The position numbers and the translations under genes were made by a program. Of a stretch of DNA of 64,000 nt, positions 1 through 64,000 are shown piece after piece; within the stretch, counting starts at the first letter, position 1; every line of letters begins with the position of its first letter. Source of the stretch: Jannaschia seohaensis (lineage in GTDB: Bacteria > Pseudomonadota > Alphaproteobacteria > Rhodobacterales > Rhodobacteraceae). The stretch covers positions 124,001-188,000 of the forward strand of contig NZ_UETC01000002.1 in NCBI RefSeq assembly GCF_900116765.1, read 5' to 3'. Below the pieces are notes generated by a model. The model made no database searches. It had not been told where the DNA came from and saw nothing but the letters and a program-made list of their open reading frames with translations.

Positions 1-62
1 CCAGGCGAGCGCGGCTTCGGCGGCATGCGGCGCGTGCGCCCATTGCCGCCAGGCGCAGGGTC

Positions 63-624
63 TCAGGTCGACCGGCGCGCCGCGCGAAGGGCCGCGAACG
101 CGCCCAGCCCGGCAAGCAGCAAGGGCAACCCGGCCGGCAACGGAACCGCCGAGAGGTCGGCCGCCGCCGGGGTGATGGCATCGGCGGCCTCCTCAAAGCC
201 GCTCGAGGATGGCGTGCAGTCGTCACAGGTCAATACGTCGATGCTTTCCGTCAGGAAACCTGCCCCCCGCCCCGGGGATCGAGACGAGGATATCGAAGTC
301 GAACGGGGCCGTGAATGGCGCGCCGGGAATGTCGCTGATCGCGAAGACGCCTGCCGCCAAGCCGCCGACAAAGTTCGGCACGAGCATCCCTCCGACCGAG
401 CTAGAAAGAAGCGACGCGCCGGAGAAATCTAATGTGTTCAGCGTGTTGCCCCAATCGAAGACGAGCTCGTTGAAGGAACTATTGACCGACGATATCGACG
501 CCGCGATGCGAAGCAGGTCGTCGGCATCGTCGAATTGCGCTTCGATAGCGGAGAATGTCAGCGCAGACGCGGTCGAGGCAGACATGAGCCCCGCGACAGC
601 CACAAGCGAGAGCCGCTTCATCAT
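63..624 (-). pseudogene. VPLPA-type C-terminal sorting-signal surface protein, frameshifted
   Basis: Two overlapping minus-strand frames form one protein. The first (from 624) has a signal peptide, MKRLSLVAVAGLMSASTASA, then a secreted-type domain rich in Ser, Gly and Asp. The second carries the end: an acidic stretch, then AVPLPAGLPLLLAGLGAF and a short Arg tail, the pattern of VPLPA-CTERM sorting signals (motif, one membrane helix, basic tail). Moving from one frame to the other needs one base removed, and the C6 run at 263-268 lies exactly where the two readings meet. In sequenced relatives such proteins are processed by exosortase-type enzymes; none is visible in this window. Function of the mature domain is unknown. 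It is either a true frameshift or a homopolymer error; restored length would be about 186 residues. An AAGGAA stretch about 10 bases before the start supports translation. Confidence 0.7.
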
Positions 625-735
625 CGGACGTCGTTTCCTTATTCATAAACGGCAACGCATCTCGGTCCCGGTGTTCCCAGGGCGAGCAAGCCAGTGGAGC
701 GAACACTGCCCTTCGCCCCATAATGTGATCAACCC

Positions 736-1884
736 TCAGAGCGGCCCGTCGTCCAGAACCCCATCCGCCGACATCTGCGCATAGAGCAACCCCTCGCGCA
801 GGCCCCGATCCGCCACCGACAGCCGATCGGTCGGCCAGACGCGCAGCAGCGCCTGGAGGATCGCCGCCCCCGACATGATGAGCGCGTGGCGCCCACGCCC
901 GATCCTCGGATCGTTCCGCCGCCCCTCGGGCCCCATGCTCAGATAGCTGCGGATCACGCGGTCGATCTGCTCGGTCGTCATGCGCAGCCCGTCGACCTTA
1001 TTGCGGTCGTAGCGGCGCAGGTTGAGATGGGTCGCCGCGACCGTCGTGACGGTGCCCGAAGTGCCCACGATCTGAAACCCCGGATCACTGTCGCCCGCCG
1101 CGTCCGCATAGGGTGAGAACTCGGCCAGGCATTCCTCGAAATGCCACGACATCAACGCAAAGCGCGCGGCATCGTCGGTCACGTCGCGGAACTGGTCCTT
1201 GAGCGTCGCCACGCCCAGCGGGATCGAGATCCAGTCGACCACCTTGGCGCCGGGGAAGGGGTCGTTCTCTCCGGCCTGGAAACCGGTATGCAGCCGCATG
1301 ATGGCCCGCGCCCGGTCGTGGCTGGGCACCCGGGTCAGGTCGATCCAGACCAGCTCGGTCGAGCCGCCGCCGATATCCACCACCAGGAGCTGCTCAGTCT
1401 TGCGCGAGACCAGCGGCGCGCAGGAGACGACGGCGAGGCGCGCCTCCTCCTCCGGCTTGATGATCTCCAGCGGAAGGCCGGTCTCCCGCTCGACCAGACG
1501 GATGAACTCTTCGGCGTTGGTGGCGCGGCGGCAGGCTTCGGTCGCGACGAGGCGCATGCGCTTGACGTCATGCGTCTCCAGCTTGCGCCGACAGATCTTG
1601 AGCGCGCCGATGGTGCGCGCCATCGAGGCGCGGCTGAGCCGGCCGGACTGCTCCAACCCGTTGCCCAGTTGCACCGACTTGGAAAAGCTGTCGACCACGT
1701 GCAGTTGCGCGCCTTTGGGCTGCGCGATCAGCATGCGACAGGAATTCGTGCCCAGATCGAGCGCGGCATAGAGCTCAGCCGGATCCGGGCGGTCATGGGT
1801 CGGCGAAATCGGGGCCGGACCCCGTAGATCGTGCCGTGGCGCGCGCGGGGCCCGGCTGATTTTCGCCGGGTCTTCCGGTGGCAT
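736..1884 (-). CDS. Ppx/GppA family exopolyphosphatase / guanosine pentaphosphatase
   Basis: Ppx/GppA phosphatases hydrolyse polyphosphate or pppGpp in the cytoplasm. The 382-residue protein has the ASKHA phosphate-1 loop ALDLGTNSCRM near residue 41 and the second nucleotide-binding loop VVDIGGGSTELVWID near residue 170. GTSGTVTTVAA near residue 273 is the third glycine-rich element. The first 35 residues are Pro/Arg-rich and poorly conserved in type, so a start further in (before ELYAALDLG) is possible. Length suits the short GppA-like form that lacks the C-terminal HD domain of E. coli Ppx. The gene diverges from the methyltransferase module at 2119; a sorting-signal protein gene follows downstream. 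Which of the two phosphatase activities it has cannot be told from sequence. Confidence 0.9.
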   Translation of the reverse strand: MPPEDPAKISRAPRAPRHDLRGPAPISPTHDRPDPAELYAALDLGTNSCRMLIAQPKGAQLHVVDSFSKSVQLGNGLEQSGRLSRASMARTIGALKICRRKLETHDVKRMRLVATEACRRATNAEEFIRLVERETGLPLEIIKPEEEARLAVVSCAPLVSRKTEQLLVVDIGGGSTELVWIDLTRVPSHDRARAIMRLHTGFQAGENDPFPGAKVVDWISIPLGVATLKDQFRDVTDDAARFALMSWHFEECLAEFSPYADAAGDSDPGFQIVGTSGTVTTVAATHLNLRRYDRNKVDGLRMTTEQIDRVIRSYLSMGPEGRRNDPRIGRGRHALIMSGAAILQALLRVWPTDRLSVADRGLREGLLYAQMSADGVLDDGPL

Positions 1885-2118
1885 CAGGGCCTCCGATCGT
1901 TTCGTTTTGTCTTATGTTATCCCGCGCGTCGGCCGCGCGGCAAGAAACTTCATCATGGACATGAAGAATTCGACGGCCCGCGCCCCTTCCGCCCCCTGCC
2001 CCGACCTGTCAATCAGACCGCGTGTCGTCATCGGACGAATGGAGGTCGGTCGGCGGCACACTTGAGCCCGCGCGCATCCGTAAGGGGCGAGTAAGCTCGT
2101 GCAGGGAAGGGTTGGCAC

Positions 2119-2430
2119 ATGGCGCAAATCACCGTCGTTTACTGGAGAGACATCCCCGCGCAGGTTCTGGCGGGCAAAGGCCGCCGCGCGGCCAAGGTTC
2201 AGTTGAGCCCCCGGTTCGAGCACGCCATCGACCGCGCCGCCATGCGGGCTGGCGCGGCCGAGACCGACGCCTATCTCGCCGACTGGCGCAAGGTGTCCGA
2301 AGGCGAGCGCGAGGGCACCGACGCGGAGGCCGCCGCCGCCCGCGCCGCCGAGTTGGAGGCCGAATGGATTCCCGAGAGACTGCGCGACGCGGCCTTGGCC
2401 GGTGGCATCGAGACGCGGGGCGCCGCCTGA
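2119..2430 (+). CDS. PF13769-type 'virulence factor' family protein
   Basis: This 103-residue protein opens MAQITVVYWRDIPAQVLAGKG and has an Ala/Glu-rich helical C-terminal half. I recognise it as the small family labelled 'virulence factor' in databases; the name is historical and no biochemical role is known to me. What matters is context. It is the first gene of a tight run with a MetF-like reductase (stop and start overlap as TGATG) and a methyltetrahydrofolate:corrinoid methyltransferase, so it probably works in one-carbon or B12-dependent methyl transfer, perhaps as an accessory or assembly subunit. A GGGAAGGG purine stretch precedes the ATG. The 234-base gap to the divergent phosphatase gene should hold the promoter; I saw no riboswitch fold that I could defend. 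Confidence 0.8.
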   Translation: MAQITVVYWRDIPAQVLAGKGRRAAKVQLSPRFEHAIDRAAMRAGAAETDAYLADWRKVSEGEREGTDAEAAAARAAELEAEWIPERLRDAALAGGIETRGAA

Positions 2431-3332
2431 TGGCCGTGCTCGGCTTCGCGCGCCGCGCGCCCGCGCCCGCCCCGACCGACGCGACCCTGGCGCACTTCCT
2501 GCAAGGCGCCTCGATCGAGGTGATGCCCCGCACCGCCGAGAAGGTCGACGACTTCCGCACGATCCTGCCCCGCGGCACGCGCGTCTACATCGCCCATATC
2601 GACGGCACCCCGATCGAGGACATGGTCGCCACCGCCGCGCGCCTTCGGGCCGAGGGGATGAACCCGATGCCCCATTTCCCCGCCCGCATCATCCGCGACC
2701 GGACGACTCTGGCCGACTGGGTCGCCCGCTACCGCGGCGAGGCCGACGTGGACCAGGGCTTGATCCTGGCGGGCGGCGTGGCCGAGCCGGTGGGCGATTT
2801 CACGACCTCCATGCAGCTGCTGGAGTCGGGCGCCTTCGACGGCTTCCGCCGCTTGCACGTGGCGGGCCACCCCGAGGGCAATCGCGACATCGACCCCGAT
2901 GGCAGCATGAAGAACGTCTCCGAGGCGCTTCTTTGGAAACAGAAATTCTCGGAGCGGACAGATGCGGAGATGGCAATCGCGACGCAGTTTTGCTTCGAGG
3001 CCGATCCCGTGATCGCCTGGGCCGAGGGCATCCGCGCCGCGGGCGTCCACCTGCCCATCCATATCGGCGTGGCGGGGCCGGCCAAGCTCCAGACGCTCAT
3101 CAAATTCGCCATCGCCTGTGGCGTAGGCCCGTCCCTGCGCGTGCTGCAACGGCGGGCGGCGGATGTGACCAAGCTGCTTCTGCCCTTCGAGCCGACGGAG
3201 TTCCTCTCGGCCATCGCCGCCCACAAGGCCGCGAATCCCGACTTCCCGATCCACGCCGCCCACATTTTCCCGCTGGGCGGGATCAAGACCTCCGCCACCT
3301 GGCTCGACACCCACTCCAAGGATCAAGAATGA
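2430..3332 (+). CDS. Methylenetetrahydrofolate reductase-like protein
   Basis: Predicted 5,10-methylenetetrahydrofolate reductase of the MetF TIM-barrel family, making 5-methyl-THF for the methyltransferase encoded next. The 300 residues match MetF length. An N-terminal SIEVMPRTAEKVDDF stands where MetF proteins have their conserved S-x-E-x-x-P segment, HIDGTPIEDMVATAARLRAEGMNPMPHFPAR follows, and a QFCFEADPVIAWAEGIRAAGVHLPIHIGVAG stretch aligns with the MetF QxxFD..F..G..P.I.GI core. I chose the ATG at 2430 because it overlaps the upstream stop (TGATG). The next gene overlaps its end by four bases (ATGA), so the three genes are translationally coupled. It is divergent from the classical enterobacterial MetF, so a specialised reductase serving only the corrinoid module is possible. 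Confidence 0.8.
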   Translation: MAVLGFARRAPAPAPTDATLAHFLQGASIEVMPRTAEKVDDFRTILPRGTRVYIAHIDGTPIEDMVATAARLRAEGMNPMPHFPARIIRDRTTLADWVARYRGEADVDQGLILAGGVAEPVGDFTTSMQLLESGAFDGFRRLHVAGHPEGNRDIDPDGSMKNVSEALLWKQKFSERTDAEMAIATQFCFEADPVIAWAEGIRAAGVHLPIHIGVAGPAKLQTLIKFAIACGVGPSLRVLQRRAADVTKLLLPFEPTEFLSAIAAHKAANPDFPIHAAHIFPLGGIKTSATWLDTHSKDQE

Positions 3333-4315
3333 CCCGTACCGTCCTGGAATCGAAGACGAAGACTGTTGTCATCGGCTTCGATGAACCGTTCTGCGTGATC
3401 GGCGAGCGGATCAACCCGACCGGCCGCAAGAAGCTCGCCGCCGAGTTGGAGCAAGGCGACTTCTCCACCGTCGAGAAGGACGCTCTGGAGCAGGTCGCCT
3501 GCGGCGCGATGGTGCTCGACGTCAATTCGGGGGCCGTCTTCACCAACAAGATGGCCGAGGATCCGCGCTACGCCGACAACAACTTCGTCGAGCCGCCCCT
3601 GATGAAGGCGCTGATCGAAAGGGTGCAGGCCATCGTCGACGTGCCGCTCTGCATCGACAGCTCCGTGCCCGGCGCGCTGGAGAACGGGCTGGAGGCGGCC
3701 GAGGGGCGGCCCCTGCTGAACTCCGTCACCGGCGAGGAGGAGCGGCTGGAACTCGTCCTGCCGCTGGTCAAGAAATACAACGTGCCGGTCGTGGCGATCT
3801 CCAACGACGACACCGGCATCAGCGAGGACCCGGAAGTCCGCTTCGCGGTCGCCAAGAAGATCGTGGAGCGCGCCGCCGATCACGGCATCCCCGCCCATGA
3901 CATCGTCGTCGATCCGCTGGTCATGCCGATCGGCGCGATGGCCACGGCGGGGCAACAGGTCTTCACCCTGGTCCGCCGTCTGCGCGAGGAGCTGGGCGTC
4001 AACACCACCTGCGGGGCATCGAATGTCAGCTTTGGCCTGCCCAACCGGCACGGCGTCAACGCGGCCTTCCTGCCCATGGCCATCGGCGCGGGAATGACCA
4101 GCGCGATCATGAACCCGGTCCGCGCGCAGGAGATGGAGGCGATCCACGCCGCCAACATGCTGATGAACCACGACCCAAATGGCGGCGCCTGGATCGGCTT
4201 CACCCGCGTGCAGGAGGCGATGAAGGACGGGCTGACCTTCGCCGAGGCGGCGACGGCGGCCCGGGCCTCGGGCGCGCGCTCGGGCGGGCGGCGCGGCGGA
4301 CGGCGGCGGGCGTGA
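3329..4315 (+). CDS. Methyltetrahydrofolate:corrinoid methyltransferase
   Basis: Transfers the methyl group of 5-methyl-THF to a corrinoid protein, the pterin-binding half-reaction of methionine synthase as a free-standing enzyme. The 328-residue protein has the pterin-binding TIM-barrel signature: VIGERINPTGRKKL near residue 20, VLDVNSG near 60, LCIDSSVPGALENGL near 107, LLNSVTGEEER near 130, and GASNVSFGLPNR near 230. The start at 3329 gives an ATGA overlap with the reductase gene. The last 15 residues are an Arg/Gly tail (RSGGRRGGRRRA) outside the catalytic fold; a similar tail ends the reactivator encoded at 4623. In Rhodobacteraceae the domains of MetH are spread over separate genes, and this would be the folate domain; the corrinoid and homocysteine domains are not in this window. 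Confidence 0.88.
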   Translation: MTRTVLESKTKTVVIGFDEPFCVIGERINPTGRKKLAAELEQGDFSTVEKDALEQVACGAMVLDVNSGAVFTNKMAEDPRYADNNFVEPPLMKALIERVQAIVDVPLCIDSSVPGALENGLEAAEGRPLLNSVTGEEERLELVLPLVKKYNVPVVAISNDDTGISEDPEVRFAVAKKIVERAADHGIPAHDIVVDPLVMPIGAMATAGQQVFTLVRRLREELGVNTTCGASNVSFGLPNRHGVNAAFLPMAIGAGMTSAIMNPVRAQEMEAIHAANMLMNHDPNGGAWIGFTRVQEAMKDGLTFAEAATAARASGARSGGRRGGRRRA

Positions 4316-4324
4316 GCCCGAGCA

Positions 4325-4340
4325 TTAAGGGAAACTTAAC
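4325..4340. promoter_or_regulatory. Perfect CtrA box (TTAA-N7-TTAAC)
   Basis: The bases TTAAGGGAAACTTAAC match the alphaproteobacterial CtrA consensus TTAA-N7-TTAA(C) without mismatch. The site lies 10 bases after the stop of the methyltransferase gene and 24 bases before the next start, in an otherwise GC-rich gap where chance TTAA is rare. It suggests that the small gene at 4364 and the corrinoid reactivator behind it have their own promoter under the CtrA cell-cycle/differentiation regulator. No binding is shown. Confidence 0.6.
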
Positions 4341-4363
4341 ACTGATGCTCCTAGTCTTGGCTC

Positions 4364-4597
4364 ATGAGCTATGTCGGACATGTGGGCGCCACCGACGAGA
4401 CGTGGCTCCGCGGGCATCTTCATGGGCCCGCGGCGCAGGTGGGAGGCGTGCTCTGCCTCACCGCCGCCGAGGTCGAGGAGAAGATCGGCCGCAAACAGCT
4501 GGAGCGGGAGGTGCGTCAACGCCGCTTCCGCATGGTGCAAGCGGGTCATCAGATCCTGATCGTCTGCTCTCCCGTGCCGGTGCGTTTGCTGGTCTGA
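4364..4597 (+). CDS. Small hypothetical protein between methyltransferase and corrinoid reactivator
   Basis: A 77-residue protein I do not recognise. It has no signal peptide or membrane segment. The middle is charged and likely helical (EVEEKIGRKQLEREVRQRRFRM), and the end is hydrophobic (ILIVCSPVPVRLLV) with one Cys. Two other frames are open here, so coding is not certain, but this frame starts shortly after a perfect CtrA box and ends 25 bases before the reactivator gene, as expected for the first gene of a two-gene unit. There is no good Shine-Dalgarno sequence before the ATG, so translation may be leaderless or weak. A role next to B12-dependent methyl transfer is only guilt by association. 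Confidence 0.55.
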   Translation: MSYVGHVGATDETWLRGHLHGPAAQVGGVLCLTAAEVEEKIGRKQLEREVRQRRFRMVQAGHQILIVCSPVPVRLLV

Positions 4598-4622
4598 CCG
4601 GTCAGAGCAGCCGGGTCGCGCC

Positions 4623-6602
4623 ATGACCGACCCGCTCGTCGTCTTCACGCCCTCGGGCAAGCGCGGGCGCGTGCCGGCGGGAACGTCTGTCCTGGACGCG
4701 GCGCGCCGCCTGGGCGTCGATCTCGATTCGGTCTGTGGCGGACGCGGGATCTGCTCCAAGTGCCAGGTCGCACCCGGCGAGGGCGCCTTTCCCAAACATG
4801 GGGTCACGGTCGCGCCAGACGCGCTGAGCGAATTCAACGCGGTTGAGCGCCGCTACGACGAAAAGCGCGGCCTCAAGCCCGGGCGGCGCCTGGGCTGCCA
4901 AGCCTGCATTCAGGGGGATGTCGTCATCGACGTGCCGCCCGAAAGCCAGGTGCATAAGCAGGTCGTGCGCAAGGCCGCCTCGGACCGCGCGATCACGCTG
5001 GACCCGGCGACACGGCTGCATTTCGTCACCGTGGAAGAGCCGGACATGGACGCGCCCTCCGGCGATCTGGAGCGGCTGCGCGCCGCGCTGAAGGCGCAAT
5101 GGGATCTCGACGGCCTGTCGGTCCCCCTGCCCGTGCTGCAAGGGCTGCAACCGGCCCTACGAAAGGGCGGCTGGGAGGTGACGGTCGCGGTCAATCACGA
5201 CACCGGTTCCATCGCCGCGATCTGGCCCGGGCTGCGCACCGCCGCGCCGCTGGGTCTGGCCGTCGACCTGGGCTCGACCACCATCGCCGCGCATCTCTGC
5301 GACTTGGGCACCGGCGCGGTGCTCGCCTCGGGCGGCATCATGAACCCGCAGATCCGCTTCGGCGAAGACCTGATGAGCCGGGTCAGCTACGCGATGATGA
5401 ACGCGAATGGCGCCACCGAGATGACGGCCGCCGTGCGCACCGCCTTGGGCGCCTTGGCGGCCGAACTCGCCGCCGAGGCCGGAATCGCCCCCGCCGACAT
5501 CGTCGAGACGGTGATCGTCTGCAATCCGGTCATGCACCACCTGCTGATCGGCGTGGACCCGGTCGAACTGGGTCAGGCGCCCTTCGCGCTGGCCACGTCC
5601 GACGCGCTGCCTTTGGAGGCAAGCGATCTGGGCCTCGACGCGCTGGCCCCCGGCGCGCGCGCCTATCTCCTGCCCTGCATCGCGGGCCATGTCGGCGCCG
5701 ACGCCGCCGCCGTCGCCCTCTCCGAGGCGCCCGACCAAGCCGACGAGATGACCCTGATCGTCGATGTCGGCACCAATGCCGAAATCCTTTTGGGCAACCG
5801 CGACGGCCTGCTCGCCTGTTCGTCGCCGACCGGCCCCGCCTTCGAGGGCGCGCAGATCAGCAGCGGCCAGCGCGCCGCGCCCGGCGCCATCGAGCGGGTG
5901 GAGATCGACCCCGTCACCAAGACACCCCGCTTCCGCGTGATCGGCTCGGATATCTGGTCGGACGACCCGGCCTTCGACGCCGAGGTCACGGGCATCTGCG
6001 GCTCGGGCATCATCGAGGCGGTGGCCGAGATGCGGCTTGCGGGTCTGCTGGACGCGGGCGGCCTGATCGGCTCGGCCGAGCAGACCGGGACGGAGCGCTG
6101 CATCGCCGAGGGGCGCACCCATTCCTACCTGCTCTGGGAGGACGGGGACCGCCGCATCCTGGTCACGCAGGGCGATGTCCGGGCGATCCAGCTGGCGAAA
6201 TCCGCGCTCTATGCGGGCGCGCGGCTGCTGATGGACGAGGCGGGGGTCGACAGCGTCGATCGCGTGACGCTGGCCGGGGCCTTCGGCGCGCATATCTCGC
6301 CCAAACACGCGATGGTGTTGGGCATGATCCCGGATGCGGACCTGACCAAGGTCGGCAGCGCGGGGAACGCGGCGGGGCATGGCGCGCGGATGGCGCTCTG
6401 CGACCGGGGGCTCAGGACGCGGATCGAGGGGCTGGTGCGGCGGATCCAAAAGGTCGAAACCGCCGTGGCCCCCCGCTTTCAGGAGCATTTCGTGGCCGCC
6501 AACGCCATCCCCCACGCGACCGCGCCCTTCCCGCATCTGGGGCCCCTGCCCCAGGTGAGCTTCAACCAGGCGAGCGGCGGACGGCGGCGGCGGCGCGGCT
6601 GA
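4623..6602 (+). CDS. Corrinoid reactivation ATPase, 2Fe-2S/ASKHA (DUF4445, RACo/RamA-like)
   Basis: Predicted reactivator that reduces oxidised cob(II)alamin back to Co(I) with ATP, keeping corrinoid methyltransferases alive. The 659 residues are ordered as in RACo: an N-terminal plant-type 2Fe-2S ferredoxin domain with CGGRGICSKC near residue 39 and the fourth Cys in RRLGCQACIQGD near 92, a linker, then a two-lobed ASKHA ATPase with LAVDLGSTTIAAHLCDL near 213 and LIVDVGTNAEILLGN near 380, and GICGSGIIEAVAEM near 460. LAGAFGAHISP near 555 is typical of the family. It ends in an Arg-rich tail (GGRRRRRG) like the methyltransferase at 3329. Work on Rhodobacteraceae has tied a RamA-like DUF4445 protein to split methionine synthase, which fits this neighbourhood well. 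The gene converges on ynjD with an 8-base gap. Confidence 0.9.
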   Translation: MTDPLVVFTPSGKRGRVPAGTSVLDAARRLGVDLDSVCGGRGICSKCQVAPGEGAFPKHGVTVAPDALSEFNAVERRYDEKRGLKPGRRLGCQACIQGDVVIDVPPESQVHKQVVRKAASDRAITLDPATRLHFVTVEEPDMDAPSGDLERLRAALKAQWDLDGLSVPLPVLQGLQPALRKGGWEVTVAVNHDTGSIAAIWPGLRTAAPLGLAVDLGSTTIAAHLCDLGTGAVLASGGIMNPQIRFGEDLMSRVSYAMMNANGATEMTAAVRTALGALAAELAAEAGIAPADIVETVIVCNPVMHHLLIGVDPVELGQAPFALATSDALPLEASDLGLDALAPGARAYLLPCIAGHVGADAAAVALSEAPDQADEMTLIVDVGTNAEILLGNRDGLLACSSPTGPAFEGAQISSGQRAAPGAIERVEIDPVTKTPRFRVIGSDIWSDDPAFDAEVTGICGSGIIEAVAEMRLAGLLDAGGLIGSAEQTGTERCIAEGRTHSYLLWEDGDRRILVTQGDVRAIQLAKSALYAGARLLMDEAGVDSVDRVTLAGAFGAHISPKHAMVLGMIPDADLTKVGSAGNAAGHGARMALCDRGLRTRIEGLVRRIQKVETAVAPRFQEHFVAANAIPHATAPFPHLGPLPQVSFNQASGGRRRRRG

Positions 6603-6609
6603 GGCCGGC

Positions 6610-7239
6610 TCACAGCCGGATCACGGGGCCGCCCGCGGCCTCCGCATCCGCCTCGTCATGGGTGACCAGCAGCACCGGGATGCCCGCCGCGCGGGCCCGG
6701 CCGAAGACGAGATCGCGGATCTGGCGGCGCAGGCCCGTGTCCAGCTTCGAGAAAGGCTCGTCGAGCAGCAGGGCGCGCGGCGCCGAGAGCAGCACGCGCA
6801 TCAGCGCCACCCGCGCCGCCTGCCCGCCCGAAAGCGTGGCTGGGTCGCGGGGACCGAAGCCGCTGAGCGAAATGTCGGCGAGGGCGCGGTCGACAGCCGC
6901 GCGGCGCTCCGCCCGGGGGCTGCCGGGCGGCAAGCCGAAGGCCAGGTTCGCCGCCACGTCGAGATGCGGGAAGAGCAGCGGATCCTGATAGAGGATCCCT
7001 ACCCGCCGCGCCTCGGGAGCAAGGCCGCCCAAGTCCCGCCCATCCAGCGTCACGCGCCCTTCGGCGTGAAAACCGGGGGCGAGATCGCCCATCACATAGG
7101 AAAGGAGCGTCGATTTGCCCGATCCGCTGGGCCCCATCAGCGTCACCACCGTGCCGGGGAGGACGGTCGCATCGACCTCCAAAAGGCGGCGTCGGCCCTG
7201 AAAGACACGGACCCGGTCCAGGCGCAGACCGTCAGCCAT
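6610..7239 (-). CDS. ynjD: ABC transporter ATP-binding protein, YnjD-like
   Basis: ATPase of the YnjBCD importer. The 209 residues (E. coli YnjD is about 217) contain Walker [10 protein letters not shown] near residue 37, a Q-loop in ILYQDPLLFPHL, the signature LSGGQAARVALMR, Walker B ALLLDEPFSKLD and the switch His in LLVTHDEADA. The open frame extends upstream, but the start at 7239 (MADGLRLDRV) gives the right length and overlaps the permease stop by eight bases, pointing to translational coupling. Last gene of the minus-strand run that begins with the arsenate-type GAPDH. A small inverted repeat (CCGGCT-cac-AGCCGG, 6605-6619) covers its stop and may help termination. Confidence 0.88.
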   Translation of the reverse strand: MADGLRLDRVRVFQGRRRLLEVDATVLPGTVVTLMGPSGSGKSTLLSYVMGDLAPGFHAEGRVTLDGRDLGGLAPEARRVGILYQDPLLFPHLDVAANLAFGLPPGSPRAERRAAVDRALADISLSGFGPRDPATLSGGQAARVALMRVLLSAPRALLLDEPFSKLDTGLRRQIRDLVFGRARAAGIPVLLVTHDEADAEAAGGPVIRL

Positions 7240-8899
7240 GACGCAACCCCCGCCGGTTCCGCCAGACCAGCGCCGGGACCAGAAGCGCCAGAGCGAAGGG
7301 CAGGAAGGCCGCCCCCGTCTGCCCAAGCCCCCAGACCCCGATGGCCCGCCGGTCGCCCCCTGCGGCGAGCGCCACCGCCTCGGTCGCCAGCGTCACCACG
7401 CGCCCGCCGCCCAGCAGCAAAGTCGGCAGGTATTGCCCGACGCTGACGGCCATGCCCACCGCCGCGGCCGTCAGGACGGGCGCCAGCAGCATCGGCAGCC
7501 GCAGCCGCCAGAGCACCGCGTCCGGCGACGCGCCCAGCCCCGCCCCCACTCGCGCCAAGCGCCCGTCCCAAGCCCGGAACGGGCCCGCGAGCGAGAGAAA
7601 CACGTAAGGCAGCACGAAGACGACATGGCCCAGCGCCACCAGAGTCCAGCTCGGCCCCAGGCCAAACGCGGCCGCGGCGGTGACCAGCCCCGGCAGGAAC
7701 GCGACCTGCGGGATCAGGAGCGGCAGGTAAAGCAGCCAGAGCGCCCGCTGACCCACGGTCAGGCCAAAGCGGTGCTCCGCCTCCAGGCATCCCACGACCA
7801 GCAGCAGCGACAGGGCGGTCGCGGCCGCGGCCAGGGTCAGCGTGTCGCCCGCGACCGACAGCATTTCCGGGCCGAAGCGCATCCAGCTGCGCGCCGTCAG
7901 GGCATCCGGCCCGAGTTCAGGAAAGCGCCAGCCCGCCGCCACCGACCAGAGCGCGAGCGCCGCGATCCCCAAAAGCACCGCCAGGGCCGAAACGACGCCC
8001 AAGACCAGCCCCGCGGCGCGGGCGGACCGCTCCGGCAGGCCGCGCCCCGCCCAGACCCAGGCACAGCCCAGCCGCGCCACGGCCCGCTCGCCCCCCCACC
8101 AGACCGCCAATGCGCCCAGCACCAGCGCGAACTGGATCGCCGCGCCCGCCGCGGCGACTGCCCGCTGCGACAGGTCCGGCTCGGCCATCCAGCGCGTGAC
8201 CTGCACCGACAGCGTGGGCGGCACGTTCGGCCCGAGGATCAGCGCGACATCCACATTGGTCATCGCATAGACCAGCACCACCAGTACCGGCAGGCGCACC
8301 TGGGCATAGAGCGCGGGGAAGACCGTCTTGAGCCAGCCCGCGATGCGCCCCTGGCCGAGACTGCGCGCCACGGCCATGCGGCGCCGCTGGTCGGTCTGGC
8401 CGAGAGCCGCGAGCATCATCAGCAGCAGGAACGGCAGTTCTTTGGCGATCAGGCCCGCCGTCAGCGAAAGCCCCCAGGGGTCCTGGAGGATCAGCAGGTC
8501 CGGTGGCCTGTCCCACCCCAGGACCAGCGCCGGCACCCGTGCGATCCAACCCGACGGCGCGATCAGAAAGGCGAGGCCCAGCGCCGCCGCGGCATGGGGC
8601 ACGGCGAGCAGCGGGGAGAGCATCCGTTCCAGCCAGACGAAGGCCCGCGTGCCCTGCCAGCCCGCCAGGATCAGCGTCGCCACCAGCAGCGCGCCCAGCG
8701 TCGAGAGCAGACCCGACGAGACCGAGACCGCCATCGCGCGCGTCAGGCCCGGCCAGTCCAGCACCGCGCGAAACGGCTCGGCCGAGAGCCCGGTCCCGAC
8801 CGCCCCCAAGCCGATGGCCGGCAGCACCGTGCCCAGCAGGCCGACCGCGACCGGCAGCGAGAGGACCGCCGCCGTCAGCAGGGGAAGGGGACGCAGCAT
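7232..8899 (-). CDS. ynjC: Fused double-domain ABC permease, YnjC-like
   Basis: Inner-membrane permease of the YnjBCD system. The 555-residue chain holds two binding-protein-dependent permease domains in tandem (about residues 55-265 and 340-550), each with several hydrophobic helices, as in E. coli YnjC (about 511 residues). EAA-type loops that dock on the ATPase are visible as RRRMAVARSLGQGRIAGWLKTVFPALYAQVRLP near residue 180 and ARVGAGLGASPDAVLWRLRLPMLLAP near 465. It overlaps ynjD by eight bases. The 119-base gap from ynjB contains the GC-rich inverted repeat at 8940-8993. The substrate of this transporter family is not established; the relation to thiamine/iron-type importers is only at family level. 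Confidence 0.88.
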   Translation of the reverse strand: MLRPLPLLTAAVLSLPVAVGLLGTVLPAIGLGAVGTGLSAEPFRAVLDWPGLTRAMAVSVSSGLLSTLGALLVATLILAGWQGTRAFVWLERMLSPLLAVPHAAAALGLAFLIAPSGWIARVPALVLGWDRPPDLLILQDPWGLSLTAGLIAKELPFLLLMMLAALGQTDQRRRMAVARSLGQGRIAGWLKTVFPALYAQVRLPVLVVLVYAMTNVDVALILGPNVPPTLSVQVTRWMAEPDLSQRAVAAAGAAIQFALVLGALAVWWGGERAVARLGCAWVWAGRGLPERSARAAGLVLGVVSALAVLLGIAALALWSVAAGWRFPELGPDALTARSWMRFGPEMLSVAGDTLTLAAAATALSLLLVVGCLEAEHRFGLTVGQRALWLLYLPLLIPQVAFLPGLVTAAAAFGLGPSWTLVALGHVVFVLPYVFLSLAGPFRAWDGRLARVGAGLGASPDAVLWRLRLPMLLAPVLTAAAVGMAVSVGQYLPTLLLGGGRVVTLATEAVALAAGGDRRAIGVWGLGQTGAAFLPFALALLVPALVWRNRRGLRHG

Positions 8900-8939
8900 G
8901 GGCGTGGTCCTAACGGCGCGCGGGGGCCGGCGGGGTCAA

Positions 8940-8993
8940 CCCCGCCCTACGAGGGACGCAGCGGCTGTCAGGTAGGGCGGGGATTCCCCCGCC
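8940..8993. repeat. GTAGGGCGGGG inverted repeat element
   Basis: CCCCGCCCTAC (8940-8950) is followed 21 bases later by its exact reverse complement GTAGGGCGGGG (8972-8982), which itself begins a second hairpin, GGCGGGG-ATTC-CCCCGCC (8976-8993). The same 11-mer forms the palindrome at 18879-18904, so this looks like a dispersed REP-like intergenic element. It lies between ynjB and ynjC, inside what should be one transcript, where it could act as an mRNA stabiliser or partial terminator. Confidence 0.7.
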
Positions 8994-9018
8994 ATGCCCC
9001 CGCACGCCCACCCGCTGC

Positions 9019-10206
9019 TCAGTTCGCCACGCCGTAGCGCGCGACCCAGTCGGCGGCCAGCCGCTCGGCCCAGCTCGGATGCGGCTCCGGCAGGGCCTGG
9101 CCCAGCTCCTCGGGACTCAGGGTCGCCACGCCCAGATCGAGGGCCTCGAAGGCGGCGCGGTCGGCCGGATCCAGAGCGTCCATGTCCAGGACCGTGCCAT
9201 AGCCCAGAACATCCGGCATCTGGGCGCGCAACTGCGCCTCGGGCGAGAGCAGCGTGTCGGCCACCACCATCGCGCCGGCCTTGGCGTTGGCGTTGAACGG
9301 GATCGCCACGAAGGAGGCGTTGCCGAGCGTCCCGTCCTCCAGCACGTAGGTGCGCGCCGTGGACGGTAGTTCGTAATTCGCGATGGCGGCGGTGGCCTCG
9401 CCGGGCGAAAAGCTGATGGCGATATCGACCTCGCCATCATTCATCAGCTGCAATTGCCGCGGACCCGTCTGCGGATAGGCGCGGCCCTGGCGCCAGAGCA
9501 CCGGCGTCAGCGCATCCATGAAGTCCCAGAGCGGCGCGGAGATCTCGGCGTAATCCGCGCCCACCGGCCCTTGCAGGACGCCCGGATCCTCGACCAGTTC
9601 GATCAGCATCTGCTTGAGGAAGGTCGTGCCGAGGAAGTCGGGCGGCTGCGGAAAGGTGAAGCGGCCCGGATTGGCCTGGGCCCAGTCCAGCAGGGCCTCG
9701 GCCGAGGCGGGGGGCTCTTCCAGGCGCGCGCTGTCATGGATGAACACGACCTGCGCCATGGCCCAGGGGCTCTCGTAGCCGTCGGTGGGGATGGTGAAAT
9801 CGGTGGTGACGGTCTTGCCCTCGACATCCACGAAGCGCCAGTTCGGCAGGTCCTCGGCGAAGGGGCCGAAGAGCAGCTCTTCGCGCTTCATCGATGCGAA
9901 ATTGGCGCCGTTGATCCAGATAAGATCGACCGACCCGCCCTCGGTCTTGCCGGCCTGCCGCTCCGACAGGACCAGGCTGACCGCATCGGCGGTATCTGCC
10001 AGCTTCACATGCTCCAGCGTGACGCCCTGCTCGGCCACCTGCTCCCCGACCCAGGCGATGAAATCGTTGGTCGTGGTCGATCCGCCCCAGGCATGCCAGT
10101 AGACGGTCTGGCCCTCGGCCTCGGCCAGGACGGCCTCCCAGTTGGCGGGGTCCGGCTCGGCGAAAGCGGGGGTCGCGGCGAGGGCGGCGATCAGGGGCAG
10201 GCGCAT
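9019..10206 (-). CDS. ynjB: Periplasmic solute-binding protein, YnjB-like
   Basis: Substrate-binding component for the YnjBCD importer. A short signal peptide (MRLPLIAALAATPAFA) precedes a 380-residue domain with WHAWGGSTTTNDFIAWV near residue 36, the region where related extracellular binding proteins of the thiamine/iron class begin. SVDLIWINGANFASMKREELLFGPF near residue 92 and GEVDIAISFSPGEA near 254 are typical of this group. Total 395 residues against about 388 in E. coli YnjB. The open frame continues upstream, but the ATG at 10206 follows a GGAG and directly starts the signal peptide. It lies 11 bases after the ynjF stop. Confidence 0.87.
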   Translation of the reverse strand: MRLPLIAALAATPAFAEPDPANWEAVLAEAEGQTVYWHAWGGSTTTNDFIAWVGEQVAEQGVTLEHVKLADTADAVSLVLSERQAGKTEGGSVDLIWINGANFASMKREELLFGPFAEDLPNWRFVDVEGKTVTTDFTIPTDGYESPWAMAQVVFIHDSARLEEPPASAEALLDWAQANPGRFTFPQPPDFLGTTFLKQMLIELVEDPGVLQGPVGADYAEISAPLWDFMDALTPVLWRQGRAYPQTGPRQLQLMNDGEVDIAISFSPGEATAAIANYELPSTARTYVLEDGTLGNASFVAIPFNANAKAGAMVVADTLLSPEAQLRAQMPDVLGYGTVLDMDALDPADRAAFEALDLGVATLSPEELGQALPEPHPSWAERLAADWVARYGVAN

Positions 10207-10217
10207 GATGGCGTCTC

Positions 10218-10823
10218 CTAGTCGGTGAAGACCGCGCGGGCGGCAAGCACACGGGCGGTGGCGGTGAAGAAGCAGAGGGTGCCGAAGGTCCAGGCCAGCG
10301 GCGCGAACCACGTGGGCAGGAGGCAGAGCAGGACGAAGAACAGGATCGTCTCCGTCCCTTCCAAGAGGCCATTGGAATAGTAGAGCGATTTGGAGCCTTG
10401 GGCCGAGGTCTCCAGACCCCGCTTCTCGGCCATGGTGGCGTAGCCCAGGAAGGACGTGCCGTTGACGTAGAAGCTGAGCAGCAGGAACGCGGCGGGCAGC
10501 GCGTTGGCCGAGTCCAGGACGGCGAAGGCAAAGGGGATCGCGCCGTAGAACAGGAAGTCGGACCAGATATCGAGATAGCCGCCGAAATCGGTCTTGCGGG
10601 TGGCGCGGGCGATCGCCCCGTCCAGCCCATCGGCCAGGCGCGACGCCAAAAGCGGGATCAGCGCCCAGCCCGGCGCGCCCAGGGCGACGGTTGCGGCGGC
10701 GACGAGGCCAAGCGCCAGTCCCGTCAACGTCACCGCGTCGGCCGTCGCCCCCCGCGCCGCCAGGGCGCGGCCCAGCCGGTTGAGCGGCGGATCGATCAGA
10801 CGGCGGGCGGTGGCGTCGAGCAT
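10218..10823 (-). CDS. ynjF: CDP-alcohol phosphatidyltransferase family protein, YnjF-like
   Basis: Integral membrane enzyme of the CDP-alcohol phosphotransferase family, joining a CDP-activated lipid or alcohol to an acceptor alcohol. The 201 residues show the catalytic signature DGLDGAIARATRKTDFGGYL followed by DIWSD near residue 70, with the four Asp residues in place. The spacer between AR and the next Gly is seven residues rather than the usual eight or nine. About five or six hydrophobic helices follow. Start at 10823 after GGAG; the open frame upstream is antisense to unrelated codons. In E. coli ynjF also sits with ynjBCD, so the four-gene set is conserved. The acceptor is unknown. 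Confidence 0.85.
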   Translation of the reverse strand: MLDATARRLIDPPLNRLGRALAARGATADAVTLTGLALGLVAAATVALGAPGWALIPLLASRLADGLDGAIARATRKTDFGGYLDIWSDFLFYGAIPFAFAVLDSANALPAAFLLLSFYVNGTSFLGYATMAEKRGLETSAQGSKSLYYSNGLLEGTETILFFVLLCLLPTWFAPLAWTFGTLCFFTATARVLAARAVFTD

Positions 10824-10906
10824 AAGGCGGCTCCAACATCGTGACGGGTTCCCCCCTGCCCCAGGTCGAGCCGCCCGCGCAACCGCCCCCACGGGAACGT
10901 GACGGG

Positions 10907-12112
10907 TCAAGCGGGGAGCGGGCGCTCCGGGATGCGCGTCAGCGCCAGGGCCGAGATCAGGACCATCGCCGCCGACACGCCAAGCGACAGGCCCAGCCCG
11001 CCCAACTGAAAGCACAACCCCGACAGGACCGTGCCCATCAACCGCCCGGCGGCATTCGCCATGTAGTAGAACCCCACATCCATCGTCACCCGCTTCGCCC
11101 CCGCGAAGTGCAGGATGAGATAGGAATGCAGCGCCGAGTTCACCGCGAAGGCCAGCCCGAAGGCCATCAGCCCGACCAGCACCGGCCAGGCCTGCCCCGG
11201 TATGGCCGCATGCGCCGCCGCCGTGCCCGCGACCAGCGCGGCCAGGATCCCGGCCCAGGCCAGGGCCTTGCCGACCGAGCCCTTCCCCAGCAGACGCGGC
11301 GTCGACGCCTGCATCGCCCCATAGCCAATCACCCAGAGCGCCATGAAGCTGCCGGTGACGAGGAAGGCGGCGCGCTCCGCCCCGTCCTCGGCCAGAGTCG
11401 CCGACAGCCAGATCGGCAGAGCCACAACGAACCACACGTCGCGCGCGCCGAACAGGAAGGTGCGCGCCGCCGACAGCCAGTTGATCCGGGGATCGGAGGA
11501 CAAAACCTCCCGGAACTTGGTGCCCTTGACGCCGCCCGACAGGCCCGCCGGCAAAAAGGCCAGCACCGCTATGAGCACCGCCATCAGCACGCCCGCCATC
11601 GTCCCAAGCGCCGCCTCAAAGCCCAGCCCGGCCAGGAGCCCCGCGCCCACGAAGAACCCCAGCCCCTTGATCGCGTTCTTGGAGCCGGTCAGTGCGGCCA
11701 CCCATTTGAACAGGCCGCCCTCGGGCACCAGAAGCTTGACGGCGGATTTGGACGCGGTCTTGGCCAGATCCTTGGCCACGCCCGACGCGCCCTGCACCAG
11801 CATCACATAGAGAACCGACGTCCCCACCGCCCAGGCCGGGTCCAGCCGGGTCAGCGCCACCAGCGCCACCACCTGCAATCCCAGCCCGAGATGCAAAGTC
11901 AGCGCGAGCCCGAACCGCGCCGCGAGCCAGCCCGCGCTCAAGTTCGTCACGATGCCCGCGATCTCATAGAGGACGAACAGCCAGGCCAGTTGCAGGGGCG
12001 AAAAGCCCAGCGTGTAGAAATGCAGCAGCACCAGCATCCGCAGCGCGCCATCGGTCAGCATGAAGGCCCAATAGGCCCCCGTGACCGCCGCATATCCCTT
12101 CATCGAGGTCAC
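10907..12112 (-). CDS. arsJ: Organoarsenical efflux MFS transporter ArsJ
   Basis: ArsJ exports 1-arseno-3-phosphoglycerate, the unstable product made by its partner GAPDH from arsenate and glyceraldehyde-3-phosphate; breakdown outside releases arsenate. The 401 residues form about 12 hydrophobic helices. Family-typical stretches are GAYWAFMLTDGALRMLVLLHF at the N terminus, GASGVAKDLAKTASKSAVKLL near residue 110 and ALTGSKNAIKGLGFFVGAG near 141. Its start overlaps the GAPDH stop by four bases (ATGA), the arrangement known for this two-gene resistance system. An 83-base gap separates it from ynjF. I see no arsR, arsC or arsH in the window, so the regulator must lie elsewhere or this pair answers to another factor. 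Confidence 0.92.
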   Translation of the reverse strand: MTSMKGYAAVTGAYWAFMLTDGALRMLVLLHFYTLGFSPLQLAWLFVLYEIAGIVTNLSAGWLAARFGLALTLHLGLGLQVVALVALTRLDPAWAVGTSVLYVMLVQGASGVAKDLAKTASKSAVKLLVPEGGLFKWVAALTGSKNAIKGLGFFVGAGLLAGLGFEAALGTMAGVLMAVLIAVLAFLPAGLSGGVKGTKFREVLSSDPRINWLSAARTFLFGARDVWFVVALPIWLSATLAEDGAERAAFLVTGSFMALWVIGYGAMQASTPRLLGKGSVGKALAWAGILAALVAGTAAAHAAIPGQAWPVLVGLMAFGLAFAVNSALHSYLILHFAGAKRVTMDVGFYYMANAAGRLMGTVLSGLCFQLGGLGLSLGVSAAMVLISALALTRIPERPLPA

Positions 12113-13113
12113 GCGCTGTCCTTCTGCGCCAGCATCCGCACGATATCGGCCATCCGGACCGCATAGCCGAACTCGTTGTCATACCAGACATAGAGCTTGA
12201 GATGCGTGCCCTGGATCACGACGGTCGAGGGCGCGTCCACGATGGCGGAGCGCCGGTCGTTGAGGAAGTCGGACGAGACCAGCGGCCGGTCCTCGACACC
12301 CAGGATTCCTGCCATCTCGCCCGCCTCAGCCGCGCGGAAGGCGGCATGGACCTCGTCCACCGTGACCTCCCGCGCCATCTCGAAGGCGCAATCGGTCAGC
12401 GAGGCGTTCAGCAGCGGAACACGCACGGCATGGCCCATCAGGCGGCCCTCCAGATCGGGGAAGATCTGCATGATCGCCTTGGCGGAGCCTGTGGTCGTCG
12501 GGATCAGGTTGCTCAGAGCGGAGCGCGCGCGGCGCGGATCCTTATGGGGCCGGTCCACGATCGTCTGCGTATTGGTCACGTCGTGGATCGTCGTGAAGCT
12601 GCCATGGCGGATGCCGAACGCCGCCCGCAGGACCGCGACAACGGGCGCGAGGCAATTGGTCGTGCAAGAGGCCGCCGTCAGCAGCCGTTGCGAGCCGTCA
12701 TAGAGCCCATGGTTCACGCCATAGACGAGGTTCAGCGCATCGCCATCCTTGACCGGCGCGCTGACGACGACGCGGGGGATGCCGGCGTCGAAATAGGGTT
12801 GCAGCCTGGCGCCGGTCTTGAACACGCCCGTGCAGTCCAAAACGGCGTCGACGCCCGCGAGGGGCAGATCCTCGATGCGGCGGTGGGCGGTCAGCGGCAG
12901 GCGGGTCTCTCCTGCGATCAGCGCGTCCCCCTCGGCCCGCACCGGACGGGTCCACCGGCCGTGGACGCTGTCGAACTCCAGCAGGAGCGCGTGCTGAGCG
13001 GCATCGCCCGCCGCATCGTTCACCCCCACGATCTCGACACCCTGCGGCCGGTCCAGCAGGTCGCGCAAAACCAGCTTTCCGATCCGGCCCAGCCCGTTGA
13101 GATACACTTTCAT
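12109..13113 (-). CDS. ArsJ-associated glyceraldehyde-3-phosphate dehydrogenase
   Basis: Cytoplasmic NAD-dependent GAPDH that uses arsenate in place of phosphate to make 1-arseno-3-phosphoglycerate for ArsJ. The 334 residues begin with the Rossmann motif NGLGRIGKLVLRDLL, and carry the catalytic SCTTNC (Cys150) and the partner His in TTIHDVTNTQ (His177). The C-terminal YDNEFGYAVRMADIV is the GAPDH hallmark. It differs from housekeeping GAPDH in its short N-terminal loop and in the text around the active site, and above all by being coupled to arsJ by a four-base overlap. Transcription probably starts in the 13114-13610 gap, where two copies of a TGTC-N-GACA operator-like site occur. Confidence 0.92.
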   Translation of the reverse strand: MKVYLNGLGRIGKLVLRDLLDRPQGVEIVGVNDAAGDAAQHALLLEFDSVHGRWTRPVRAEGDALIAGETRLPLTAHRRIEDLPLAGVDAVLDCTGVFKTGARLQPYFDAGIPRVVVSAPVKDGDALNLVYGVNHGLYDGSQRLLTAASCTTNCLAPVVAVLRAAFGIRHGSFTTIHDVTNTQTIVDRPHKDPRRARSALSNLIPTTTGSAKAIMQIFPDLEGRLMGHAVRVPLLNASLTDCAFEMAREVTVDEVHAAFRAAEAGEMAGILGVEDRPLVSSDFLNDRRSAIVDAPSTVVIQGTHLKLYVWYDNEFGYAVRMADIVRMLAQKDSA

Positions 13114-13265
13114 GCCGCACTCCCTCGCTCACGTCGGGGGCGCGCTAGCCGCGTCGTGTAACGGTTTTGCGACGCCACCCCGCCGCCCGACCCGGCCCAG
13201 CGGCACGAGGCGAGCCGTGTCCCTCTATCCGAACGCTTGCGCCAGCGCGAGGCCGCAGCCGTTGC

Positions 13266-13285
13266 TTGAATGTCGGACATTCGAA
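13266..13285. promoter_or_regulatory. Palindromic operator candidate, copy 1
   Basis: TTGAATGTCGGACATTCGAA contains the exact dyad GAATGTC-G-GACATTC. It lies about 155 bases before the GAPDH start. Together with copy 2 it looks like a binding site for a dimeric repressor. ArsR is the obvious guess for an arsJ operon, but the sequence is not a match I can assign with certainty. Confidence 0.5.
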
Positions 13286-13332
13286 CCGCGCTGGACTCCG
13301 CCAGGCTGCCTCAGATCCGCGACGGCAGGGTC

Positions 13333-13350
13333 ATTTGTCAGACATTCGAT
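13333..13350. promoter_or_regulatory. Palindromic operator candidate, copy 2
   Basis: ATTTGTCAGACATTCGAT repeats the right half-site of copy 1 exactly (GACATTCGA) and keeps TGTC of the left half. Centre-to-centre distance to copy 1 is about 65 bases, close to six helical turns, which would suit co-operative binding or a loop. Confidence 0.45.
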
Positions 13351-13610
13351 GGCCCGCCCGATAGGTGCGAAACACGGACCGGTCGCGCAATAATCATATG
13401 CGAAATTAAATCAATGGACCCAAACCGAAGAAATTCGTCAATCCTACGTTATTTCAATATATTGGGGATAGCCCCTCATCTGACCCCACCCCCCTTTGCT
13501 CGTTGACCGGTGCGGGGCACAGCACCTCCACTCGGCATTAACGGGACATGCGACCGCGCTGCGACGGGTTTCGGCAAGGGGCCGGGCCGAGCGGGACGCA
13601 TCGGGGGGCG

Positions 13611-15257
13611 ATGAACATGACGCAAAGCGATACCATGCAGGCGGACACGGTGCTCAGGGGCGGCACCATCTGGTGCGGGCTGGGCCTGCCCCGGGTCGAG
13701 GCCGTCGCCATGGCCGATGGCGTGATCCTCGCCACCGGCACCGACGCGGAGATCGCCGCCCATATCGGCCCCGACACCCGTGTGATCGATCTGGAGGGCC
13801 GCCTCGCCACGCCCGGGCTCAACGACGCGCATATGCACCTCATCCCCTACGGCACCGCCATGGCCGAGGTCGATCTGCGCCCCACCACCGTCGCCACGCT
13901 CGACGGGCTGCTGGGCGCGCTCCGCGACCGGGCGGCGACGCTCGCGCCCGGCGAGTGGGTGATCGGGCGGGGCTACGACCATTTCCGTCTCGACACCGGC
14001 CGCCACCCCTACCGGGAAGAGCTGGACCAGGCCTGCCCCGACCATCCTGTCTACATCGTCCGAACCGACGGGCATCTGGCCGTCGCCAATTCCCGCGCGC
14101 TGGCCCTGGCCGGGATCGACGAGGACACGCCCTCGCCCCCCGGCGGGCTGATCGAGCGGCAGAACGGCAAGCTCACCGGCCTCGTGGCCGAGACCGGGCG
14201 CGAGCCGCTGATGAACGTCCTGCCCCGCGCCTCGGTCGAAGCCCTGGTCGAGAGCATCGAGCGCGGCGGCGCGGACCTGCTGTCCCGCGGGATCACCTCG
14301 GTCATGGAGGCCGCCGTCGGCATTCGCGACGGCTGGACCGAAATGGAAGCCTATCAGGAGGCCCATGCGACCGGCCGCCTGCCCGTCCGTGTCTACGCCA
14401 CGCTGATGGGAGATAAGACCCGGTCGATCCTGCCCGAGTGCATGGCGGCGGGACATGTCTCGGGCACTGGCGACGACCGGCTGCGGATCGGGCCGGTGAA
14501 GATCTTCACCGACGGCTCGGCCGGGGGCCGGACAGCCGCCATGACGAAGCCCTATCTCGGCGGCGATCCGGACGATCTGGGCCTGCTCTGCCTCTCCGAC
14601 GAGGAACTCGACCGGATGGTCATGGAGGGCCACGAAGCAGGCTACCGCTTCGCCATCCACGCCATCGGCGACGCGGCGATCGAGCAAGTGTTGAACGCCT
14701 ACGAGAAGGCCCTCGCCACCCATCCCGACCCCGACCGCCGCCACCGGATCGAGCATTGCGGCTGGCTGCGCCCCGACCAGATGGCGCGGATGCAGGCGAT
14801 GCATGTCCTGCCCGCGCCCCAGCCCGCCTTTCTATACTATTTCGGCGATCTCTACCTGACCCTGATCGAGCGCGAGCGCGTCACCGCCAGCCACCCGATG
14901 CGCACCTGGATCGATGCCGGGCTCAAGCCCTCCGCCTCGACCGACTGCCCGGTGGTGGAGATCGACCCCTTCGCCAATCTCTACACCATGGTCACGCGCA
15001 AGACCTCCCAGGGCACCGAACTCGGCCCCGAGCATTGTCTGACCATCGAGGAAGCGCTCGACGCCTACACCCACGCCTCCGCCTACGCGGCCCATGAAGA
15101 GCAAATCAAAGGACGGCTCGTGCCCGGCCAACTGGCCGACATCGCCGTCTTCGACACCAACCTCCTGACCTGCGCCCCCGAGGAGATCCTGACCGCGCGG
15201 TGCGACCTGACCGTGCTGGGCGGCGCGGTGGTCTACGAGCGGCAGGCCGCGCAATGA
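13611..15257 (+). CDS. Amidohydrolase family 3 protein (YtcJ-like)
   Basis: Metal-dependent hydrolase of the amidohydrolase superfamily, YtcJ/PF07969 branch, acting on amide or imide bonds. In the 548 residues I see the metal pair in LATPGLNDAHMHLIPYG near residue 73, the KIFTDGSAGGRTAAM stretch near 298 typical of this branch, AIHAIGDAAIEQ near 350, RIEHCGWL near 380 and the catalytic Asp in SASTDCPVVEIDPF near 443. I placed the start at 13611 (MNMTQSDTM), after GGGGGGCG; the frame is open 63 bases further up but reads as Arg/Gly-rich. First gene of the catabolic cluster. Substrate unknown; since a peptide-type importer follows, an N-acylated or cyclic amide compound is likely. Confidence 0.85.
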   Translation: MNMTQSDTMQADTVLRGGTIWCGLGLPRVEAVAMADGVILATGTDAEIAAHIGPDTRVIDLEGRLATPGLNDAHMHLIPYGTAMAEVDLRPTTVATLDGLLGALRDRAATLAPGEWVIGRGYDHFRLDTGRHPYREELDQACPDHPVYIVRTDGHLAVANSRALALAGIDEDTPSPPGGLIERQNGKLTGLVAETGREPLMNVLPRASVEALVESIERGGADLLSRGITSVMEAAVGIRDGWTEMEAYQEAHATGRLPVRVYATLMGDKTRSILPECMAAGHVSGTGDDRLRIGPVKIFTDGSAGGRTAAMTKPYLGGDPDDLGLLCLSDEELDRMVMEGHEAGYRFAIHAIGDAAIEQVLNAYEKALATHPDPDRRHRIEHCGWLRPDQMARMQAMHVLPAPQPAFLYYFGDLYLTLIERERVTASHPMRTWIDAGLKPSASTDCPVVEIDPFANLYTMVTRKTSQGTELGPEHCLTIEEALDAYTHASAYAAHEEQIKGRLVPGQLADIAVFDTNLLTCAPEEILTARCDLTVLGGAVVYERQAAQ

Positions 15258-15319
15258 CACGGCCTGTCCCCCTCCAAGCCCCCCCGCCGACTTGCCTCGA
15301 GGCGCACCAGGCTCCTCTT

Positions 15320-15363
15320 CTTCCCTGTTCAAATATCCCGGGGGTCCGGGGGCTGGCCCCCGG
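15320..15363. repeat. Rhodobacteraceae-type intergenic GC hairpin element
   Basis: After a pyrimidine-rich stretch and TTCAAATATCCC comes CCGGGGGC-TG-GCCCCCGG (15346-15363), a near-perfect hairpin with an almost closed loop. Very similar units (TTCAAATATCC followed by a GGGG/CCCC hairpin) recur between genes in Rhodobacteraceae genomes as I remember them. A partial relative, TTCGAAAATACTCC, lies at about 53148. Here it lies in the 157-base gap between two co-oriented genes and may act as a transcript end or attenuator. Confidence 0.6.
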
Positions 15364-15414
15364 CCCCGTCCTCTCAACCGGCGCCAACGGTTCCAAGAAT
15401 GGAGAACCGGCCCG

Positions 15415-16353
15415 ATGCTGACCCAGATCGTAAATCGCTTGCTGATCTCGATCCCGGTGCTGTTCGGAGTTCTGCTTCTCGGCTTCGGCCTGCTGATCCT
15501 GGTGCCCGGCGATCCGGCCATCGTGATGGCCGGCCCGACCGCCACCCCTGACGTTGTCGACAAGATCCGCGCTGAGATGGGCCTGGACGAGCCGGTCTAT
15601 GTCCAGTTCTTCAGCTATCTCGGGCGCGTTCTGCAAGGCGATCTGGGCCGCTCGCTGATCTCCAACAAGACCGTCGTCTCGGAACTGCTCGCCGCCATCG
15701 GCCCCACGGCGGAGCTGATGGTCGCCTGTCTGATCTGGTCGGTGCCCCTAGGCATCGCGCTGGGCACGCTGGCCGCCGTGTTCCGAGGCGGGCTGATCGA
15801 CCGGACGATCATGGCGATCTCGGTGGCGGGCGTGTCGCTCCCGATCTTCTTCATCTGCCTGATGATGATCCAGTTCGTCGGCGTGAAATGGCAGCTTCTG
15901 CCCTTCATCGGCCGGGGCGGTCCGCTCTGGACGGTGGATGGGCTGCGCCATATCGCGCTCCCCGCGCTGTCGCTGGGCGCGATCTTCATCGGGCCTGTCG
16001 CGCGGATGACACGCTCCTCGGTGCTGGAGGTGCTCAAGCTTGACCATGTCCGCACCGCCCGCGCCAAGGGGCTCAGCGAGACCCGGGTGATCCTGCGCCA
16101 CGGGCTCAGGAACGCGCTAATCCCGGTGGTGACGCTGATCGGCCTTCAGGCGGGCTATCTGGTGGGCGGCGCCGTCGTGACCGAGAGCATCTTCTCCTAT
16201 CCCGGCATCGGGCGGCTCGCGGTGGGCGCGATCCTGAGCTCGGATTTCCCGCTGGCGCAGGGGGCAATCCTGATCCTGGCGCTGGGCTTCATCCTGATCA
16301 ACATGATCGTGGACATCCTCTACGCACTGCTCGACCCGCGGGTGCAGACATGA
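15415..16353 (+). CDS. Peptide-type ABC transporter permease (DppB-like)
   Basis: First membrane subunit of a family-5 (dipeptide/oligopeptide/nickel) importer. The 312 residues begin with the typical first helix MLTQIVNRLLISIPVLFGV and show the family segment GLDEPVYVQFFSYLGRVLQGDLGRS near residue 60, about six helices, and the EAA loop KLDHVRTARAKGLSETRVILRHGLRNALIP near 205. The start at 15415 follows GGAG by ten bases. It overlaps the second permease by four bases (ATGA). Such importers in catabolic clusters often take up amides, opines or heterocycles rather than peptides. Confidence 0.9.
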   Translation: MLTQIVNRLLISIPVLFGVLLLGFGLLILVPGDPAIVMAGPTATPDVVDKIRAEMGLDEPVYVQFFSYLGRVLQGDLGRSLISNKTVVSELLAAIGPTAELMVACLIWSVPLGIALGTLAAVFRGGLIDRTIMAISVAGVSLPIFFICLMMIQFVGVKWQLLPFIGRGGPLWTVDGLRHIALPALSLGAIFIGPVARMTRSSVLEVLKLDHVRTARAKGLSETRVILRHGLRNALIPVVTLIGLQAGYLVGGAVVTESIFSYPGIGRLAVGAILSSDFPLAQGAILILALGFILINMIVDILYALLDPRVQT

Positions 16354-17246
16354 CGGCAGCGACGGAGCAGACCGAAGCGCAGGTCCTCGACGCGCCGATG
16401 CCCGTGCAGCCCTGGTGGCAGAGGCTGCTGCGCGATCCGGCGGCGCTGGCCGCGGCGCTGGTCTTTCTGGCCATCGTGCTCTGCGCGCTTGCCGCGCCGC
16501 TCATCTCGCCGCACGACCCCTTCGCCAGTTCCCGCGCGGTGATGCAGCCGCCGGTCTGGGCCGAAGCGGGCAATTGGACCCATCCGCTGGGCACCGATGG
16601 CCAGGGGCGCGACATGCTCTCGCGGCTGTTCTACGGCACCCGGCTGACGCTGATTATCGGTGTGGTTTCCGTGGCGGTCGGCGGGATGCTGGGCTCGCTT
16701 CTGGGCCTGCTCGCCGCATTCAAGCCGGGACTGGACCCCTGGGTGATGCGGCTGGTGGACGTGATGCTGTCCTTCCCGGCGATCCTGCTGGGTCTCGCGC
16801 TGGTCGCGGTGCTGGGTCCCGGCGCGGGACCGGTCATCGTGGCGCTGGCGATTGCGACGATCCCCGACTGCGCCCGCATCGCCCGCTCCATCGCGGTCTC
16901 GGTGATGAAGCAGGAATATATCGAGGCGGGCCGCGCGCTGGGCCTCTCGGACATGGCGCTCTTCACCCGCTATCTGCTGCGCAACTGCATCTCGTCGATC
17001 ATGATCTTCATCTCGCTGCGCTTCGGCCAGATCATCCTGATCGGCGCGGCGCTGTCCTTTCTGGGCCTGGGCGCGCGCCCACCCACGGCGGAGCTCGGCA
17101 TGATGGCCGCGCAGGGCCGCGATTTTCTTCTCTTCGCGCCGCATATCGCGGTGATCCCCTCGGTGCTGATCTTCGTGATCGTGCTCTCCGCCAACATCCT
17201 GGGCGACGCGCTGCGCGACGTGCTCGACCCCCGTCTCAGATCCTGA
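16350..17246 (+). CDS. Peptide-type ABC transporter permease (DppC-like)
   Basis: Second membrane subunit of the same importer, 298 residues. It has a cytoplasmic N-terminal arm, a first helix at about 30-50, the periplasmic LISPHDPFASS... segment, HPLGTDGQGRDMLSRLFYGTRLTL near residue 74, which is the DppC hallmark, and the EAA loop EYIEAGRALGLSDMALFTRYLLRNCISS near 190. It starts inside the stop of the DppB-like gene and ends 56 bases before the binding-protein gene. Confidence 0.9.
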   Translation: MTAATEQTEAQVLDAPMPVQPWWQRLLRDPAALAAALVFLAIVLCALAAPLISPHDPFASSRAVMQPPVWAEAGNWTHPLGTDGQGRDMLSRLFYGTRLTLIIGVVSVAVGGMLGSLLGLLAAFKPGLDPWVMRLVDVMLSFPAILLGLALVAVLGPGAGPVIVALAIATIPDCARIARSIAVSVMKQEYIEAGRALGLSDMALFTRYLLRNCISSIMIFISLRFGQIILIGAALSFLGLGARPPTAELGMMAAQGRDFLLFAPHIAVIPSVLIFVIVLSANILGDALRDVLDPRLRS

Positions 17247-17302
17247 CCCAAGAACCGGCAAACCGGCGCCCCATCCACAAATCAATAGGGAAGACCAAGA
17301 CC

Positions 17303-18871
17303 ATGAATAAATTGATGACGACAACGGCGGTCCTGCTCATGGCCGGAAGCGTCGCGGCCCAAGAGATCACCATCGTCCGCGAGGTCGACAGCAACAATTA
17401 CGACCCGCACAAGACGACCTCGCGCGCGGCCTCCGAGGTGCTGTTCATGATGGGGGACACGCTGGTGTCGCTCGCCCCCGACATGCAGACCATCCAGTCT
17501 GGCGTGGCTGAGAGCTGGGAGATCAGCGAGGACGCCACCACCTACACCTTCAAGCTGCGCGAAGACGTGCAGTTCTGCGACGGCAAGCCCCTGACCGCCG
17601 CCGATGTCGTCTATTCGATCAACCGCTGGATCGACCCCGACACCAACTCTCCGGTCGCCTGGCGCGCGGGCGAGGTCGAGAGCGTCACCGCGCTCGACGA
17701 CTACACCGTCGAGTACAAGCTCAAGGCGCCTTTCTCGGAACTGCTCTACCAGCTCACCCAAAGCTTCGGGACGATCATCGACCAGGCCAATGTCGAGGCG
17801 CTGGGCGAGGATTTCGGCATCACCGGCTTCAACGGCACGGGCCCGTTCTGCTGGGCCGAGTGGACGCCGCGCGACAAGATGGTGATCACCCGGCATGAGG
17901 CCTATACTTGGGGCGCGCCGTTCCATTCCAATACCGGCCCCGCCTCGATGGCGCAGATCACCTGGCAGATCGTGCCCGAGGAGAACACGCGCACCGTCGC
18001 CATGCTGACCGGTCAGAGCGACGTGACCCAATACATCCCCGATATCGCGCTGGAGCAGCTGCGCGGCGCGCCGACCGTCGATGTGGTGCAGTCCGACCTC
18101 GCCTTCTGGACCTATTTCATGGGCTTCAAGATCGACAAGGAGACGGTCAGCGACCAGGCCGTGCGCGAGGCGATCAACCTCGCCGTCAACCAGGAGGCGA
18201 TGGCCGAGGATCTGTTCTTCGGCGCCGTGCAGCCCGCCTATTCCTATGTCAGCCAGGAGGCGCTGGACTGGAACAGCGACGTCGACGACATCCTGCTGAA
18301 ATACGACCCGGAGCGGGCCAACGCGATCCTCGACGAGGCCGGCTGGGTGCGCGGCGATGACGGCATCCGGTCGAAGGACGGCGTGCGGCTGGCGCCGACC
18401 GCTTACGTCTTCGCCGGCTCCACCTGGTCCAAGATCTCCGAGGCGGTGCAGGCCTATCTGCGCGAGATCGGCGTAGACATGCAGATCCAGGCCTTCGACG
18501 CCACAGTGGCCTGGGGCAAGCTCGCCACGCAGGAGTTCGACATGTTCGGCATGTCCTTCCCCTACGTGTCCTCGGGCGATGCGCTGAACCTCTATTTCCG
18601 GTCGCAGAACATGCCCTCGCCCAACCGCATGAACTGGGACGATCCGAAGACGGACCAACTGCTTCTGGCGGGCGCCACGGCGACCTCCGATGCGGACCGG
18701 GCCGCGGCCTATGGCGAGGTCTTGCAGATGGTGCACGAGGCCGCCGTCTGGCTGCCGCTCTATCACGAGCCGATGGTGATCGCGCAGTCCTCCAAGCTGG
18801 AGCCGGTCGTGCCACACAACATCTACGGCGCCGGGCTCTACAAGGGCCTCGACCTCAAGTTCGCCGAGTAA
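17303..18871 (+). CDS. Peptide-type ABC transporter substrate-binding protein (SBP family 5)
   Basis: Periplasmic receptor of the family-5 importer, 522 residues. MNKLMTTTAVLLMAGSVAAQE is a clear signal peptide. The mature protein shows the SBP_bac_5 order: ...LVSLAPDMQTIQSGVAESWEISEDATTYTFKLREDVQFCDGKPLTAADVVYS, then VREAINLAVNQEAMAEDLF near residue 295 and the C-terminal lobe with ERANAILDEAGW. I chose the ATG at 17303 because the signal peptide starts there, although the frame is open far upstream over the permease gene. It is followed by the perfect palindrome at 18879-18904, which may reduce expression of the genes downstream relative to the receptor, a common arrangement. Confidence 0.9.
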   Translation: MNKLMTTTAVLLMAGSVAAQEITIVREVDSNNYDPHKTTSRAASEVLFMMGDTLVSLAPDMQTIQSGVAESWEISEDATTYTFKLREDVQFCDGKPLTAADVVYSINRWIDPDTNSPVAWRAGEVESVTALDDYTVEYKLKAPFSELLYQLTQSFGTIIDQANVEALGEDFGITGFNGTGPFCWAEWTPRDKMVITRHEAYTWGAPFHSNTGPASMAQITWQIVPEENTRTVAMLTGQSDVTQYIPDIALEQLRGAPTVDVVQSDLAFWTYFMGFKIDKETVSDQAVREAINLAVNQEAMAEDLFFGAVQPAYSYVSQEALDWNSDVDDILLKYDPERANAILDEAGWVRGDDGIRSKDGVRLAPTAYVFAGSTWSKISEAVQAYLREIGVDMQIQAFDATVAWGKLATQEFDMFGMSFPYVSSGDALNLYFRSQNMPSPNRMNWDDPKTDQLLLAGATATSDADRAAAYGEVLQMVHEAAVWLPLYHEPMVIAQSSKLEPVVPHNIYGAGLYKGLDLKFAE

Positions 18872-18878
18872 TCCCCTC

Positions 18879-18904
18879 GTAGGGCGGGGATATCCCCGCC
18901 CTAC
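18879..18904. repeat. Perfect 26-base palindrome, GTAGGGCGGGG family
   Basis: GTAGGGCGGGGAT is followed directly by its exact reverse complement, making a 13+13 palindrome with no loop spacer. It shares the 11-base core with the element at 8940-8993. It stands eight bases after the stop of the binding-protein gene and 23 bases before the next start. There is no T-run, so it is more likely a REP-like or mRNA-processing element than a complete terminator. Confidence 0.75.
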
Positions 18905-18927
18905 CTCAAAATTCGAGAGCCGCCACC

Positions 18928-20364
18928 ATGCCCGCCACCGTCATCCGAAACGCCGCCTGGATCGTCGCATACGACGCCGAGGGCGACTGCCACACCTACC
19001 TGAAAGACGGCGATGTCGCCTTCGACGAGACCGGCATCCTCCAGGTCGGCGGCACCTATGCGGGCGAGGCCGCGACCGAGATCGACGGGCGGGACCGGCT
19101 CGTCTCTCCGGGCCTCGTCAACATCCATTCGCACCCCTCGTCCGAGGCCATGAACAAGGGCTTCCTGGACGAGTTGGGCTCCAAGCGCCTGGGCATGTCC
19201 TCGCTCTATGAGTTCATGCCCCTCTTCCGCTGCGACGACGAAGGCCGCGAGGCCTGCGTCAACGTCACCTATTCCGAGCTTCTGAAATCCGGCGTCACCA
19301 CGCTGGTCGACCTCTCGGTCGCCTGGGACGGCTGGATCGACGCCTTCGCCAATTCGGGCCTGCGCGGCATCGTCAGCCCGATGTATCGCTCCGCCTCCTG
19401 GGGCACCAAGACCGGCCGCTTCGTCGAATACGACTGGTCCGAGGACGGGGGCCGCGCCGCGATGGAGCAGGCCGTGGCCACCGTCGAAGCCGCCATCGCG
19501 CACCCCTCTGGCCGCCTGTCGGGCATGATCTCCCCCAGCCAGATCGACACCTGCACGCCCGACCTGATCCGCGACAGCTTCGCGCTCGCGCAGGAAAAGG
19601 GCCTGCCCTTCCAGATCCACGCCGCGCAATCCGTGGTGGAGTTCAACGAGATTACCCGCCGCCACGGCGTCACCCCGCTGGAATGGCTCGACAGCCTTGG
19701 CGTGCTGAAGCCCGGCGCGATCATCGGCCACGGCATCTTCCTCAACGATTACGGCCATGTCTTCTGGCCCGAGGCGGACGATTTCGGCCTGCTACAACGC
19801 TCCGGCGCGGCGGTCGCCCACTGCCCGACCGTGTTCCAGCGGCGCGGGATAACGATGAACACGGTGGGCCGCTACATCCGCGGCGGCATCCCGGTCGGCA
19901 TCGGCACCGACACCTACCCGCACAACATGCTGGAGGAGCTTCGGACCGCGCTCTATCTCAGCCGGGTCATCTCCAGGAACCCCTACGACATCCGCACCTC
20001 GGACATCTTCGACGCGGCCACGCTGGGCGGCGCGAAGATCCTGGGGCGGGACGATATCGGGCGGCTGGCGGTGGGGGCCAAGGCCGACCTGTTCCTGGCC
20101 GACCTGAAGGATCCGCAGATGATGCCGGTCCGCGACCCACTGCGCTCGCTGATCTACGTGGCCGCCGAGCGGGCGGTGCGCGACGTCTTCGTCGATGGTG
20201 CCCATGTCGTGCAGGACGGCGAGACGCCGCAGATCGACCTCGCCTCCGCGCTGGAGCGGCTGGAGGCCGCGCAGCGCCGCGCCGAGGCCGCGTTCCAAGG
20301 GCTCGACTATGCCGACCGGCGGCATGACGAGGCCTCCCCTTACACCTACGCGAAGAAGGGCTGA
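18928..20364 (+). CDS. Amidohydrolase, cytosine deaminase/chlorohydrolase-like
   Basis: Zinc or iron amidohydrolase of the group that holds atrazine chlorohydrolase, SAH and 8-oxoguanine deaminases, acting on aminated N-heterocycles. The 478 residues contain VSPGLVNIHSHPSSEAMNKG (H67, H69), FQIHAAQS near residue 232, GHGIFLND near 271, a HCPTVFQRRG segment near 304 and the catalytic Asp in IPVGIGTDTYPHNMLEEL near 332. Chlorohydrolase-type members have a similar GTDG...NM segment. It stands inside the importer operon, between the binding protein and the two ATPases, so it probably acts on the imported compound or its first product. Deamination, dechlorination or ring opening are all possible. 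Confidence 0.85.
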   Translation: MPATVIRNAAWIVAYDAEGDCHTYLKDGDVAFDETGILQVGGTYAGEAATEIDGRDRLVSPGLVNIHSHPSSEAMNKGFLDELGSKRLGMSSLYEFMPLFRCDDEGREACVNVTYSELLKSGVTTLVDLSVAWDGWIDAFANSGLRGIVSPMYRSASWGTKTGRFVEYDWSEDGGRAAMEQAVATVEAAIAHPSGRLSGMISPSQIDTCTPDLIRDSFALAQEKGLPFQIHAAQSVVEFNEITRRHGVTPLEWLDSLGVLKPGAIIGHGIFLNDYGHVFWPEADDFGLLQRSGAAVAHCPTVFQRRGITMNTVGRYIRGGIPVGIGTDTYPHNMLEELRTALYLSRVISRNPYDIRTSDIFDAATLGGAKILGRDDIGRLAVGAKADLFLADLKDPQMMPVRDPLRSLIYVAAERAVRDVFVDGAHVVQDGETPQIDLASALERLEAAQRRAEAAFQGLDYADRRHDEASPYTYAKKG

Positions 20365-20367
20365 GCC

Positions 20368-21350
20368 GTGACCGACGCACCCCTCCTGGACGTCGAGGAT
20401 CTGGCCGTCGAGTTCCATGTCGGCGGCACCGTGCAGCGCGCGGTGCAGGGCGTGTCGCTGAGCCTCGCGCGGGGCCGCACCCTGGGCGTGGTGGGCGAGT
20501 CGGGCTGCGGCAAGTCGGTGACCTCGCTGTCGATCATGCGTCTCGTGCCGCAGCCGCCGGGCGTTTACGCCGGCGGCGCGATCCGCTTCGACGGGCGCGA
20601 CCTGCTGACCCTGCCCGAGGCGGAGATGCGCGCCCTGCGCGGCGGCCGCATCGGCATGATCTTCCAGGAGCCGATGACCTCGCTGAACCCGGTCTATACC
20701 TGCGGCGCGCAGATAGAGGAGAGCCTTTCGGTCCATTCCAACCTCTCGCCCAAGGCCGCGCGGGAGCGCGCGATCGAAATGCTGGACCTCGTCGGCCTGC
20801 CCTCGCCCCGGCAGCGCGCGGACGACTATCCGCATCAGCTCTCCGGCGGGCAGCGGCAGCGGGTGATGATCGCCCTGGCCCTGGCCAACGAGCCCGACCT
20901 GCTGATCGCGGATGAGCCAACCACGGCGCTCGACGTGACCATCCAGGCGCAGATTCTCGACCTGATGGGCGACCTTCGCGGACGCACCGGGGCCGCCGTG
21001 ATGCTGGTCACCCATGATCTGGGCGTGGTGGCGCAGACCTGCGATGACGTGGTCGTGATGTATGCGGGCCGGGTGGTGGAAAAGGCCCCGACAGCCGCCC
21101 TCTTCGCCGATCCGCAGCACCCCTACACGGTCGGTCTGATGGCCGCGGTCCCGCGCATCGACACGGCCGTGGACCGCCTGACCACGATCCCAGGCAGCGT
21201 TCCGCCGCCCTGGTCCAAGATCACCGGATGCCGCTTCGCCTCCCGCTGCCCGCTGGCCAGCGAGAAATGCCGCACCCAGGATCCGCCGCTGCGCGACCTC
21301 TCGCCCGGCCACGGCGTGGCCTGCTGGCACGCGCCGATCGAGGCCGCGGC

Positions 21351-21354
<4 letters not shown>
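20368..21354 (+). CDS. Peptide-type ABC transporter ATP-binding protein (DppD-like)
   Basis: First ATPase of the family-5 importer, 328 residues, with a GTG start three bases after the amidohydrolase stop. Walker [11 protein letters not shown] near residue 43, Q-loop [12 protein letters not shown] near 100, signature [12 protein letters not shown] near 157, Walker [13 protein letters not shown] near 178 and the His switch in [10 protein letters not shown] near 212 are all present. The C-terminal oligopeptide-transporter domain has the Cys-containing [15 protein letters not shown] stretch, which is a hallmark of DppD/OppD proteins and binds a 4Fe-4S cluster in some members. Confidence 0.92.
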
Positions 21355-22408
<1,054 letters not shown>

Positions 22409-22412
<4 letters not shown>

Positions 22413-23968
22413 GCCCCAAGGACGCCCCGACCCAGATGAACGGCGCCGAGAGCGTCGTGCGCAGCCTGCATGGGGCGGGCGTCGATGTGTGCTTCGCCAA
22501 CCCGGGCACCTCCGAGATGCAGTTCGTCGATGCGCTCGACCGCACCGGCCTGATGCGCTGCGTGCTGGGCCTGTTCGAGGGCGTGACCACGGGCGCGGCC
22601 GACGGCTATGCGCGCATGGCCCGCAAACCCGCTGTCACTCTGCTGCATCTCGCGCCTGGTCTCGCGAATGCGGGGGCTAATATGCACAACGCCCGCAAGG
22701 CGCGGGCGCCGATGGTGAACCTGGTGGGCGACCACGCCATCCGCCACCGCGGCTATGACGCGCCACTGACGGCGGATGTCGAGGGCGCGGCGGCGCCCTT
22801 CTCGGACTGGGTTCGCACGGCGCAGGACGCGGGCAGCTTCGCCGCCGACGCGATGGACGCGCTGGGTGCGGCCATGTCCCGGCCCAACAAGGTCGCCACC
22901 CTGATCGCCCCCGCCGATATCGGCTGGGATCCGGGCGGACGGCTCGCCGCCCCGCCCCCTGCCCCGGTCTATGCGCCGCTGGAGGAGGGCGCCGTCGCCC
23001 GGGCCGCCGGGATGCTCGGCCCCGATTGCGTGATCCTCGCCTCCGGCACCGTGCTGGAGACGCCAGAGGCCGTTGCCCAGCTCCAGGGCATCGCCGCGGC
23101 CACCGGCGCCACGCTGCGCGCGCCCACGTCTAACCGCCGGTTTGACCGGGGCGCGGGCCGGGCGCCGATCCAGCGCGTGCCCTACCCGATCAACATGGCG
23201 CTGGAGGCGCTGGCCCCGTTCCGCCGCGCCATCCTGATTGAGGCCGTCCCGCCCGTGGCCTTCTTCGCCTATCCCGGGCGACCCAGCCTGCTGCTCCCGG
23301 AGGGCTGCGAGGTCCACACGCTGACGGGCCGCGACGGCGACGGTCCTGCCGCCGTGGCGGCCTTGGCGGACCGGCTGGGTGCCGCGCCGCTCGTGCAGGA
23401 CACGCCCCTGCCACCCGCGCCGCAGGCCGGCCCCATCACCGCCCCCGCCATCGCCGCCGCCATCGCCAATGCCCTGCCGGAGGGCGCCATCGTGGTCGAT
23501 GAGAGCATCTCCGGCGGCCGCGACATCTGGGGCGCCACCCTGGGCGCGGCGCCGCATTCCTGGATCGGGCTGACCGGCGGCGCGATCGGCGACGGCATCC
23601 CGATGGCGCTCGGCGCCTCGGTCGCCTGCCCCGACCGGCCGGTGGTGGCGCTCCAGGCGGACGGCTCGGCGATGTACACGATCCAGGGCCTCTGGAGCCA
23701 GGCGCGCGAGGGCTGCAACGTCACCACCGTGGTCTTCGCCAACCGCACCTACGAGATCCTCAAGACCGAGCTTGCCGCCGTCGGCGCCAATCCGGGGCCG
23801 TCGGCCTTGAACATGCTGGACCTGGACCGGCCGGGGCTCGATTTCGTGTCGCTTGCCCGCGGCATGGGCGTGCCCGGCCAGCGGGTCGAGGACGTGGCCG
23901 AGCTGATGCGCGTCCTGCGCGCCGCCGTGGCGGAGCCCGGCCCCTACGTGATCGAGGCTGCGATGTGA
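22409..23968 (+). CDS. Thiamine pyrophosphate-dependent enzyme, acetolactate synthase/benzoylformate decarboxylase-like
   Basis: TPP enzyme of the decarboxylase/synthase fold acting on a 2-oxo acid. The 519 residues show the N-terminal PYR domain with VDVCFANPGTSEMQFVDAL and the catalytic Glu57 in GLFEGVTTGAADGYARM, a middle domain, and the PP domain with GGAIGDGIPMALGASVA near 390 and the TPP/Mg motif ADGSAMYTIQGLWSQ...FANRTYE near 418. The residues around the cofactor look intact. Acetolactate synthases are usually longer, and no small regulatory subunit is nearby, so a decarboxylase or lyase role in catabolism is more likely than valine synthesis. It is coupled to the importer ATPase gene by a four-base overlap. 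The 2-oxo acid could come from the amino acid made by the hydantoinase route; that is inference. Confidence 0.85.
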
Positions 23969-24021
23969 CCCGACGCCGCCTCCCCCACCCAAAGGGTCAG
24001 ACAACCGACAGGAGACCGACA

Positions 24022-24849
24022 ATGACGATCAGACTGACAGCCGCGCTCGCCGCCTGCACCCTGGCCGCGCCCGCCCTGGCGCAGGACAGCTACACCGTCG
24101 CGCTCGACGGCACCTTCGCGCCCCACGCGATGCCGTCCATGTCCGGAGGCGTCGAGGGCTTCAACGTCGATCTCGCCAACATCATCGGCGAACGGCTGGG
24201 CGTCGAGATGGACATCGTCGCCACCCAGTTCTCCGGCATCCTGCCGGGCCTCGCGGCGGGCACCTACGATTTCGTCGTGGCGCCGACCACCATCACCGAG
24301 GAGCGGGCCGGGAACGTGCTCTTCTCCGAGGGCTATCTCAACACCGACTTCCAGTTCGTCGTCGCCGCGGGCACCGATCCCGTCGAGACGCTGGAGGGCT
24401 TCGCGGGCCAGACGATCGCGGTGAACCGAGGCTCGGTCTATGACAGCTGGGCGCGCGACCTCGCCGACGAGATCGGCTGGACGGTCGAGAGCTATGGCAC
24501 TAACACCGACGCCGTGCAGGCGGTAGTCTCGGGCCGGGCCTTCGCCAACGTGGCGGGCAACACGGTCTCGGCCTGGGCCGCCAAGCAGAACCCGGCGATC
24601 GAGCTCTCCTATCTCTATTCCACCGGCCTCGTCTGGGGGATGCCGTTCCAGAAGGGCGACGAGGAGCTGCGGGCCACCGTCGAGGCGGTAATCGAGTGCC
24701 TGAAGGTCGATGGCACCATGACCATGCTCAGCGAGAAATGGTTCGGGGTGACGCCGGCCGAAGGCTCGGCCGCGGTCACGCCCCTGCCCGGCTGGGGCCA
24801 GCCCGGCTTCGAGGGCTTCGTCGAGGACGACCACGAGCCCGGCTGCTGA
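24022..24849 (+). CDS. Amino-acid-type ABC transporter substrate-binding protein (SBP family 3)
   Basis: Periplasmic receptor of a polar amino acid importer, 275 residues. [21 protein letters not shown] is the signal peptide. The mature part follows SBP_bac_3: [41 protein letters not shown], then [35 protein letters not shown] and a C-terminal lobe. The start at 24022 follows GGAG by nine bases. It opens the second importer of the cluster, complete with an ATPase and two permeases behind it. Ligand unknown; the set lies directly before the N-carbamoyl hydrolase gene, so carbamoyl or free amino acids are natural candidates. Confidence 0.9.
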
Positions 24850-24851
24850 TC

Positions 24852-25604
24852 ATGGCGCGATCCCCCGAAACCACACCGACCCTGGAGGTCCGGGCATTGC
24901 ACAAGGCCTTCGGGTCCGAGCCGGTCCTTCGGGGGATCGATCTGAGCGTGGCGCGCAGCGAGATGGTCTTCGTGCTCGGGCCCTCGGGCTCGGGCAAGTC
25001 GACCATGCTGCGCTGCTGCAACCGCCTGGAGGAGCCGACCTCCGGCGAGATCTTCATCGAGGGCGACCGGCTGACCGGCCCCGGCGTGAACCTCAACGCC
25101 ATGCGCCAGCGGGTCGGCATGGTGTTCCAGTCGTTCAACCTCTACCCGCATCTGACGGCGATGGGGAACGTCACGCTGGCGCTGCGCCGCGTCCAGAAGA
25201 AGTCGCGTGCCGAGGCCGAGGCCATCGCCGCCGAGGCGCTGGACAAGGTCGGACTGTCGGACCGGGCGCGCCACCATCCCGGCCAGCTGTCGGGCGGGCA
25301 GCAGCAGCGCGTGGCCATCGCCCGCGCGCTGGCGCTGAAACCGACGGTGATGCTCTTCGACGAGCCGACCTCGGCGCTGGACCCGGAGCTGGTGGGCGAC
25401 GTGCTGGCGGTGATGCGCGACGTCAAGGCGGCGGGCATGACCATGCTGGTGGTCAGCCACGAGATGGGCTTCGCCCGCGAGGCCGCCGACCGCGTGATCT
25501 TCATGGACGGAGGCCGTATCGTCGAACAGGGTCCGCCCGACCAAGTGCTCGGCGCCCCGACCCATGACCGGACCCGCGCCTTCCTGCGCCGGTTCCACGC
25601 CTGA
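24852..25604 (+). CDS. Amino-acid-type ABC transporter ATP-binding protein (GlnQ-like)
   Basis: ATPase of the second importer, 250 residues, the normal size for GlnQ/HisP. Walker [14 protein letters not shown] near residue 43, Q-loop [17 protein letters not shown] near 96, signature [15 protein letters not shown] near 148, Walker [15 protein letters not shown] near 170 and [16 protein letters not shown] near 204 are typical of polar amino acid transporters. The ATG at 24852 follows the receptor stop by two bases; a longer open frame upstream is ignored because it would overlap the receptor gene. Confidence 0.93.
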
Positions 25605-25614
25605 GGCTGCCCGG

Positions 25615-26289
25615 ATGGACCGCTTCCTCGATACCTTCTTCAACGCCGAGGTCCTGGCGCGCTATGCCCCCTCGATCCTGGACGGGGCCCTGGTGACGGT
25701 GGTGCTCTCGGTCCTGATCGTGCTGAGCGGCATCGGCCTGGGCACCTTGCTCGCCTGCCTGCGCGCCTACCGCATCCGCCCGATCTCCTTCCTGATCGTG
25801 ATCTATGCCGACATCCTGCGCGCCCTGCCGCCGCTGGTGGTGATCCTGGTGGCCTATTTCGGCCTGCCCAATGTCGGCGTCGTCCTGTCGGCTTCGGTCG
25901 TGCTCTATCTCGTGCTCACCCTCGTCCTGGCCGCATTCGCCGAGGAAATCGTCTGGGCCGGGATCACCTCGACGCCCCAAGGTCAATGGGAAGCCGCCCG
26001 CTCGACGGGGCTGGGTTTCACCCAGGCGCTGGTCTGGGTGGTGCTGCCGCAGGCGGTGCGGATGGTGATCCCGCCGCTGACCAACCGCGCCATCGCCATC
26101 ACCAAGATGACGGCGCTGGGCCTCGTCATCGGCGTGCCCGACATCCTTGGGAATGCCTCCACGGCGCAGAGTTTCTCGGCCAATGCCTCCCCGCTGACGC
26201 TGGCGGCCATCGCCTATGTCATCCTGTTCCTGCCCTTCGTGATCGGCTCGCGCTGGCTCGAAGCGCGTTTCGCGCGGCCGGGGGCGTAG
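25615..26289 (+). CDS. Amino-acid-type ABC transporter permease, first subunit
   Basis: Membrane subunit of the HisMQ family, 224 residues, with four to five hydrophobic helices. Family segments are SILDGALVTVVLSVLIVLSGIGLG near the start, DILRALPPLVVILVAYFGLP near residue 64 and the EAA loop TSTPQGQWEAARSTGLGFTQALVWVVLPQAVRMVIPPLTNRAI near 120. Start at 25615, ten bases after the ATPase stop. It pairs with the next permease gene, three bases on. Confidence 0.9.
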   Translation: MDRFLDTFFNAEVLARYAPSILDGALVTVVLSVLIVLSGIGLGTLLACLRAYRIRPISFLIVIYADILRALPPLVVILVAYFGLPNVGVVLSASVVLYLVLTLVLAAFAEEIVWAGITSTPQGQWEAARSTGLGFTQALVWVVLPQAVRMVIPPLTNRAIAITKMTALGLVIGVPDILGNASTAQSFSANASPLTLAAIAYVILFLPFVIGSRWLEARFARPGA

Positions 26290-26292
26290 ACG

Positions 26293-26958
26293 ATGGACGC
26301 GATCCTCCAGCAATTCTTCAACTGGGGCGTGATGGCGCAGGCGCTGCCGCTGCTGCTCAAGGGCCTCGGCATGACGCTGCTGATCTGCGCGGTGGTCATT
26401 CCGCTCGGGGCGCTCGGGGGGCTTCTGGCGGCCCTGGCCTCGACCGCGCAGGCGCGCGCCTTGCGTTGGAGCGCCATCGCCTTCGTTGACCTGTTCCGCG
26501 CGCTGCCGCCGCTGGTCCTGTTGATCTTCATCTATGCGGGCCTGCCCTTTGCCGGGCTGCGGCTGTCGCCCTTCGCGGCGGTCACGATCGCGTTCTTCCT
26601 CAACAACTCCGCCTATTTCGCCGAGATCTTCCGGGCGGGCCTGCTATCGGTCCCCAAGGGCCAGGCCGAGGCCGCCCTGTCGACCGGTCTGACCCCGGCC
26701 CAGACCCTGATCTGGGTGCGCCTGCCGCAGGCCACCCGCAACGTCCTGCCCGACCTGCTGTCCAACGTGGTCGAGATCGTGAAGCTGACGTCCCTGGCGT
26801 CGGTCGTCTCGCTGGGCGAAATGCTGCACGCCGCCGACCTCGTCCGGTCGGTCACCTACAACGCTTCGCCGCTCATCCTGGCGGCGGGGCTCTACTTGCT
26901 GCTGCTGTGGCCGCTGGTACGGCTGATCGGCCGTTTCGAGCGGCGCATCGCCGGATAG
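26293..26958 (+). CDS. Amino-acid-type ABC transporter permease, second subunit
   Basis: Partner membrane subunit, 221 residues, HisMQ family. LLLKGLGMTLLICAVVIPLGALGGLLAAL, FVDLFRALPPLVLLIFIYAGLPFAGLRLS and the EAA loop LLSVPKGQAEAALSTGLTPAQTLIWVRLPQATRNVLPDLLSN are in the expected order. The two permeases are related but clearly distinct, as usual for heterodimeric importers. The gene ends 13 bases before the carbamoyl hydrolase gene, whose start has a good GGAGGA. Confidence 0.9.
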   Translation: MDAILQQFFNWGVMAQALPLLLKGLGMTLLICAVVIPLGALGGLLAALASTAQARALRWSAIAFVDLFRALPPLVLLIFIYAGLPFAGLRLSPFAAVTIAFFLNNSAYFAEIFRAGLLSVPKGQAEAALSTGLTPAQTLIWVRLPQATRNVLPDLLSNVVEIVKLTSLASVVSLGEMLHAADLVRSVTYNASPLILAAGLYLLLLWPLVRLIGRFERRIAG

Positions 26959-26971
26959 AGGAGGATCCCCC

Positions 26972-27898
26972 ATGCGCGAGATCGTGATCGGTGGGGCCCA
27001 GATGGGCCCGATCCAAAAGGCGGAGCCGCGCACAGCGGTGGTGGAGCGAATGCTCGCCCTGCTGGAGCAGGCCGTGGCCGAAAAATGCGACCTAGTCGTC
27101 TTTCCCGAACTGGCGCTGACGACCTTCTTCCCGCGCTGGTGGATGGAGGATCAGGCCGAGATCGACGCCTGGTTCGAGACCGAGATGCCCAACGCGGCGA
27201 CCCAGCCGCTCTTCGACCGCGCCCGCGAGACCGGCACGGCAATCACCTTCGGCTATGCCGAGAAGACGCCGGAGGGGCGGCATTTCAACACGTCGATCCT
27301 GACCGACAAGCAGGGCGCGATCATCGGCAAATACCGAAAGGTTCACCTGCCCGGCCATTCCGAATACGACACCGAGCGCGCCTTCCAGCATCTGGAGAAG
27401 AAGTATTTCGAGCCCGGCGACCTGGGCTTTCCGGTCTGGCGCAATCTGGACGCCTGGATGGGCATGTGCATCTGCAACGACCGCCGCTGGCCCGAAGTCT
27501 ATCGCGAGATGGGGCTGCAAGGGGTGGAGCTGATCACGCTGGGCTACAACACGCCCTCGGTGAACAGCCAGCTGAGCGACGAGGGGCTGGAGAAGCGGCT
27601 CTACCACTCGGAACTCTCGATGACGGCGGGCGCCTATCAGAATGCCTGCTGGGTCGTGGGCGTGGCCAAGGCGGGCGACGAGGACGGGCATCCGCTGATG
27701 GGCGGCTCGATCATCGTGGACCCGGATGGCTTCGTCGTGGCCCGCGCGCAGACCGAGGGGGATGAGCTGATTGTCCATGCCTGCGACATGGATGCGTGCA
27801 ATTTCGGCAAGACCACCATCTTCGACTTCGCGCGCCATCGCCGGATCGAGCATTATTCCCGCATCACCTCCCAGACGGGCGTGGTGACGCCGGAATGA
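26972..27898 (+). CDS. N-carbamoyl-D-amino-acid hydrolase-like nitrilase-superfamily enzyme
   Basis: Predicted to cut N-carbamoyl-D-amino acids to D-amino acid, CO2 and ammonia in the cytoplasm. The 308 residues match D-carbamoylases (about 304) in length and in the catalytic triad: Glu46 in LVVFPELALTTFFPRW, Lys124 in GKYRKVHLPGHSEYDTE, Cys169 in MGMCICNDRRWPEVYR. NDRRWPE directly after the Cys and the GHSEYD stretch are, as I recall, characteristic of this branch rather than of general nitrilases. GGAGGATC lies before the ATG. It overlaps the flavin reductase-like gene by four bases. With the hydantoinase and racemase encoded further on, it completes a three-enzyme hydantoin-to-D-amino-acid route. 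Confidence 0.9.
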   Translation: MREIVIGGAQMGPIQKAEPRTAVVERMLALLEQAVAEKCDLVVFPELALTTFFPRWWMEDQAEIDAWFETEMPNAATQPLFDRARETGTAITFGYAEKTPEGRHFNTSILTDKQGAIIGKYRKVHLPGHSEYDTERAFQHLEKKYFEPGDLGFPVWRNLDAWMGMCICNDRRWPEVYREMGLQGVELITLGYNTPSVNSQLSDEGLEKRLYHSELSMTAGAYQNACWVVGVAKAGDEDGHPLMGGSIIVDPDGFVVARAQTEGDELIVHACDMDACNFGKTTIFDFARHRRIEHYSRITSQTGVVTPE

Positions 27899-28515
27899 CG
27901 GTGCATGTCGACTTCGGCGACCTGGACCCCGCGATCCGCTACAAGCTGCTGACGGCGCTGGTCATTCCGCGCCCGGTGGCCTGGATCACCACGCGGGGCG
28001 CCCAGGGCCAGGTCAACGCCGCGCCCTATTCCTTCTTCAACGTCTTCGGACAGGATCCGCCCCTGGTGGTGCTGGGGCTGGAGCATCGCACCGATGGCAG
28101 CCCAAAGGACACCACCGCCAATATCGCGCGAGATGGGGAATTCGTGGTCAACATCGCGACCCCCGACCTCGTGGAGGAGATGGTCGCGACGGCCAGCGCC
28201 TACCCGACCGAGCGGTCCGAGCCCGAAGCCTTGGGCCTGCCGCTCGCCGCCTCGTCGCGCGTGGCGCCGCCGCGCCTCGCCCGCGCGCCCGTCGCGCTGG
28301 AGTGCCGGCGGCTGGTGGCCCTGAAATTCTCGGCCGAGCGCGATCTGCTGGTCGGCGAGGTGTTGGGGATTGCAGCCCGCGACGGCTTGATCGACCCTGA
28401 GACCTGGCGCGTGGAGTGGGCGGGCGCCTATCCTGTCGCCCGGCTCTTCGGCGACAAATATGCCCGGCTGGAGGAGATCGCCCCCGCGCGCATCCCTCCG
28501 GTCCCAAACCAATAG
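27895..28515 (+). CDS. Flavin reductase-like FMN-binding split-barrel protein
   Basis: FMN-binding split-barrel protein of the flavin reductase-like (DIM6/NTAB) family, 206 residues. Family features are LLTALVIPRPVAWITTRGAQGQVNAAPYSFFNVFGQDPPLVVLGL at the N terminus and KDTTANIARDGEFVVNIATPDLVEEM near residue 70. Such proteins reduce flavin for a partner monooxygenase or carry out their own flavin chemistry. No monooxygenase is encoded in the cluster, so its partner is unclear. It starts inside the stop of the carbamoyl hydrolase gene and is followed by AGGGAGGA and the lyase gene. Confidence 0.85.
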   Translation: MTVHVDFGDLDPAIRYKLLTALVIPRPVAWITTRGAQGQVNAAPYSFFNVFGQDPPLVVLGLEHRTDGSPKDTTANIARDGEFVVNIATPDLVEEMVATASAYPTERSEPEALGLPLAASSRVAPPRLARAPVALECRRLVALKFSAERDLLVGEVLGIAARDGLIDPETWRVEWAGAYPVARLFGDKYARLEEIAPARIPPVPNQ

Positions 28516-28525
28516 GGAGGACGCG

Positions 28526-29461
28526 ATGGCGGCCCTGATAGACAGACAGTCGAGCGGCGTGTTCATCATCGCCGCCACGCCCTTTACCGACGACGGAGCG
28601 CTCGATCTCGAAAGCGCCGACCGCATGGTCGATTTCTACCTCGAATGCGGGGTGTCGGGGATGACGATCCTGGGCATCATGGGCGAAGCGCCCAAGCTCG
28701 CCCCCGATGAGTCGATGACCTTCGCCCGCCACGTGCTGGACCGGGTTGCGGGACGCGTGCCGGTGATCGTGGGCGTCTCGGCTGCCGGCTTGGACAACAT
28801 GGCGCGACTGACGGGCGCGGTGATGGAGGCGGGCGCGGGCGGCGTGATGGTCGCGCCCCAGCCCGGGCTGCTCACCGACCCGAAGCTGAAGGGCTATATC
28901 GCGCAGGTCTGCGCCGCCCTGGGCCCCGATGTCCCGATCTGCTTCCAGGACTATCCGCAGACGACCGGGGTGCAGGTCTCGGTCGAGACGATCATCGACC
29001 TGACCGTAAAGCACCCGCAGATCGTGATGCTCAAGCATGAGGATTGGCCCGGCCTGACCAAGCTCAGCCGCGTGCGCGCCGAGACCGGGGTGGGCGACGT
29101 GCCGCGCATGTCGATCCTGACCGGCAACTCGGCCTTGTTCCTGGCGCAGGAGATGCAGCGGGGGGCCGATGGCGCCATGACCGGCTTCGCCTATCCGGAG
29201 ATGCTGGTGCAGGTCGTGGCCCGCCATCGGGCGGGCGATGTGGACGGGGCCGAGGATCTGTTCGACGCCTATCTGCCCATGGTCCGCTACGAACAGCAGT
29301 TGGGCCTGGGCCTCGCCATCCGTAAAGAAGTGCTGCGGCGCCGGGGTGTGCTGGCCTCGGCCAAGGTGCGGGCCCCGGGCCCGTCGCTGACCGACCGCGA
29401 TCACGAAGAACTGTCGCGCCTGATGGCGCGGCTCGACAAACGTCTGGGGGAGCTGAGCTGA
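28526..29461 (+). CDS. Dihydrodipicolinate synthase-family lyase/aldolase
   Basis: Class I aldolase/lyase of the DHDPS/N-acetylneuraminate lyase family. The 311 residues fold as a TIM barrel with the general acid Tyr143 in CFQDYPQTTGVQV and the Schiff-base Lys170 in VMLKHEDWPG, so it should be active. The usual GTTGE loop is replaced by LGIMGEAPKL near residue 49, which argues against lysine synthesis and for a catabolic 2-oxo acid aldolase, dehydratase or deaminase. The ATG at 28526 has the strong AGGGAGGA before it. Its stop overlaps the SDR start (TGATG). In this cluster it could cleave a 2-oxo acid produced from the amino acid side chain; this is inference. Confidence 0.87.
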   Translation: MAALIDRQSSGVFIIAATPFTDDGALDLESADRMVDFYLECGVSGMTILGIMGEAPKLAPDESMTFARHVLDRVAGRVPVIVGVSAAGLDNMARLTGAVMEAGAGGVMVAPQPGLLTDPKLKGYIAQVCAALGPDVPICFQDYPQTTGVQVSVETIIDLTVKHPQIVMLKHEDWPGLTKLSRVRAETGVGDVPRMSILTGNSALFLAQEMQRGADGAMTGFAYPEMLVQVVARHRAGDVDGAEDLFDAYLPMVRYEQQLGLGLAIRKEVLRRRGVLASAKVRAPGPSLTDRDHEELSRLMARLDKRLGELS

Positions 29462-30249
29462 TGGATCTGGGACTGAAGGATAAGCGCGCGCTGGTGATGT
29501 CGTCGTCGCGCGGGCTGGGGCTGGCTTGCGCCACCGCGCTGGTGGCGGAGGGCGCGCATGTCCTGCTGACAGGGCGCTCGGAGGACGCGCTCAAGGCGGC
29601 CGCCGCCGACCTCACCGCCAAGGGGCCGGGGAAGGCCGATTACGTGGTGGCCGACCTCACCGACGCCTCCACCGTCGAGACGCTGGCCTCCACCGCCGAG
29701 GAGGTGCTGGGCGGCGTCGACATCCTGGTGAACAACACCGGCGGCCCGCCCCCGGGGCGCATGGCGGATGCGGATCTGTCGGTGATGGCGGCGCAATTCG
29801 ACGTGATGGTGATGCGCGTGGCCGAGATCACCGCCCGCCTGCTGCCCGCCATGCGCGAACGCGGCTGGGGCCGGATCGTGACCATCGCCTCCTCGGGCGT
29901 GATCCAGCCGATCCCCAATCTGGGCCTGTCGAACGCGCTGCGCTCCGCGCTGGTGGGCTGGTCGAAATCGCTGGCGAACGATGTCGCCGCCGATGGCGTG
30001 ACGGTGAACATGCTTTTGCCCGGCCGCATTCACACCGCCCGCGTCGACCAGCTCGACGAGGCGGCGTCCAAGCGCACCGGCAAGACGCTGGAGGAAACGC
30101 GCGCGGCCTCCCGCGCGACGATCCCGGCCGGTCGCTACGGCGCCCCGGAGGAGTTCGGCGCCGTCGCCGCCTTCCTGTGCAGCGCGCCCGCGAGCTACGT
30201 CACCGGCGGGCTGATCCGCTGCGATGGCGGCGCCATCAAGTCGGTCTGA
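29461..30249 (+). CDS. Short-chain dehydrogenase/reductase
   Basis: NAD(P)-dependent SDR, 262 residues. The cofactor loop is unusual: SSSRGLGLACATALVAEGA, with SSSRGLG in place of TGxxxGIG. VLLTGRSEDAL follows, the NNTGGPPPG segment stands for the NNAG motif, and the active site shows Ser in IASSGVIQP near residue 143 with no Tyr-x-x-x-Lys; the expected place reads LGLSNALRSALVGWSKSLA, so Asn replaces the catalytic Tyr while Lys seems missing too. This pattern is seen in a branch of SDR proteins with long C-terminal EETRAASRATIPAGRYGAPEE. It may be a reductase with changed chemistry. Coupled to the lyase gene by TGATG. Confidence 0.82.
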   Translation: MDLGLKDKRALVMSSSRGLGLACATALVAEGAHVLLTGRSEDALKAAAADLTAKGPGKADYVVADLTDASTVETLASTAEEVLGGVDILVNNTGGPPPGRMADADLSVMAAQFDVMVMRVAEITARLLPAMRERGWGRIVTIASSGVIQPIPNLGLSNALRSALVGWSKSLANDVAADGVTVNMLLPGRIHTARVDQLDEAASKRTGKTLEETRAASRATIPAGRYGAPEEFGAVAAFLCSAPASYVTGGLIRCDGGAIKSV

Positions 30250-30259
30250 GGGAGGCCCC

Positions 30260-31714
30260 ATGTTCGATCTCGTCATCACCGGCGGCACCGTCGTCACGGC
30301 TGCCGACACGTTCCGTGCCGATATCGGCATCTCGGAAGGCCGCATCGCCGCGCTCGGCCTCGGGCTGGAGGGCGCCGACCGGATCGACGCGACCGGCAAG
30401 CTGGTCCTGCCCGGCGGCATCGAGGCGCATTGCCATATCGCCCAGGAGTCGGCGACGGGTGGCATGACCTCGGACGATTACACCTCCGGCTCGATCAGCG
30501 CGGCCTTCGGGGGCAATTCCTGCTTCGTCCCCTTTGCCGCGCAGCATCGCGGCATGGGGGTGACAGAGACGCTGGACCTCTACGACTCGCGCGCGCAGGG
30601 GGCATCGGTCATCGATTACGGCTATCATCTCATCGTGGCCGACCCGACGGAGAAGGTTCTGGCCGAAGAGCTTCCCGCGGCCTTCGAGCGGGGGGTCACA
30701 TCGTTCAAGGTCTTCATGACCTACGATCTGATGAAGATCGACGACAAGCAGTTCCTCGACATCCTCACCGTCGCCAAGACCCATGGCGCGCTGACCATGG
30801 TCCATGCCGAGAATTCCGGCATGATCGCCTGGATGACCGAGCGGCTGATGGCGGGCGGCCATACCGCGCCACGCTACCACGCGCCGAGCCACCCTGCCCT
30901 GGCCGAGAGCGAGGCGATGAACCGCGCCATCTCGCTGGCCAAGCTGGTGGATGCGCCGCTTCTGATCGTCCATGTGTCGACGCCCGAGGGCGCGGCGCTG
31001 GTGTCGCAAGCCCGGCTGGAGGGCGCAAAGATCTTCGGCGAGACCTGCTCCCAATACCTGTTCCTGACCCGCGACGACCTGGACCGCCCCGGCATGGAGG
31101 GCGCCAAGTTCATGTGCTCGCCCCCGCTGCGCGACGTGGCCACGCAGGAGGCGCTCTGGCGGCATCTCCAGGCGGGGACGTTCAGCCTGTTCTCCTCGGA
31201 CCACGCGCCCTACCGCTATGACGAGACCGGCAAGCTCTCGAACGGGCCGGACGCGACGTTCAAGCAGATCGCCAATGGGATGCCCGGGATCGGGGTCCGG
31301 TTGCCGCTGCTCTTCTCGGAAGGGGTGAACAAGGGGCGGATCACGCTCCAGCAATTCGCGGCGCTGTCGGCGACCAATGCGGCGCGGCTCTACGGGCTGG
31401 AAAGGAAGGGCTCGATCGCCGTGGGCATGGACGCGGATATCGCGATCTGGGACCCGGAGGAGACCCGGATCGTCTCCGCCGAGAACCAGCACGACAACAT
31501 GGACTATTCCGCCTTCGAGGGCTGGGAGGTGACGGGCTGGCCCGTCGTCACGCTCTCGCGCGGCCAGCGCGTCATCGCCGATGGCAAGCTGGTGGCGGAG
31601 CCGGGCCACGGGCAATATGTCCACCGCGCGCGTCCCGACCTGACGGGCCATCCCGGCCACCGCGCGCCCGAGCTGGACCCGGCCACGAATTTCGGCGCGG
31701 AGATCGCCCCGTGA
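30260..31714 (+). CDS. Dihydropyrimidinase/D-hydantoinase-family cyclic amidohydrolase
   Basis: Zinc cyclic-amide hydrolase that opens hydantoin or dihydropyrimidine rings to N-carbamoyl amino acids. In the 484 residues all metal ligands are present and spaced as in D-hydantoinase: His57 and His59 in GGIEAHCHI, the carbamylated Lys150 in TSFKVFMTYDLM, His182 in MVHAEN, His238 in IVHVSTPEGA and Asp314 in FSSDHAPY. Tyr155 is the usual transition-state residue. The ATG at 30260 has GGAGG before it. The end overlaps the racemase gene by four bases. With racemase and carbamoylase it forms a full hydantoinase process set; whether hydantoins, dihydrouracil-like rings or another cyclic ureide is the real substrate cannot be read from sequence. 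Confidence 0.92.
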   Translation: MFDLVITGGTVVTAADTFRADIGISEGRIAALGLGLEGADRIDATGKLVLPGGIEAHCHIAQESATGGMTSDDYTSGSISAAFGGNSCFVPFAAQHRGMGVTETLDLYDSRAQGASVIDYGYHLIVADPTEKVLAEELPAAFERGVTSFKVFMTYDLMKIDDKQFLDILTVAKTHGALTMVHAENSGMIAWMTERLMAGGHTAPRYHAPSHPALAESEAMNRAISLAKLVDAPLLIVHVSTPEGAALVSQARLEGAKIFGETCSQYLFLTRDDLDRPGMEGAKFMCSPPLRDVATQEALWRHLQAGTFSLFSSDHAPYRYDETGKLSNGPDATFKQIANGMPGIGVRLPLLFSEGVNKGRITLQQFAALSATNAARLYGLERKGSIAVGMDADIAIWDPEETRIVSAENQHDNMDYSAFEGWEVTGWPVVTLSRGQRVIADGKLVAEPGHGQYVHRARPDLTGHPGHRAPELDPATNFGAEIAP

Positions 31715-32367
31715 GCGGCTCCATCGTCGTCATCAATCCGAACTCCAACCAGGCGGTCACCGACGGGCTGGACGCGGCGCTGGCCCCCTTCCGCCTGGAG
31801 GGGGCCCCGGCCATCGAATGCGTGACGCTGACCGAGGGGCCGTTCGGCATCGAGAGCCAGCTGCATTCCGACCAGGTCGTGCTGCCGCTCGCCCGTCTGG
31901 TGGAGGCGCGAAGCGACGCCGCGGCTTTCGTCATCGCCTGCTACTCCGACCCCGGCATCGACGCTTGCCGCGCGATCAGCCCGGTCCCCGTCTTCGGCAT
32001 CCAGGAGAGCGGCGTGCTGGCCGCGCTGGCCCGCGCCGACCGGATCGGGATCGTCGCCATCTCCGACGCGTCGGAGCGGCGCCATCGCCTCTATATGCGG
32101 CGGATGGGCGTCTCGGCCCGCATCGCCGGGGAGCGCGCGCTCAACATGAGCGTCGACGAGAGCGCGCGCGGCGCGGGCACGTTCGACCGGCTGTTGGAGG
32201 TCGGCGGCGCGCTGATCGGCGACGGGGCCGAGGCGCTCGTGCTGGGCTGCGCGGGGCTTGCCACCCATCGCACGCGGCTGGAGGCGGCGCTGGGCCTGCC
32301 GGTGATCGACCCGACCCAGGCGGCGGTCGCCGATGCTCTCGGAGCGGTGCTGGCGGCGCGTCTCTAG
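31711..32367 (+). CDS. Hydantoin/Asp-Glu racemase family protein
   Basis: Two-cysteine, cofactor-free racemase of the Asp/Glu/hydantoin family, 218 residues. The catalytic pair is Cys77 in FVIACYSDPG and Cys180 in LVLGCAGLATH, and the N terminus IVVINPNSNQAVTDGLDAAL is the typical hydantoin racemase opening. It would interconvert 5-substituted hydantoin enantiomers so that a stereoselective hydantoinase can use both. GTG start overlapping the hydantoinase stop by four bases. Maleate isomerases share the fold, but the neighbours favour hydantoin racemase. Confidence 0.9.
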   Translation: MSGSIVVINPNSNQAVTDGLDAALAPFRLEGAPAIECVTLTEGPFGIESQLHSDQVVLPLARLVEARSDAAAFVIACYSDPGIDACRAISPVPVFGIQESGVLAALARADRIGIVAISDASERRHRLYMRRMGVSARIAGERALNMSVDESARGAGTFDRLLEVGGALIGDGAEALVLGCAGLATHRTRLEAALGLPVIDPTQAAVADALGAVLAARL

Positions 32368-32385
32368 CCGGGCTAGCGTCGCGGC

Positions 32386-33303
32386 ATGAAAATCGACCGC
32401 CGCAACGACCTCTCCCTTCGCCTCCTCGAAGTCTTCGGGACGCTGATGCTGCACCAAACCACGGTGGCGGCGGCGGAGGAGCTGGGCATCTCGCAACCCT
32501 CCGTCTCGGTGGCGATCAAGCAGCTGGAAGGCCAGGTCGGCTTCACGCTGTTCGAGCGGGAGAAGAAGCGGCTCATCCCCACCGACGACGCGCGCATCCT
32601 GTTCCAGGAGATCGCGCCGCTCTTCGATCAGCTTCGCTCGGTCGAGGCGCGGGTGCGCGATCTGCGCGGCGGCGCGGCGGGCATCATCCGCATCATGGCG
32701 ACCCCGCCGCTCGGGCATTCGGTGGCGCCCCAGGCGCTGTCGGCCTTCATGGCCGCGCGACCGGGCGTCACGATCCAATACGACGTGCGGCGGATGGAAA
32801 ACGTGGTCGACGCCGTGGCCGTCGGCGCGGCCGATATCGGCCTTTGCCTCGGGCTGGAGGCGCATCCGGGACTGGACGTCCAGGTTCTGCGCAACGACCG
32901 GATGGTGGCGCTGATGCCGGCGGATCACCCGCTTGCGCGCCTCAGCGTGGTGACGCCGGGCGACCTAGCCGAGCATCGCTTGGTCGGTCTGGATCGCGCC
33001 TCGCGACTGGGTCTCGTCGTCCAGACAGCGTTCGAGCGGGCCCGCGCGCCCTATCGGCCTCAAGTAGAGGTCCGTTACTGCCACACGGCGGCGGTGCTCA
33101 CCCAGGCCTGCCGGGGGGTCACCGTTGTGGACCGCTACACGGCATCCTTCCTGCCGCACATGACGCTGGCCAGCCGGCCCTTCGATCCCGCCATCTCAAT
33201 TCCGGCCTGTCTGGTCTCGCGGAAGGGCCGGCAGTTGTCGCGCCTCGCGACCGAGTTCCTGGCCCATTTCGGCGACGCGCTCGAATCGGGGGCGACCGGC
33301 TGA
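32386..33303 (+). CDS. LysR-family transcriptional regulator
   Basis: LTTR of 305 residues with an N-terminal winged helix (LRLLEVFGTLMLHQTTVAAAEELGISQPSVSVAIKQLEGQVGFTLFERE, about residues 11-60) and a C-terminal effector domain of the periplasmic-binding-protein fold. It lies 18 bases behind the racemase gene on the same strand, so it is probably made from the catabolic transcript or a weak internal promoter, which would give positive feedback. The likely target is the AT-rich region at 13385-13470 upstream of the whole cluster. The Cys-containing VRYCHTAAVLTQACRGV stretch may shape the ligand pocket. Effector unknown. Confidence 0.88.
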   Translation: MKIDRRNDLSLRLLEVFGTLMLHQTTVAAAEELGISQPSVSVAIKQLEGQVGFTLFEREKKRLIPTDDARILFQEIAPLFDQLRSVEARVRDLRGGAAGIIRIMATPPLGHSVAPQALSAFMAARPGVTIQYDVRRMENVVDAVAVGAADIGLCLGLEAHPGLDVQVLRNDRMVALMPADHPLARLSVVTPGDLAEHRLVGLDRASRLGLVVQTAFERARAPYRPQVEVRYCHTAAVLTQACRGVTVVDRYTASFLPHMTLASRPFDPAISIPACLVSRKGRQLSRLATEFLAHFGDALESGATG

Positions 33304-33677
33304 CATCTGATTCGATCCGGGCGCTTCGGTGGTCGTCTGAGGCGCTGACACGGGACGCGCCCTGACCGGGATCGGCACTGAACTGACCCGTCGCGCCGCA
33401 TTGGTCTGAGCGGCCTCACTGCATGCGAACGCATGCAAAGGTATACCGCGAGGTCTATGTAGCGCCACCTTGCGATACATCAAGGTGCGGAAACAGAACG
33501 AAGAATATCGCTAACGAAAATAATTTTACTGATTTTCAAGCGATCATGTTCATTCGTTTACAAACTTTCCGCGACACAAGAGAAGCTTACGCCTTGCCTC
33601 AGCAGGAGGTGTATTTTGACCGCGACAGACTGATCGATCCGACGATCCGTTCCGGCAAACTCTGAGGGAGGGGCGCC
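33304..33677. other. Promoter region of the acetate operon
   Basis: 374 bases without a convincing gene. The right half (about 33480-33600) is clearly richer in A and T than its surroundings and should hold the acs promoter. An 80-codon open frame (33423-33665) spans it, but its AT-rich codon use is unlike any gene here and I take it as noise. The palindrome at 33420-33437 lies at the left edge. GGGAGGGG precedes the acs ATG. Confidence 0.6.
33420..33437. promoter_or_regulatory. Palindromic operator candidate upstream of acs
   Basis: TGCATGCGAACGCATGCA is an 8+8 inverted repeat around a central AA. It lies about 240 bases before acs, at the junction of GC-rich and AT-rich DNA. It may bind a dimeric regulator of acetate metabolism or a LysR-type factor; nothing more can be said from one copy. 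Confidence 0.45.
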
Positions 33678-35668
<1,991 letters not shown>

Positions 35669-35669
<1 letters not shown>

Positions 35670-36718
35670 TGGACGGCATGACGGTCGAGACCGGCGCGCC
35701 GGTCCTGATCCTGCTCGGGCCTCCGGGCGCGGGCAAAGGCACCCAGGCGCGGATGCTGGAGGAGGCCCACGGCCTTGTGCAGCTCTCCACCGGCGACCTG
35801 CTGCGCGCCGCGGTCACGGCAGGCACCCCGGCGGGCCAAGCCGCCAAGGCGGTGATGGAGGCCGGCGGGCTGGTCAGCGACGAGATCGTCATCGAGATCC
35901 TGCGCGACCGCCTGGCCCAGCCCGATTGCGCGCGCGGCGTCATCCTCGATGGCTTCCCGCGCACCGCCGTGCAGGCCAGCGCGCTCGACGGCCTCCTGGC
36001 CGAGCGGGGGCAGCGCATCGACGCGGCGATCAGCCTGGAGGTTGATGACGCCGCCATGGTCGAGCGCATCTCGGGCCGCTTCACCTGCGGCGGCTGCGGC
36101 GAGGGCTATCACGACAGCTTCAAGGCGCCCGCCATCCCGGGCACCTGCGACCGCTGCGGCGGCACCAAGATGAAGCGGCGCGCCGATGACCGCGCGGAGA
36201 CCGTGATGCAGCGCCTCGCGGCCTATCACGCCGAGACCGCGCCGCTCATCGCCTATTACGAGGAAGCGGGCAGCCTGACCCGCATTCCCGCGATGGGCGC
36301 TATCGAAGAAATCGCGGCCGAGCTTTCGGCCGTGGTGCGACAGACGGCCCGGCTCGGGCCGATCCGGGGCTCCTGGGAGGGGGCCGAACGATCACAGGAA
36401 AGGGAGGGGCCCACAATGCCCTATGACAAGGCGTCCTCCACCGGCGCGCAGCCGTCGGCGGAAGAGGCGAAAGACAACGCAAGCTACTGGAGCGCCAATG
36501 TGCGCCTGATCCTGATCAGCCTCGCCATCTGGGCGGTGGTCTCGTTCGGGTTCGGGATCGTGCTCAGGCCGCTTCTCTCGGGCATCTCCGTGGGCGGGGC
36601 CGATCTCGGCTTCTGGTTCGCGCAGCAAGGCTCGATCCTGGTCTTCCTGGCGCTGATTTTCTTCTACGCCTGGCGGATGAACAAGCTCGACCGTGACCAC
36701 GGCGTGGAAGAGGAGTAA
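35669..36718 (+). CDS. adk: Adenylate kinase fused in frame to DUF4212 symporter small subunit
   Basis: One uninterrupted reading frame of 349 residues joins two families. Residues 1 to about 231 are an adenylate kinase: P-loop LLGPPGAGKGTQA near 15, STGDLLRAAV near 40, the DGFPRT motif near 93 and a long lid with four Cys (CGGCG...CDRCGG) that should bind zinc. After a 19-residue linker comes MPYDKASSTG..., residues 250-349, a DUF4212 protein with two membrane helices. No stop codon lies between them, yet a strong AGGGAGG stands 9 bases before the internal ATG. So the cell could make a fused protein, a separate DUF4212 subunit, or both. In relatives I expect two separate genes. The kinase would recycle AMP released by acetyl-CoA synthetase. 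Confidence 0.85.
36416..36718 (+). CDS. DUF4212 protein (symporter small subunit), internal start
   Basis: Alternative product from the ATG at 36416 inside the adk frame: 100 residues with a short polar N terminus, two hydrophobic helices (LILISLAIWAVVSFGFGIVL and GSILVFLALIFFYAW) and a charged end NKLDRDHGVEEE. DUF4212 proteins accompany VC_2705-type sodium:solute symporters, encoded here six bases further on, and are thought to be their small subunit. The strong Shine-Dalgarno before this ATG argues that this form is really made. Confidence 0.75.
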   Translation: MPYDKASSTGAQPSAEEAKDNASYWSANVRLILISLAIWAVVSFGFGIVLRPLLSGISVGGADLGFWFAQQGSILVFLALIFFYAWRMNKLDRDHGVEEE

Positions 36719-36724
36719 GGACCG

Positions 36725-38512
36725 ATGGATCAGTTTACCATCAACCTGCTGTTCGTAGGCGCGAGTTTCGCGCTCTACATCGGCATCGCGGTCTGGGCCC
36801 GGGCGGGCTCCACCAGCGAGTTCTACGCCGCCGGGCGCGGCGTGCACCCGGTCACCAACGGGATGGCCACGGCGGCCGACTGGATGTCGGCGGCCTCGTT
36901 CATCTCGATGGCCGGCCTGATCGCCTTCACCGGCTATGACAACAGCTCCTACCTGATGGGCTGGACCGGCGGCTACGTGCTGCTGGCGCTGCTGCTCGCG
37001 CCCTACCTGCGCAAGTTCGGCAAGTTCACCGTCTCCGAGTTCATCGGCGACCGCTTCTACTCCAAGACCGCGCGCCTGGTGGCCGTGATTTGCCTGCTGG
37101 TGGCCTCGATCACTTACGTCATTGGCCAGATGCAGGGTGTGGGCATCGCCTTCGGCCGCTTCCTGGAGATCGACGCGACCTGGGGTCTGCTGCTGGGGTC
37201 CTGCGTGGTCTTCGCCTATGCCGTGTTCGGCGGCATGAAGGGCGTGACCTACACGCAGGTGGCGCAATACTGCGTGCTGATCACCGCCTATACCATCCCA
37301 GCGGTCTTCATCTCGCTGCAGCTGACGGGCAATCCGATCCCGGCGCTGGGCCTCTTCGGTGAGCACACCGCCTCGGGCGAGCCGCTCCTGGCCAAGCTCG
37401 ACCAGATCGTCCGCGACCTGGGCTTTGCCGAGTACACCGCCGCCCATGGCTCGACCATCAACATGGTGCTCTTCACCCTGTCGCTGATGATCGGCACGGC
37501 GGGTCTGCCCCACGTTATCATGCGCTTCTTCACCGTTCCTAAGGTGTCCGACGCGCGCTGGTCGGCGGGCTGGACCCTGGTCTTCATCGCCCTGCTTTAC
37601 CTGACGGCCCCGGCCGTGGGCGCGATGGCGCGGCTCAACATCTCCGAGCTGATGTGGCCCAACGGGACCGATGCCGCCGCCGTGAGCGTCGAGCAGATCG
37701 AGACCGACCCCGAGTACGCCTGGATGGCCACCTGGCAGCAGACCGGCCTTCTGGACTGGGAAGACAAGAACGGCGACGGCCTGATCCAGTACTACAACGA
37801 CGGTAATGCCGAGCTGCAGGAGAAGGCCGCGGCCAACGGATGGGCCGGCAACGAGCTGACCAACTTCAACCGCGACATCCTGGTGTTGGCAAACCCCGAG
37901 ATCGCGTCTCTTCCGGGCTGGGTCATCGGCCTGGTGGCGGCGGGCGGCCTCGCGGCGGCGCTGTCGACGGCGGCGGGTCTGCTGCTGGCGATCTCCTCGG
38001 CGGTCTCCCATGACCTGCTGAAAGGCCAGCTGACGCCCAACATGTCGGAGAAGTCGGAACTGCTGGCGGCGCGCGTGTCGATGGCGGCGGCGATCGTGGT
38101 GGCGGTCATCCTGGGTCTCAACCCGCCGGGCTTCGCGGCGCAGACAGTGGCCTTGGCCTTCGGTCTAGCGGCGGCGTCGATCTTCCCGGCTCTGATGATG
38201 GGTATCTTCTCGACCCGCATCAACAACGCGGGCGCCGTGGCGGGGATGCTGGCCGGTCTGATCGTGACCCTGGTCTACATCTTCCTGCACAAGGGCTGGT
38301 TCTTCATCCCGGGGACCAACAGCTTCACGGACGCGGATCCTCTGCTGGGCCCGATCAAGTCGACCTCCTTCGGGGCGATCGGCGCGGCGGTGAACTTCGC
38401 GGTGGCCTACTTCGTGGCCGGCCGCACCAAGGAGACGCCGCCCGAGATCGTTGCCCTGGTCGAGAGTGTGCGCATCCCCCGCGGGGCTGGCGGCGCGGTC
38501 GAAGGCCACTAA
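36725..38512 (+). CDS. Sodium:solute symporter, VC_2705/ActP-like acetate permease
   Basis: Inner-membrane Na+-coupled carboxylate symporter of the SSS family, 595 residues, about 13 helices. Early family text is WARAGSTSEFYAAGRGVHPVTNGMATAADWMSAASFISMAGLIAF and MGWTGGYVLLALLLAPYLRKFGKFTVSEFIGDRF. A soluble loop near residues 310-385 (SVEQIETDPEYAWMATWQQTG...NGDGLIQYYNDGN) contains an Asp-rich stretch and is typical of the VC_2705 subfamily with a DUF4212 partner. AAALSTAAGLLLAISSAVSHDLLK follows. Position behind acs suggests acetate or a similar short carboxylate as substrate. Confidence 0.92.
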   Translation: MDQFTINLLFVGASFALYIGIAVWARAGSTSEFYAAGRGVHPVTNGMATAADWMSAASFISMAGLIAFTGYDNSSYLMGWTGGYVLLALLLAPYLRKFGKFTVSEFIGDRFYSKTARLVAVICLLVASITYVIGQMQGVGIAFGRFLEIDATWGLLLGSCVVFAYAVFGGMKGVTYTQVAQYCVLITAYTIPAVFISLQLTGNPIPALGLFGEHTASGEPLLAKLDQIVRDLGFAEYTAAHGSTINMVLFTLSLMIGTAGLPHVIMRFFTVPKVSDARWSAGWTLVFIALLYLTAPAVGAMARLNISELMWPNGTDAAAVSVEQIETDPEYAWMATWQQTGLLDWEDKNGDGLIQYYNDGNAELQEKAAANGWAGNELTNFNRDILVLANPEIASLPGWVIGLVAAGGLAAALSTAAGLLLAISSAVSHDLLKGQLTPNMSEKSELLAARVSMAAAIVVAVILGLNPPGFAAQTVALAFGLAAASIFPALMMGIFSTRINNAGAVAGMLAGLIVTLVYIFLHKGWFFIPGTNSFTDADPLLGPIKSTSFGAIGAAVNFAVAYFVAGRTKETPPEIVALVESVRIPRGAGGAVEGH

Positions 38513-38522
38513 ACGAAACGCC

Positions 38523-38546
38523 CGGGCGCGCCGCGGCGCGCGCCCG
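38523..38546. other. GC hairpin between symporter and DUF294 genes
   Basis: CGGGCGCG and CGCGCCCG form an 8-base stem over an eight-base GC-rich loop, ten bases after the symporter stop. There is no T-run, so it is at most an attenuator or transcript-stabilising hairpin within the acetate unit. Confidence 0.4.
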
Positions 38547-38609
38547 ATGGCCCCCGTCCCGTCCGTCTCCCTGCGGGCGGGACACTTCATTTCCGGAAGG
38601 TCCGCGCCG

Positions 38610-40427
38610 ATGCCTCTCGCTCCCGTTCACGCGCAGTTCCTCGCCTCGGTGCATCCCTACGACACCCTGTCCGAGGGCGACCTGGCGGCCCTCGCCGCGG
38701 CCTGCGCCGCCCGCAGGCTCCTCCCCGGCGAGACGGCCTTTGCCGCGGGCGACATCGCGGCCGAACTCTTCGTCATCGTCTCCGGCCAGATCGAGGTGGT
38801 GGATGCGGACGGAAACCCGATCTCCATCCTGGGCGTGCGCAACTCCTTCGGAGAGCGGGCGCTGCTGCGGGGCGAGGCCCATACCCGCACCGCCACCGCG
38901 ACCGAAGACGCGACCCTGATCGCCATGCCCGCCGCCACGCTCCGGGCGCTGATCGAGGCGCATCCCCCGGTCGCCCGCTTCTTCGACCGCCGCCCCGCGC
39001 CAAGGCCCCGTGACGACCTGGCCACCCTGGATGTAGCCAGCCTGATGACCCGCACGCCCGAGACCTGCACCCCCGAGGACACGATCCGCCACGCGGCCGA
39101 GCGGATGCAGGCGCGCCGGATCTCCTCGATCTGCGTGGCGGACGCGACGGGCCTGCGCGGCATCGTCACCCTGCGCGATATGAACGCCCGCGTCGTCGTC
39201 GAGGGGCGCGACCCCCAGGCCCCCGTCGCCTCGATCATGACCGAAGCGCCGCTGACCCTGCCGCCCCGCGCGCTGGTCACGGACGTGCTGCATCTGATGG
39301 TGGAGCGCGGCATCGGCCATGTCCCCATTACCGAGAACGGCAAGCTGCTGGGCATCGTCACCCAGACCGACCTGACCCGGGCGCAGGCGCTTTCCTCCGC
39401 CGATCTGGTGCGCCGGGTGGCCCGCGCCGCCGACACCGCCGAGATGGCGCGCGCCACCGCCGAGATCCCGCAGCTGCTGGTCCAGCTCATCGACGGGGGC
39501 AACCGCCACGAGGTCGTCACCCGCCTCATCACCGACATCGCCGACACCGCGACCCGCCGCCTGCTCGCGCTGGCCGAGGCGGAACTGGGCCCGCCCCCCG
39601 TCCCCTATCTCTGGCTCGCCTGCGGCAGTCAGGGCCGGCAGGAGCAGACCGGCGTCTCGGACCAGGACAATTGCATGATCCTGTCGGACGCCGCGACCGA
39701 GGCCCATACCCCCTATTTCGAGGCGCTCGCCCGCATTGTCTGCGACGGGCTGAACGCCATCGGCTATGTCTACTGCCCCGGCGACATGATGGCCTCCAAC
39801 CCGCGCTGGCGGCAGCCGCTTTCGGTCTGGCGCGACTATTTCCGTCGCTGGATCGCCAAACCGGACCCGGAGGCGCAGATGCTGGCTTCGGTCATGTTCG
39901 ACCTACGCCCGATCGGCGGCGATGCGCGCCTGTTCTCGGACCTGCAGGCCGACACCCTGGCCCGCGCCTCGGCCAACTCGATCTTCGTGGCGCATATGGT
40001 GTCGAACTCGCTCAAGCATCACCCGCCCCTGGGCCTGCTGCGCGGCCTCGCCACGATCCGCGCGGGCGAACATCGCAACCGCCTGGACCTCAAGCATAAC
40101 GGCGTCGTGCCCGTGGTGGATCTGGGCCGCATCTATGCGCTGACCGGACAGCTGGAGCCCGTGAACACCCGCGCCCGCCTGGAGGCGGCCATGGCCAAGG
40201 GCGTGCTGTCGCGGTCCGGCGGGGCGGACCTGCTGGACGCCTACGATCTGATCGCGACGGCCCGGTTGGAGCACCAATCGACCCAGATCAAAGACGGCGA
40301 CGCGCCGACAAATTACCTCGATCCTGCCGAATTGTCGGATTTCGAGCGCAGCCACCTGCGCGATGCGTTCGTGGTGGTAAAGACAATGCAATCCGCCATC
40401 GGATCGGGAAAGGGAGCCCTGGGATAA
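38610..40427 (+). CDS. DUF294 nucleotidyltransferase with cyclic-nucleotide-binding and CBS domains
   Basis: Putative signalling protein of 605 residues. Domains in order: cNMP-binding beta roll (about 25-125, with GETAFAAGDIAAELFVIVSGQIEVVD), two CBS motifs (about 140-265, MTRTPETCTPEDTIRHAAERM and MTEAPLTLPPRALVTDVLHLM) that usually bind adenine nucleotides, a nucleotidyltransferase-like DUF294 domain with CGSQGRQEQTGVSDQDNCMI near 340, and the DUF294 C-terminal helical domain. The start at 38610 follows GGAAGG; the frame is open further up in Arg-rich codons. It regularly sits next to acetate symporters and acs, and may sense energy state to control uptake; that is inference. The exonuclease two genes on belongs to the same unit. 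Confidence 0.88.
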   Translation: MPLAPVHAQFLASVHPYDTLSEGDLAALAAACAARRLLPGETAFAAGDIAAELFVIVSGQIEVVDADGNPISILGVRNSFGERALLRGEAHTRTATATEDATLIAMPAATLRALIEAHPPVARFFDRRPAPRPRDDLATLDVASLMTRTPETCTPEDTIRHAAERMQARRISSICVADATGLRGIVTLRDMNARVVVEGRDPQAPVASIMTEAPLTLPPRALVTDVLHLMVERGIGHVPITENGKLLGIVTQTDLTRAQALSSADLVRRVARAADTAEMARATAEIPQLLVQLIDGGNRHEVVTRLITDIADTATRRLLALAEAELGPPPVPYLWLACGSQGRQEQTGVSDQDNCMILSDAATEAHTPYFEALARIVCDGLNAIGYVYCPGDMMASNPRWRQPLSVWRDYFRRWIAKPDPEAQMLASVMFDLRPIGGDARLFSDLQADTLARASANSIFVAHMVSNSLKHHPPLGLLRGLATIRAGEHRNRLDLKHNGVVPVVDLGRIYALTGQLEPVNTRARLEAAMAKGVLSRSGGADLLDAYDLIATARLEHQSTQIKDGDAPTNYLDPAELSDFERSHLRDAFVVVKTMQSAIGSGKGALG

Positions 40428-40431
40428 CGTC

Positions 40432-40950
40432 ATGTTCTTGGAATTGATCGCAACGATCTTCGCGGGCATCGCCTGCGCGGGCCTCGCCCTGCTGCTGAAC
40501 CTGGTCCTGGGGAAGCGGCTGCCCAAATGGATCACGCCGGTCGCGGCGGGGGCAGGCATGATCGCCATGACCGTCTCGAACGAATACACTTGGTTCGACC
40601 GCACCGCCGAGCGCCTGCCCGAAGGCGTTACCATCGCAATGACCGTCGACGAGCAGGGCTGGATGCGCCCCTGGACGCAGATCTGGCCCTATACCAAGCG
40701 CTTCGTCGCCGTGGACACGGCCACGACCCGGCGCAACCCGGCCCTGCCCGAGCAGCGGATGGCGGATCTCTACTTCTTCGGGCGGTGGTCGCCGGTGAAC
40801 CAGGCGCCGATGCTGTTCGATTGCGGCGCGCGGCGCTCGGCGCTGCTGATCGACGGGGCGGAATTCGCCGCCGATGGCAGCGTCGCCGACGCCGATTGGC
40901 GGGCCGTGCCCGAGGGCGACCCGATCCTGTCCCTGGTCTGCGAGACCTGA
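40432..40950 (+). CDS. Membrane-anchored hypothetical protein of the acetate unit
   Basis: 172 residues, not assignable by me to a named family. Two hydrophobic segments at the N terminus (LIATIFAGIACAGLALLLNLVLG and ITPVAAGAGMIAMTV) anchor a soluble domain of about 120 residues that contains VDEQGWMRPWTQIWPYTKRFVAVDTATTRRN and a conserved-looking CGARRSALLIDGAEF near residue 130. It starts four bases after the DUF294 stop and ends one base before the exonuclease start, so it is surely part of the same transcript. Role unknown. Confidence 0.8.
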   Translation: MFLELIATIFAGIACAGLALLLNLVLGKRLPKWITPVAAGAGMIAMTVSNEYTWFDRTAERLPEGVTIAMTVDEQGWMRPWTQIWPYTKRFVAVDTATTRRNPALPEQRMADLYFFGRWSPVNQAPMLFDCGARRSALLIDGAEFAADGSVADADWRAVPEGDPILSLVCET

Positions 40951-40951
40951 G

Positions 40952-42349
40952 ATGCTGGCCCGCCTGCCCCTGCGCCTGCGGATCTTCCTGTTCTTCGGCT
41001 TCCTCGCCTTGGGCGGGGCGGCACTGGCGGCGGGGGCGCTCTGGTTGGGCTGGTCGCGCTCCGAGGGCGCGGCGGGGCCCTTCGTGACGGCGTTCCTGGT
41101 CTTCGCCTTCCTGAACACGGGGCTCGCGCTCGCCGTGTTCCTGCTCTTCGACGAACATGTGGCCAAGCCGATCGACCGTCTCTCCGCCGATCTGAGGCTC
41201 CGGGCGCATTCCGGCGTGGACGCCGCGCTGTCCACCGATGCCGCGCGCTGGCTGGGCGACCTCGCCCCTGCCGCCGACGCGCTCTCGCGCTCGCTGGGCG
41301 ACAGCGTGATGGAGACGGCGGACAAGGTCGCCCGGGAAACGGAGCGACTGCGCACGGAAGCCGCGCGGCTCACGGCCCTGCTGACCGAGATTCCGATCGC
41401 GACGATCCTGCTCAATCCCCGGGGGGAGATCGTGCTTTATGACGGGCAAGCGGCGGATGTGCTGTCACAGATCGCCCCCCCGCGGCTGAAGGCGCCCCTA
41501 ACCGACTATTTCGAGCGCGACGCGCTGGACACGGCCATCGCCGCCCTGCCCGAGGCGGGGGGAGAAATCCCGCTCACGCTGCGCGCCCTGCCCGACGGCA
41601 GCACGCATCAGGCGCGCCTCAAGCCCTTGGCGGGCGGCGGGCATATGGTGCTGATCGACGCGCAGGGCGCGCCGATCGCGCCGCGCCCGCTGGTCTTCGA
41701 CTTCGACCTCATGGAGGCCACACCCTCCCGCGAGACCCAGGACACGCCCCTGCGCGACCTTTGCTACATTCCCTTCGACACCGAGACGACGGGCCTCTCG
41801 GTGGAGAGCGACGCGATCATTCAGATCGGCGCCGTCCGGGTGCTGGGCGGCCGCATCGTCGAGGGCGAGGTGCTCGATACCTATGTCGATCCCGGGCGCC
41901 CGATTCCTGCCCTCTCCACCCGGATTCACGGCATCCGCGATGCCGATGTCACCGGCGCCCCGAAGATCGAGACGGCGGGGCGGGCGCTGCACCATTTCGC
42001 CCGCGATGCTGTGCTCGTGGCCCATAACGCGCCCTTCGATATCGGGCTGCTCCGGCGCGATGCCGACCGGATGGGGGTCGCGTGGTCGCATCCGGTGCTC
42101 GACACCGTGCTGCTTTCGGCGGTGGTGTTCGGGACGACGGCGGAGCATTCGCTGGACGCGCTTTGCGCCCGGCTCGATGTGACGATCCCGGCGGAGTTGC
42201 GCCATACCGCGCTGGGCGACGCCCGCGCCACGGGGCAGGCGCTGGTCCGGCTTCTGCCGCTGCTGGAGGGCAAGGGGATCGAGACCTTCGGCCAGCTGAT
42301 CGCGGAGACGCGCAAGCATGGCCGGCTGTTGAACGATCTCAACGTCTGA
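40952..42349 (+). CDS. Membrane-bound 3'-5' exonuclease with PAS-like domain (DnaQ family)
   Basis: 465 residues with an unusual build. Two N-terminal helices (about 9-31 and 42-62) and a HAMP-like linker are followed by a PAS-like region (about 145-245) and a DEDD exonuclease domain of the DnaQ/epsilon type (from about 270). Exo motifs are FDTETTGL, HNAPFDIGLL and the His-Asp pair in RHTALGDARATGQ. Exonucleases of this family are usually soluble; here the sensor-like front end suggests regulated or membrane-linked activity, perhaps on signalling nucleotides or RNA rather than DNA proofreading. Last gene of the acetate unit; the hairpin at 42350-42368 follows. The start at 40952 was chosen because the helix begins there. 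Confidence 0.85.
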   Translation: MLARLPLRLRIFLFFGFLALGGAALAAGALWLGWSRSEGAAGPFVTAFLVFAFLNTGLALAVFLLFDEHVAKPIDRLSADLRLRAHSGVDAALSTDAARWLGDLAPAADALSRSLGDSVMETADKVARETERLRTEAARLTALLTEIPIATILLNPRGEIVLYDGQAADVLSQIAPPRLKAPLTDYFERDALDTAIAALPEAGGEIPLTLRALPDGSTHQARLKPLAGGGHMVLIDAQGAPIAPRPLVFDFDLMEATPSRETQDTPLRDLCYIPFDTETTGLSVESDAIIQIGAVRVLGGRIVEGEVLDTYVDPGRPIPALSTRIHGIRDADVTGAPKIETAGRALHHFARDAVLVAHNAPFDIGLLRRDADRMGVAWSHPVLDTVLLSAVVFGTTAEHSLDALCARLDVTIPAELRHTALGDARATGQALVRLLPLLEGKGIETFGQLIAETRKHGRLLNDLNV

Positions 42350-42368
42350 GGGGGGCGAGCCGCCCCCC
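42350..42368. terminator. GC hairpin between convergent genes
   Basis: GGGGGGCG-AGC-CGCCCCCC gives an 8-base GC stem with a three-base loop, starting one base after the exonuclease stop and ending 14 bases before the end of the converging metzincin gene. Strong stem, but no clear T-run on either strand. Confidence 0.5.
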
Positions 42369-42382
42369 GAGGGTCGGTTGGA

Positions 42383-43273
42383 TCAGGCCGCCCGACGCCG
42401 CCGGCGCAGGCCGAGCGCCCCGAGGAAGATCACACCTCCACTCAGGAACGCGATGCCCCCCGGCAGCGGGACCGCCGCCGCCTCACCATAGATGAACTGC
42501 GCCCCCGCGATGTCGTCGGCCTGAAGTGCCGACAGCGCGGGGTTGTAGTACGGGTTCATCACCGCGACTTCGCAGGGCGTCGCGGTCCCATCGTTGCCGC
42601 ATTCGTGGCCGAGCCCGATGCTATGCCCGATCTCATGCAGCGCCACAAAAAAGATGTCGAATGAGGTCGTCGTGCCACCGAGGCTCCACGTCTCATCCAG
42701 ATCGAAGAAGATATCGCCCCGAAGGCTGTCGAACGGGTCGAAACTCCGGTCCGGGTTGAACGCATAGGCGAGCACGCCGCCCGGTCCGTCGATCGAGTAG
42801 CCGCTGATGCGAATATCCCCGAAATTGCCGTTGAGCGCGCCGTTCGGACTGCCATCGTCCGACACCTGTTGGAAAGAGATGTCGGCCACCGCCTCCCACG
42901 CCCCGAAGGCGTTTGTGATCGCCGTTTCGAATCCGCTCGGCATCGCGTCGGCCAGGGCGGTCGTTGTCCCGCTGCCGCAGTCGCCGAACTGCTGCATGAT
43001 CGTGCAGTTCGTTCCGGTCGGCACGAGGCTCCAGGTCACGACGCCGCCGGGCGTTCCGTAGGTCGTCCCGCCCCACTTTATGGCGTCGCCATTCGTGTCG
43101 GTCCCGTAGGTCACGAAGGGGTCGGTCCGCCCAGCGCGCGGCGTGTGCAGCTTGTCCTCGACCTGTTCGACATAGGCCTGGTCGGTTCCCGGCGCAAAAA
43201 TCGCGCCCGCCTGTCCAGCGCCTCCGGTTGCGATAAATGCGCAGGCCGCCGCGCCGAGAATACGTCTGTTCAT
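42383..43273 (-). CDS. Secreted metzincin-type metalloprotease with VPLPG sorting signal
   Basis: 296-residue exported zinc protease. A signal peptide (MNRRILGAAACAFIATGGAGQAGA) precedes a matrixin-like domain with the zinc motif HEIGHSIGLGHE (His213, Glu214, His217, His223) and a Met-turn Met239 in EVAVMNPYY. The end, AVPLPGGIAFLSGGVIFLGALG plus RRRRRAA, is a C-terminal sorting signal of the VPLPA kind. So the enzyme is probably anchored or processed at the envelope. I chose the ATG at 43273 rather than 43303 because the signal peptide begins there. It stands alone, convergent with the exonuclease gene. Substrate unknown. Confidence 0.87.
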   Translation of the reverse strand: MNRRILGAAACAFIATGGAGQAGAIFAPGTDQAYVEQVEDKLHTPRAGRTDPFVTYGTDTNGDAIKWGGTTYGTPGGVVTWSLVPTGTNCTIMQQFGDCGSGTTTALADAMPSGFETAITNAFGAWEAVADISFQQVSDDGSPNGALNGNFGDIRISGYSIDGPGGVLAYAFNPDRSFDPFDSLRGDIFFDLDETWSLGGTTTSFDIFFVALHEIGHSIGLGHECGNDGTATPCEVAVMNPYYNPALSALQADDIAGAQFIYGEAAAVPLPGGIAFLSGGVIFLGALGLRRRRRAA

Positions 43274-43690
43274 GTTCGAATGCCCGTCTTCACTGCCCCC
43301 CATCAGGAGGACATTTTCTTTACCGTTACGTCAAACGATTTCTTCCCCTATGACGTCGAGCGCGAACCGGGATAGCGCGTCAAATGAGCCCAGGCCGTGC
43401 CTGTCGGATGCTTGGAGCGCCGAGCCTGACGCTTGCTCGCCGGGAGGCACCGCCGGAGATCGGACCGCCCCCTCGATCATTCCCTCGTGGCTCTCGGGGG
43501 CGGTGTCCGGCACCACCGCCGCGCAGCCCGTGGACGCGCCCTGCGCGCGAAGAGGTCCGCGTCTTTCGCCGGTTCGCCGCCGCCGATATGGCTGAGCCCC
43601 CATCGTAAAACGCGCGTCGCAATAGGCGTCGCTGCCTTGAAGATGTGTGGCTCGATCTGGAGCCCGCCGAAATCGCCTAGGAACAGATCT
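43274..43690. other. Gap without a credible gene
   Basis: 417 bases upstream of the metzincin gene. Several short frames overlap here on both strands, all Arg/Pro/Ser-rich with no recognisable domain and no supporting ribosome site. AGGAGG on the plus strand near 43306 leads to no good frame. I read it as decayed or non-coding DNA plus the metzincin promoter. Confidence 0.5.
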
Positions 43691-44620
43691 TCATCGGCCG
43701 ACGCCGGCGCCGTCGAGATGGAGGGGCGCCTCGGCGGGAGGGTCCTGGATCGTCCAGGTGGAGCCCGTATAGACGATCACGGTATCGAAGCCCGAGCCGA
43801 TGACGTTGATGGCGAGCGGACGGAAATCCTGCAGGGTCTGGGCGCTGTCCAATTCCTCTCCAGTCGACGAGACGACCGATTGCTGCCCGCCGGTGTAGCG
43901 ATAGCTCTCCCCGGCCCGCAGGGCATCCGGCCCCGCCAGCGCCACCTGGAACTCCCGGAAGCGGGCGATCTCGACATCGCTGGCATCCGCGTTGATGGTG
44001 ATCGTTACAGGCTCGCCGATGAAGACCTGCAAGTCGTCGCTGACGATCTGCTCCTGCTGGATGATGTGGCCCAGGTCGAAGGACAGGCCCGCGTCGGGAT
44101 TGTTGCCCTCGATGGTCGGCGCGGCGTGCCCAGGGCCTTGGCCACGGCGCTGTCCCTAGGAATCTTGCCCAGCGCACCCGTCAGCAGCAGGTCGATATCG
44201 CCGGTCAACTCCAGAAAGGCCAGTTCGGAGAAGCCCTCGTCGGTGACGAAGGTCGCGCCGTGGTTGCGCCCTTCCGTCCTCGTCACGCCGCAGGTCGGCA
44301 CCGCGCGTCACCGTTGCCTGCTCGAAGAGGATATTGTCGTAATGCGTGCGCATGGCGATGTCGGCGCCCATCGAGAAGTTGGGCGGCGTGCCGAGCGACA
44401 CGCTGACGATGACGCCGAAGGCAAGGCTGACATCGAGCGTGGCCCGCAGCGCGCCCAAGGCGAAGAGGTCGATATCCGCGATGGTGGTCGCCTCGTCGAT
44501 GCGCAGCACGAAATCGTCGAGGCTGTAGGTGGAAACCGCCTCGCCCGAGATGCCCTCACCCAGAAGAGACCCTGTGCTGGTGTTGTACGAATCAATGGAG
44601 TGACTGGTGATAATCGGCAT
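43691..44620 (-). pseudogene. Hypothetical protein gene with two compensating frameshifts
   Basis: A protein of about 309 residues can be pieced together from three minus-strand segments. From 44620 it reads MPIITSHSIDSYNTSTGSLL... to ...YDNILFEQATVTRGADLRRDEDG; near 44277 one base must be skipped to enter ...NHGATFVTDEGFSELAFLELTGDIDLLLTGALGKIPRDSAVAKALG; near 44125 the first frame returns with AAPTIEGNNPDAGLSFDLGHIIQQEQIVSDD... and runs to 43691. The shifts are opposite and restore the frame, and the joined text stays acidic and protein-like throughout. I do not recognise the family; there is no signal peptide. Either two real indels or base-call errors in a draft assembly. GGGGATCC precedes the ATG. 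Confidence 0.6.
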
Positions 44621-45058
44621 GACGGATCCCCGGCTGCCGCCACCCGGGCTCCCCGGACCATCCGGCACTCATGATCATTGCAGCGACAAGGGAGCGACAC
44701 CCTGACGCCAGGGAGGCCAAAGCATCTTAGCCGCCTCCTATTCGGGCAGCGATGGGGGCCTCGCACGCGATCGAGACGATTTCGGCCCCGGATCGGACCG
44801 ATTGCGCAGGGGCGGCCCGCCCGGCGGCGCCCAGAATCCCGGCGGGCTGGCCCCACAGACGAGGAAGGCGGACATGCCCGCTCGTGCCCGGGCGCTCAAG
44901 CCTACCGGCCGGGCGTCGCGCCGCGCTGACGGTCCCGGTAGAACGCGGCCCCAAAATCGACGCCAGGCTTGCCCTCCGCGCCTTGCGCGCTCACCTACCT
45001 CCCCACCGGCCGGCCCAGGAGCCGGCCGCCCCAGGCGTCAGAGGAAGGAACCCGAACC
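44621..45058. other. Gap with leader hairpin before the cupin gene
   Basis: 438 bases between divergent genes. Open frames here are Arg/Pro-rich shadows. Close to the cupin start lies the stem-loop CGGCCGGC-CCAGGA-GCCGGCCG (45007-45028), followed by GAGGAAGGAA as ribosome site. The hairpin could be a leader attenuator. I see no RNA gene. Confidence 0.5.
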
Positions 45059-45730
45059 ATGCGCGTGAACGCCGATTTCAACGACCGCGTCCTCGTCCGC
45101 TTCGATGAGACCGACTGGGTCGCGTCGCCGGTCCCGGGCGTGGAGCGCAAGATGCTCGACCGGATCGGAGAGGAGGTCGCCCGCGCCACCTCCATCGTCC
45201 GTTTCGCGCCCGGCAGCGCCTTCTCGCCCCACACCCATGACGGGGGCGAGGAATATCTGGTGCTGGACGGCACGTTCCAGGACGAGGATGGCGACTTTCC
45301 GGCGGGCTCCTATGTCCGCAACCCGCCCACCTCTTCGCACAGGCCCGCCGCCCGGGACGGCGCGACGATCCTCGTGAAGCTCCACCAGTTCGCGTTGTTC
45401 GACCGGACCCAGGTCCAGATCGACAGCGGGACGGCGGAGTGGCAGGCGGTCGTGACGGGCGTCGATGCCCTGCCCCTGCATGCGGATGCGCGCGAGACCG
45501 TCATCATGGAGCGCTGGAGCCCCGGCACGGCCAGGACCTTGGACGCCTCGCGCGGCCTGGAGATCTTCGTGATCGACGGCGCCCTGACGGAGAACGGCGA
45601 CACCCTGGGCAAATGGGACTGGCTCCGCCTGCCCGTGGGGTCGCAATTCCAGGCGGAGGCAGGCCCGGAGGGCGCCCGGGTCTGGATCAAGACCGGTCAT
45701 CTCCGCCACGTCACCGCGCGCGCGGCGTGA
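45059..45730 (+). CDS. ChrR-type cupin domain protein
   Basis: 223 residues forming a double-stranded beta helix of the ChrR cupin kind. The metal site is visible as His58, His60 and Glu64 in SPHTHDGGEEYLVLDG and a later His94 in TSSHRP. A second, degenerate cupin half follows (residues 120-220, GLEIFVIDGALTENGDTLGKWDWLRLPVG). ChrR itself is an anti-sigma factor for singlet oxygen stress, but the N-terminal zinc anti-sigma domain is absent here, so this is a free cupin, possibly an enzyme or sensor. GAGGAAGGAA lies before the ATG. Its stop abuts the broken amine oxidase gene, and the two probably formed an operon. Confidence 0.82.
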   Translation: MRVNADFNDRVLVRFDETDWVASPVPGVERKMLDRIGEEVARATSIVRFAPGSAFSPHTHDGGEEYLVLDGTFQDEDGDFPAGSYVRNPPTSSHRPAARDGATILVKLHQFALFDRTQVQIDSGTAEWQAVVTGVDALPLHADARETVIMERWSPGTARTLDASRGLEIFVIDGALTENGDTLGKWDWLRLPVGSQFQAEAGPEGARVWIKTGHLRHVTARAA

Positions 45731-45985
45731 CCGGGGGAGGTCGAGATCGCCATCGTCGGCGCGGGGCTGTCGGGCCTCGCCCTGGCAGTTGCCTTGCGGG
45801 CCGAAGGGCGCGACGTCCGCGTTCTGGAGGCACGGGATCGGCCGGGCGGCCGGGTCCTGTCGCAGCATGGCTACGATCTCGGACCGGCCTGGATCTGGCC
45901 GCACAACCATCGTCTGCTCACGCTCGCGCGGCGGCTCGGGCTGCGGACGTTCCCGCAATACAGCGCGGGGCGGCTGGTCTTCGAG
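45727..45985 (+). pseudogene. FAD-dependent amine oxidase remnant, truncated and start-shifted
   Basis: The frame reads VEIAIVGAGLSGLALAVALR and goes on to VLEARDRPGGRVLS and YDLGPAWIWPHNHRLLTLARRLG, the FAD-binding N terminus of flavin amine oxidases, but stops making sense after GRLVFEDG. From about 45980 the DNA belongs to a minus-strand phage-like gene and a TAG follows at 46049. The 5' end is also damaged: no start codon lies in this frame after the cupin stop, but removing one G from the G5 run at 45733-45737 would give a GTG start (45727) overlapping that stop. A normal enzyme would have more than 300 residues, so most of the gene is gone. Confidence 0.7.
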
Positions 45986-46069
45986 GATGGTCGCGCTCTT
46001 CTCGCGCAGTTCCTCGATGGTGCGGTTTCCAAGCTCGACGGCCGATTTTAGTTCCTGCAGGTCAGACAT
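45978..46069 (-). pseudogene. Phage-like gene fragment (possible HK97-type capsid N terminus)
   Basis: From 46069 the minus strand reads MSDLQELKSAVELGNRTIEE and LREKSATIL, with a near-perfect AAGGAGG seven bases before the ATG. This coiled, charged opening resembles the N-terminal delta-domain start of HK97-type major capsid proteins, though it is too short to be sure. After about 30 residues it runs into the antisense of the amine oxidase remnant, so the gene is cut off. The frame stays open far to the left, but only as antisense codons. Confidence 0.5.
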
Positions 46070-46080
46070 GGGTAACCTCC

Positions 46081-46173
46081 TTAGCCAGCAAGTTCGGTTC
46101 GGCGGCGCAGAAGCTCCGCTAGCTCGGAGAGGTCCATCTCGTCAGCGTCCTGCTTGACGTTCAGCGCCTCCAT
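46081..46173 (-). CDS. Small phage-like ORF upstream of the capsid-like fragment
   Basis: 30 codons, MEALNVKQDADEMDLSELAE followed by LLRRRTELAG, ending at TAA in front of the AAGGAGG of the next fragment. The acidic-then-basic amphipathic text is like small phage proteins, or it may be the C-terminal end of a longer lost protein, since the frame continues upstream (GKRGG before the ATG). Its start region overlaps head-to-head with a plus-strand ORF at 46172. Coding is plausible but not proven. Confidence 0.35.
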   Translation of the reverse strand: MEALNVKQDADEMDLSELAELLRRRTELAG

Positions 46174-46312
46174 GCCGCCTCGCTTCCCCGAGCAAACTTC
46201 GATCGTGGATCTCGCCAAGCGCTGGATGCGCTGCCGTCGGTGCGGAGCGACAGGGGAGCACGTACTATCCTGGCATATCCAGCGGGCCTTCCCGCCCGTT
46301 CGGGAAGTCTAG
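46172..46312 (+). CDS. Small putative zinc-binding protein of the element
   Basis: 46 residues beginning MPPRFPEQTSIVDLAKRWMR and containing CRRCGATGEHVLSWH, that is Cys-x2-Cys-x5-His-x4-His, a possible single zinc finger. It precedes the hypothetical gene at 46333 by 20 bases on the same strand. Such short Cys-rich proteins are common in phages and islands. No clear ribosome site; it could also be chance. Confidence 0.4.
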   Translation: MPPRFPEQTSIVDLAKRWMRCRRCGATGEHVLSWHIQRAFPPVREV

Positions 46313-46332
46313 CGAACTCCGGGGGGCCAGGC

Positions 46333-46722
46333 ATGATGAACGGCCACCTAAACCTTCTCGCTCGGGCCGTGACCCTTGCCCTCGCCACCTTACGCGCCCT
46401 GGCCGATCGCGTGATCGACGACGACAGCCTGCACGGTGATCCGGTAAACCAGCGCCTGCCCCTGCGCGACGGCGCCCCCTTCGACGCGCGCGACACTTGG
46501 CGCTCCGGCTGTCCGGCGGAGGCGGCCCTGGGCGAGATGGCGACGGCCGCGCTTCGGATGCTGATGGCCGAGGGCGCCACCGTCCACGTCCTGCCCGGAA
46601 CTTGCGGCTTCGACCGCGGCTGCGCCTGGGTCGAGCTGTCGGATAGAACCGACGCGGGCGAGCTGCTGCTCGCGCTGGGCCTGACCCAGCCCGAGCAGAA
46701 CGCAGACTGGTGCGGGCGCTGA
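46333..46722 (+). CDS. Hypothetical protein of the integrated element
   Basis: 129 residues from MMNGHLNLLARAVTLALATL; no family recognised. The first 30 residues are hydrophobic and could be a membrane anchor or signal-like segment; the rest is mixed alpha/beta with three Cys (SGCPAEAALG, GTCGFDRGCAWVELSD). It is followed two bases later by a small DNA-binding-like gene and then by the integrase, an order common at the ends of prophages and islands. Position supports it as cargo or control gene of the remnant. Confidence 0.55.
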   Translation: MMNGHLNLLARAVTLALATLRALADRVIDDDSLHGDPVNQRLPLRDGAPFDARDTWRSGCPAEAALGEMATAALRMLMAEGATVHVLPGTCGFDRGCAWVELSDRTDAGELLLALGLTQPEQNADWCGR

Positions 46723-46724
46723 GG

Positions 46725-46922
46725 ATGGCCAGGAATACCTCCGTAACGCAGTCTCAGATCGCTCGCGCCATCCGCGCGGCGCGGCGAGAAGGGTGTGCGG
46801 CGGTCGAGGTGCTAGGCGCGATCCGCATCTACCTGGACGAAGCGCCGATCGCAGCGTTACCGTCACAGCCCGAGGGGGACGAAGCGGAGTGCCACGAGAT
46901 TTTCGGAACCAGAACGGAATGA
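46725..46922 (+). CDS. Small prophage protein encoded in front of the integrase
   Basis: 65 residues: MARNTSVTQSQIARAIRAAR, then REGCAAVEVLGAIRIYL and an acidic tail. The N-terminal part looks like a short helix-turn-helix and resembles the small proteins that precede tyrosine integrases in Rhodobacteraceae prophages. It overlaps the integrase reading frame by four bases (ATGA at 46919), so the two were translationally coupled. It may be an excisionase or control protein; this is inference from position. Confidence 0.6.
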   Translation: MARNTSVTQSQIARAIRAARREGCAAVEVLGAIRIYLDEAPIAALPSQPEGDEAECHEIFGTRTE

Positions 46923-48022
46923 CGCGCCCGCCGAACGTGAAGATCGTGCGAAAGCCGAACGGGCGCGAGTTCCTCTATTACCAGGCCAAGGGTCTGCCGC
47001 TCATTGTGCTCCCGAACCTGCCCTACGACGACCCGACATTCCTCACCGCCTATGCCGACGCGCGCGAGACCACCCGCGCCGACGCGCCGCCAAAGACGAC
47101 CGGCCTGGCGCATGGATCGGTCGCCGCCTGGATCGTCCGAGCCTGCGCAGGCAAGCGACTGGACGGATAATCTGCCGGATACCGGGCGATGCTGCGCCGC
47201 GAACTCGACACCGTGAGAGAGACAAGGGGCACCGCGACGCTTCGTGCCGTGCGCCCGCGCCACGTCAGAGCCGACGTAATTGGTGCCGGGAACCCCGGAA
47301 GCCGCCTCAAGGCTTGGCGCTACCTCTGCGCTTTCGCCATCGCCTCGGGCGGGATCGACGAGGATCCGGCTATTGCCGTCCGCCTACCGCGCGACCCAGG
47401 CCGCCAGAAGGCAACGATCGGGCACAAGCGCTGGCCGCGCGAGGCGATCGAAGCCTACCGGGCACGCCACCGCATCGGAACCGTGAAGCGCGCCGCGATG
47501 GCGCTGCTGCTCTGGACCGGGGGGCGGATCGGAGACGCGGTGGAGATGGGCCGCCAGCACGTGCCCCGGGACGGCGTGCTGGACTACAGCCAGTCGAAGA
47601 CAGGCGGCCCGGGCTACGTGCCCTGGACCTCTCCGCTCCCGAACTGGGCGCTGGCCTGGGAGGCAGATCGGGATGCGATGCACCAAGCGCTATCCGCCCT
47701 TGGCACCGGTCGCCTGACCTTCCTGGAGACGCAGACCGGCCGGGTCCGCTCGTCAAAGGCGCTCGGCAACCTGATTCGGGAAGCGTGCGACGAAGCGGGC
47801 TGGGCCGACCTGACCGGCCACGGCGCCCGGAAGACGCGCGCATGCGACCTGATCGACAGCGGCGCGACTCCCCACCAGGCCGCCGCCTGGACTGGTCACG
47901 AAGACCTAAAGACGCTGATCCACTACGCCCGACAAGCTGATCGGCGCGGGTTGGTCATGGGACGAGAACGGGAACAGAACGTTGGAAACCGGGAACGATC
48001 TGACGGTGGAAACGGAAGCTAA
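46919..48022 (+). pseudogene. Tyrosine recombinase/integrase interrupted by an in-frame TAA
   Basis: Two open segments lie in the same frame, separated by one TAA at 47168-47170. The first (46919-47167) is an integrase N terminus: KIVRKPNGREFLYYQAKGLP...PYDDPTFLTAYADARE...GSVAAWIVRACAGKRLDG. The second resumes with SAGYRAMLRREL and holds the catalytic domain with every active residue, numbered from the ATG at 47189: Arg113 (GGRIGDAVEM), Lys137, His211 and Arg214 (HGARKTR), His237 (WTGHEDLKT) and Tyr246. So a single nonsense change splits an otherwise intact 367-residue enzyme. Restart at 47189 could give a 277-residue catalytic fragment without the arm-binding and part of the core-binding domain. 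It points at tRNA-Arg, 32 bases on, the usual target layout. Confidence 0.8.
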
Positions 48023-48023
48023 G

Positions 48024-48054
48024 CCTCTAGCACAAAACAACTTGTTTGAGAGGG
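48024..48054 (-). terminator. Stem-loop behind tRNA-Arg
   Basis: Just past the tRNA 3' end, CCTCT (48024-48028) pairs with AGAGG (48050-48054), and inside it CAAA pairs with TTTG. On the tRNA strand this gives an imperfect hairpin with T-rich parts (GTTGTTTTG). It could end the tRNA transcript, and it also faces the integrase stop at 48022 from the other side. Confidence 0.35.
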
Positions 48055-48131
48055 TGGCGCGCTGGGGAGGATTCGAACCCCCGACCCCTTGATTCGTAGT
48101 CAAGTACTCTATCCAACTGAGCTACCAGCGC
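48055..48131 (-). tRNA. tRNA-Arg (anticodon ACG)
   Basis: A 77-base cloverleaf with encoded CCA. Acceptor stem GCGCTGG pairs with CCAGCGC, the D arm reads TAGCTCAGTTGGATAGAGTA, the anticodon arm is CTTGA-CTACGAA-TCAAG with anticodon ACG, and the T arm holds GGTTCGAATCC. After A-to-I editing it reads CGU, CGC and CGA. The 3' end faces the integrase gene, which marks this tRNA as the integration site of the neighbouring element. Confidence 0.97.
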
Positions 48132-48319
48132 ACTACGAGGCGGCAGATAGCCGTCCCGCTCTGGGGGCGCAAGGGGGTCCGGAGGGAATTCCTCGTGACG
48201 CCGCAAGAGCCGGACGGTTTCCGCGCGGGCGCGGCAGGAAATTCGTCGCCCGAGGGAACCGGCCCGTCGGCGTGCAGTTGGAATAAGGCGAGCCCGGCCC
48301 AGCGATACCGTCCGCATCT

Positions 48320-49705
48320 TTAGACCGCGATCTCGCGCGGGAGCTCGATCAAGAAGACCGTTCCCTCCTCGCCCGTCCGCTCCAGCGTCAGCGTTCCGCC
48401 ATGGCCCTGCACAAGCTCGCGGGCGATGGCGAGGCCAAGCCCCGTGCCGCCCTTGCGTACATTGCCCTGGAAGGCCTGGAACAGGTTTTCCTGCGCGCGC
48501 GGCGGCAGGCCGGGGCCGTTATCGGACACACGGATGCGCCAGGCTTCCGGCGTTTCCTCGGCGGAGATCACGATCTCGCCCGGCGCGTCGGTCGCCTGAA
48601 TCGCCTGCCGCGCGTTTCGGATCAGATTGCCGATGACGCGGTGCAGTTGCTCCGGGTCCCCCCGGAACGCCAGGCCCGTCGGCGCCGTATGCCGCACGAC
48701 GATGGGCGCATCGCCGATCGAGATCCGCGCATCCTCGCAAAGCTCGGCGAGAAACGGACCCGCTTCGATCATTTGCAGCGCGGGCGGGGCCTCTTCGGCG
48801 CGGCCGAAGGCCAGCGTGCCCTCGGTCAGCGTCACCGCGCGGGTCAACGAGGCGACGATGCGGGGAGCGACGCGCTTGACGGTCGGGTCGTCGACACGCT
48901 CGAGCCGGTCGCCGAGCAGCGTCGCGGTGGTGAGGATGTTGCGCAGGTCGTGGCTGATCTTGGCGACGGCGGAGCCCAGCTGCGCCAGCCGCTCCTTCTG
49001 ACGCAGGTTCGCCGTCAGCTGCGTCTCCAGCGCCTGGAGCGTCGTTTCCGCCTCCCGCAGCTCCCGGATGCGGGAGCCGGGCTCGATGATGCGGCGGCCG
49101 TCCTCGGGGGAGGCGGCGTAGCGGTTCATCTGCCGCACGAGCGACCGGATCGGGATGACCATGAGCCGCCGCACGGCCAGGAAGAGAAACACGGCGGTGA
49201 TCGCCGAGATCACCAGGCTCAGCCAGAGAATATTGAGCCCGTAGGTGAGCAGCGCGTTGCGCAGATCCGTGGTGTCGATCGCGGCCTCGATCTGCATGCC
49301 GCCGCCCTGGGCGGGTTCAGCAATCACGCGGATAACCTCCGCCTCGGGAGTGACGAAGCGCACCAGCGCATCGCGGATCAGCTCGGCCGTGCGCGGGTCG
49401 CGCAGGTCCACCGTCTTGGCCACCGGCCCCGGGAGATCGGAGGACAGCACCAGTTGCCGCATCTCGTCCCGGCGCAGCACGACATTCAGCACGCCGGCAT
49501 TGGCCAAGAGCTCCGCCTCGACCGCTTCGTCGATCATCTCGCTCGAGCCGAGCAGGGCGAGCGCCGCGATCTGCGCCCGCTCCATTCGGTTGGTGAGATA
49601 ATCCACGCGGTAGCGCGCGATGGAGGGCACGAATATCAGCACCTCCGCCAGCATGACGAAGATGACCGTCAGGATCAGAAAGCGCCCGGAGAGCGTGGTC
49701 AGCAT
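48320..49705 (-). CDS. Membrane sensor histidine kinase
   Basis: 461-residue two-component sensor. Helix 1 (about 8-28) and helix 2 (about 157-178) enclose a periplasmic sensing region of some 125 residues; a HAMP-like linker follows. The phosphoacceptor His lies in AVAKISHDLRNILTTATLL near residue 253. The ATPase domain has the N box NLIRNARQAI, G1 DNGPGLP and G2 KGGTGLGLAIARELV. Its N-box spacing and ISHDLRN motif place it with HisKA-type kinases. No response regulator gene is adjacent, so it is an orphan in this window and its signal is unknown. It lies 188 bases from tRNA-Arg and ends a leftward run. Confidence 0.88.
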   Translation of the reverse strand: MLTTLSGRFLILTVIFVMLAEVLIFVPSIARYRVDYLTNRMERAQIAALALLGSSEMIDEAVEAELLANAGVLNVVLRRDEMRQLVLSSDLPGPVAKTVDLRDPRTAELIRDALVRFVTPEAEVIRVIAEPAQGGGMQIEAAIDTTDLRNALLTYGLNILWLSLVISAITAVFLFLAVRRLMVIPIRSLVRQMNRYAASPEDGRRIIEPGSRIRELREAETTLQALETQLTANLRQKERLAQLGSAVAKISHDLRNILTTATLLGDRLERVDDPTVKRVAPRIVASLTRAVTLTEGTLAFGRAEEAPPALQMIEAGPFLAELCEDARISIGDAPIVVRHTAPTGLAFRGDPEQLHRVIGNLIRNARQAIQATDAPGEIVISAEETPEAWRIRVSDNGPGLPPRAQENLFQAFQGNVRKGGTGLGLAIARELVQGHGGTLTLERTGEEGTVFLIELPREIAV

Positions 49706-49802
49706 GGCGTCGGGTCGATGTTATCCACGGTCGTGTTATGGCCGAGGGCGGCCCTGGGCGATAGGGGGGCCGGACCGCAAGCGGTCCGGTGGCCGGATCG
49801 GA

Positions 49803-51272
49803 TCAGGGCAGATATTTCTGTACCAACCCGACCACTTTCTTGACCATATCGCTCTGGAACAGGCGTGGCACGTAATACTGCCCGGCCGCGCGCTTGGAGA
49901 TCTCGCCCAGGGTCGGATAAGGCGCGACCATCGCCGCAACGGCGCCGATCTTGAGCTTGTTGGCCAGCACCAGCGCCCAGAGCCCGATCAACTCTCCGGC
50001 CTTCTCGCCCGCGATGGAGGCGCCGACCGGGCGGCCCTTGACCACCATCACTTTGATGAGGCCGTCGGTCTTGCCCTCGGCGATGGCACGGTCGTTCTCG
50101 TGATAGGGGAAGCGTAGCACCTCGACGGCGTGCTTTCCGTGCCGCTCGACCGCCTGCGCCTCGGTGAGGCCCACCTGAGCCAGTTCCGGGTCGGTATAGG
50201 TCGCCCAGGGAATGTGATCGGTCCGCGCCTTGGCGGGCAGGCCGAACAGGATCGGCCGGATCACGGTCGCGCCGTGATAGCCCGCGACATGGGTGAACTG
50301 GAATCCGCCCGCGACGTCGCCGATGGCGTAGACGCGCCGGTTGGTCGTGCGCAGATCGGCGCCGACGGTGATCGCCCGGTCATGCTTGATGCCTGCCGCG
50401 TCCAGGTTCAGCCGCTCGATATTGGCCTTGCGCCCCACCGCCATCAGCAACGTGTCGCCGGTGAAGTCGCCCTTGGGCGTGTGGACGGTGATCGTGCCTT
50501 TCTTGCCCGAGACGCGGCTGACCTGCGCCTCCTCGACGATCTCGACGCCCTCCTTGCGGAGCCTCTTCAAGACCACCTCGGCCATCTCCGGATCGTCCTT
50601 GCCCAGGGCCTTGGCTCCTTCGATCACTGTGACCCGGCTGCCCAGCCGGACATGCGCCTGCGCCATCTCCATGCCGATGGGACCGCCGCCGACCACGATC
50701 AGGTGGTCGGGCTTCTCCATCAGGTCGAAGAGCGTCTCGTTGGTCTCGAACGGAACCTCGTCCAGGCCCGGAATCGGGGGGACGAAGGGCGACGACCCCG
50801 TGGCGATCACGACGCGGCGGGCCTTGATGCGGTAACGACCCGCCTCGACCGTCTCCTTGTCGACGAAGCGTCCATATTCGCGGATGACGCGCACGCCCAG
50901 ACCTTCGAACCGCTCCTGGCTGTCGACCGGGGCAATGGTCTCGATGACGCGATGAACGTGGCGCTTGGCCTCGGCATAGCTGACCTTGGGCAGGACCGGC
51001 GTGACGCCCAGCGTCTCGCCCGTCCGCATCGCCTGGGCCTGCTTGCCCGCCGCGATCAGCGCCTTGGAGGGCACGCAGCCGAAGTTCAGACAGTCGCCAC
51101 CCATCTTGTGCCCCTCCAGCAGGGTCACGTCCGCGCCCATCTGGCTGGCGCCCGCGGCAAAGCTCAGCCCGCCGGACCCCGCGCCGATCACCAGTACATC
51201 GGTCTTGATCTCTTGCATCACGGGCTCCTGCGGCCGAAGGGTTTCGTTGGGTGTGTGAGCCGTATCCTTCAT
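49803..51272 (-). CDS. MerA-like FAD-dependent pyridine nucleotide-disulfide oxidoreductase
   Basis: Flavoprotein of 489 residues with FAD motif DVLVIGAGSGGLSFAAGAS near residue 25, the redox pair Cys61/Cys66 in GGDCLNFGCVPSKALI, the NAD(P) motif VVGGGPIGMEMAQAHVRLGS near 180 and the GDVAGGFQFTHVA stretch near 318. The active-site His pair of lipoamide dehydrogenase is absent; the place reads VAPYPTLGE, as in mercuric reductase relatives, but the C-terminal vicinal cysteines of true MerA are missing too. So it is neither, but a member of the large MerA-like group often encoded with TVP38 membrane proteins, as here three bases upstream. A start at MQEIKTDVLV (51215) is also possible. Confidence 0.87.
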   Translation of the reverse strand: MKDTAHTPNETLRPQEPVMQEIKTDVLVIGAGSGGLSFAAGASQMGADVTLLEGHKMGGDCLNFGCVPSKALIAAGKQAQAMRTGETLGVTPVLPKVSYAEAKRHVHRVIETIAPVDSQERFEGLGVRVIREYGRFVDKETVEAGRYRIKARRVVIATGSSPFVPPIPGLDEVPFETNETLFDLMEKPDHLIVVGGGPIGMEMAQAHVRLGSRVTVIEGAKALGKDDPEMAEVVLKRLRKEGVEIVEEAQVSRVSGKKGTITVHTPKGDFTGDTLLMAVGRKANIERLNLDAAGIKHDRAITVGADLRTTNRRVYAIGDVAGGFQFTHVAGYHGATVIRPILFGLPAKARTDHIPWATYTDPELAQVGLTEAQAVERHGKHAVEVLRFPYHENDRAIAEGKTDGLIKVMVVKGRPVGASIAGEKAGELIGLWALVLANKLKIGAVAAMVAPYPTLGEISKRAAGQYYVPRLFQSDMVKKVVGLVQKYLP

Positions 51273-51275
51273 CGC

Positions 51276-52019
51276 TCAGACCCTCCGAAAGCGCTTGATG
51301 ACGATGGGCAGCAGCGCCAAAGCGGCGAGCCCGACAATCGGCCCCAGGATATGCGGCTCGAAGATGATGCCCAGATCCGGGGTCTCGCCGCGGGCAAAGA
51401 CCTCGCCCAGGCCGGCGCCGACCCAGGTATAGACCAGACCGCCCGGCAGGATGCCGAAGAAGGTGGTCAGGAAGAACTTCCGCAGACTCACGCCGACAAA
51501 GGCCGGGATCAGATTCGCGACGAAGAAGGGCACGGCAGGCACCAGGCGCATGATCAGCAGATAGGAGGTCTCATCCTCGCGAATGCCGTCCTTGATCCGC
51601 TTCACCGCCCCGCCCGAGGCGTCCATCTTGGCGGCAAGCCGGTCGCCCAGCCCGTGTTTCGCGGCCAGGAAGATCACCGTCGCCCCGACCGTGGCGGCGC
51701 CCGCGTTGAAGAGCACGCCGGGAAAGAGTCCGAAGAGGAAGCCGCCCGTCAGCGTCGCGATGGCCGCGCCGGGCAGCGAGAAGGCGACGATGAGGATATA
51801 GCAGCCGACGAAGGTCAGCGCCGTCGCCACGTAATTCGCGTCGCGGAAGGCGATCAGCGCCTCGCGGTTGTCGGCCAGGGTCTGGAACGACAGGTAATCG
51901 CGCAGAAGAAAGGCGCCAGCGGCGGCGACCGTCAGGATCGCGGCGAGGGGGAGGTAGCGGGCGACGCCGCCTTTGGGGCTCTCTTGCATCGTCTGATCAG
52001 CCATCTGTGTCGGGTCCAT
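51276..52019 (-). CDS. TVP38/TMEM64 family membrane protein
   Basis: 247-residue inner-membrane protein of the SNARE-associated/VTT family, about six hydrophobic segments. The domain core shows GCYILIVAFSLPGAAIATLTGGFLFGLFPGVLFN, an AAKHGLG region and LIMRLVPAVPFFVANLIPAFVGVSLRKFFLTTFFGILPGGLVYTWVGAGLG, which is the family hallmark. Members related to DedA and VMP1 act in lipid scrambling or membrane homeostasis. It is the first gene of a pair with the MerA-like flavoprotein, a conserved partnership; their joint role is not known to me. Confidence 0.9.
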   Translation of the reverse strand: MDPTQMADQTMQESPKGGVARYLPLAAILTVAAAGAFLLRDYLSFQTLADNREALIAFRDANYVATALTFVGCYILIVAFSLPGAAIATLTGGFLFGLFPGVLFNAGAATVGATVIFLAAKHGLGDRLAAKMDASGGAVKRIKDGIREDETSYLLIMRLVPAVPFFVANLIPAFVGVSLRKFFLTTFFGILPGGLVYTWVGAGLGEVFARGETPDLGIIFEPHILGPIVGLAALALLPIVIKRFRRV

Positions 52020-52389
52020 GTCTAGGGGTCTCGGGCGGGGCAGCGCCGGATCCCTGCCTGTCTGCCGAGTCGCGGGCGGTCGCGATACCCGGCCTCACGG
52101 CCCTGTGTCGGGCCGTGTGGGCGGGGCCCGGCCAGGGGACGAAATGTTTCAACTCGCCGCTTCGGACCCGCCCCGGACCGCCTGCCGCTGACACATTCTC
52201 AAGCGCCGGGAGCCCCCATCCCGCTCCCAGAGGCCCGCGCCGGGGCCCATCCGATGGAAGACCGGCCTCCGGCCTCCTTGGACGCCACGCCGATGTTGAC
52301 ACCCTCGCCCTGCCCTCCTATTGCGCGGCTTCCAAGTCATTCCGCCGTCGATTCACACCGGATCCGGCTACGCACCCGGAGAGCAGGCC
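52020..52389. other. Gap with the rpmH promoter
   Basis: 370 bases between the divergent TVP38 and rpmH genes. The right part holds the promoter at 52296-52324. The left part is GC-rich with short antisense frames only. No DnaA-box cluster is evident, so there is no sign that this rpmH lies at the replication origin. Confidence 0.6.
52296..52324 (+). promoter_or_regulatory. Sigma-70-type promoter of rpmH operon
   Basis: TTGACA (52296-52301) is followed after exactly 17 bases by TATTGC (52319-52324), 65 bases before the rpmH start. The -35 box is a perfect consensus and the -10 is a fair one; the spacing is ideal. A strong housekeeping promoter is expected for ribosomal protein L34. Confidence 0.65.
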
Positions 52390-52524
52390 ATGAAGCGCAC
52401 GTTCCAACCCTCGAACCTCGTCCGCAAGCGGCGCCACGGTTTCCGTGCGCGCATGGCCACGAAGGCCGGCCGCAAGATCCTGAACGCCCGTCGCGCCCGC
52501 GGCCGGAAGTCGCTCTCGGCCTGA
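52390..52524 (+). CDS. rpmH: 50S ribosomal protein L34
   Basis: 44 residues, [20 protein letters not shown] and so on to [11 protein letters not shown]: the fully conserved bacterial L34. It starts the rpmH-rnpA-yidD transcript and is followed eight bases later by rnpA. The frame on the other strand and the longer overlapping rnpA frame are shadows. Confidence 0.98.
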
Positions 52525-52532
52525 TCGCCCCC

Positions 52533-52907
52533 ATGGGACCGCAAGACGCGACGCCGGAGGCCCCGCCCCCGGCGTCTCTTCGCGTTCTCAAGGTCCGGCC
52601 CCAATTCCTGGCTTTGGCCCGCGCGCGCCGGGTTCCGGCGGGGTCTTTCCTGCTTCAGGCCCGCGACCGGGGCGACGACGATCCCGCCATCGGCGTCGGC
52701 TTCACCTGTTCCAAGAAGGTCGGCAACGCAGTGGCCCGCAACCGCGCCAAGCGCCGCCTCCGGGAAGCCGCTCGCGCCGTCCTGCCCGAGGCAGGGCACC
52801 CGGGCTGGGACTACGCGCTGATCGGCCGGGCGGAGGCCACCGCGGCCCGCCCCTTCCCGCTTCTGCTCGACGACTTACGCCGCGCTCTGGCCAAGGTGCA
52901 TCGGTGA
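52533..52907 (+). CDS. rnpA: Ribonuclease P protein component
   Basis: 124-residue protein subunit of RNase P, which helps the catalytic RNA trim tRNA 5' leaders. The RNP motif is visible as KKVGNAVARNRAKRRLREAAR near residue 70, preceded by IGVGFTCS. I chose the ATG at 52533; the frame is open much further up, but that part overlaps rpmH. The first 25 residues are Pro-rich and could be trimmed by a later start. Ends in a four-base overlap with yidD (GTGA). Confidence 0.95.
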   Translation: MGPQDATPEAPPPASLRVLKVRPQFLALARARRVPAGSFLLQARDRGDDDPAIGVGFTCSKKVGNAVARNRAKRRLREAARAVLPEAGHPGWDYALIGRAEATAARPFPLLLDDLRRALAKVHR

Positions 52908-53125
52908 CCCCCTTGGCCCGTTTCCTGTCCTTTCCGGTCCACGCCTACCGCGCGGTCTTCTCTCCGCATGTGGGGCATAACTGCCGCTACCACCCGACCT
53001 GCTCCGCCTACGCGCTCGAAGCCTTGGAAAGGCATGGCGGGCTGAAAGGCGGCTGGCTCGCGCTCCGCCGCATCCTGCGCTGCAATCCCTTCGGCGGCTC
53101 CGGCATCGACAACGTGCCCGACTGA
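52904..53125 (+). CDS. yidD: Membrane protein insertion efficiency factor YidD
   Basis: 73 residues with GTG start inside the rnpA stop. The conserved core YRAVFSPHVGHNCRYHPTCSAYALEALERHGGLKGGWLALRRILRCNPFGGSGIDNVPD contains the three invariant Cys. It assists YidC-dependent insertion of membrane proteins at the inner face of the membrane. yidC does not follow here. Confidence 0.95.
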   Translation: MTPLARFLSFPVHAYRAVFSPHVGHNCRYHPTCSAYALEALERHGGLKGGWLALRRILRCNPFGGSGIDNVPD

Positions 53126-53513
53126 GCCCCGTTCCTCCCCATCACGGGTTCGAAAATACTCCAGAGAGCGCGAGAGACAGCGTCTCTCGTCGGGCCGCGC
53201 GGGGCTCGATGCCCCGCCCGGCCCGCCCCCCTCGCGCGACAGATCGAAGAAAACGCTTGGTGGATCGCAAGATGTGGCGTAAGCACGCGCCACCACGCGC
53301 TCGAACCAAGGGAGGGGCAGCATGACAACCGCATATCGCCGCTCCCTCCGACGCGCTTGGCTCATGTCCGGCCTCCGCGGCTGACAATTCGTCGCCTTCG
53401 GGCGACCCCCTCGCCGGCAGACTGATCCGCCCCGCCGCATAAGCGGCCGGCCCCAGCCCGTCCGGTTCTTCCAAACTGCCACCAGAGGCCCCGAGTCCCT
53501 CGGGGAATGACCC
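53126..53513. other. Gap behind yidD
   Basis: 388 bases. The left edge has TTCGAAAATACTCC and the stem-loop at 53171-53189, probably ending the rpmH transcript. The remainder is GC-rich with no credible gene; frames on both strands are Arg-rich shadows. Confidence 0.5.
53171..53189. terminator. Hairpin behind rpmH-rnpA-yidD
   Basis: CGAGAGAC-AGC-GTCTCTCG forms a perfect 8-base stem with a three-base loop, 45 bases after the yidD stop. No T-run follows, so termination may depend on Rho or be partial. Confidence 0.5.
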
Positions 53514-53768
53514 ATGACCGCACTCCCTTTGCGTCCGGATACGTCCCGGACCGCCATCGAGATCGCCATCGACGCCCACGGTCCCGGCCGCGTCCTGCTC
53601 GCCGCACTCGCCGCCCTGCTGCGGCCGCGCGCCCGGCCGCCCGACACCGCCGCCCTGCCTTCGCATCTGAGGCGCGATATCGGCTTGCCCCCGCACGAGC
53701 CGGGCCTTCCCTCTCAGCGGGTCGATGCCGCCTTGGCCATCCGCGGCCCCTTCGCGGGCCTGCGCTGA
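53514..53768 (+). CDS. Small DUF1127-like protein
   Basis: 84 residues. The segment LPSHLRRDIGLPPHEPGLP near residue 47 resembles the LSDRxLRDIGLTRxEI core of DUF1127 (YjiS-like) proteins, small alphaproteobacterial proteins linked to RNA turnover and phosphate or stress responses. The N-terminal part has an Ala/Leu-rich helix. There is no clear ribosome site (GAATGACCC before the ATG), and the match is to one short motif only. It lies 57 bases before ttcA on the same strand. Confidence 0.55.
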   Translation: MTALPLRPDTSRTAIEIAIDAHGPGRVLLAALAALLRPRARPPDTAALPSHLRRDIGLPPHEPGLPSQRVDAALAIRGPFAGLR

Positions 53769-53825
53769 CATGCCCCGCGCGTCCGGCCTCTGGCCGGGCG
53801 CCTCCGAACCGGCTAGAGGGGCGCC

Positions 53826-54692
53826 ATGCTCGACGATGGCGACGACATTCACCCGCTCTTCCGCGGTGCCCCCCGCACCACGGAGTTCCGCAAGCTGCGC
53901 AAGCGCCTCGTCCGCGAGACCCGCGAGGCGATCGACCGCTATGCGATGATCGACCGCGACGGCCCGCGCGCCAAGTGGCTCGTCTGCCTCTCGGGCGGCA
54001 AGGACAGCTACACGCTGCTCGCCGTCCTGACCGAGCTGCAATGGCGCGGCCTGCTGCCCGTCGATGTCCTGGCCTGCAACCTCGACCAGGGGCAGCCGGG
54101 CTTCCCGGCGACGGTCCTGCCAGAGTTCCTGGAGCGGATGGGCGTCCCCCACCGGATCGAGTATCGCGACACCTATTCCGTCGTGGTCGACAAGGTGCCC
54201 GCCGGGCGCACCTATTGCGCGCTCTGCTCGCGCCTGCGCCGGGCGAACCTCTACCGCATCGCCCGCGAGGAAGGCTGCTCGGCCGTCGTGCTGGGCCATC
54301 ACCGCGACGATCTGCTGGAGACGTTCTTCCTGAACCTCTTCCACGGCGGAAAAATCGCGACCATGCCGCCGAAACTGCGGAACGACGAGGGCGATCTGCT
54401 GGTCCTGCGCCCCCTCGCTCATGTCGCCGAAGCCGATTGCGAGCGCTTCGCCCGGGCCATGGACTACCCGATCATCCCCTGCGACCTCTGCGGCAGCCAG
54501 GACGGGCTGCAACGTCAGGCGATCAAGGCGATGCTCGACGGCTGGGAGGCAAAGGTCCCCGGTCGCCGGGCCAAGATGTTCTCCGCGCTCTGCCAGGTCC
54601 GGCCCTCGCATATGCCCGACCCGGCGCTCTGGGATTTCGCGGGTCTCTGGCCGGAGGGCGACATGCCGGACGACATCCCCCGCCTTCGCTAA
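53826..54692 (+). CDS. ttcA: tRNA 2-thiocytidine(32) synthetase TtcA
   Basis: 288-residue enzyme that thiolates C32 in tRNAs using ATP and an iron-sulfur cluster. The PP-loop [11 protein letters not shown] lies near residue 55, the cluster Cys pair in [11 protein letters not shown] near 135, [20 protein letters not shown] near 158 and the third Cys in [17 protein letters not shown] near 222. All hallmarks of TtcA are present. ATG at 53826; the gene follows the small DUF1127-like gene and precedes the EAL protein gene by 56 bases. Confidence 0.95.
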
Positions 54693-54748
54693 ACCTTCTG
54701 TCAGGGATTTGGCGCTATCCCGGGGCAATACCGCCTCGTGAGACGCCG

Positions 54749-56350
54749 ATGACCCGACTGTCCGACATCCCCCATTTCGACAGCCCGCTCGGCCATCGCC
54801 TGCGTGCCCTGCGGGATCGGGTCGACTGGATGATGCTGTTCCCCGTCGCGGCAGCCTTTGCCTGGTTTCTTGGGGAGGCTGCGGTGGCCGTGGTGCTGGC
54901 CGTGATCCTCCCGGCCTTCCTGGCGCTGCAAGGCCGCCCCGCGGGCGCCACCGCGCGGGGCGCGCCGCGCGCGGGCGCCGCGATCGCCCCCGATGCGCTG
55001 CGCCGCCAGGTGGACGATATCCTGACGGACTGCGCGGCGCTGAACCGGACCACCGCTGTCCTGCGCCTGCATCTCTCGCCGAAGGGCAATGAGGACTGGG
55101 ACGAAGAAACCCGCGCCAAGGTCACGGCGCGCCTCGCGCTCCGGGTCATGGCGGCGATGCGCGGGCAGGATCAGGTGCTCCGCACGGGCGCCACCGATCT
55201 CGTCCTGCTGCTCTGCCCGACCCGGCGCGCCGACCTCCAGGTGCTGATGAACATCGTCGACCGCGTGCAGATGGCCGTGGCCGAGCCGATCTCGCTCGAC
55301 GGGGCGACGCTGTCCGCGCAATCCGCGATCGGCGTCTGTTCGGAGACGATGGCAACCAGCCGAACCGGTCATGCCTTGCTTCGCGGCGCGGAGACCGCGC
55401 TGACCGTCGCCCGGCGAGAGCGGGAGGACAGTGTCCGCTTCTTCAACGCGGACCTCCGCGCGGAGGCCGAGATCGACGCCCAACTCACGCGCGAGATCGA
55501 TGCCGCGCTCGAAGGCGGGCAGATCGGGGCGTGGTTTCAGCCTCAGATCGACGCCGCGACCGGCGAGATCGCCGGCTTCGAGGCGCTTGCTCGCTGGACT
55601 CACCCGGAACTCGGCGTTTTGGAACCCGACCGCTTCCTCAGCGCGGCACAGGCCTCTGGACGTATGTCAGACCTTGGGGAAGCGGTGCTCGCGGCGGCGC
55701 TCGACGCCTTGGCGAGTTGGGACGCGGCCGGACTGACGGTGCCGGGGATCTGCGTCAATCTCTCCATGGAAGAACTGGCGGACCCTCGACTGGCGGAGCG
55801 GATGGTCTGGCAGGTCGATCAACGGGACGTGAGGCCGACGCGGATCGCGTTCGAGCTCCCCTCCTCGGTGACGGAGCTGGCCGAGGACGCCGTGGTCCAA
55901 GCGAATATCGAGGAGTTGCGCCATGTCGGCTTCCGCCTCGACCTCGACGATTTCGGGACGGGCCCCGCGACGGTCAGCCATGTCTCGCGTTTCGGCGTCC
56001 ACCGCATCGTCCTGGACCGCAGCTTGGTGGCCGGCATCGACGTCGATCCGGCCCGTCGCCGCGTCGTCGCGGCCATCCTGGCCATGGCCGAGGTCCTGGG
56101 CCTCGTGACCCTAGCCGAGGGTGTCGAGACAGACGACTTGCAGGCGCTGCTCAAGCGGATGGGCTGCGTCCACCTCCAGGGCTTTGCGGTCGCGCGGGCG
56201 ATGCCTCTGGTCGATACGCTGACCTGGCTGCGCGGCCGTGTCGCCGCCCGTGGCGCCGCAATGGCCCGCCAGAGCCGCGTGCGCGCCCGAACGGAGGATG
56301 CACCCGAACCGACCGCACCCCGGGCCGCGCAGAAGCGCTGGCTTCAATAG
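54749..56350 (+). CDS. Membrane GGDEF/EAL protein, likely catalytically impaired
   Basis: 533 residues. Two hydrophobic helices (about 28-61) anchor a degenerate GGDEF domain (residues 85-235) in which the signature is replaced by RTGATDLVLLL, so no cyclase activity is expected. The EAL domain (from 245) keeps Glu278 (FEALARW), Asn337, Glu369, Asp400-Asp401 (DDFGTG), Glu460 and Gln477, but the catalytic Lys of the usual LKIDRS motif is Val421 (RIVLDRS). With that Lys lost, c-di-GMP hydrolysis is doubtful; the protein may bind c-di-GMP or a partner instead. The start at 54749 was chosen because the helix begins soon after; the longer frame is antisense noise over ttcA. Converges on rplP. Confidence 0.88.
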   Translation: MTRLSDIPHFDSPLGHRLRALRDRVDWMMLFPVAAAFAWFLGEAAVAVVLAVILPAFLALQGRPAGATARGAPRAGAAIAPDALRRQVDDILTDCAALNRTTAVLRLHLSPKGNEDWDEETRAKVTARLALRVMAAMRGQDQVLRTGATDLVLLLCPTRRADLQVLMNIVDRVQMAVAEPISLDGATLSAQSAIGVCSETMATSRTGHALLRGAETALTVARREREDSVRFFNADLRAEAEIDAQLTREIDAALEGGQIGAWFQPQIDAATGEIAGFEALARWTHPELGVLEPDRFLSAAQASGRMSDLGEAVLAAALDALASWDAAGLTVPGICVNLSMEELADPRLAERMVWQVDQRDVRPTRIAFELPSSVTELAEDAVVQANIEELRHVGFRLDLDDFGTGPATVSHVSRFGVHRIVLDRSLVAGIDVDPARRRVVAAILAMAEVLGLVTLAEGVETDDLQALLKRMGCVHLQGFAVARAMPLVDTLTWLRGRVAARGAAMARQSRVRARTEDAPEPTAPRAAQKRWLQ

Positions 56351-56496
56351 GGCGACCGACGAGCGACAAGCGAAAGGGCGGCTCGGCCCGGAGACCCTCG
56401 AAGAGCGCGCCGCCGAAGGGGATCTCTTCGTCTCCGCGCCCCGCCGCGTCCCAATCCGTCCCCGCGGCCCTTTTCACAAGCGGCTTCCCCTTGGAC

Positions 56497-56531
56497 AAGA
56501 AAAGCCCCCGCCGGATCGCTCCGACGGGGAC
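56497..56531 (-). terminator. Rho-independent terminator behind rplP
   Basis: On the minus strand GTCCCCGTCGG and CCGGCGGGGGC form an 11-base stem (two G-T pairs) with a six-base loop, followed by TTTTCTT. It stands 39 bases after the rplP stop and ends the rplB-rplP transcript, which in other bacteria would run on into rpmC and rpsQ. Confidence 0.85.
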
Positions 56532-56569
56532 TCTCGATTTCCATCCGCCCCGCGACCGCGGGACTCGGA

Positions 56570-56983
56570 TCACCAGTCTTCGCGGACGACCGTGCGGGTC
56601 TTCACCGGAAGCTTCATCGCGGCGAGGCGCAGCGCCTCGCGGGCGATCGGCTCGGACACGCCGTCGATCTCGAACATGATCCGGCCGGGCTTCACCTTGC
56701 AGGCCCAGTAATCGACCGAACCCTTACCTTTACCCATCCGGACTTCGACCGGCTTCGACGTCACGGGCACGTCGGGGAAGATGCGGATCCAGACACGGCC
56801 CTGACGCTTCATGTGACGCGTCATAGCCCGGCGGGCGGCTTCGATCTGGCGGGCAGTGACCCGCTCGGGCTGGGTCGCCTTGAGGCCATAGGTGCCGAAG
56901 TTCAGGTCGGACCCGCCCTTCGCCTCACCCTTGATGGCGCCCTTGAACTGCTTGCGGAACTTGGTCCGTTTCGGTTGCAACAT
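56570..56983 (-). CDS. rplP: 50S ribosomal protein L16
   Basis: 137 residues beginning [20 protein letters not shown], with [27 protein letters not shown] and [17 protein letters not shown], the universal L16 core near the peptidyl transferase centre. Twelve bases behind rpsC. Unusually, a terminator follows directly instead of rpmC. Confidence 0.97.
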
Positions 56984-56995
56984 GACTGCTACTCC

Positions 56996-57736
56996 TTACC
57001 GGCGCGGGCCGCGGGGACCGCGGTCGTCACGGCGGCCGCCACCGGCGCCGCGGGGGGTCGGGCCGTCCTGCAGCTCCTGCGCCTTGCGATCACGAGCCGA
57101 CGGGTCGTGCTCCATGATCTCGCCTTTGAAGATCCAGACCTTGATGCCGATGATGCCATAGGGCGTCTCGGCCTCGGAATGGGCGTAGTCGATATCGGCG
57201 CGCAGCGTGTGCAGCGGCACCCGGCCTTCGCGATACCACTCGGTCCGCGCGATCTCCGCGCCGCCCAGACGGCCAGCCATGTTCACGCGGATGCCGAGGG
57301 CGCCCATGCGCATGGCGTTCTGCACCGCGCGCTTCATGGCGCGGCGGAAGGACACCCGGCGCTCCAGCTGCTGGGCGATGCTCTCGCCGACCAGTTGCGC
57401 GTCCAGCTCGGGCTTGCGGACCTCGACGATGTTGAGGTGCAGCTCGCTGTCGGTCATCTTGGCGAGCTTCTTGCGAAGCACCTCGATATCCGCGCCCTTC
57501 TTGCCGATGATGACGCCGGGACGGGCCGTGTGGATCGTGACGCGGCACTTCTTGTGCGGGCGCTCGATGATGACGCGGCTGACGCCGGCCTGCTTGCAGT
57601 CCTCTTCGATGAACTCGCGCATCTTGAGGTCTTCCAGCAGGAGCGGACCGTATTCGGCGGTGTCGGCGTACCAGCGCGAGTCCCAGGTGCGGTTGACCTG
57701 GAGGCGCATGCCGATCGGATTGACCTTATTGCCCAT
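56996..57736 (-). CDS. rpsC: 30S ribosomal protein S3
   Basis: 246 residues. [20 protein letters not shown] is the exact S3 opening, so the start is 57736, overlapping the rplV stop (TAATG). The KH domain holds [17 protein letters not shown], and the C-terminal domain ends with a Gly/Arg-rich tail ([17 protein letters not shown]) that is longer than usual. Helps form the mRNA entry tunnel. Confidence 0.97.
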
Positions 57737-58116
57737 TACGCTTGCTCCTCGACTTGACGCACGACGACGGTCAGCTCCGCGAACGGCTTGGTGATCCGAC
57801 CGAAACGACCGCGCGCGCGGGGCCGGCCGCGCTTCATGGTCAGGTTCTTGCCCACGTAGGCCTCGGCGACGACCAGCTCGTCGACGTCCAGGTTGTGGTT
57901 GTTCTCGGCATTGGCGACGGCCGACTGAAGGCACTTCTTCACGTCCACGGCGATCCGCTTCTTGGAGAAGGTGAGGTCGGACAGGGCCGATTCGACCTTC
58001 TTGCCGCGGATCATGGCGGCGACGAGGTTCAGCTTCTGCGGCGAGACGCGCAGGCTCCGCACTTTCGCCATGGCCTCGTTATCGGCCACGCGGCGGGGAT
58101 TTTTCTCCTTGCCCAT
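57736..58116 (-). CDS. rplV: 50S ribosomal protein L22
   Basis: 126 residues with [41 protein letters not shown] and the loop [18 protein letters not shown] that lines the exit tunnel. Three bases behind rpsS, overlapping rpsC. Confidence 0.97.
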
Positions 58117-58119
58117 GGC

Positions 58120-58398
58120 TTACTTCCTCTTGGCTTTCTTGTCGGCGGCGTGCCCGTAATAGGTGCGCGTCGGCGAGTATTCCCCGAACTTCTGGCCGAT
58201 CATCTCTTCGGTGACGTTCACGGGGATATGCTTGTGCCCGTTGTAGACGCCGAAGGTGAGGCCCACGAACTGGGGCAGGATGGTGGAGCGGCGCGACCAG
58301 ATCTTGATGACCTCGTTGCGGCCCGACTCACGGGATTTCTCGGCCTTCCGGAGGACATGCGCGTCCACGAAAGGGCCTTTCCATACGGAACGAGCCAT
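58120..58398 (-). CDS. rpsS: 30S ribosomal protein S19
   Basis: 92 residues: [20 protein letters not shown], then [30 protein letters not shown] and [20 protein letters not shown], all as in S19. Three bases behind rplB. Confidence 0.97.
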
Positions 58399-58401
58399 GG
58401 A

Positions 58402-59244
58402 TCAGCGGCCTTTCTTCTTGGCGTGACGCGAGCGGATGATCAGCTTCTGCGACGCCTTGTTCGTGTTGCGGGTCCGCGCGCCCTTGGTGGGCTTGCCCCA
58501 CGGGGTCACGGGGTGACGGCCGCCGGAGGTGCGGCCTTCGCCGCCGCCATGCGGGTGGTCGATCGGGTTCATCACGACGCCGCGGACGCTGGGGCGGATG
58601 CCCTTGTGCCGGTTGCGCCCCGCCTTGCCGAGGTTCTGGTTCGAGTTGTCAGGGTTCGAGACCGCGCCGACGGTCGCCATGCATTCCTGGCGGACCATGC
58701 GCAGTTCGCCCGAGGAGAGCCGGATCTGAGCGTAGCCGCCGTCACGGCCGACGAACTGGGCATAGGTGCCCGCGGCGCGCGCGATCTGACCGCCCTTGCC
58801 GGGCTTCAGCTCGATGTTGTGGACGATCGTGCCGATCGGCATGCCCGAGAACGGCATCGCGTTGCCCGGCTTGATGTCCGCCTTGGCCGAGGCGACGACG
58901 CGGTCGCCGACCGACAGCCGCTGCGGGGCCAGGATGTAGGACGCTTCGCCATCGGTGTAGCGGATGAGCGCGATGAAGGCCGTGCGGTTCGGGTCGTATT
59001 CGATCCGTTCCACATTCGCCTGGACGTCCAGCTTGTTGCGCTTGAAATCGACGATCCGATAGAGGCGCTTGGCCCCGCCGCCCTTGCGGCGCATCGTGAT
59101 CCGTCCGGTGTTGTTGCGGCCACCATTCTTGGTGAGACCTTCGGTCAGCGCCTTGACGGGGCGCCCCTTCCACAGCTCCGAACGGTCGATCAGAACCAGC
59201 CCACGCTGGCCCGGCGTCGTCGGCTTGTACGACTTGAGTGCCAT
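58402..59244 (-). CDS. rplB: 50S ribosomal protein L2
   Basis: 280 residues. [20 protein letters not shown] begins it; [38 protein letters not shown] and the C-terminal [20 protein letters not shown] with the conserved His are diagnostic. In the standard S10 order rplW would lie directly upstream; here 1.7 kb of unrelated DNA with a terminator intervenes, so rplB must have its own promoter in 59245-59352. Confidence 0.98.
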
Positions 59245-59352
59245 TGTTTACCTGTCTTCCGTTGTGTGTCGGACGCCCGCCTCGCGACGATCCGCCCGGG
59301 ATGTAGGGCCCCGTAGGTCCCCGGTGCGAAGCCGTCCCGAGAGACGGCGAAC

Positions 59353-59383
59353 GCAAAGCCCCGAGCGAGGCCCGGGGCTTTGC
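59353..59383 (-). terminator. Terminator hairpin behind the serine protease gene
   Basis: GCAAAGCCCCG and CGGGGCTTTGC form a perfect 11-base stem with a nine-base loop, 35 bases after the protease stop. Read on the minus strand it is followed by GTT only, so it is a strong hairpin with a weak T-run. It insulates the protease gene from rplB. Confidence 0.7.
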
Positions 59384-59417
59384 GGTTGCCGCCTGCTATG
59401 GGAATCGCACGAGGGGG

Positions 59418-60059
59418 TCAAGGGCGCATCGCACCCTCCCGACCAGCCGTGCGAAGAAGCACGTCGAGGCGCGGCGCGACCAGCGTGGCCAGAGCGGCGT
59501 CGCGCCCGTCATGCCGCATCCGCGCGGTGGCCACGGCGACCAGTTTTGGCCCCTCCGCATGGGCGCGCAGCACGGCGCCGCCGCTCTGGCCGCCGACCAC
59601 CTTGCAGCCGAGCACGACCTGCTCGGTCGGCAAGGCCAGCACCGGACAGCCGCGCCGAACCGGTGCCAAACCGTCCTCCCCGAGCCAGGTCTCCAGAATG
59701 AGCGTCTCCCCCACCTCCGGCGGCCCCGGATCGACCGGAACGATGGGCGCTCCGGGCACGGGCGCGACGGTCGCGAGCGCGATGTCGTAGCGCCGCCCGG
59801 AGGCAGCGCCCCCTGCGAGGCCGAACACCGGATGCCGGTGGATCTCGCTGACGGGCCACGTGCCCCGCAGCGTGGCGAGGCCCGGGCGGTAGCCATACTC
59901 GTGTTCGGGACTCAGGCAGTGGGCGGCGGTCAGGATCAAGTCGGGCGCAATTTGCGTGGCGCTGCACGTCCAGGCATGGGCGCTCGTCTCGATCCGGCCT
60001 GAAACGGGTTGGGCACTCGCCTGAGTGGCCAGCATAAGAACGAAGATGACTAGGCGCAT
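59418..60059 (-). CDS. Secreted trypsin-like serine protease
   Basis: 213 residues with signal peptide MRLVIFVLMLATQASA and a chymotrypsin-fold domain. The triad is His47 in LTAAHCLS, Asp92 in YDIALATV and Ser159 in VVGGQSGGAV; the residue before the Ser is Gln where trypsins have Asp (GDSGG), which is seen in some bacterial V8-like proteases. Cys residues at 32 and 48 and at 138 and 152 could form two disulfides. It was probably inserted with the adjacent sorting-signal gene into the S10 cluster. Substrate unknown. The start at 60059 was chosen for the signal peptide. Confidence 0.87.
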   Translation of the reverse strand: MRLVIFVLMLATQASAQPVSGRIETSAHAWTCSATQIAPDLILTAAHCLSPEHEYGYRPGLATLRGTWPVSEIHRHPVFGLAGGAASGRRYDIALATVAPVPGAPIVPVDPGPPEVGETLILETWLGEDGLAPVRRGCPVLALPTEQVVLGCKVVGGQSGGAVLRAHAEGPKLVAVATARMRHDGRDAALATLVAPRLDVLLRTAGREGAMRP

Positions 60060-60111
60060 GCCCGCAGCGTAACGCCAGTTTGCGACGTTGTCCCGGGGCG
60101 TGAACCGCGTG

Positions 60112-60723
60112 TCAGGCGGCTTGGCGTCTGCGCCGACGGATGGCCACAAGCCCTCCCAGCGCGGGAAGCATCAGCGCAATCGCTGGAGGCAGGGGGATCT
60201 CGCCCGAGACGCGGTCAACGCCCCAGAGCGACATGTGGCTCAGACCCTGGGCCGAAGGAAAGCCGAGTTGCAGAACGTCGAAAAGGACCTCCGTTCCGCC
60301 CGTGACGATAGGGTCGTAGACGGCGACCACGAAGGAATTCCCCGCCTTGTAGACGACCACATCCGCGTCGCCCTGCGCGATCCAGCTGCCCGAGGTCTGC
60401 TCGTTGCAGTCGATCTCGACGCCATCGCAATCCTGGCGCACCAGCCAGCCAGCGGGCGCGGACCCCTCGTTCGAGATCGGGCTCGCGTCGGCTTGACGGG
60501 CGATCAGCGTGAGGGATGAACTGTCGAAGGTGCTCCCGTCGGACAGCGTGATCCCATCGAGAAACGTCTGCAAATCCGTGTTGGTCGCTTCGTCGTTGCC
60601 GCTGAAGACATCGGAGATGAAGGCAGGCAGTGGGGACAATGTCGCGGCGTTCGCCGCCCCGACAAAAAGACAACCCACCGACATGAGGGCCGCAGCAGCA
60701 TTCGACAGAACAGACTTAGGCAT
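60112..60723 (-). CDS. Exported protein with PLPPA-type C-terminal sorting signal
   Basis: 203 residues. A signal peptide (MPKSVLSNAAAALMSVGCLF then VGAANA) precedes an acidic domain of about 145 residues with two Cys (QDCDGVEIDCNEQ) and DADVVVYKAGNSFVVAVYDPI. The end is EIPLPPAIALMLPALGGLV plus RRRRRQAA, a VPLPA-like motif with helix and basic tail. Expected to be exported, cut and anchored or released by an exosortase-type enzyme. No family match for the central domain. There is no strong ribosome site before 60723; a GTG three codons up (60732) is an alternative. It lies between rplW and rplB together with a serine protease gene, away from any visible exosortase. Confidence 0.8.
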   Translation of the reverse strand: MPKSVLSNAAAALMSVGCLFVGAANAATLSPLPAFISDVFSGNDEATNTDLQTFLDGITLSDGSTFDSSSLTLIARQADASPISNEGSAPAGWLVRQDCDGVEIDCNEQTSGSWIAQGDADVVVYKAGNSFVVAVYDPIVTGGTEVLFDVLQLGFPSAQGLSHMSLWGVDRVSGEIPLPPAIALMLPALGGLVAIRRRRRQAA

Positions 60724-60891
60724 AATTAACACGCTCGACTGACCAGCCCCAGATATGTCGGAACTTATTCAATATGACAAGAGATTCGGCCAAGACCGGG
60801 GGCTGCGAATGATCTTCGCCGGGCGATTTTGTGGCTAATTGGCCGAACGGACGCGGTCGGCGGCGGCGTCCCCATCATCAGGGGCGCGACC
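60724..60891. other. Gap between sorting-signal gene and rplW terminator
   Basis: 168 bases, partly AT-rich (TTATTCAATATGACAAG near 60765), probably the promoter of the sorting-signal protein gene. No gene seen. Confidence 0.4.
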
Positions 60892-60924
60892 AAAGAAAAA
60901 GGCCCCGGCATCGCTGCCGGAGCC
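60892..60924 (-). terminator. Rho-independent terminator behind rplW
   Basis: On the minus strand GGCTCCGGCA-GCGA-TGCCGGGGCC makes a 10-base stem (one G-T pair) and is followed by TTTTTCTTT. It stands 24 bases after the rplW stop. A textbook terminator in the middle of the S10 cluster. Confidence 0.9.
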
Positions 60925-60948
60925 CTCTCGGGACGGACGGGACGGGGC

Positions 60949-61233
60949 TCAGAGGCCGGTCGTCACGTCGATCGTGTTGCCCTCTTCGAGCGTCACATAG
61001 GCCTTCTTGACGTCCTTCCGGCGGCCCAGCTGACCGCGGAAGCGCTTGACCTTGCCCTTGGTGACGGTCGTGTTGACGGCCTTCACCTTGACGCCGAAGA
61101 GCTCCTCCACCGCGGCCTTGATCTGCGGCTTGGCGGCATCGATGGCGACTTCGAAGACCACCGCGCCCGTCTCGGACGCCATCGTGGCCTTCTCGGTGAT
61201 GATCGGCTTACGGATCACATCGTAGCTGTTCAT
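60949..61233 (-). CDS. rplW: 50S ribosomal protein L23
   Basis: 94 residues: [50 protein letters not shown] and [19 protein letters not shown], all diagnostic of L23, which forms part of the tunnel exit docking site. Four-base overlap with rplD. Last gene before the terminator. Confidence 0.97.
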
Positions 61234-61850
61234 TTCAGTCGCGCCTCCAGAGCTTCGACACCCGCCTTCGTGAGCACGAGCGTGTCACGCTTGAGGATGT
61301 CGTAGACGTTCGCGCCCTGGCTGGGCAGAACGTCCAGAGTGTCGATGTTGCGCGCGGCCTGGGCGAAGTCCTCGTTGACCGAGGCCCCGTCGATGACCAG
61401 CGCCCGCTTCCAGCCGAGATCGGCGATCTGCTTGGCCAGAACGCCGGTCTTGGCGTTCTCGATCGTCAGATCCTCCAGCACGACCAGCTTGCCGGCCTGG
61501 GCCTTGGAGGCCAGCGCATGGGCGAGGCCCATCTTGCGGACCTTCTTGGGCAGGTCATGGGCGTGGCTGCGGGGCGTCGGGCCTTTGTAGACACCGCCCT
61601 TGCGGAAGATCGGCGCCTTGCGGGAGCCGTGGCGCGCGCCGCCGGAGCCCTTCTGGCGGACGATCTTCTTGGTCGAATAGCTGACCTCGGAGCGCGTCTT
61701 GACCTTGTGGGTGCCCTGCTGCGCTTTGTTGCGCTGCCAGCGCACGACGCGGAACAGGATGTCCCGGCGCGGCTCGACGGCATAGATGTCGTCGGAGAGC
61801 TCGATGTCCCCCGCCGACGAGCCGTCCATCTTGATGACGTCGAGTTTCAT
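61230..61850 (-). CDS. rplD: 50S ribosomal protein L4
   Basis: 206 residues with [20 protein letters not shown] and the tunnel loop [26 protein letters not shown], followed by [14 protein letters not shown]. In some bacteria L4 regulates the S10 operon; no leader structure was identified here. Overlaps rplC by four bases. Confidence 0.97.
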
Positions 61851-62719
61851 TCGTCACCTTCCTTCTTCTCGGCATCCGAGTTGTCGGTCGCCGCAGTCTG
61901 TTCGGCGATCTCCGCCTCGGCTTCCTTGAGCGCGGCCTCCTGCGCGGCGGCCTCCTCGGCCAGACGCGCCTCCTCGGCGGCCTTGGCTTCGGCCTCAGCG
62001 GCAGCGGCGGCTTCCTCGGCGGCCTTCTGGGCCTCGCGCTTGGCGGACATCAGGGCGGCGGGCAGGATCGCGTTCTCGGGGAACGGCTTCTTGACCGCGT
62101 CCTTGATCGTCACCCAGTTGCCCTTCGACCCAGGGACGGCGCCCTTGATCATGATCAGGCCACGGTCGGTGTCGGTCTTGACGACCTGCAGGTTCTGCGT
62201 GGTCACACGGGCGGCGCCCATGTGCCCGGCCATCTTCTTGCCCTTGAACACCTTGCCAGGGTCCTGACACTGACCGGTGGAGCCGTGCGAGCGGTGGCTG
62301 ATCGACACGCCGTGCGAGGCGCGCAGGCCGCCGAAATTGTGCCGCTTCATGGCACCGGCAAAGCCCTTACCGATCGAGGTGCCGCTGACGTCGACGTACT
62401 GACCCTCGAAATAGTGGTCGGCGATGATCTCCTCGCCCACATCCACCAGGTTCTCGGGATCGACCCGGAACTCGACGATCTTGCGCTTGGGCTCGACGCC
62501 CGCATTGGCGAAGACCTTGCGCATGGCCTGGCTGGTGCGCTTCGCCTTGGCGGTACCGGTGCCCAGCTGCAGCGCGGTGTAGCCGTGCTTGTCTTCGGTG
62601 CGCTGGCCCACGACCTGGAGGCCGTCGAGCTGCAGCACGGTGACGGGGATCTGCTTGCCGTCTTCCTGGAAGATACGGGTCATCCCGATCTTCTTCGCGA
62701 TCACTCCGGAACGCATCAT
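61847..62719 (-). CDS. rplC: 50S ribosomal protein L3 with acidic C-terminal extension
   Basis: 290 residues against about 210 in E. coli. The core is normal: [20 protein letters not shown], then the long loop with [41 protein letters not shown]. From about residue 230 an Ala/Glu-rich helical tail of some 60 residues ([20 protein letters not shown] and on) ends in KKEGDE. Such tails occur in Rhodobacteraceae L3. The tail is likely a surface coiled coil with unknown partner. Confidence 0.97.
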
Positions 62720-62732
62720 ATCCGTGCCCTCC

Positions 62733-63041
62733 TCAGACCGAGATCTGGACGTCGACGCCGGCGGCGAGGTCGAGCTTCATCAGCGCGTCCACGGTCTGGG
62801 GCGTCGGGTCGACGATGTCGAGCATGCGCTTGTGGGTGCGGATCTCCCACTGGTCGCGGCTCTTCTTGTCGATATGGGGGCCACGGAGCACGGTGAAGCG
62901 CTCGATCTTGTTGGGCAGCGGAATCGGGCCGCGGACCTGCGCACCCGTGCGCTTGGCGGTGTTGACGATTTCCTGGGTGCTGGCGTCCAGCACGCGGTAA
63001 TCGAACGCCTTGAGCCGGATGCGGATGTTCTGGCTTTTCAT
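62733..63041 (-). CDS. rpsJ: 30S ribosomal protein S10
   Basis: 102 residues: [59 protein letters not shown] are typical of S10, which also acts as NusE. The frame is open 75 bases further up, but homology begins at 63041. First gene of the ribosomal run; a chemotaxis receptor gene, not tuf, lies upstream. Confidence 0.97.
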
Positions 63042-63729
63042 GTCGTTCTTTCCGACAGGGCGACAGCCCCCTCGGGGGTCGGCCGCGTTCAAGTCGAGAG
63101 GAGGAGGACGGACCACCCGGCCCCCTCATCGGACCAGAACGGAAGCGGGGCCGCAAAGCGACCCCGTCCGTGGAAGCGGGCGATAGACCGACTCGCCCCG
63201 GGGCGCAAGCCCCCTGCCCCACCTTTCGAGCGGCGACACGAGAACGCCCGCGCCGGATTGCGCAGCGCCCATCAGAAACTGGCAACGCAGGCGAGAAATC
63301 CCAAGCCTCGGGCCAGTCGATGCCGGGCGCCGGCCTGTCTAGTCGGAGAGGCCAGTTCCATGGAGACCGACAAGACCCTCCTCGCGACCGCGACGTTCAC
63401 CCCATGCGCGTCAGCTACGGGGACAGAGCGGCGACCTGCTCGGACCGCTTCAGCGCGACGGGCGCGGTCCAAACCTGCACGATCGTGATCGCCGGCGCTG
63501 ACATGATCGCCCCGTGTGACGCCCACGCCCCCTTCAGCCGGCGGTCTCGGCGCGCGCGTAGCCGGCGACGCCTTCGTCGCGGCGATAACGGAGCGCTGGA
63601 TCGTTGCCGCGGACGCCGGTCTCACCGGCGGGGAGGCAACTGCGTCGCGCGCATCGGCGGTGCCTTCGCGCCTTTGCGGTGCCCCGTCCCGCCCCCGCCT
63701 TCCGAGCCCGCGGCGCCGAAGACCATGGC
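63042..63729. other. Gap upstream of rpsJ
   Basis: 688 bases without a credible gene. All frames are Arg/Pro/Ala-rich shadows. The part next to rpsJ must hold the S10 promoter and leader; I could not define boxes. The usual upstream neighbour tuf is not present. Confidence 0.5.
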
Positions 63730-64000
63730 TCAGCTCATGGCGGCCCGCCGCAGCGATGACTCTGCGGACGGGGACCCATCCGATGCGGCACCGATCCGGA
63801 ACGTCTCGATGAGCCCCAGCATATGCGAGGCGGCGTTCTTCAGCGACAGGTTCGCCGTCGTCATCTCTTCGAACATGGCCGTATTCTGCTGTGTCGTCTG
63901 ATCGATCTGGAGCAAGGCGCGGTTGATCTCCTGGACGGCGACGGACTGCTCGTCTGCGGAGACCGCGATCTGTTCCATCTGGCCGCCGATCCGGTCGATG
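63730..64000 (-). CDS. Methyl-accepting chemotaxis protein, C-terminal part
   Basis: The last 89 codons of a chemoreceptor whose 5' part lies beyond the window. The text IDRIGGQMEQIAVSADEQSV, AVQEINRALLQIDQTTQQNTAMFEEMTTANLSLKNAASHMLGLIETF is the descending arm of the MCP signalling coiled coil, with the QQNTAMFEEMT stretch typical of adaptation regions. A 20-residue polar tail follows; there is no CheR-docking pentapeptide at the end. Signal and membrane topology cannot be judged. Confidence 0.85.
   Translation of the reverse strand, partial: IDRIGGQMEQIAVSADEQSVAVQEINRALLQIDQTTQQNTAMFEEMTTANLSLKNAASHMLGLIETFRIGAASDGSPSAESSLRRAAMS

What the first reader, a model, noticed from the sequence alone, without database searches (positions are those of the whole stretch)
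13611..33303. A 20-kb catabolic cluster built around a complete hydantoinase set
Eighteen tightly spaced plus-strand genes include hydantoin racemase (Cys77/Cys180), cyclic-amide hydrolase (all five metal ligands plus carbamylated Lys), N-carbamoyl-D-amino-acid hydrolase (Glu46/Lys124/Cys169), two other amidohydrolases, two complete ABC importers, a TPP enzyme, a DHDPS-family lyase, an SDR, a flavin reductase-like protein and a LysR regulator. Hydantoinase sets are known mainly as biocatalysts with unclear natural substrates. Here the extra enzymes point to a full pathway for one N-heterocyclic compound, which I cannot match to any described route.
Basis: partly seen in the sequence, partly recalled or inferred. 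Interest (0 to 1): 0.85.

Follow-up and report, generated by a model that had tools for sequence, protein, structure and literature searches.

The report
Extended D-hydantoinase catabolic gene cluster
A bacterium carries a run of 19 genes built around three enzymes expected to turn hydantoin rings into D-amino acids; relatives share the core, often with an unusual sugar-acid-type dehydratase, which offers a concrete way to find out what hydantoinases are for in nature.

Summary
In detail: 19 (not 18) open plus-strand genes at 13548-33303, spacers -4 to 154 bp. The array is two modules. Module 2 (amino-acid ABC importer, D-carbamoylase, flavin reductase, DHDPS-like enzyme, SDR, D-hydantoinase, racemase, LysR) keeps its order in several other genera. 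Its hydantoinase-racemase-DHDPS triad reaches further orders. Module 1 (Amidohydro_3 protein, Opp importer, aminohydrolase) also occurs complete but away from module 2 in 4 of 295 family genomes. All 7 genomes with a module-1 aminohydrolase at least 60% identical also encode the hydantoinase (28 of 295 overall). The TPP gene shows little tie beyond the three linked genomes. The 'DHDPS' is probably not an aldolase: it keeps Schiff-base Lys170 plus the Gln141/Glu172 pair reported as peculiar to L-2-keto-3-deoxyarabonate dehydratase. Best reading: a modular route from an imported cyclic guanidine or hydantoin to a D-amino acid, then a 2-oxo acid that is dehydrated. The substrate is unknown. hyuC-hyuH clusters are known; my literature searches found no description of this wider set. 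The single-pathway claim is partly supported.

The parts
13611..15257 (+). AH3: Amidohydro_3 amidohydrolase (open from ATG 13548; ATG 13611 also possible)
   Evidence: Pfam Amidohydro_3 409 bits; first gene of module 1, same place in L174, L182, L183, L189-L191
15412..16353 (+). OppB-type permease (open from 15292; start chosen at 15412)
   Evidence: BPD_transp_1, BPD_transp_1_N
16350..17246 (+). OppC-type permease
   Evidence: BPD_transp_1, OppC_N
17300..18871 (+). OppA-type binding protein
   Evidence: SBP_bac_5 289 bits
18928..20364 (+). ATZ: aminohydrolase of the chlorohydrolase/8-oxoguanine-deaminase group
   Evidence: Amidohydro_1; best NCBIfam model NF004801 359 bits, below cut-off 416; HxH, later His and Asp motifs kept
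20368..21354 (+). OppD-type ATPase
   Evidence: ABC_tran, oligo_HPY
21351..22412 (+). OppF-type ATPase
   Evidence: ABC_tran, oligo_HPY
22409..23968 (+). TPP-dependent enzyme of the PRK07586 group (benzoylformate-decarboxylase-like)
   Evidence: NF005760 672 bits, cut-off 363; best solved matches are benzoylformate decarboxylases; little tie to the core elsewhere
24019..24849 (+). SBP3: polar amino acid-type binding protein (open from 23965)
   Evidence: SBP_bac_3 109 bits
24846..25604 (+). GlnQ-type ATPase
   Evidence: ABC_tran
25615..26289 (+). amino acid permease 1
   Evidence: BPD_transp_1
26293..26958 (+). amino acid permease 2
   Evidence: BPD_transp_1
26972..27898 (+). NIT: N-carbamoyl-D-amino-acid hydrolase
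   Evidence: 399 bits to solved D-carbamoylase 6lei; Glu46/Lys123/Cys168
27895..28515 (+). FLR: flavin reductase-like FMN protein
   Evidence: Flavin_Reduct 76 bits; nearest solved 2-nitrobenzoate nitroreductase, 131 bits
28526..29461 (+). DHDPS-fold Schiff-base dehydratase-like enzyme
   Evidence: PF00701; Gln141/Lys170/Glu172 in all 163 matches >=45% identity in held loci, overlapping loci counted more than once; alignment to 7c0c/3fkk
29461..30249 (+). SDR dehydrogenase
   Evidence: adh_short_C2 157 bits
30260..31714 (+). HYD: D-hydantoinase/dihydropyrimidinase
   Evidence: TIGR02033 531.5 bits (cut-off 393), NF009941 749.5 (cut-off 647); metal-ligand motifs
31711..32367 (+). RAC: Asp/Glu/hydantoin racemase
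   Evidence: PF01177 187 bits; Cys77, Cys180
32386..33303 (+). LysR regulator
   Evidence: HTH_1, LysR_substrate; next to RAC in L061-L063, L065, L070, L084, L085

Best explanation
The array joins two modules of one catabolic route. Module 1 imports (Opp type) and prepares a precursor; its aminohydrolase most likely removes the exocyclic nitrogen of a 2-amino/imino-imidazolinone (cyclic guanidine) to give a 5-substituted hydantoin (inferred). Module 2 imports hydantoins or N-carbamoyl amino acids by an amino-acid-type ABC importer (inferred). The racemase equilibrates the C5 centre, the D-hydantoinase opens the ring, and the D-carbamoylase releases a D-amino acid, CO2 and NH3 (inferred from strong homology and intact catalytic residues). 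A D-amino acid oxidase or transaminase, near the cluster only in some relatives, makes the 2-oxo acid (inferred). The DHDPS-fold enzyme binds the 2-oxo acid as a Schiff base on Lys170 and, with Gln141/Glu172, eliminates a C4 substituent, as L-2-keto-3-deoxyarabonate dehydratase does (residues shown, reaction inferred). SDR, flavin reductase and TPP enzyme trim particular side chains and are optional. The side chain, and so the substrate, is not identified.
For: Module 2 is in the same order in G134, G279, G010, G162 and G224, and in G063 apart from an SDR that the map does not show; G051 has it rearranged, SDR not found. Same order also in L061-L063, L070, L072, L073, L079, L081, L108 (L072 appears to be the G010 contig). 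Of 19 contig loci with DHDPS >=70% identical, 18 have HYD and 18 RAC within the locus, 12 NIT. HYD and NIT are both in 24 of 295 genomes against 3.9 expected. DHDPS tree: the HYD label needs 11 changes against 26.3 in shuffles, 0 of 500 as low. Module 1 complete and unlinked in L189, L190, L191 and L174; hydantoinase in 7 of 7 genomes with ATZ >=60%, and in 4 of 4 after dropping the three linked ones (p 4e-5; 6e-5 to 3e-4 with assumed size-matched backgrounds). Other ATZ-type proteins (25-52% identical) lie in the same locus as RAC- or HYD-type genes in L037, L050/L107, L058, L099, L175, L193. Gln141/Lys170/Glu172. A DAO oxidase gene follows the cluster in L084; genes similar to an annotated D-amino-acid transaminase in L051 and L195; that transaminase is beside NIT (77%) in Pantoea L169.
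Against: No substrate, expression or enzyme data. Of 18 genomes examined that have HYD+RAC+DHDPS in the locus but no NIT there, 14 gave no D-carbamoylase homologue at E<=1e-40 (many are metagenome bins, so absence is weak); the D-carbamoylase step is not universal. 15 of the 18 have a member of the hydantoinase/carbamoylase amidase family, but so do 6 of 14 control genomes. Glu200, the second base of the known dehydratase, is not kept (Ser202 in the window by my count along). 40 of 105 DHDPS-positive loci lack HYD; 15 of those have another cyclic-amide or N-acyl-amino-acid hydrolase among the seeds tried, 25 none. Clusters without DHDPS/SDR/FLR exist, e.g. Salipiger L172. ATZ is within 20 kb of HYD in only 4 of 14 ATZ places. 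G138 has ATZ and HYD but no NIT at the limit used. The 60% split was chosen after seeing the list. Genomes in one family are not independent.
Confidence: 0.45

Rival explanations
1. Two independent operons that happen to be neighbours in one small group: module 1 (AH3-Opp-ATZ, plus TPP) handles a different compound, and module 2 is an ordinary D-hydantoinase operon.
For: Module 1 is complete without module 2 nearby in L174, L189, L190, L191; among the loci mapped, contiguity was seen only in close relatives (G134, G063, L061-L063) plus Albimonas L085, which lacks TPP and SDR in the map; TPP has little tie to HYD outside the three linked genomes.
Against: All 7 genomes with ATZ >=60% carry HYD; 4 of 4 among unlinked ones, p 4e-5, or up to 3e-4 with an approximate size correction. 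ATZ-type proteins recur in loci with RAC/HYD-type genes in other groups.
Confidence: 0.25
2. A broad hydantoin/N-carbamoyl-amino-acid scavenging operon for nitrogen, with no single substrate; DHDPS, SDR and FLR are loosely associated carbon-skeleton enzymes.
For: NIT-HYD-RAC sets exist without DHDPS/SDR/FLR (L172, L196, L197). Known D-hydantoinases accept many side chains (recalled).
Against: The DHDPS-like gene tracks HYD and RAC across many orders, more than expected of a loose neighbour.
Confidence: 0.17
3. The ring is not a hydantoin but a dihydropyrimidine or a lactam; HYD acts as dihydropyrimidinase or lactamase.
For: The HYD family covers dihydropyrimidinases; DHDPS relatives also sit with 5-oxoprolinase PxpABC-type genes; NIT was not found in 14 of 18 examined triad genomes.
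Against: In the window NIT is a close relative of solved N-carbamoyl-D-amino-acid hydrolases, with their CNDRR motif, and does not pass the N-carbamoylputrescine amidase model (110.6 bits, cut-off 410). A hydantoin-racemase-type gene adjoins HYD.
Confidence: 0.08

Closest known systems
D-hydantoinase (hyu) clusters: hyuC-hyuH of Rhodobacter sphaeroides 2.4.1, Ketogulonicigenium vulgare Y25 and Aminobacter sp. DSM24754 (PMC3546935, passages seen)
   Same: D-carbamoylase gene upstream of the D-hydantoinase gene; in two Bradyrhizobium strains a racemase gene lies between them in the opposite direction. [quoted passage not shown]
   Different: No occurrence of 'dihydrodipicolinate' in its main text; module 1 was not mentioned in the passages I saw.
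L-2-keto-3-deoxyarabonate dehydratase of Azospirillum brasilense (3FKK/7C0C; PMC9795676, passages seen)
   Same: Schiff-base Lys, Tyr replaced by Gln143, and the extra base Glu173, matched by Lys170, Gln141 and Glu172.
   Different: Glu200 not conserved; a separate branch whose nearest solved relative is 3dz1; gene context is ring-opening hydrolases, not pentose genes.
Ergothioneine-utilisation ErtD/ErtE (NCBIfam models)
   Same: Hydantoinase-type plus carbamoylase-type steps; an ErtD-like gene (472.6 bits for the L089 copy, cut-off 600) is in DHDPS loci L038, L039, L056, L089, L133.
   Different: Window HYD scores 248 and 203 bits against cut-offs of 650 and 600.
PDB 3dz1
   Same: Nearest solved relative of the DHDPS-like enzyme (297 bits).
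   Different: Named only dihydrodipicolinate synthase in the entry; I found no functional data for it and did not look beyond these tools.

Membership tests
D-hydantoinase set (hyu) | Hydantoinase passes the D-hydantoinase model with metal ligands and carbamylated Lys position | tested here: met
   531.5 bits vs 393.25; HxH57/59, K150, H182, H238, D314
D-hydantoinase set (hyu) | N-carbamoyl-D-amino-acid hydrolase with Glu-Lys-Cys triad | tested here: met
   399 bits to 6lei; E46, K123, C168
D-hydantoinase set (hyu) | Hydantoin racemase-type protein with two cysteines | tested here: met
   PF01177 187 bits; C77, C180; only 62 bits to the nearest solved member, so substrate unsure
D-hydantoinase set (hyu) | Enzyme activity on 5-monosubstituted hydantoins, D-selective | not testable with these tools
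   needs assay
L-2-keto-3-deoxyarabonate dehydratase type | Schiff-base Lys, Gln in place of the aldolase Tyr, Glu two residues after the Lys | tested here: met
   K170, Q141, E172; alignment, all 163 matches >=45% in held loci
L-2-keto-3-deoxyarabonate dehydratase type | Glu200, proposed base for the C5 proton | tested here: not met
   aligned position is Ser202 in the window, beside invariant Asn201; not filed as a member
4-hydroxy-tetrahydrodipicolinate synthase DapA | TIGR00674 cut-off | tested here: not met
   90.3 bits vs 206.15
8-oxoguanine deaminase | NF006055 equivalog cut-off | tested here: not met
   170.5 bits vs 532
Hydantoin-5-propionate amidohydrolase ErtD | NF058538/NF058539 cut-offs | tested here: not met
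   203 vs 600 and 248.4 vs 650
Allantoinase AllB | TIGR03178 cut-off | tested here: not met
   243.6 vs 357.85
PRK07586 TPP enzyme group | NF005760 cut-off | tested here: met
   671.9 vs 363; its 'acetolactate synthase' label was not tested

The most novel reading that the evidence does not exclude
The array is a pathway for arginine-derived glycation products (hydroimidazolones). ATZ would cut the cyclic guanidine and release ornithine plus a 5-substituted hydantoin; the hydantoinase set would turn that into a D-amino acid. For 3-deoxyosone adducts the 2-oxo acid would be a 2-keto-3-deoxy sugar acid, the substrate class of the dehydratase whose catalytic residues the DHDPS-like enzyme shares; methylglyoxal adducts would give D-alanine and need no dehydratase. 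It would explain an aminohydrolase, a peptide-type importer, a D-hydantoinase set and a 2-keto-3-deoxy-acid-type dehydratase in one array. The chemistry is my inference and recall; nothing here tests it.
Probability: 0.07. Interest if true: 0.88.

Novelty: new variant of a known kind. Interest (0 to 1): 0.6.

Why it matters
The natural role of hydantoinases was stated to be unclear in 2012 (PMC3546935, passage). A conserved partner set, above all a 2-oxo-acid dehydratase-type enzyme tied to the hydantoinase and racemase in many lineages, and an aminohydrolase module whose close copies were found only in genomes with the hydantoinase (7 of 7), narrow the chemistry. The question becomes testable with a short list of compounds and a few gene deletions.

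Tried and rejected
Rejected names: ErtD, allantoinase, 8-oxoguanine deaminase and DapA for the respective genes, all below their cut-offs. Hydroxyproline-type DHDPS: the Ketogulonicigenium DHDPS beside NIT-HYD-RAC and an annotated 4-hydroxyproline epimerase is only 26% identical and lacks the Gln/Glu signature, so it is not the same enzyme. Operator lead: two palindromes upstream of AH3; the exact motif has 2 places in the genome, 5 more with one mismatch, but the six outside the window lie within or at the edges of mechanically listed ORFs, and the motif was not found (2 mismatches allowed) in the stretches upstream of the same genes in G134 and G063; dropped. Promoter-like and terminator-like sites do not clearly exceed shuffles: 1 vs 1.4, 8 vs 5.6 +/- 2.5. 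Viral contigs: none of 4 candidate stretches encodes a relative. A simple gene caller that I wrote misplaced genes in GC-rich loci and missed DHDPS in several; I used tblastn maps instead, though its clusters supplied the seeds. Papers: ten searches, seen as listings with titles and abstract starts, showed no description of this gene set; passages of three papers were seen, the third (PMC4016543, on cyclic amidohydrolase neighbourhoods) with nothing matching. The library lacks most subscription journals.
Full report
What is there. The window is G000:C17:124001-188000 of a 4.84-Mb genome. Spacers run from -4 to 154 bp; six are four-base overlaps. Promoter-like and terminator-like sites are not clearly above shuffled sequence. 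Upstream, on the minus strand, lie genes with glyceraldehyde-3-phosphate dehydrogenase, MFS and solute-binding-protein domains; downstream lie an AMP-binding (acetyl-CoA synthetase type) gene and a sodium:solute symporter gene. These look unrelated.

Two modules. Module 2 (SBP3-GlnQ-Perm1-Perm2-NIT-FLR-DHDPS-SDR-HYD-RAC, in some with LysR next) recurs in the same order in G134, G279, G010, G162 and G224 and in named contigs such as Oceaniglobus indicus L061, Halovulum marinum L070, Defluviimonas denitrificans L072 and Paracoccus L079 and L081. G063/L065 lacks the SDR in the map. G051 has the parts in another order, and SDR was not found in its 20 kb. Roseovarius nubinhibens L077 has HYD and SDR on the opposite strand nearby. 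Module 1 (AH3-OppB-OppC-OppA-ATZ-OppD-OppF) is joined to module 2 in G134 and G063, and in L061-L063 and L085 as far as the 10-kb flank shows. L085 (Albimonas) has no TPP gene in the map. Module 1 is complete, in the same order, and away from module 2 in L189 (G083), L190 (G263), L191 (G138) and the La 6 plasmid L174, whose ATZ coordinates are those of G239:C3.

Co-occurrence. In the 295 sampled family genomes I found DHDPS in 64 (E<=1e-60), NIT in 41 (1e-90), ATZ in 12 (1e-130), TPP in 15 (1e-150) and HYD in 28 (1e-150). HYD lies within 20 kb of NIT at 23 of 30 HYD places and of DHDPS at 12 of 30. Genomes with both HYD and NIT: 24 against 3.9 expected; HYD and DHDPS 15 against 6.1; HYD and ATZ 9 against 1.1; HYD and TPP 4 against 1.4. 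ATZ identities fall into two groups (66-85% and 52% or less, own copy aside). All 7 genomes of the upper group (own included) have HYD; without the three contiguous cases it is 4 of 4, p 4e-5. One of the four, G138, has no NIT at the limit used. A size-matched background could only be approximated (14 of the first 28 handles are at least 4.0 Mb); with assumed backgrounds of 100 to 147 genomes p is 3e-4 to 6e-5. The 60% split was chosen after seeing the list. Relatedness is not corrected for.

The triad. In a wider sample of 398 genomes of the phylum the DHDPS-like gene was found in 30 (E<=1e-70). On a tree of 85 DHDPS rows the HYD label needs 11 changes against a shuffled mean of 26.3, none of 500 shuffles as low. 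One side of the midpoint root holds 44 HYD+ of 51, the other 8 of 34 (quick method, that fork not starred). HYD+ rows come from Rhodobacterales, Woeseiales, Kordiimonadales, Emcibacterales, Sneathiellales, Rhodospirillales, Hyphomicrobiales, Chromatiales and Burkholderiales among others; many are metagenome bins. Of 30 HYD+ rows without NIT in the locus I tested the genomes of 18: 4 have a NIT homologue at E<=1e-40, and 15 have a hydantoinase/carbamoylase-family amidase, a family also found in 6 of 14 control genomes. A genome without a hit may simply be incomplete.

The DHDPS-like enzyme. Its nearest solved relatives are 3dz1 (name only) and then L-2-keto-3-deoxyarabonate dehydratase. The review PMC9795676 (passages) says that in this dehydratase the aldolase tyrosine is replaced by Gln143, that Glu173 acts as a base and is not conserved in other family members, and that Glu200 is a second base. 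Counting along the printed 3fkk alignment, these correspond to Gln141, Glu172 and Ser202 of the window protein. Gln141, Lys170 and Glu172 are kept in all 163 matches of at least 45% identity in the held loci (overlapping loci counted more than once); of the 4 weaker matches, 1 keeps all three and 3 do not. So an aldolase is unlikely and a Schiff-base elimination is likely; the missing Glu200 argues for a different substrate.

What lies around relatives. One search sorted held loci by tblastn with twelve seed proteins; some loci are the same stretch fetched twice. Of 40 loci with DHDPS but no HYD, PxpC-type genes are in 9, ErtD-like in 4, M20 carbamoylase-type in 7 and one Amidohydro_3-type amidohydrolase (D-aminoacylase-like by my reading; no NCBIfam cut-off passed) in 5: 15 loci in the union, 25 with none of the four. 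An RraA-type gene is in 8 of the 40. Amine-removing candidates among 65 loci with DHDPS and HYD: DAO in 1 (L084), class-V aminotransferase-like in 5, D-amino-acid-transaminase-like in 2 (L051, L195); the last also in 4 of the 40. In Pantoea L169, NIT (77%) is next to an annotated D-amino-acid transaminase, with an annotated D-aminoacylase further on. Salipiger L172 has importer-NIT-HYD-RAC-LysR without DHDPS, SDR or FLR. In Methylobacterium L175, ATZ (52%) is beside a racemase, a dihydroorotase-annotated gene and a carbamoylase-family gene.

Mechanism. Shown: gene content, order, intact catalytic motifs, co-occurrence. Inferred: ring opening to an N-carbamoyl-D-amino acid and then a D-amino acid; conversion to a 2-oxo acid; Schiff-base elimination; ATZ acting on a cyclic guanidine to make the hydantoin. 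The last step rests on family chemistry (recalled) and on co-occurrence only. The TPP enzyme I regard as accessory.

Known or new. hyuC-hyuH sets are known, including in Rhodobacter sphaeroides (PMC3546935, passages). Ten text searches (listings seen) showed no paper describing this wider set. I file it as a new variant of a known kind.

Noticed in passing
window 13268-13349: Two palindromic, operator-like sites 65 bp apart upstream of the first gene (AATGTCGGACATT and TTTGTCAGACATT). The first is one of only two exact places in the genome, but the motif was not found upstream of the same genes in two relatives.
   Followed up: partly
L073, L083, L094: Contigs binned as Verrucomicrobia, Flavobacteriales and Nitrospina carry DHDPS copies 57-72% identical to the window gene, with HYD and RAC next to them and in L073 all of SBP3 to RAC: bin contamination or transfer.
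   Followed up: no
L101, L104, L112, L129, L139: A different recurring cluster in Burkholderiales and Enterobacterales (incl. Klebsiella indica): DHDPS-like gene with GntR, 5-oxoprolinase-type genes, an Amidohydro_3-type amidohydrolase and transporter genes. It may be a lactam version of the same logic.
   Followed up: partly
L090, L092, L096, L119: Woeseiaceae-type loci have a PQQ-dependent dehydrogenase gene near the triad, and L090, L092, L095 and L096 a sodium:alanine symporter gene.
   Followed up: partly
L116, L117, L120, L123, L134, L136: In a mostly Burkholderiales group the DHDPS-like gene pairs with an RraA-type gene and no hydantoinase in the locus; some have what look to me like TRAP transporter genes (read by eye).
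   Followed up: no
G136:C8:43782-45224: The hydantoinase match has one in-frame TAA stop: a broken gene or a sequence error.
   Followed up: no
window 33678-38512: AMP-binding (acetyl-CoA synthetase type) gene and sodium:solute symporter gene downstream of the array; they look like a separate acetate-uptake unit.
   Followed up: no
window 48055-48131: tRNA-Arg (acg) on the minus strand.
   Followed up: no
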